The position numbers and the translations under genes are program-made. Below are positions 1 through 20,813 of a stretch of DNA of 20,813 bases, in pieces; the stretch's first letter is position 1, and the number at the start of each line of letters is the position of its first letter. Below the pieces are notes generated by a model. It did no database searches. It was given only the letters and a program-made list of their open reading frames with translations, and was not told where the DNA came from. Origin of the DNA: Physcia stellaris (lineage: Eukaryota > Ascomycota > Lecanoromycetes > Caliciales > Physciaceae). The stretch covers positions 1-20,813 of the forward strand of contig JABSSW010000126.1 of the NCBI GenBank assembly GCA_018902385.1. The letters are read 5' to 3'.

Positions 1-690
1 AAAATTATTCGAAAATGATAATTTTTATAATAAAAAATGAAATGAATTCGATAATCGTTGAAACATTATTGTCAACGAATTTTATATTTATTCAATCAAT
101 TCAATCGTTTTGACGATAATTGCAATAAAAACGCAATCAATTTCAATATTTTGATTTGTTTGTTCGATTTGATCATTCGATTTCAAATTAAAAAACAATG
201 AACAATTTATATTTGATTTTAATCGTTTACAAAAAAATTTCAAACGCGATTTACGAATTGATCATTTCGATTTGAAATAATAAAAAAAAAAATTCATGAA
301 TACGAAATACATAAATATTAACAATATTTTGACACAAATTTAATTGTTAAATCATCGTCATCGATTACGCAAAAAACGTAATGACGTTTTTGATCAAACG
401 ATCGATAATAATACAAATAACATTATTGTTTTGAAATCAAATAATTTAATTATGAAATTTATTGATATATCAATTTATCGTTGATTAAAAATCGACAATA
501 AAATTAACAATTCGTGACGATTATCGTGTGAAAATTTCGATCGTTGACATTTGTGACAGTTACGAATATAACGTTTGATAAATAATTTCATATTAAATCA
601 ATAATAATAACGTTTAATGAATTTTTAAATACGATTCATGTTGAATATACACAAAAAAATTGATCGTAAAAACGTCACGAATTATTTCAA
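1..690 (-). pseudogene. Element A integrase remnant
   Basis: Integrase joins retroelement cDNA to chromosomal DNA. Conceptual minus-strand reading gives the zinc-binding end as KRYYY-stop-FNM followed by RYIRNCHKCQR, with the CxxC intact at 547-558 and the expected Trp now TGA. Next comes a match to the usual PLPIPNQRW-type linker with its Trp now TAA, then ISINF, where families have IS(M/I)DF, so the first catalytic Asp is Asn. The second motif, normally SDRG, reads SNRN, so the second catalytic Asp is lost. Further left I read LRFYCNYRQND-stop-ID, matching the region after the catalytic Glu. A frame change near 420 and another near 180 are needed. The reading continues to position 1, so the C-terminus lies outside. 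All losses fit G-to-A after a purine. Confidence 0.8.
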
Positions 691-1199
691 TCATCAAATT
701 TAATTGTTTCGACATTTATAAATTTTCGTTTTTAAAAAAAATTTCGTTTCGATCGAAACAATTTTCAAATTTATTTTTCGTTAATAATTTGATTATCGAT
801 CAAGAATTGACGATAATTAATACAATTTTCGTTCTTTCGATTGCTTTGCATGACAGCGTTCGTATAAATCGTTTTGAACGTTAATCGAACATAATTGCAA
901 TCGAAAAAAAAAACAAAATTTGTTTTTTATAAAATTCACGTTCGTTGTTTTTCGACGAAACGAAATTAACATTTTAATCAAAACGTTCGTTTTAACGTTT
1001 TTAATTTCGAATTAATATTGAATTTTGATATTGTAATTCGTTAAAATTTCGATTTAACGTATTTGACGAAAAATGAATTTTATGTTTGTCATAAAAATTT
1101 TCAAATTTTGTAATCGATGTAAATTTCGATCAATTCGTCGATATTTTCGAATTTCGAATTTTATAAATAATTTTACGATTCGCGCAAAAATCATTTTTT

Positions 1200-2157
1200 G
1201 TTAAAAAAAAAATTATCGTGAAAATTTCGTCGTCGTCGAAAAAATTGAAATTTTGAAAAAAATCGATTTTCAAAATATTTGATTTTTCGAAATTTCGAAA
1301 AATGAAATTTCGATTATTTGTTTTTTCAAATTTCGAAATCGTTTTAACGAAATCGATTCATTCGAAATCATTTTTTTTTTGATTATTCGAATTAAAAATT
1401 TGACGAATTTCGAAAACGTTTTAATGAAACGTCGATAAAAATTGCAAAAATTTACAAACGTTTGCATTTTTTTGATGCATGTTGAACGAATTCAATTGAC
1501 GATGTTTTGTATTTTTTTAAAATTTATGCGTAATTTTTTTGTCGATAATATAATTTTTAAAAATGAAATTTTTGTTTGAAAAAATTCGCATTTTTTGATA
1601 TTTATTTGAAAATCAATTTTTTTCAATTTTTGAAATATTTAAATGAAATGTCGTTCATGTTATTTTCGAATTTTGTTGTAAATAAAAATATCATTCAAAT
1701 ATATTTGACAAAAATGATTAATATATTCAAATAACAAATTGTTTATGTAATGTTGTCAATTGATCGAATCATTGATAAAATCGAAAAACAATACATAATA
1801 TTTGTAAATGTTTAACGAACATATAAAAATAATAAAATTTTCGTTTTGTAAATTCATTCGAAATTTATTGAAAATCGATATAATATTTAATTTGAACAAA
1901 AATTTACAATCGATAATTTTGACGAGAATTTTTTCGATCAACGAAATAAAATAATTATTACGTTTGATTATAACGTTTAATTTTCGATAATTTACACACA
2001 AACGAAATTGTTCATTCGATTTGACAACGAATAAAATAAATAAAATATAAAAAATTTTGTTTGAATTAATAAATTTTTTTTGAAAATTATCGTGTAAATC
2101 TTTTTGAAAAATTTCGAATTTTTTGAACGATAAAAAATAAATTCGATTTCGAAACAA
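1200..2157 (-). pseudogene. Element A reverse transcriptase / RNase H remnant
   Basis: The longest open part (2157-1756) reads as Ty3/gypsy RT fingers and palm: FRLCVNYRKLN, then SLIEK (families have PLIDE), then KLNIISIFN for the usual KLDIxxAFN. The same frame continues past a TGA at 1756-1758 into QHYINNLLFEYI and the catalytic box, which reads YLND at 1687-1701 instead of YLDD: one catalytic Asp has become Asn. Further left (1467-1270) FVNFCNFYRRFI is the standard connection motif (GFxNFYRRFI) before RNase H. The RNase H active site is not clearly readable. Pro-to-Ser/Phe, Asp-to-Asn and Trp-to-stop changes dominate, as expected from CpY mutation. The gene is non-functional. The RT assignment is secure; the RNase H end is approximate. 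Confidence 0.88.
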
Positions 2158-2791
2158 TTAATTTGAATTTTCGATCAATTCGATTTTGTAATAATAAAAT
2201 TTATAAAAAAAATAATTTGTTTGTTTTTTTCGAATTCAATACATTTTCGAAACGTTTAAAGAATTCAAAAATTTTACGTTTCAATTTTTCGACGATTGTT
2301 TTCATAATTTTAATTATTTTTGAAAATTAAAATTAAAATTAATTTTTATTTTGATCAATTTTTTTTGACGTTGTCAATAATTGCGTTTAATTTTTTCATA
2401 ATCAACGAAAAAATTTTGATTTTTTTAATTTTGTTAAAAATTGAAAAATCGTCGCGTCATTAAAAATCACGTTCAATAATATATCAAAATCGAAATTTTG
2501 TTCGTTATTTTTAATTTTCGAAATCGTAATTTTAAATCGTTTATTAAATTAACGTGCAATTTTTTGAAAATGTCAAATTTTTTATTGAAACGTTAATTAA
2601 ATTCGATTTTTGAATTTCGCGTATAATTTTCGTTTTTCGTTTTTTTTTGAACGATTTATTCGATAAATATTTTTTGTTTATTTTTTCAATGACATATTTG
2701 AAATTTGAATTCAAAAATTTTTTTATTGATAATATGTTTTTTTTTGAATTTTTTATCGTAAAACGAAAAAAATTATTCGAAAAAATGTCAA
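2158..2791 (-). other. Element A protease-RT linker, left part
   Basis: About 630 bp of saturated AT-rich sequence between the RT block and the nested element. By position it is the protease-RT linker of A's pol. I see no conserved motif here, as expected for a region that is poorly conserved in this family. Open frames that run from here across 2797 mix A sequence with LTR sequence and are not genes. Confidence 0.5.
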
Positions 2792-2796
2792 AATTG
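2792..2796. repeat. Target site duplication, left copy (AATTG)
   Basis: The five bases before the left LTR are AATTG, identical to the five bases after the right LTR (5229-5233). Five-base duplications are typical of Ty3/gypsy integrases. The duplicated word belongs to the AT-rich host element A, so the nested element integrated into sequence that already looked like this. Confidence 0.9.
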
Positions 2797-2972
2797 TGTT
2801 TTTGCAATGATATGGATAAACAACAGGATTCTAGACTGAAACTAACGTTATGGGGACCTGGCGGCCATATGTAGGTGGTTTGGTCATAGCGGGATCGGGC
2901 CCGGATCCCGGTGTGATAAGATAAGGGTCCAAACACCTACCAGGGTCTCAACATTTCAGTACGCTCGTCACA
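2797..2972 (-). repeat. 3' LTR of the gag-only element
   Basis: 176-bp terminal direct repeat, TG at 2797 and CA at 2972 on the plus strand. It matches 5053-5228 at about 90 % by eye. Differences are scattered substitutions plus one- and two-base indels. Only the first few bases (TGTTTTTGC against TGCCATGC) look like C-to-T change. It retains the arm ATTCTAGACT that pairs with the leader in the 5' copy. Confidence 0.92.
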
Positions 2973-2990
2973 TTACCCCCGTTCCCTCCC
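2973..2990 (-). promoter_or_regulatory. Polypurine tract next to the 3' LTR
   Basis: On the minus strand the bases directly before the 3' LTR read GGGAGGGAACGGGGGTAA, a purine-rich run ending exactly at the LTR's TG. This is where plus-strand DNA synthesis would be primed. It fixes the orientation of the element and agrees with the Gag reading direction. Confidence 0.75.
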
Positions 2991-3058
2991 AGCTTCGTCG
3001 AAGCGACTAACCATTCCTCCCACTCCTCTCATCGGCCGGCGGTTCGGGGGTATGGTTA

Positions 3059-4654
3059 TTAGGGCGTTTTAGCTGAACGGGCCATTGCGAAAGCTGGAAT
3101 GACCGAAGCAGGTGCAACAAACGTGATCTGGGGTCCGAGATCGAAAGGATGGCGGAGATAGGCGGAGACGTAGGCGAAACGTAAAAAGGCCATCGGATGC
3201 GGACCTTGACTGCAGAAATGAGGACCTTGACTGCAGCGAGGTGTAGGAGATGCCTTTTTTGTATGGTGAAATGGCCGATTTCTCAGGAGGGCAGGGCGGA
3301 TCGTTTCCGCAGGCGTAGGCTGCTGAAAACTCTTCGATTCGAAGCTTTTCAGACCCTGACTAATCGGTGCCTTCTGATTGGCTGCAGGCAGGAAGTAGGT
3401 GGTGATGCGAGACTGATATGTGGCAGGTGGCCGAGCGCCGATGCTCTGCGGAGAAGGACGGCGCTTTTGGTGCTGACGTAGGCCAAATGGCCTAGGCTTC
3501 CCACGAAACATGTGGATCAGGTCATCGATAGTGAGATAAGGTTTCTGGTGTTCTGGTACAGGTGTTCGATGAGGTGTTCGAGGAGGTGTTCGAGGAGGTG
3601 AAGTCGGAGGTGTAAGTGAATTGGCTGGTAGTTTCTCCATCGATTTCGGTGTGATATTGAGTGTCGCAATAGGGAGATCCGAACACTTTGGTGATATCGA
3701 TGCAGGGGGGGTAGGCGGAGGAGCAAGCGGGCAATTGAACGCAGCAAGTTCGGCTCTCTTTGGTGTGAAACCTCGTGTGGCTAGCATTGCTGCGATCTCC
3801 GCTTGCTTTGGTGTAATATTGAGTGTGGCAATAGGGAGATGCGATCCCTTTGATGATACTGGTTCAGATATCGATGCAGGGTAGGATATCGACTTTGGTG
3901 TTGCAGGGGGGGTAGGCGGAGCAAGCGAAGCAGGCAGGCAAATGACTGCTGGCTTCTCCTTGATTTTGTACGTTGATTCTGGTGCGGGGGATCGGAGATT
4001 CGAGTTCTTTGATGTGGCAGGCGGAGTGACAGGCTTCTGAGCATGATACTCGCGTATGTGATCGTGGAGCTTGTTCTTGGAGTTGAAGCCTTGCTCGCAA
4101 TGCTTGCAAATGGCTTTGGTGTTGCAGCAAGCGGTCTCTTGTCTGGTATGCTCTAGGAGTCGACTCATTGACGAGAATTGAGCGGAGCATTCGACGCACG
4201 AGTGATAATGAGTCGGAGGTTGTGAAACGGGCGGAGCAGGTGTTTTCGCTGTAGGTTCAATTGAGGTAGTAGGAAATGCACATGCTAGGCCGCGGCCGAA
4301 GTCTTGTATGGTGGTGAAGGTCTGATCTTTGAACCATGCGAATGCAGGTCCTCGAAGGCATTTGGGTAACAGAGCGAGCACATCTGACTTCCGATATTGG
4401 TGTTGACTTTGCTGGCGCTCAAGGTGTTGCAGAAAGCCCGTGACTTGACTATACAACCCGAACTCCTGGATATCACATATGAGTGTTGGATCGAATATAC
4501 CGATATCACGGGGTGTTGGTATAGGTCTTGCAGCTTCGATAGCCTCTCTTTGAGCTCGTCGTTGACGTAGCTCTTGCAGCCGTTGCTTGGCCTTCAGGAT
4601 TTCGGCTTTCGCGACCTCGGGGTCTGCTCGCTTCTGGGCTTCTGGACAATGCAT
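3059..4654 (-). CDS. Gag-like protein with two C2H2/C2HC zinc fingers and a proline-rich tail
   Basis: A 531-residue intact ORF, the only undamaged gene here. It would form the particle that packages the element's RNA. Residues about 10-45 are a charged helix likely to coil. Residues 65-128 (LYSQVTGFLQHLE, AFAWFKDQ, ACAFP) resemble the capsid-like core of fungal retrotransposon Gags. The fingers follow: C153-C156-H169-C176 (variant) and C183-C186-H199-H204 (classical C2H2). Residues 205-375 are rich in Pro/Ser/Thr, with LPIATLNITPK repeated at 273-283 and 327-337. YLTIDDLIHMFRGKPRP (373-389) looks like a conserved tail motif. C2H2 fingers replace the usual CCHC knuckle. The first in-frame ATG was chosen; the frame stays open upstream to a stop at 4754-4756 without another ATG. 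Role inferred from context and motifs. Confidence 0.85.
   Translation of the reverse strand: MHCPEAQKRADPEVAKAEILKAKQRLQELRQRRAQREAIEAARPIPTPRDIGIFDPTLICDIQEFGLYSQVTGFLQHLERQQSQHQYRKSDVLALLPKCLRGPAFAWFKDQTFTTIQDFGRGLACAFPTTSIEPTAKTPAPPVSQPPTHYHSCVECSAQFSSMSRLLEHTRQETACCNTKAICKHCEQGFNSKNKLHDHIREYHAQKPVTPPATSKNSNLRSPAPESTYKIKEKPAVICLPASLAPPTPPATPKSISYPASISEPVSSKGSHLPIATLNITPKQAEIAAMLATRGFTPKRAELAAFNCPLAPPPTPPASISPKCSDLPIATLNITPKSMEKLPANSLTPPTSPPRTPPRTPHRTPVPEHQKPYLTIDDLIHMFRGKPRPFGLRQHQKRRPSPQSIGARPPATYQSRITTYFLPAANQKAPISQGLKSFESKSFQQPTPAETIRPALLRNRPFHHTKKASPTPRCSQGPHFCSQGPHPMAFLRFAYVSAYLRHPFDLGPQITFVAPASVIPAFAMARSAKTP
3201..3236. repeat. 21-bp tandem duplication inside the Gag ORF
   Basis: GGACCTTGACTGCAG occurs at 3201-3215 and 3222-3236. 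The period of 21 bp keeps frame and gives CSQGPHF then CSQGPHP in the protein (residues 474-487). Confidence 0.85.
3561..3600. repeat. 12-bp tandem repeat inside the Gag ORF
   Basis: Three adjoining units (GGTGTTCGATGA, then GGTGTTCGAGGA twice) and a partial fourth. They encode the PPRTPPRTPHRTP run near residues 353-365. The in-frame unit suggests length variation between copies. Confidence 0.85.
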
Positions 4655-5052
4655 CGTCGGTATCGCGAAGGTTGGAGAAGACGGCCGATTTGCTAGGAAA
4701 TAGGTAAGGATTTCGAAGGGTTCTCGAGGCAGGTAGGTGGTTCGAGTGTTGAGTTATCGTGACGGTTCTGAGGTCTGGTTGGAGGTTTCGGAACCGGCTT
4801 TTTGGGGGGTGTGAATGCTTCTTTAATCTCGCGTATCACAAACGAGCGGTGAGGTAGATGTAATGGCCTGAGTAGACGTGTAGAAAGGAGGAATCGAGAT
4901 TCGTTGATTGGTGGTCTAGAAACTAGAACCTGGTCGACGAAGCTCTACTGCGAAATGCAGTGCTCGGTCCAACTGCCTGCTACAGGCTATGGTTGAGGCA
5001 TGTACGAAGACATACCCCGGGTGGGTTTGTAAGAGTCTAGAATAATGTAAGG
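4655..5052 (-). other. Leader of the gag-only element
   Basis: About 400 nt between the 5' LTR and the Gag start on the minus strand, with no ORF of note. The plus-strand word CGCGTATCACAAACGA at 4832-4847 has a near match, CGCGTATCATAAACGA, in the leader of element A at 7830-7845. AATGTAAGG lies directly next to the LTR, matching AATGTGAAA in A. A primer site complementary to a tRNA 3' end (TGG...) is not visible; see the hairpin entry. Confidence 0.6.
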
Positions 5053-5092
5053 TGCCATGCAATGATATGGGTTAACAACAGGATTCTAGACT
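5034..5092 (-). promoter_or_regulatory. Putative self-priming inverted repeat across the 5' LTR/leader junction
   Basis: AGTCTAGAAT at 5034-5043 (leader) is the exact reverse complement of ATTCTAGACT at 5083-5092 (inside the LTR, 30 bp from its edge). In element orientation the LTR arm comes first and could be the 5' end of the RNA, folding onto the leader arm as in Tf1-type self-primed elements. Function is inferred; the pairing is seen. Confidence 0.55.
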
Positions 5093-5228
5093 GCAGAACT
5101 AACTATGGGGGCCTGGCAGGCCATATGTAGGTGGTTTGGTCATAGCGGGATCCGGGCCCGGATCCCGGTGTGATAAGATAAGGGTCCAAACACCTACCAG
5201 AGTTCCAACACATAGTACGCTCGTCACA
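5053..5228 (-). repeat. 5' LTR of the gag-only element
   Basis: 176-bp direct repeat of 2797-2972, TG at 5053 and CA at 5228. In element orientation it opens TGTGACGAGCGTAC. It includes a near-palindromic GC-rich core (GATCCGGGCCCGGATC at 5150-5165) and should carry the promoter, but no TATA box was assigned with confidence. Confidence 0.92.
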
Positions 5229-5233
5229 AATTG
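5229..5233. repeat. Target site duplication, right copy (AATTG)
   Basis: AATTG directly after the right LTR, identical to 2792-2796. Confidence 0.9.
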
Positions 5234-5465
5234 ATCGTTTTTGAAATATTTGATATTTTTGAATATTTACAAATGATAACGACGTCAAAAATCGTTTCGA
5301 CGATAATAAATAAAACGTTTTATTCGATTGTTTGTTCGAATTAAATAATTTTTGAAATATGAATGAACGCGATAACAAAAAAAATATTTTCACGTAATCA
5401 CAATGATTTGAAATAAAATAACATTCGTTATTGATTATATTGAAAATTATTTCGTGTTTGTTTAT

Positions 5466-5753
5466 TCAAAATTTATTTAAAATCAACGAATGTTGTTTTA
5501 TTTTAATGATAAACAATGAAACGAAAATTTTTGAATAATTTTGTAACGTCATTTTGAATAATATTTGATAAATAATAAATTTGATTTCAATTTTTTCGAA
5601 ATTAAAAATTTTTTTGAATCGAAATAAAAATATTGAAATCAATTTTAATTTATGACATATTTTTTGCGCAATTTTTTCATTAATGAAAACGTATTCAAAA
5701 ACATCGATATCAATTAAATCACGAATTATGATTTTTCGATCGTTCGAAAACAA
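5466..5753 (-). pseudogene. Element A aspartic protease remnant
   Basis: This would cleave the Gag-Pol polyprotein inside the retroelement particle. The 95-residue open stretch reads LIDIDVFEYVFINEKIAQKI, aligned to the fungal Ty3 pattern (L)IDSGA-x-YxFIDEKFAxxL, and later IIKIKQHSLILNKF for the usual LITKLGQHPVILGKPW. The catalytic D-[ST]-G-A has become D-I-D-V (5700-5711). ACC-to-ATC, GGT-to-GAT and GCT-to-GTT would give this, every step being CpY or its complement. The terminal Pro-Trp is missing. It lies between gag (right) and the nested element (left) and is part of A's pol. Confidence 0.8.
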
Positions 5754-6077
5754 ATTTATTTTTTTAATTAAAAATTTACAATGAAATTCGTTAAAAATGT
5801 TATGTTGAAAATTTCGTGAACAAATTTTGATAATTTTTTTCGCGTTTTCGAAAAAAACAATTAATTTTTCGATTCAATATCGAAAATGATAAAAATATCG
5901 AAATTAATATTGTCGTTGTCGATATTCGAAAAATTATCGTTAATCAAAAAAATGATTTGTAAATTGAATATTTTTTGTTTGATTAAATTATCAATTCAAT
6001 TATCAAAAAATTTATCGAACGAACATTTTTTTTATCAATGATTTTTTTTATCGCATTTGCGACAAATTTTTTTCAAA
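5754..6077 (-). other. Element A gag-protease connector
   Basis: About 320 bp between the Gag block and protease, saturated with CpY-type mutation. It should contain the rest of Gag. I could not read an intact CCHC knuckle; no other feature is visible. Confidence 0.4.
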
Positions 6078-6527
6078 TTAAAACGAACGATGACAATTTT
6101 GTACGTTTTTTTTTTCGAAAAAAATTGTGTATCGAATTTTCAAATTTTTAATGTATTGTTTATTGCGACGAATTTTAAAATTCAATTTGTTCGTCGACGA
6201 TTTGATTTTAATAAAAAAAATATTAATTTTGACATCATTGTTTTTGATACGATAATATTTGTTATTTATAATTTGAAATTTGCGTAAATAATCGTCAAAA
6301 ATTTCAAAATCATTCAATTCGATTTCGACGTGTTGAAATTTTGTGATAATTTTTTTTTCGAAATTGTGAATTTTATCAATCTCGTTTTTTTTGAGTATTT
6401 GATTTGTTAATAAAAAAAATTCGAAATAAAATTCGTTAAAAAATTCGATAAATTTCATTTTCAAATTATCGTATTGACGACGAACGTTTCGAAAATAATC
6501 GACATCGATATAAATATCGTTTAACAA
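6078..6527 (-). pseudogene. Element A gag remnant (capsid region)
   Basis: The open stretch begins LNDIYIDVDYFRNVRRQYDN, then LKMKFIEFFNEFYFEFFLLT. Fungal Ty3 Gag has the pattern DIYGDPxRxxNARREFxxLxMKxxExFxxFYxEFxRL, so the alignment is good and the substitutions (Gly-to-Asp, Pro-to-Phe, Ala-to-Val) are those expected from CpY mutation. The final residues, NVQNCHRSF, may be the damaged knuckle region. Gag is on the right of protease, as expected for a minus-strand element. The N-terminal part lies further right and is less readable. Confidence 0.75.
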
Positions 6528-7366
6528 TTTGAAAATTTGTTCAACGAACGTGAAAAAATGACGTTGAAATTCATGTCGAATATCAATGTGTTTTATTGAT
6601 TTATTTTTCGTTCAATCAATAATTGCGAATTTTTTTTAAAAATTGTTTGCGTATCAATCGAAATTGACATTTAATTTATTTATGCATTTATTTTTTCAAA
6701 TGTTATAACGAATGTAATCGAAAATATTGAAATTTTTATGTTCAAAAAAAATAAAAAAAATAAAAATGTTTGAACGAATATCGTTTAAATTCAAAACGAA
6801 TTTTTTCATCAATGTTGAAAAATTTTTCAAATTTTGATAATGTAAAATTTTTTTTTTTTCGATGTGCAATTTTATTATCACGTATTCGTTGAATTTTGAA
6901 AAATCATTGTATCGAATTTGAACGATAAAAATTTCGATTTTGACGATACGTAAAATTTTATTGATTTTATATTTTTTTTATTATGATTCGAAATTTTGAT
7001 TTTCATGTTTTTTATTTGAAAATTTCAAATTCGAATTGCGATCATTTTTCGATTTCGATTTCGTCGAAAAATTTCAAAAATAATTCACAAATCGTCGAAA
7101 TGTTTGACGATCATGATTTGAAATTGTTGTTTCGAAAAAATGTTTATTGAATTGACAATTTTGATCGATTCATTTTCATCAAATTTATCGTCATTTTGAT
7201 TGAAATTCAAAACAAAAAAAATATCGATGATATGTTGTTCGAAATTTTTGATTTTTAAATTCGAAACATACACGTTCAAATGTTTAATTTCGTTAAACAA
7301 TATTCGTTTTTTCAAATTGATTTCGAAAAAAAATTTGAAAAAATCATGATGATAAATCGAATTCAA
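6528..7366 (-). pseudogene. Element A gag, probable N-terminal region
   Basis: By position this is the start of A's gag. Minus-strand open stretches at 6881-6696 and 7366-7085 have no diagnostic motif. The latter has an acidic run (NQNDDKFDENESIK) that could be a linker. Base use is the same saturated pattern as the rest of A. Assignment is by position only. Confidence 0.4.
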
Positions 7367-7881
7367 ATAATTGATAAAATAAAAAAAAAACGAAAATTTA
7401 AATAAATTTCAATGATTGAATTTCATTCAAAATGATTGATTATGTGTGATGTTGAATGAAATTTTTAAATGTTTGTTTTTTGATGAAATTATTGAATGTT
7501 AAATAATTGTGTTTGTTGTTGATTTGATAATATCATCGTATCATTTTCGAAATAAAATTTCTTTTGTTTATCGTGATAACGATGCAAAATCGATTTTGCA
7601 AAAAAAAAAAATTGTTGTTTTTGTGAATCGAAATTATCGCGTAAATTCGTTTGTTTTGAATGTTTTTTAAAACAAAACAAACGAATTTATTATGTTTCGT
7701 TTTTTTCAATTCACAACGAATTTATTATGTTTCGTTGTTTTCGTTGAATGATCAAAATCAAAATGAATTTATTATGTTTTTATTCGTTCATTGAATTTAA
7801 TTGTAAAAAATTTTGTTTATTTGAATGTTCGCGTATCATAAACGAACATGAAAAAAAAATTGATTTCGATATAATGTGAAA
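7367..7881 (-). other. Element A leader with short repeats
   Basis: No gene is readable. CGAATTTATTATGTTTCGTT occurs at 7682-7701 and 7717-7736, and a shorter copy, TGAATTTATTATGTTT, at 7764-7779. CGCGTATCATAAACGA at 7830-7845 matches the leader of the gag-only element. AATGTGAAA sits next to the LTR. Confidence 0.6.
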
Positions 7882-7932
7882 TGTTATGCAAAAATATAAA
7901 TTAATTACATAATTACACGAAAATATCGAAAT
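7863..7932 (-). promoter_or_regulatory. Putative self-priming inverted repeat of element A
   Basis: ATTTCGATAT (7863-7872, leader) is the exact reverse complement of ATATCGAAAT (7923-7932, inside the LTR). The leader arm is followed by a 9-bp spacer (AATGTGAAA) and then the LTR's TG, the same spacing as in the gag-only element (AATGTAAGG). Arm sequence differs from that element while pairing is kept. Confidence 0.5.
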
Positions 7933-8091
7933 GAAAAACAAATACATAAAATTTGAAAAAATATATGTAAAAAATTTGATTTTTTGAATGCGTTAAAACG
8001 AATTTCGATTTTAACATTCGAAATAATAAAATAACGATATTAATTCGATGTTAAATTTGTTTGATGTTGAATGCGATACACGTTCGTCACA
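7882..8091 (-). repeat. 5' LTR of element A
   Basis: The plus-strand edge TGTTATGCAAAAATATAAATTA resembles TGCCATGCAATGATATGGGTTA of the gag-only LTR after C-to-T/G-to-A change. The other edge, CGTTCGTCACA, resembles CGCTCGTCACA. Length is 210 bp against 176. The middle can only be aligned loosely. The partner LTR is outside the window, so the boundaries are by homology and TG...CA. Confidence 0.6.
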
Positions 8092-8699
8092 ATTTTAATA
8101 TATTTTTTTGACGAATCGTTTCGCATTATATCGATTTAAAAATTTTCACGATTAATATAAATTGTAATTAATCAATTTTTTTCAAAAACGTTGATTGTTT
8201 TTTTGTTGATTGTTTCGAATTTTTATTTTTGAATTTACACGTAATCACATCGACGTTTTTCGTGTTTTTGTTAATTAAAAATCGTTCGATATATATAAAT
8301 TTTTAAACAATTCATGTCATAATCGATAATATTTAATTTAAATTATGTTGTCAAATTTTCATGCATTTGAATTGAATAATGTTTTATTCACGAAATTTTT
8401 TTTTGTAATTGATTTTTGACACGATTCGAAACAATATTTTTTATTTTTTTTTAAAAATAAACAAAGTTAAATTTTTTAATAAATATGAAATTTGAATTTG
8501 AATCGTTGTTGTGAACGTATAATATCAATTTCGTAAATTATATTTTAATCGTTGAATGATTTATTGTTTTCTTTTATCAATTATTTATTTTAATTGTTTC
8601 ATGTTTTTGCATTTCGTGATTTTTGTTTGTTGTTTATTTTTCGAATTATTTATTAAATCGATATTTTAAATTTCAATATAATCGTTTGTACAATTTTAT
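8092..8699. other. AT-rich gene-free stretch
   Basis: About 600 bp between the LTR of A and the C-terminal end of the Plavaka remnant, with the same saturated base pattern. It may include the transposon's downstream end. No terminal inverted repeat or ORF with recognisable motifs was found. Confidence 0.5.
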
Positions 8700-10263
8700 T
8701 TTTACAAATAATAATTATCGACAATCAAAACGTTTGTTCGACGCGTATTGTTTTGTAACATTTGATTTTCATAATTTTTTCGTTTGTTGATTAATTTTTA
8801 CAAACTTTTCAAATAATTCGAATGAATCGTTTTTTCAATTTCGATATTAAAATTTGTCACAATATCGTATTTTCGAATAAAATGTGAATAATAAATCAAA
8901 TTATGCATTTTGAAAATATTGAAAAATCGTTTTTTTTTTGAAAAAAACGCAATGTTTTTTTGACAATATTAAAAATATTCAAATAATATTGTATGTAATT
9001 CATGATTGTTTCGATATACGAATAATAATAAATTATTATTGTTATATTGATTATTATTTTAATGCAAAACAACATTTCGAATTGTATTTTTTTCAAATAA
9101 AAAATCATGACAAATATCATTTGACGTATATTGTTTTTAAATTTTTTTGTTATTTTTTTGTATTATTATACGTTTTTCAAATAATAAAAATTTTTGTATA
9201 ATAAAATACGCGTTCATGTTTGATTCAATTGTTTCGTTATTTCGATATGAATTCAAATCAATTTTTTTTGTATTGTTTTTTTTTGAAAATTTTCGTCATA
9301 ACGTTTGAAATTTGAAATATTCAATTTTTTACGTACAAATCAATCATTTTTTTTATTATTTGATGTAAAAAATTTGAAAACATTTTTTAATACACATTAA
9401 ACAAATAATGTTTTCAAACAAAATTATTGATCGATTTGATATATTCGTGTCGATTTTAATCATTTTTTTATTTTTTTATTGTTGTTTTTTGATTTGATTT
9501 TTGTTAATTTGATAATTACGCATAAATCAATGTTCGTGTAAATACAAATTTTCAAATTTTTTATTTGACGTTATACAAATCGAATAATGAAATTTGTTTT
9601 TGACATTTGTAATTAATGTTTGTTCGAAATAATCAATCGATATATTCATTAAAATCGAATAATATTTTTTAAATTCGTTGTTTGCGTATCGTATCGAAAT
9701 TTCAAAAATCGTATATCGTTTCAATGTTGATACAATAACAAAAATTAATTTATCAATTTTTTCGCAAAAAATTGTTAATTTACGACTTAATATGATTTTT
9801 ATACATTTATAATAAAATTTCGATTTTATACTGTTTTCGTCAATCGATATCGAAATTAAATTCAATAAAATAACGTTTAATCAAAAACGTTATTTTATAA
9901 TCGTATCGTTCAAATTCGTTATAATTATATATATTGATTATAATTGTGATACGTCATTTATAACGTTCAATTTAAATTAATTATTTAACAATTTGATTGA
10001 TATTATTATTATTTTAACAAATAATTTTTTTGTACGCGTTATCATCAATTTGTTATATGTATTTTTGTTTATATTCGAATAGCGTCGTTTGTTATGTGTG
10101 TTTCGTTCGACGTTGTAATTTCGTATTTACGAATAAACGCGTACATTAAATTGTTCGTAAAAAATTTGTGTTTTATGAAAAATTTCAATATTTTAATACA
10201 ATCGCGATAATACAACGAATAACGATTGACGAAAACATTTTCAATTTTTGATTTCACGATCAT
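8700..10263 (-). pseudogene. Plavaka-like DNA transposase remnant
   Basis: Plavaka transposases are large fungal cut-and-paste enzymes related to the CACTA/KDZ group. In order on the minus strand I read LYYRDCIKILKFF and NNLMYA (about 10.2 kb; families have YYRDxxxxxxxLxxxxxFxxxLxYAPE); RI-stop-TKIHITN followed by three consecutive stops (10039-10047), exactly where the family has RIYxEMHTGDWWW; SIYIIITNLN (about 9.93 kb; family YPVYLTIGNL); YYSILMNISIDYFEQTLIT (about 9.65 kb; family CYPILxxxxxDYxEQVLIT); LHEH-stop-FMRNYQINKNQI (about 9.5 kb; family WPxRTHxxTQxQI); and near 8.8 kb NKRKNYENQML. Several stops and frame changes make it dead. Family call is good; ends are approximate and the N-terminus may extend to 10713. 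Confidence 0.75.
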
Positions 10264-10713
10264 TTTTTTTATTTATTCATTGTTTTGAATATTTTTGTTC
10301 AATATATTTAACATATTTCATCAATTGTTATTATTTTTTAATTGTACGTGTTTTTACATAAATTTCAATTTTTTGTCGATACAAAATTGATTTATCGTTT
10401 TTTTAATGTATTTGTTGTTGTTAAATTATTTAACAAACGCATATACGCACGATAATTTAAAAAAATCATATAATTTGTTTTCGATTGTTGAATTTTTGTT
10501 TTTTGAACTATAATCAATTTTTAACGATGTTTTTATTTTGATATCGATTACATTTTTATAAATTATGATTTTGACAAGTTTGTTCGTGAATTTTTTCAAA
10601 AAAATTTCGTGCAAAATTTCAGAATTAGATTTAAATTTGATAAAATTACGAAAATCGATATTTCGCAATTGTTTTGCGATTTTAACGATTTCGTCTTTTG
10701 ATAACATTTGCAT
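10264..10713 (-). pseudogene. Possible N-terminal part of the Plavaka-like transposase
   Basis: An open minus-strand stretch (10713-10426, 95 residues) lies directly upstream of the transposase blocks in the same orientation. I recognise no motif in it: it is basic and Lys/Asn-rich, as any reading of this AT-rich DNA tends to be. Some ApG/CpT dinucleotides survive (for example near 10505, 10577 and 10621), so it is a little less mutated than its neighbours. Membership in the transposon is inferred from position. Confidence 0.35.
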
Positions 10714-10837
10714 TCAATAAATAAAACATATAAACAAAAATTCGTTTTGAAATTCGAAATGAATTTTATTCAAATAATCAATAATATTGAAAATCGATCG
10801 AATGCGTATTGAATTATAATCGAAATCGTATCGAAAC

Positions 10838-11277
10838 GTTGCAAACATTTGAAAAAATGAAATTTTTAAAAACGAAACGTTTAACGATGTAATTTTGAAA
10901 ATTTCAAAATTATTGCGATAACGAATCGATTTTAACGATTTTTGAAACGTTAAAATACGTTCATTTAATTTTACAATTTTGAATATTAAAATGAAAATCA
11001 TATGTGATTGACGATTGATGTGCAAATTGCAAAACAATTGTACGAACGACGAAAAAATGAACGAAATTTTTTCGCAATCATTTCAATTGCGATTTGACAC
11101 ACATTTGACAATCATGAAATTTTCGAAATTTCAAAACTATTGCGATAATGAGCGAATTTTTGTTATTTTTGCAATTTTGAAATGCGTTTATGTTGTTTTA
11201 CAACTTTGATTAAATAAATGAAAATTATATGTGATTATTGATTGATGTGCAAATTGCGAAACAATTGTACAATGCGA
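10838..11277. repeat. About 227-bp imperfect tandem duplication
   Basis: TATTGCGATA at 10911 recurs at 11138, and ATGTGATT...GATGTGCAAATTGC at 11002 recurs at 11229, both with an offset of 227 bp. ACATTT at 10845 recurs at 11101 with an offset of 256, explained by a 29-bp indel. Both copies read similarly on the minus strand (FCNLHINRQSHMIFI against FRNLHINQ-stop-SHIIFI). The copies have diverged. It lies upstream of the Plavaka remnant and may belong to it. Confidence 0.75.
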
Positions 11278-12384
11278 AAATTGTTTTGATGTTCATTTTT
11301 AAATTTTTTCTTTGAAAATTTTTTTCAATTGATGAAAATTATCGAATTTAAAAATACGATTTCAATATTGATCAAAATTTTTCGCGATCGATCATTCGCG
11401 TTAACGAATTTACAGAATATTTTATTATAAAAAGATTTTATAATCGAATTTTCGACAAATTTTTTGTTTTTTTTTGATAAAATTGTCAAAATTTATATCG
11501 TTAATTATTGATTCGATATTGTTTTTGTCGAAATGATAATATAAATTCAAAATTTTCAAACATAATTTTTTTGTTTGTTTATTTATTTTGATAACTTTTT
11601 TTTACGAAAATATAATTTTATAAATGTATATTTTTTATCGTTTCGATAAAAATTTACGATTACGATCAAATAATGTTTAATATTTACGCGAATAAATTAA
11701 AAAAACGCGATTGTTTTTATTAATATACGAACAATATCGATAATATCATATTTTCATTTGTTGATTTTAAAACGAAATATTTAAAAAAAATTTCGAAAAT
11801 TTATCGTGTTTTTCGTTGTGAAAATTTCGATAAAAACGAAAACGAAAAAAATGAAAAATTTGAAAAACGAAAATTTGACATTTAATTGAAATCAATTGTT
11901 CGATAATAAACGATAATTGAAATAACGATAATTGAAAATTCAAATTTCGATACAAACGTTCGTATTTTGTTTCAAATCGATAAAAATTAATTTCGATTTC
12001 GTTTTTAAAACGTTTGTTTGTTCATTTGTTTTCAAACAAAAATTTTGAAATATATTCACGTATCAAAAAAATTATCGATTGTCGTTTTGATATTATGTCG
12101 CAATATATACAAATTACGCATATAATCAAAAATAATTCGTAATTTTAACATGTGTTAAAACATTAAATTTCGCATTAATTTAATTAATTGTTATGTCATG
12201 TCAAAATCGTCAAACACGTTAATTTGATCGAGTCTAGCGTCTTGATCGATAAAATATAACATTTCAAAAAAGAATTTTTACGTTTTTTTTCGTTTTCACG
12301 ATTCAATTTTATCATTATTCACAATGTTATCACGATGATTTGATCATCGTTTCGTAAACATTCGTTTGTTTCACAATAATCGAT
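11278..12384. other. AT-rich gene-free stretch, probably containing the 5' LTR and leader of element B
   Basis: About 1.1 kb without a recognisable gene. By position the 5' LTR and leader of plus-strand element B should be here, but I found no convincing direct repeat between this stretch and 17.6-18.7 kb. GAGTCTAGCGTCTTG at 12229-12243 is a small island with several ApG/CpT dinucleotides in otherwise depleted sequence. Confidence 0.5.
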
Positions 12385-13502
12385 TTGATCAAATCAATCG
12401 TATATTTTTTTACAATTTTGAATCGTTTAAATTTTCGTGAACGATTGTTCGATCAAATGACTTCATTTAAAATTTCGAAAACATTTGTTGTCGTCGCGTT
12501 CGTGATTCGAAACAATATCGTTATTTCGTTTCAACAATTATCATTCGATAACACGATCGTGAAATCGTTTCAATTTGAAATCGATCAACGAAACGAATTG
12601 ATTTCAATTCATGAAAATTCATCAAACGACGAACGTATTGTTATTGCTTTTCGCGTGTCGTTTCGACGTGTTATTGTCGTTTCAACGAACGTCGACGATT
12701 TCGAATTCGATAATCAAATTGATTACGCACAATTGCGAACAATTCAAACGATAATTGAAAAAAAAACGAAAAATAAACGTGAATATAAATTGTTTTTGAA
12801 AAAAATCAAACGTTTCGATTCAACGTCGTTTCGAAAAAACGAAATTAATTCAATTTGCGTTGTTGAAAAAAAACGAAAACGTTCACAAACGTTTTTCAAT
12901 AACGAAAACGACAATGACAATGACGACAACGAAAAATTTCGTAATAAATTTATTTCGAAACGTTCGCGTTTTCGACGAATCATCGAATTCAAATTCAAAA
13001 ATTTATTCATTTATAACGTCAAAAATATTAGAAAATTTCAATCGTAAATTCGAAACGTCGTGTGAATTTTCGAAACAAATTTTAATTATTTTTTCAAACG
13101 TCGTATCAAAATCGTTTGAACGTAACAATTTTTTGATACGATTTCAATCGAATTATGAAAATCGCATCAAAAAATCAATCAACATCGAAAAAAATTGATG
13201 ATGACGTGATCGTATTTTTCGAAATTTTTTCATAACGATGTCGAATTTTTTGAAATTCGTCGTTTTAATGTGAATTAAAAATACAATAATATCAAACAAA
13301 AAAAAACGATAAATGAATTCGCAACGCATTTCGAATCGTTAAAAACAAAATTGAACGTTATCGAAAATATTAAACGAAACAAATTTTTTTATGATTTGAA
13401 CGATATTTTACGAAAAATTATCACATTCGATGCAATTTCGTTGACGATTCGTCAAAAAATTTTGATTAAAATTGTCAATACGAAACGATCGTCATTTTAT
13501 TA
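12385..13502 (+). pseudogene. Element B gag remnant
   Basis: The first 220-codon open stretch (12385-13047) has a coil-like KKTKNKREYKLFLKKIKRF segment, an acidic NDNDNDDNE linker, and ends IYNVKNIRKFQS. This matches the YKGKNIRELQEF motif that opens the capsid domain in many fungal chromovirus Gags. The capsid core follows in other frames. From 13198 to 13501 one frame with only two internal stops reads FATHFESLKTKLNVIENIKR and then FFYDLNDILRKIITFDAISL, typical of this Gag family. The first start is uncertain, since the reading opens at a non-ATG codon (ATC). Gag would build the particle; here it is broken. Confidence 0.75.
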
Positions 13503-13659
13503 AAAATTTTCAAAACGTTTTCGATTTTCGCAAATTTTTTCGTTCGAAAATCGTGAACGTCAAAAAAACAAAAATTTCGTTAAAAATAATTTTTTTGCGC
13601 AATTTGATAAAACGAAAAATCAATTTGATAAAAACAAAAAAACGATGTCGATTCGTCGA

Positions 13660-13730
13660 CGAAAAAAAATCGAAATTGTTACAATTGCGATAAATCGAAA
13701 TATAAAAAACAAATTGTTTTTATTCAAAAA
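13660..13730 (+). pseudogene. Element B Gag zinc-knuckle remnant
   Basis: A plus-strand frame reads CYNCDKSKYKKQ, aligned with the CCHC knuckle CYNCGKxGHxxxxC that binds retroelement RNA. Both N-terminal cysteines survive, Gly is now Asp, the His position reads Tyr, and the last Cys is reached only after a one-base frame change. It sits between capsid and protease as expected. Confidence 0.6.
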
Positions 13731-13864
13731 AAAAACAATCGTCGACGTCAATGCGATTCGCAAAAATAAAAACAAAATATTTTCAAAATTTATCGAAATC
13801 AAAAACGATTCGAAAAATTGAAAAAATTTATTGCGATAATCGTCGTTGTCGTAACGAATTTATA

Positions 13865-14180
13865 TAAAATTCAATCAAATAACATATTTATTCGCGTTAA
13901 CATCAATATTTTTGAAAAATAACAATCGCAAATGAATTTTATGAATTCGATCGTTAACATAAATTGTATTTCGAAATCGTTAACGAAAAAATAAAATTTG
14001 CAAAATATCGACGAAACGTTTATGAAAATAAATAATTTCGATATCGAAAACAAATTTTTCATTAATACGTATCAAATGAAAATGAATGTTCGTGATAACA
14101 AAAATAATTTTTTCATTTCGATACAAAAATTTTATTCGTTTCAAAATTTGATGTATTTTTTGATAATAAATTTTTCATGA
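13865..14180 (+). pseudogene. Element B aspartic protease remnant
   Basis: One plus-strand frame from about 13870 to 14179 reads FMNSIVNINCISKSL where the family has ALVDSG..xNFISxxLA. The catalytic Asp is Asn and the Gly is not recognisable. It continues NIDETFMKINNFD, YQMKMNVRDN and FYSFQNLMYFLIINFS, the last matching the (M)YxLIIGxPWL end of fungal chromovirus proteases. Two in-frame TAA codons lie before the second half. Position between knuckle and RT supports the call. Confidence 0.65.
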
Positions 14181-14282
14181 ATAATGAAAAACAATTTACA
14201 CGTATATTGATTCACGATGACGTGACGTTACACAATCAAAAAAAATCGATTAAAATTAAATATTTTCGAAAATTTCACGACG

Positions 14283-15100
14283 ATGTTGAACGATAATATC
14301 ATTTCAATATACGTGTTGATATACATTATACGAAAAAACAACAAAACGTTAATCGAAATTTCGAACGAATTGCAAACATTTGAAAATATGTTTTTTTTTA
14401 AATCGACGATCACGTTTTTTTCGCACGATAAACACGATCATGTTATTGATTTAATGTTGAACAAATTTTCGTTTTTCGAATTTTTGTACAATATGTTTCA
14501 AAAAAAATTAAAAATTTTTCAAAAATACATTCGCGAAAATTTTGCGTTAAATCGTATTAAATATTCGATTGTCGATATTGATACGTCGATATTGTTTATT
14601 TTCAAAAAAAATGAAAATTTAAAATTTTGCGTGAATTACAAAAATTTGAATACGATTATAATCAAAAACAAAATTTCATTATCGTTGATTGACGAAACAT
14701 TAAATCGTTTGATAAACGTCGCATATTTTATCAAATTAAATTTGAAAAACGAATATTATCGTATAAAAATTAAAACAAATGACGAATAAAAAATCGTATT
14801 CAAAACACGATACGATTTTTTCGAATACGTCGTGATGTTTTTTGATTTTGTCAATACGTCGACGATTTTTCAATTTTTCATGAACAAAATGTTTGCAAAA
14901 TTGATAAACAAATTATATGTATTGTTTTTAAACGAATTTTGATTTATTTTCGAACGAAAAAAACATTGAATTACGTGAAAACGATGTTTAAACGTTTTCG
15001 AAAATTCAATTTTTTCGTCAATTTAATCAAATGTCGATTTATGTAAAAATTTATTCAATTTTTAAAATATATCATCAATAACAAAAAAATAATCATGAAC
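14283..15100 (+). pseudogene. Element B reverse transcriptase remnant
   Basis: The stretch 14283-14789 contains LKFCVNYKNLN, then SLIDETLNRL, then FIKLNLKNEYYRIKI, matching the RT core (LRFCVDYRxLN, PLIxExLxRL, FTKLDLxxAYxxIRI). After a TAA where the family has Trp (EWKT), the same frame gives RYDFFEYVVMFFDFVN (family RYGxFEYxVMPFGLxN) and the catalytic box region FLNEF at 14925-14939, where YLDD is expected; both catalytic Asp are gone. Downstream thumb sequence is hard to read. Without its nested neighbours this is a fairly continuous, single-frame fossil. Confidence 0.85.
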
Positions 15101-15770
15101 ATAAAAAAAATAAATTTGATCAAATTATGATCGATTTTTAACAATTTCAAAAAATTGCAAATTTTTTTGAAATTCGCAAATTTTTATCGAAAATTCATCG
15201 TAAAATACGCGAAAATGTCGCGTTCATTTTTCGAATTATTGAAAAATAACAAAAACGAAAAACAAATCGACGAATTCATTTGAAACGACGAAACAATGAA
15301 AATTTTCAAAAAATTTATTCGCATGTTCATCGAAACGTTTATGTTAATATATTTCGATTTCAATAATCGAACAATAATAAAAATCGATGTTTTAAAATTC
15401 GTTATCGCAAAAATGATTTCGCAATTGATAAAAAATTTCGATATCGAAAATTAAACGCAATAACATTTCGTCGTTTTTTATTCAAAAAAAATGATATTTG
15501 TCGAAATCAAATATTCAACGCACGATCAAAAATTGTTTGTTATTGTGAAAAATTTCAAACAATGACGTTATTATTTAAAAAATAATCAATTTACGATTAT
15601 CGTAATATCGAATCATAACAATTTGAAATATTTTATGTTTATTACGTTTTTGAACAAACGACAAATCAAATGAATTTTATTGTTAAATGAATATAATTTC
15701 GAAATCAAATACAAAAATAAAAATTTTAATTTGACAAACGAATTATTTCGACGTTCAAATTACGAAAACG
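15101..15770 (+). pseudogene. Element B connection and RNase H remnant
   Basis: Blocks in plus-strand order: FARxxxFIETFMLIYFDFNN, then IIKIDVLKFVIAKMISQL (family IxxxTDASDxAxGAVLSQ), YSTHDQKLFVIVKNFKQ (family YxTHDxELLAIVxAFKxWRHYL), HNNLKYFM (family DHxNLxYFM), and LLNEYNFEIKYKNKNF followed by LTNELFRRSNYE (family LSEYDFxIxYRPGKxNxxADxLSRRPDYE). The order and spacing are those of Ty3 RNase H. Catalytic acidic residues are partly lost and a Trp near 15560 is a stop. Confidence 0.8.
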
Positions 15771-15829
15771 AAAACGAAAATAATAATATTTATTTGTTCA
15801 CATTGCAAAACAAATTTCGAAATATCGCA

Positions 15830-17225
15830 ATTGCGAACATCGCGTTTTCAACGAAATCGAAACAATGCGAAAAAATTTTTGACGAAAAATTTTCAAAAAA
15901 AAATTTTCAAAACGAAATTGTCGCGATATCGCAAACAATGCGTCGAAAAAAAATTGTTAAAACGTGTAACAAAAAAAATTCGTACGAAAATTCATTTCAA
16001 AAATTTTTAACAAAATTAAAAAATTGCAAATGATCGACAATAAATGCGTAAAACGTCGCGCATTTATACAAAACGATAAAAAATTTAAAAATTGAACGTT
16101 AAATTCGAACAATATTTTACGATATTGATATGTTGTATATGTATCAAATAAAACAAATTTAAAAATCGAAATTTTGCGACGTTGTCACGACGATTTTTGC
16201 GAAACATTTCGAAATTGAAAAAATCGTTAATTTTATTCAACGAAAATTTTATTGAATGTACATGCGAAAAAAAACATCGAAAAAATACATCAAAAAATGC
16301 GCGATATGTCAAAAAACAAAAATTCATTATTATTGTTTTTACGAAAAATTGTCGAAATTGTCGATATCGACAAAATCATGAAAAAAAAATTATCATAAAT
16401 ATAATCACAAAATTTTCATTCACAAATAACGCAAAAAAATTTACGATTCGATTATAATAATAATAAATCGATACATCAAAATAACGATTTACGTTTCGAT
16501 CAAATTTATCATGAAAATAAACGAAATATGTGATTTGTTTTTCGACGACGTTTTTTTGAAATATAATTTATCGAAAAACATAATTTTAAATCGTGAATTT
16601 TTGTTACAAACAATTTTTGATCAACATTATGTTATCACGCGAAAATTAAACGCAAATTTAATATCGTTTTTTATTCACAAACAAATAATCAAACAAAAAA
16701 ACAAAATTAAATTTTTAAATATTATTTGCGATGTTTTTGCAATTACAAACAAAACAATTGAATTTCGTTGTTGTTAATAATCGTTTTCGTATACAATTGC
16801 ACAAAACACGCGTTTATTGAATTAATTTCGTTTGAAATTTTTTTCGAATACATTTCAAATTTTAATTTCAAATTCGATTTTGTTCAACAAAACATTTCGA
16901 CGACGAAACAAAAATTTCAAAATTTGTTCGATAAACGAAAAAAATTACAAAAAAATTTGAAATACAATAATGAAACGCAAACAAAATAAATTAACAAAAA
17001 AATATTCGCGAAAACATATAATGTAAAAAACAAAATTATATTGTCAATCAAAAATTTAAAACAAATGCGACGATCAAAAAAAATTGTTCGACAAATACAT
17101 CGAATTTTTTGAAATTGAAAACGTTGTCGACACGCAAATTTATCGTTTAAAATTGTCATTCAAATAACGCATTCATTCAATATTTCACGTGTTTTTATTT
17201 GAAAAATATTATATTAACAAATTCA
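15830..17225 (+). pseudogene. Element B integrase remnant
   Basis: The zinc-binding region reads KHFEIEKIVNFIQRKFY-stop-MYMRK, then KKCAICQKTK with the CxxC intact at 16298-16309; the stop replaces the Trp of YYWPxM. The second catalytic motif reads IILNRE at about 16583-16600 (family IISDRx), so the Asp is lost. The C-terminal half continues as FVYNCTKHAFIELISFEIFF (family FAYNxSxHxSxxxSPFEAxxG). Near 17040-17110, LSIKNLKQMRRSKKI and HRIF match the GPY/F module (LSTKNLKxxRPSKKL, GPF). Several frames are required. Integrase would insert cDNA; this copy cannot. Confidence 0.8.
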
Positions 17226-17257
17226 CAAAATCGTTTGCGAAAATAATTTTGATAAAC

Positions 17258-17380
17258 AATCACGAAAAATGAAAAATAAAAAAAATTTTCGACGTGAAAA
17301 AAAAAATGTTTCGATATTTGATTCGTTGAAAAAAATATTCATCATGTGATAATAAAGAATTAAAAAAAAAATTTGAATAA
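17258..17380 (+). pseudogene. Element B chromodomain remnant
   Basis: Chromodomains on integrase tails bind modified histone H3 and steer integration to heterochromatin. Here the plus strand reads EK-stop-KIKK, then after a one-base slip IFDVKKKMFRYLIR-stop-KKYSSCDN. The family pattern is EWEVExILDxRxxxxxxxYLVRWKGYxxxDDTW. Both stops fall on conserved Trp positions. Placed directly after the GPY/F module, as in other chromoviruses. Confidence 0.75.
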
Positions 17381-18689
17381 CGTCGACGAAACGTTGACGA
17401 CGTTCAAACGAAAACGTGTCGAAATTCAATTGTCATTTTTCGTCAAAAAAAAAAACGATCGTTCAAACGAAATTTTGCGAAATCAAATTTGAAATTCAAA
17501 AAAAACGACGATTTGTAACAAAAAAAACGCAAAATGCGAATTCTTTTACAATAAATTGTTTCACAAATAATAAAATCAATAAAATTTATTTTTTTAATAA
17601 TTGTGTCGTTGCATTGAATATGTACAAATGATTAATAAACATGTTGAAATTATCAATTAATTTTTTCATGCGATGTTTTTTCAATTCGTCGTCGTTTTTG
17701 TGTTAAAAAAATCACAAATCAAAATTTGTGAATTACAATGAATATCGTTTTGAATTTTATTTTCGTTTTTATCGTATTGATTTTTTCGATTGATTACGAT
17801 TTGTTCGATTTTGATAAAAATAATATTCAAAAACGATCATTACGTTTATTCGACGTTATCGTCGTCGAAATTCATAATTTCAATATAAATCGAAATTTGA
17901 TTTTCATTTTTTTTTATTTGAAAAATTAACGAAACGCATAATTGAAAAATTTTCATTGACGCGAAACGAATCGATCATAAAACGTAAAATTTGATTGATA
18001 TCGACGAATCGAAATTTCAAACGCAACAACAAATTTTTAATCGAACGATGTTAATTCGATTTTTTTTTTATGTAAAATGTTGTTGAATTTTCACGATCGT
18101 ATTTTTCAAACGCAATTGCAAATTCGATATCAAATTGTCGCGTTTGTATTTTATTGCAATTGTCAAAATCATTAAATGTTGTTGAATTCGACGAACATAT
18201 TTAAAAAAAATTAACGTGCAAAATTTGCGAATCGACACGCATATAAAACATTTGTCGTCGTAAAACGATCGAAAACATTACGCAAATCAACGCAATCAAT
18301 TAAAAACGTAAAATACATATTTTATGTTCGATATCGTCAGATTTGCGTTTGACGCATTTCATATAACATTTTACACGAAACGTGTTCACAACACGTTTAA
18401 AAAATTACAAAAATTAACACACAAAATCACGAAAACAAATTAAATTTACAATTTTGATTTTGACGTCACGCGAAATCATTACGTGTTTCAATAACAATAA
18501 AAAAAAAAACAATAAATTTATTGTTGACAATTTTGATATTGTACAAATTGTCAACGTCAACAAAACACAATTTAAACGCGAAAAACATTTTTATCAAATT
18601 GTTTCAAAATAATATTGAAAAAAAAAAATAAAAAAATGATCGTAATAAATTTTTGTGTACGCGTCAAAACGTTAATTATGTAAAACGCA
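17381..18689. other. AT-rich gene-free stretch downstream of element B
   Basis: About 1.3 kb that should include B's 3' end and LTR, but no matching upstream repeat was found. A 63-codon open stretch at 17738-17929 has no recognisable motif. Perfect inverted repeats occur at 18378-18398 (9-bp arms AAACGTGTT/AACACGTTT) and 18523-18555 (11-bp arms GTTGACAATTT/AAATTGTCAAC). A-rich runs at 18490-18510 and 18616-18637 could be eroded purine tracts. Confidence 0.5.
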
Positions 18690-18909
18690 TGTCTAGAAAA
18701 CAGATAGCATAACGAGAATATTTGATCTAGAAAGCAAATTAGAAAACAGATAACATAACGAAAATATTTGATTTAAAGAGCAAATATGTACAGAAAATCG
18801 AATGTCAAAAGTAAATTGTAAACGTCAAGTTCTAAATCGCGCTAGTTTTCATATGAATTTTCGTTGATAAAATAAGTTTTCAATCGAAATTTCAAACATG
18901 TTCGTAACA
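18690..18909 (-). repeat. 3' LTR of element C, with a 46-bp tandem duplication
   Basis: It matches 20636-20811 except that a 46-bp unit is doubled (18694-18739 and 18740-18785). The unit includes ATATTTGAT, the arm that pairs with the leader. The two units differ at five positions, all transitions at ApG or CpT. TG is at 18690 and CA at 18909. Confidence 0.85.
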
Positions 18910-18928
18910 CTATTTTTTCGTCTTTTTC
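18910..18928 (-). promoter_or_regulatory. Polypurine tract of element C
   Basis: A pyrimidine-rich run on the plus strand (CTATTTTTTCGTCTTTTTC) directly after the left LTR gives a purine tract on the minus strand ending at the LTR's TG, the expected plus-strand primer position for a minus-oriented element. Confidence 0.5.
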
Positions 18929-19820
18929 AAGTTTCGTTTCGAAACGAATATTCATTTTTTTTATCGATCGACATTGCAAAGAAATTCGTTGATTGTAATT
19001 CAAATATTTGTCTGATCATAATTGACGCTGAAAATTTCAAAGCAAATACGATAAATGTGAAAAATAAATCCGAAAACAAAAAATGAAAAACGAAAAAAAA
19101 TAAATATATGCGAAAACGAAAATGAAAATCTTGTTGAAAATTTTGTTTCGCGAAAATATTTGCAAATTAATATGATGAAACGATCGATTTCTCAAAAAAC
19201 AAAAGCAGAAAAAACAAAACGATATCGATTTCGCGAGTATGTTGTTTCAAACTTTTCGAATTTGAACTTTTCGAATTCTTATTAATCGACGCGTCTTGAT
19301 TGATTGCAGATTCTAAAAAGAAAAATCGATTGACAGAATATTGACGCATTGACAGCGACAAAAAACTGCGAAAAAAACGAACTAATTTGATCGTGTAGCA
19401 AATTTATTGATTCGATGTTTTTCAGTTTTTCTTCGTGTCATTTGTTTTCGTATCGTTTGTATGTAAAGATTCATTTTCATTGATGTTGATTGCGAAAATG
19501 TAAAAAATCGAACGCAACGTTTTTGACGTCGTTTTGAATTCATTGAAATCGATTAATCGTTCGTTCATAAAATGTCGTTGAAACAAACATTAATCGTTGT
19601 AACAGAAACAAACGTCGTTGAAGCAAATTTACTCGAATTTGACGAAACGAAATTTAAAAATTCGAAAATTTTGTTTGATTTTGAATGATTGATTTGTTTG
19701 ATTTGAAATAAATGATTTGATGTGTGTGTGATTTTTATTTTTCTTTTTATCAAGCGATGTTTCAACGTTTCAAGAAAATGATTATTGTAAAAATCATTTG
19801 ATGAGTGAATTGATTGACTC

Positions 19821-19998
19821 GAAAACAAGAAAATCGTCTATTGATTGACTGATTGATTCGAAGAGCAAAAAAATCGATTATTGACTGAATGTCGACTGAT
19901 TTCGACGAACAAAAAAATCGACTATTGATTGTCGTTGTAACAGACTCATTGATTGATCGATTTTCAAAACAAAAAAATCAACAATTGATTGTTATTTT
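19821..19998. repeat. Irregular tandem repeats in element C
   Basis: Four successive units each contain an A-rich run ending AAATC, followed by a (T/A)ATTGA(T/C)TG word, starting near 19821, 19860, 19904 and 19965. Unit length varies from 39 to 61 bp through extra GATTGA-type words. Confidence 0.65.
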
Positions 19999-20150
19999 CG
20001 CAAATTCACGATACGTCAAATGAAAATAAAATGCAATCATCGTTCTCAAAAAAAGAACTTTTTCATTAACGCAAATTCACGATCATTTTCGCTTCACGAA
20101 AAATAATTGAAATCGTTCATCGTTTGCAAAAACAGAATTTCGTCGTTTCG

Positions 20151-20311
20151 TGAAAATTCGTTCTGTTGTTTCATTCATGAAGACGTCATGTTTCATGATT
20201 TTTTTCGAAAGAATTTTCGTTTCGTTGACATGAAGATGTTTTATGTAAATTTTTCATTCAATTCACGAAGATTCGTTCTGTGACTTCGTGATTTTTTTCT
20301 AAGAGAATTTC
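20151..20311. repeat. Diverged direct repeat pair in element C
   Basis: CGTGAAAATTCGTTCTGT...TTCATGATTTTTTTCGAAAGAATTTT (from 20151) resembles CACGAAGATTCGTTCTGT...TTCGTGATTTTTTTCTAAGAGAATTTC (from 20262). The second copy is shorter by an internal gap. Confidence 0.55.
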
Positions 20312-20476
20312 ACATTTTGACGATTTTATTTTGCTTACTCGCGTATTTCGACGAGCAATCTGTTTCGCAAAAAGTTTTGTCGAATGTCAATTAGTCTCGC
20401 AAAACTCAGAGCGAAAAATCGTGCTGAAAACGTGAAAATGATTTCGTCATCGTCATTGTTGATAAAGAAAGATTTC

Positions 20477-20530
20477 GTGCTGAAGATGAAATCGTCACGA
20501 GTTGAATTGTGCTGAAGACGAAATCGTCAC
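20477..20530. repeat. 32-bp tandem duplication in element C
   Basis: GTGCTGAAGATGAAATCGTCAC at 20477-20498 recurs as GTGCTGAAGACGAAATCGTCAC at 20509-20530. A weaker third copy (GTGCTGAAAACG) lies near 20421. Confidence 0.75.
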
Positions 20531-20613
20531 AAATTGACAACGATTTTGTTTCTTTTTACTCGTTGATCGTCACGAAAACGAATGTGAAATTTACATCGTT
20601 CGTCACGATGAAA

Positions 20614-20673
20614 ATCAAATATAATGTAAGAAACGTGTTAGAAAACAACAATAACATAACGAAAATATTTGAT
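20614..20673 (-). promoter_or_regulatory. Putative self-priming inverted repeat of element C
   Basis: ATCAAATAT at 20614-20622 (leader) is the exact reverse complement of ATATTTGAT at 20665-20673 (29 bp inside the LTR). The leader arm is followed by AATGTAAG, as in the gag-only element. Arms are 9 bp and AT-rich, so taken alone this would be weak. Confidence 0.4.
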
Positions 20674-20811
20674 CTAGAAAGCAAATATGTACAGAAAATC
20701 GAATGTCAAAAGTAAATTGTGAACGTCAAATTCTAAATCGCGCTAATTTTCATAAGAATTTTCGCTGATAAAATAAAATTTCAATCGAAATTTTCAAACA
20801 TGTTCGTAACA
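20636..20811 (-). repeat. 5' LTR of element C
   Basis: 176 bp, TG at 20636 and CA at 20811, matching 18690-18909 apart from the extra 46-bp unit there. In element orientation it opens TGTTACGAACATG. Transitions relative to the left copy are nearly all ApG/ApA or CpT/TpT. Confidence 0.85.
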
Positions 20812-20813
20812 AA

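Follow-up and report, generated by a model that had tools for sequence, protein, structure and literature searches.

The window, i.e., the whole stretch of DNA that was analyzed, comprises 20,813 nucleotides of the Physcia stellaris genome (assembly GCA_018902385.1, contig JABSSW010000126.1, positions 1 to 20,813 of the forward strand). It begins with AT-rich repeat DNA depleted of C before a pyrimidine (CpY) at positions 1–2796, without assigned strand (CC 0, GG 0, CT 3, AG 5; CA 113, CG 155, TG 139). A GC-balanced, unmutated nested element on the minus strand (2797–5228) is followed by three further CpY-depleted regions with approximate boundaries: element A on the minus strand (5229–9000; six residual CT/AG), a region with a sub-threshold Plavaka match on the minus strand (9001–12300; 20 residual CT/AG) and element B on the plus strand (12301–18689; six residual CT/AG). 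In the 16,257 bases of positions 1–2796 and 5229–18689, dinucleotide counting gave CC 0, GG 0, CT 20 and AG 20, against 188.8, 207.4, 684.7 and 713.3 expected from base composition (CC plus GG about 396 expected, 0 observed; CT plus AG about 1,398 expected, 40 observed), and the Poisson probability of finding neither CC nor GG was about 1e-172. CA (789), TG (873) and CG (943) were still common. This confirmed the sequence-only reading, which had noticed over about 16 kb that outside the nested element nearly every C precedes A or G and nearly every G follows T or C; the counts are 1732/1752 and 1816/1836, respectively. Within 5229–18689, CpG reached 4.66 times its expectation and TpA was depleted (observed/expected 0.51). 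The composite RIP index of the mutated DNA was -0.69 and exceeded zero in none of 32 windows. The last stretch (18690–20813, without assigned strand; CC 1, GG 0, CT 48, AG 62, CA 111, CG 130, TG 146) is partly mutated and represents an intermediate stage, in which CpC is exhausted and CpT about half depleted.

The affected DNA is repetitive, as had been claimed: 43 genome matches were listed for element A (5600–7600) and 44 for element B (13000–15000). The class names proposed alongside, two gypsy elements (A and B) and a DNA transposon, received little support from Pfam because the reading frames are ruined; the ten frames given yielded one Plavaka transposase match (9527–9880, minus strand, E 0.0032, below the curated cut-off) and otherwise just weak zinc-finger matches within the nested element. 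The latter has a GC content of 0.518 (CC 85, GG 245, CT 140, AG 173), near-direct terminal repeats at about 2803–2953 and 5058–5210, and one open frame of 564 amino acids (3059–4753, minus strand). The relatives compared, three and part of a fourth, are 80–94% alike by search over 0.4–2.4 kb and likewise unmutated, so that the element was of no help as a polarity reference and served as a negative control. In five alignments from three loci, a C of the window read T in the relative at 22/756 CpA, 61/799 CpC, 47/679 CpG and 40/746 CpT sites.

The pattern is not a genome-wide composition, in agreement with the sequence-only reading, which had pointed to the balanced nested element. The composition of the genome is bimodal: among 20 sampled 1-kb stretches, 18 were not AT-rich and kept CC/GG and CT/AG, and two of unassigned content were AT-rich (CC/GG 0 and 0; CT/AG 16 and 0). 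Three genic loci, where the same bias would have spoken against a process confined to repeats, were ordinary, with (CpT+ApG)/(TpT+ApA) of 0.99–1.02 versus 0.006 in mutated DNA. The mutations occur in repeats, including a copy of the rDNA besides several elements, and genic DNA is spared at the loci sampled.

Thirty copies (loci) of element A were aligned and the mutation spectrum was tallied among nine less-mutated copies. The comparison by 3' base, set beforehand as the decisive one, showed that C read T in another copy at 216/232 CpC and 4853/8071 CpT sites and far more rarely at CpA (636/17161) and CpG (229/14560), these pair counts not being independent events because the copies have common ancestry. 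C/T or G/A differences numbered 5934 and transversions 312. The 5' base mattered little (NCT rates of 0.515–0.679), as did the base at +2 (CTN rates of 0.547–0.658). The base 3' of the C therefore decides whether it is mutated.

The direction of the changes is evident from ribosomal RNA. In comparison with the conserved Rfam consensus, the mutated rDNA copy carried C-to-T (G-to-A) changes at 28/32 CpC, 20/36 CpT, 0/28 CpA and 0/36 CpG sites, the LSU part of this count being among the alignment rows listed. The SSU block 1400–1490, where many broken pairs adjoin a large insertion, the variable LSU stretch 454–635 and the SSU stretch past the first inserted base of block 1673–1761 were left out. 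A subset of the same blocks gave 15/17, 8/15, 0/13 and 0/22, respectively.

The copies of element A form a graded series with GC contents from 0.297 to 0.191. A foreign or native AT-rich composition was ruled out by this series together with the C-to-T changes of the rDNA copy relative to conserved rRNA. Core CC/GG amounted to only 0–11 in every aligned locus (n = 30). The least mutated copy, L032, had lost 13/25 CpC, 177/321 CpT, 20/246 CpA and 12/207 CpG, and copy L012 had lost 25/25, 311/315, 20/244 and 11/206, respectively. CpT loss was 0.55–0.75 and CpA loss 0.05–0.09 in the nine youngest copies; CpA loss was 0.08–0.31 in the 11 copies with a CpT loss of at least 0.94, so that it does increase in old copies (L036, 57/181; L009, 66/230). 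Element B is likewise exhausted in the one further copy counted, L050 (CC 0, GG 0, CT 1, AG 2). Between element B and its C23 copy, differences fell on CpA (59/226 and 13/189) and CpG (27/323 and 4/285); leftover differences lie mainly on CpA and also on CpG because CpY is exhausted in both. These CpA differences count against a pure CpY rule and are read as a slow secondary target. Of the nearly pure CpY pattern that had been proposed, the CpY specificity stands, whereas the sparing of CpA is incomplete.

In RIP, the mutations of a copy follow one strand along its length. Five of the nine element A copies were strand-imbalanced at p<0.05 (L023, 0.014; L024, 0.00069; L026, 0.0006; L027, 0.048; L032, 5.9e-8), most strongly L032 with 110/155 on the plus strand versus 75/182 on the minus strand. 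Moreover, same-strand minus opposite-strand covariance exceeded that of all 2000 strand-label shuffles. After removal of copy-by-strand means, the nine copies showed no local clusters of same-strand mutations in addition to the whole-copy imbalance. The imbalance of some copies fits strand-wise enzymatic mutation.

A search for RID- and DIM-2-like genes, which the sequence-only reading had recommended, revealed both. The genome encodes, in open frames, two RID-type methyltransferases (RID-A, C6; RID-B, C5), which fall among RID/DmtA-type proteins, and one DIM-2-like methyltransferase. In a tree of RID-A and 51 of 231 listed proteins, obtained by a quick method and with long branches for three rows, RID-A was placed with Eurotiomycete DmtA-type proteins (support 96), the depth of this placement being uncertain. 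Relatives of RID-A are found in Heterodermia and on further contigs, and the short RIDs of Teloschistales are placed in another part of the tree. In RID-A and related proteins, the putative target-recognition stretch contains unusual letters, and these changes may be linked to the CpY specificity.

We consider it likely that P. stellaris possesses a RIP-type defence which repeatedly, strand by strand, converts C to T in repeats, with a C before a 3' pyrimidine as its target (CpC earliest, CpT next), CpA as a weak secondary target and CpG hardly touched. Successive rounds would use up CpY and produce AT-rich DNA whose remaining C stands almost solely before A or G. RIP requires RID or DIM-2 and takes place after fertilisation but before meiosis. 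The pathway in P. stellaris would be such a sexual-cycle RIP, and its agent would be a C5-methyltransferase of the RID/DIM-2 group. RID-A would be the most likely candidate because letters of the putative recognition stretch have changed in its lineage. The unmutated nested-family copies, 80–94% alike, weigh against a RIP-type explanation, as Neurospora RIP is triggered by homology and hits repeats of more than about 80% identity and 400 bp; all 30 aligned loci of element A, on the other hand, kept only 0–11 core CC/GG. There are three ways to account for the unmutated copies: homology is not the trigger that it is in Neurospora, the process is currently inactive, or it demands a high identity.

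The imbalance between strands would also be expected of a dedicated AID/APOBEC-like cytidine deaminase acting on single-stranded repeat DNA, but such enzymes read the 5' side of the C, whereas here the specificity lies in the 3' base and the 5' base has little effect; this makes a deaminase very unlikely. A genome search with PF08210 (APOBEC) gave no match, but its controls were silent too. Canonical CpA RIP, with another process later restoring or masking CpA, might account for the CpA losses of old copies such as L036 and L009. It is barely credible, however, since the nine youngest copies already show the high CpT and low CpA losses, none of the 28 rRNA CpA sites is changed and TpA is not raised.

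The DIM-2-like gene would suit another origin of the pattern, in which silent repeats are methylated with a preference for CpT and CpC and the methylated bases deaminate slowly and spontaneously in heterochromatin, not in RIP bursts. Neurospora DIM-2 does prefer CpT, according to the accessible text of a 2026 review, although it methylates all CpN contexts (PMC13297926). Methylation of all contexts should strike CpG and CpA as well, yet L012 has lost almost every CpT and few of either, and slow deamination should leave the strands symmetric along a copy, contrary to the five imbalanced copies. This origin is therefore unlikely. A further possibility is that methylated C before a pyrimidine was miscalled as T by Nanopore base-calling and left uncorrected in repeats; the published assembly is indeed described as a Nanopore/Illumina hybrid of about 31x and 30x (PMC7513301, accessible part). 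Such an artefact is highly improbable, because a single column differs from copy to copy (CpT on the plus strand reads T in 0 to 8 of nine copies), each copy has its own level of mutation, which can be unequal between the strands, and the complete lack of CC over 16 kb is, in our judgement, more than miscalls would be expected to produce.

The RIP-type defence favored here resembles RIP of Neurospora crassa in its C-to-T changes in repeats, the sparing of genes and the presence of RID and DIM-2 homologues. It differs in that CpA is nearly spared (636/17161 versus 4853/8071 for CpT), CpC is the first target and TpA drops rather than rises. CpT itself is already known as a RIP target, which qualifies the earlier view of an unusual specificity. 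In the portions of the cited sources available, RIPCAL analysis of Tad1 in N. crassa gave more CpT to TpT than CpA to TpA (PMC2621366). CpT to TpT was likewise the first or second signature in Botrytis cinerea, Sclerotinia sclerotiorum and Magnaporthe oryzae, which have a RID/Masc1-type gene; in each of these CpT is hit alongside CpA, unlike the near sparing of CpA and CpG in P. stellaris, and CpC, its best target, has no mention in the available part of that account (PMC4352252). The same source describes, for Basidiomycota that have Masc2-like enzymes, Microbotryum among them, a C-to-T bias in transposons as in P. stellaris, but there CpG is the target (PMC4352252); CpG loss as left by Masc2-type methylation and deamination is not the pattern here (229/14560; observed/expected 4.66). 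In LARD alignments of the fungi that van Wyk 2021 used as RIP-capable controls, CpT to TpT is said to be the dominant form; the classical RIP indices of these fungi, as far as the available text goes, are strongly positive and not negative as in P. stellaris (PMC7882544). Some LTR families of Colletotrichum truncatum are labelled CpT-biased in the available text but, unlike P. stellaris, score strongly on the classical indices (TpA/ApT about 1.6, (CpA+TpG)/(ApC+GpT) about 0.1; PMC6180176). Cladonia rangiformis is alike in being a lichen-forming ascomycete with bimodal GC, RID and DIM-2 homologues and some escaping element families; neither CpA nor CpT is mentioned in the main text as available, and its RIP target may or may not be CpY (PMC12542154). 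In the open-literature passages covered, CpT is recorded beside CpA, and none describes mutation of CpC and CpT that spares CpA.

According to the available part of a survey published in 2025 and covering 1,239 fungi, RIP-like defences share a common CpA preference (PMC12543289). The repeats of P. stellaris, in which CpC and CpT are mutated first and CpA is largely kept, suggest that the RIP target is not fixed. The usual RIP detection index is blind to this pattern because C mutates almost only before C or T and hardly before A. More tentatively, and with less than even confidence, we propose that in Physciaceae a divergent RID paralogue, RID-A, with a rebuilt recognition stretch redirected RIP away from CpA and towards C before a 3' pyrimidine; RIP specificity would thus be re-programmable, and such cases may have been missed across a group of lichen fungi by surveys based on CpA/TpA indices. 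Purified RID has displayed no detectable activity, according to the accessible text of a review (PMC13297926). Comparisons between RID lineages, and exchange of their recognition stretch, could show what sets the 3'-base specificity of RID-class enzymes. By the genetic code, CpY changes create stops only via TGG to TGA and not from CAA, CAG or CGA, so that loss of proteins through nonsense mutation is expected to be less marked under RIP directed at CpY than under RIP directed at CpA.

The assembly of Physcia stellaris, a lichen-forming fungus of the Physciaceae (Caliciales; PMC7513301), comprises 44.0 Mb in 147 contigs, with CCCTAA telomere repeats, and the window spans contig C126 from end to end. 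The near-absence of CC, CT, AG and GG described in the sequence-only reading was confirmed in 16,257 window bases: CC plus GG did not occur, CT plus AG occurred 40 times against about 1,398 expected, and CA, TG and CG exceeded expectation. The nested segment (2797-5228, -) is of balanced composition, as had been claimed, and the stretch 18690-20813 stands half-way, CC/GG being gone except one and CT/AG about half lost. The ends of this stretch (about 18700-18830 and 20640-20770) carry sequence that is similar by eye, as if they were the terminal repeats of another element. Open frames of 229 aa (12358-13047, +) and 187 aa (14226-14789, +) are kept in mutated elements with a GC content of 23-31%; fairly long frames are expected there if few stop codons arise from changes at CpY (CpC or CpT).

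Twenty one-kb stretches were sampled at round positions on eleven of the larger contigs. Seventeen were balanced (CC/GG 112.5 and CT/AG 132.7 per kb), one was intermediate and two were AT-rich, with CC/GG of 0 and 0 and CT/AG of 16 and 0. Three genic loci also showed ordinary dinucleotide make-up, so that the bias is not genome-wide composition, as had been argued from the window. Across 59 loci, which were selected and hence give no genome census, CT/AG fell from 135.9 per kb at GC 0.45-0.50 to 4.5 at GC 0.15-0.20 and CC/GG from 106.9 to 0, whereas the declines in CA/TG (137.2 to 99.8) and CG (48.2 to 44.6) were much smaller.

For window positions 5600-7600, 43 genome matches were listed, its own included, and 30 of these were cut as loci and aligned; ranked by CpT loss, the copies make a series. 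Losses per copy were scored at columns in which C is present in one or more of nine young copies, 20 columns of mixed 3' context being set aside. The least mutated copy, L032, had lost 13/25 CpC, 177/321 CpT, 20/246 CpA and 12/207 CpG, and L012, among the most mutated, 25/25, 311/315, 20/244 and 11/206, respectively. CpA loss was greater in other highly mutated copies (66/230 in L009, 57/181 in L036), which makes CpA a secondary target that is hit slowly. The nine young copies give 72 ordered pairs, whose counts share ancestry and hence are not independent events; in these pairs C read T at 216/232 CpC and 4853/8071 CpT, far above 636/17161 CpA and 229/14560 CpG, and the proposed CpY specificity was thus upheld. 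The CpT rate agreed between strands (0.612 vs 0.593) and stayed within 0.515-0.679 whatever the 5' or +2 base; the 3' base is what decides the target C.

Only one 5.8S match turned up in the assembly, and it belongs to a CpY-mutated rDNA copy on contig C41 (45899-46052 plus flanks) that also includes pieces of SSU and LSU. Compared with the Rfam consensus, C read T in 28/32 CpC, 20/36 CpT, 0/28 CpA and 0/36 CpG, counted at capital-letter consensus positions with a capital neighbour in blocks of 5.8S, SSU and LSU, leaving out SSU 1400-1490, LSU 454-635 and SSU after the first inserted base of 1673-1761. The C-to-T direction obtained from rRNA is free of any assumption on ancestral elements. The functional rDNA copies may be absent from the 147 contigs; the published assembly has 184 scaffolds and 46.57 Mb (PMC7513301).

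Within the 2-kb core, five of the nine copies were strand-imbalanced at p<0.05. L032 had 110/155 on the plus and 75/182 on the minus strand (p 5.9e-8), L027 was marginally imbalanced in the same direction (p 0.048) and L023, L024 and L026 in the opposite one (p 0.014 to 0.0006); no imbalance was found in L028, L029, L030 and L033. The same-minus-opposite-strand covariance lay above all 2000 strand shuffles, and no finer same-strand patches were seen in the nine copies after copy-by-strand means were subtracted. The imbalance and covariance are more in line with a small number of strand-wise rounds than with gradual decay. In repeat-induced point mutation (RIP) the target is set by the 3' base, whereas AID/APOBEC enzymes are not governed by it; the rule observed here is like RIP and unlike those enzymes. 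RIP is indicated by a positive difference of two indices; in the mutated DNA this was -0.69 (genic DNA, -0.54 to -0.68) and in 0/32 windows of 500 bp was it above zero. CpY mutation is therefore invisible to the standard RIP index. For the two indices, RIP call thresholds of >=0.89 and <=1.03 are given (PMC2621366).

CpT is already known as a RIP target. It has been described together with CpA for Botrytis, Sclerotinia and Magnaporthe (PMC4352252), for Anisogramma (PMC10998396), Metarhizium (PMC4133081) and Colletotrichum truncatum (PMC6180176), and for the rDNA of Neurospora (PMC5555474). In Neurospora Tad1 it is given as the larger component (PMC2621366), and in control fungi as the dominant form (PMC7882544). 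In the accessible parts of the openly available literature on RIP there was no report of CpC and CpT mutation with CpA spared, and in those of the P. stellaris genome paper (PMC7513301) 'repeat-induced' did not occur and the 'rip' matches shown were RiPP. RIP-like defences are stated to have a CpA preference in common (PMC12543289). The process in P. stellaris resembles RIP in how it works but lacks this preference, and is therefore best classed as a RIP variant for which no earlier description is known.

The anticipated RID/DIM-2-like methyltransferase genes are present. A PF00145 profile search of the genome gave four matches at three loci: RID-A on contig C6 (513 aa after splicing), RID-B on C5 (934 aa modelled, 932 aa in a P. 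stellaris database record named 'hypothetical protein', with 100% identity over the residues compared, 400-934) and a frame of 1118 aa on C3, called DIM-2-like by resemblance and size, not by tree. In the tree, RID-A grouped with a Heterodermia protein and seven further database proteins (support 100), this group next joining Eurotiomycete DmtA-type proteins (support 96), and RID-B fell among long Lecanoromycete RIDs. C5-methyltransferases read their target between motifs VIII and IX. In this putative recognition stretch the four complete rows of the RID-A clade, whose five other rows stop before it, have LIA (three) or IIA (one) and PDG (all four). LIA/IIA and PDG are found in none of the other 43 rows, two or three of which are incomplete here; in 40 of the 43 the first letter is T, C or A (TIT or CIT in most rows), and in 33 of the 43 PSG replaces PDG. 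RID-A is accordingly a candidate for the CpY enzyme. RID-B or DIM-2 could be the enzyme instead; a CpT preference is given for Neurospora DIM-2 in a review (PMC13297926). The RID lineage with these unusual letters includes proteins of Physcia and Heterodermia and others among the database proteins compared with RID-A (P0001-P0028).

Four relatives of the nested element out of many matches listed (L047, L048, L049 and part of L038), 80-94% alike by search, keep CpC and CpT and are unmutated. Under Neurospora rules relatives this alike should be mutated. They may fall below the identity threshold of P. stellaris; alternatively, the mutation process may be rare or now off. By length alone, open frames of 576 aa in L047 and 594 aa in L048 compare with the one of 564 aa in the window, and those of L049 reach at most 287 aa. 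The nested element itself (2797-5228) has terminal repeats and one frame, that of 564 aa, with weak C2H2 zinc-finger matches.
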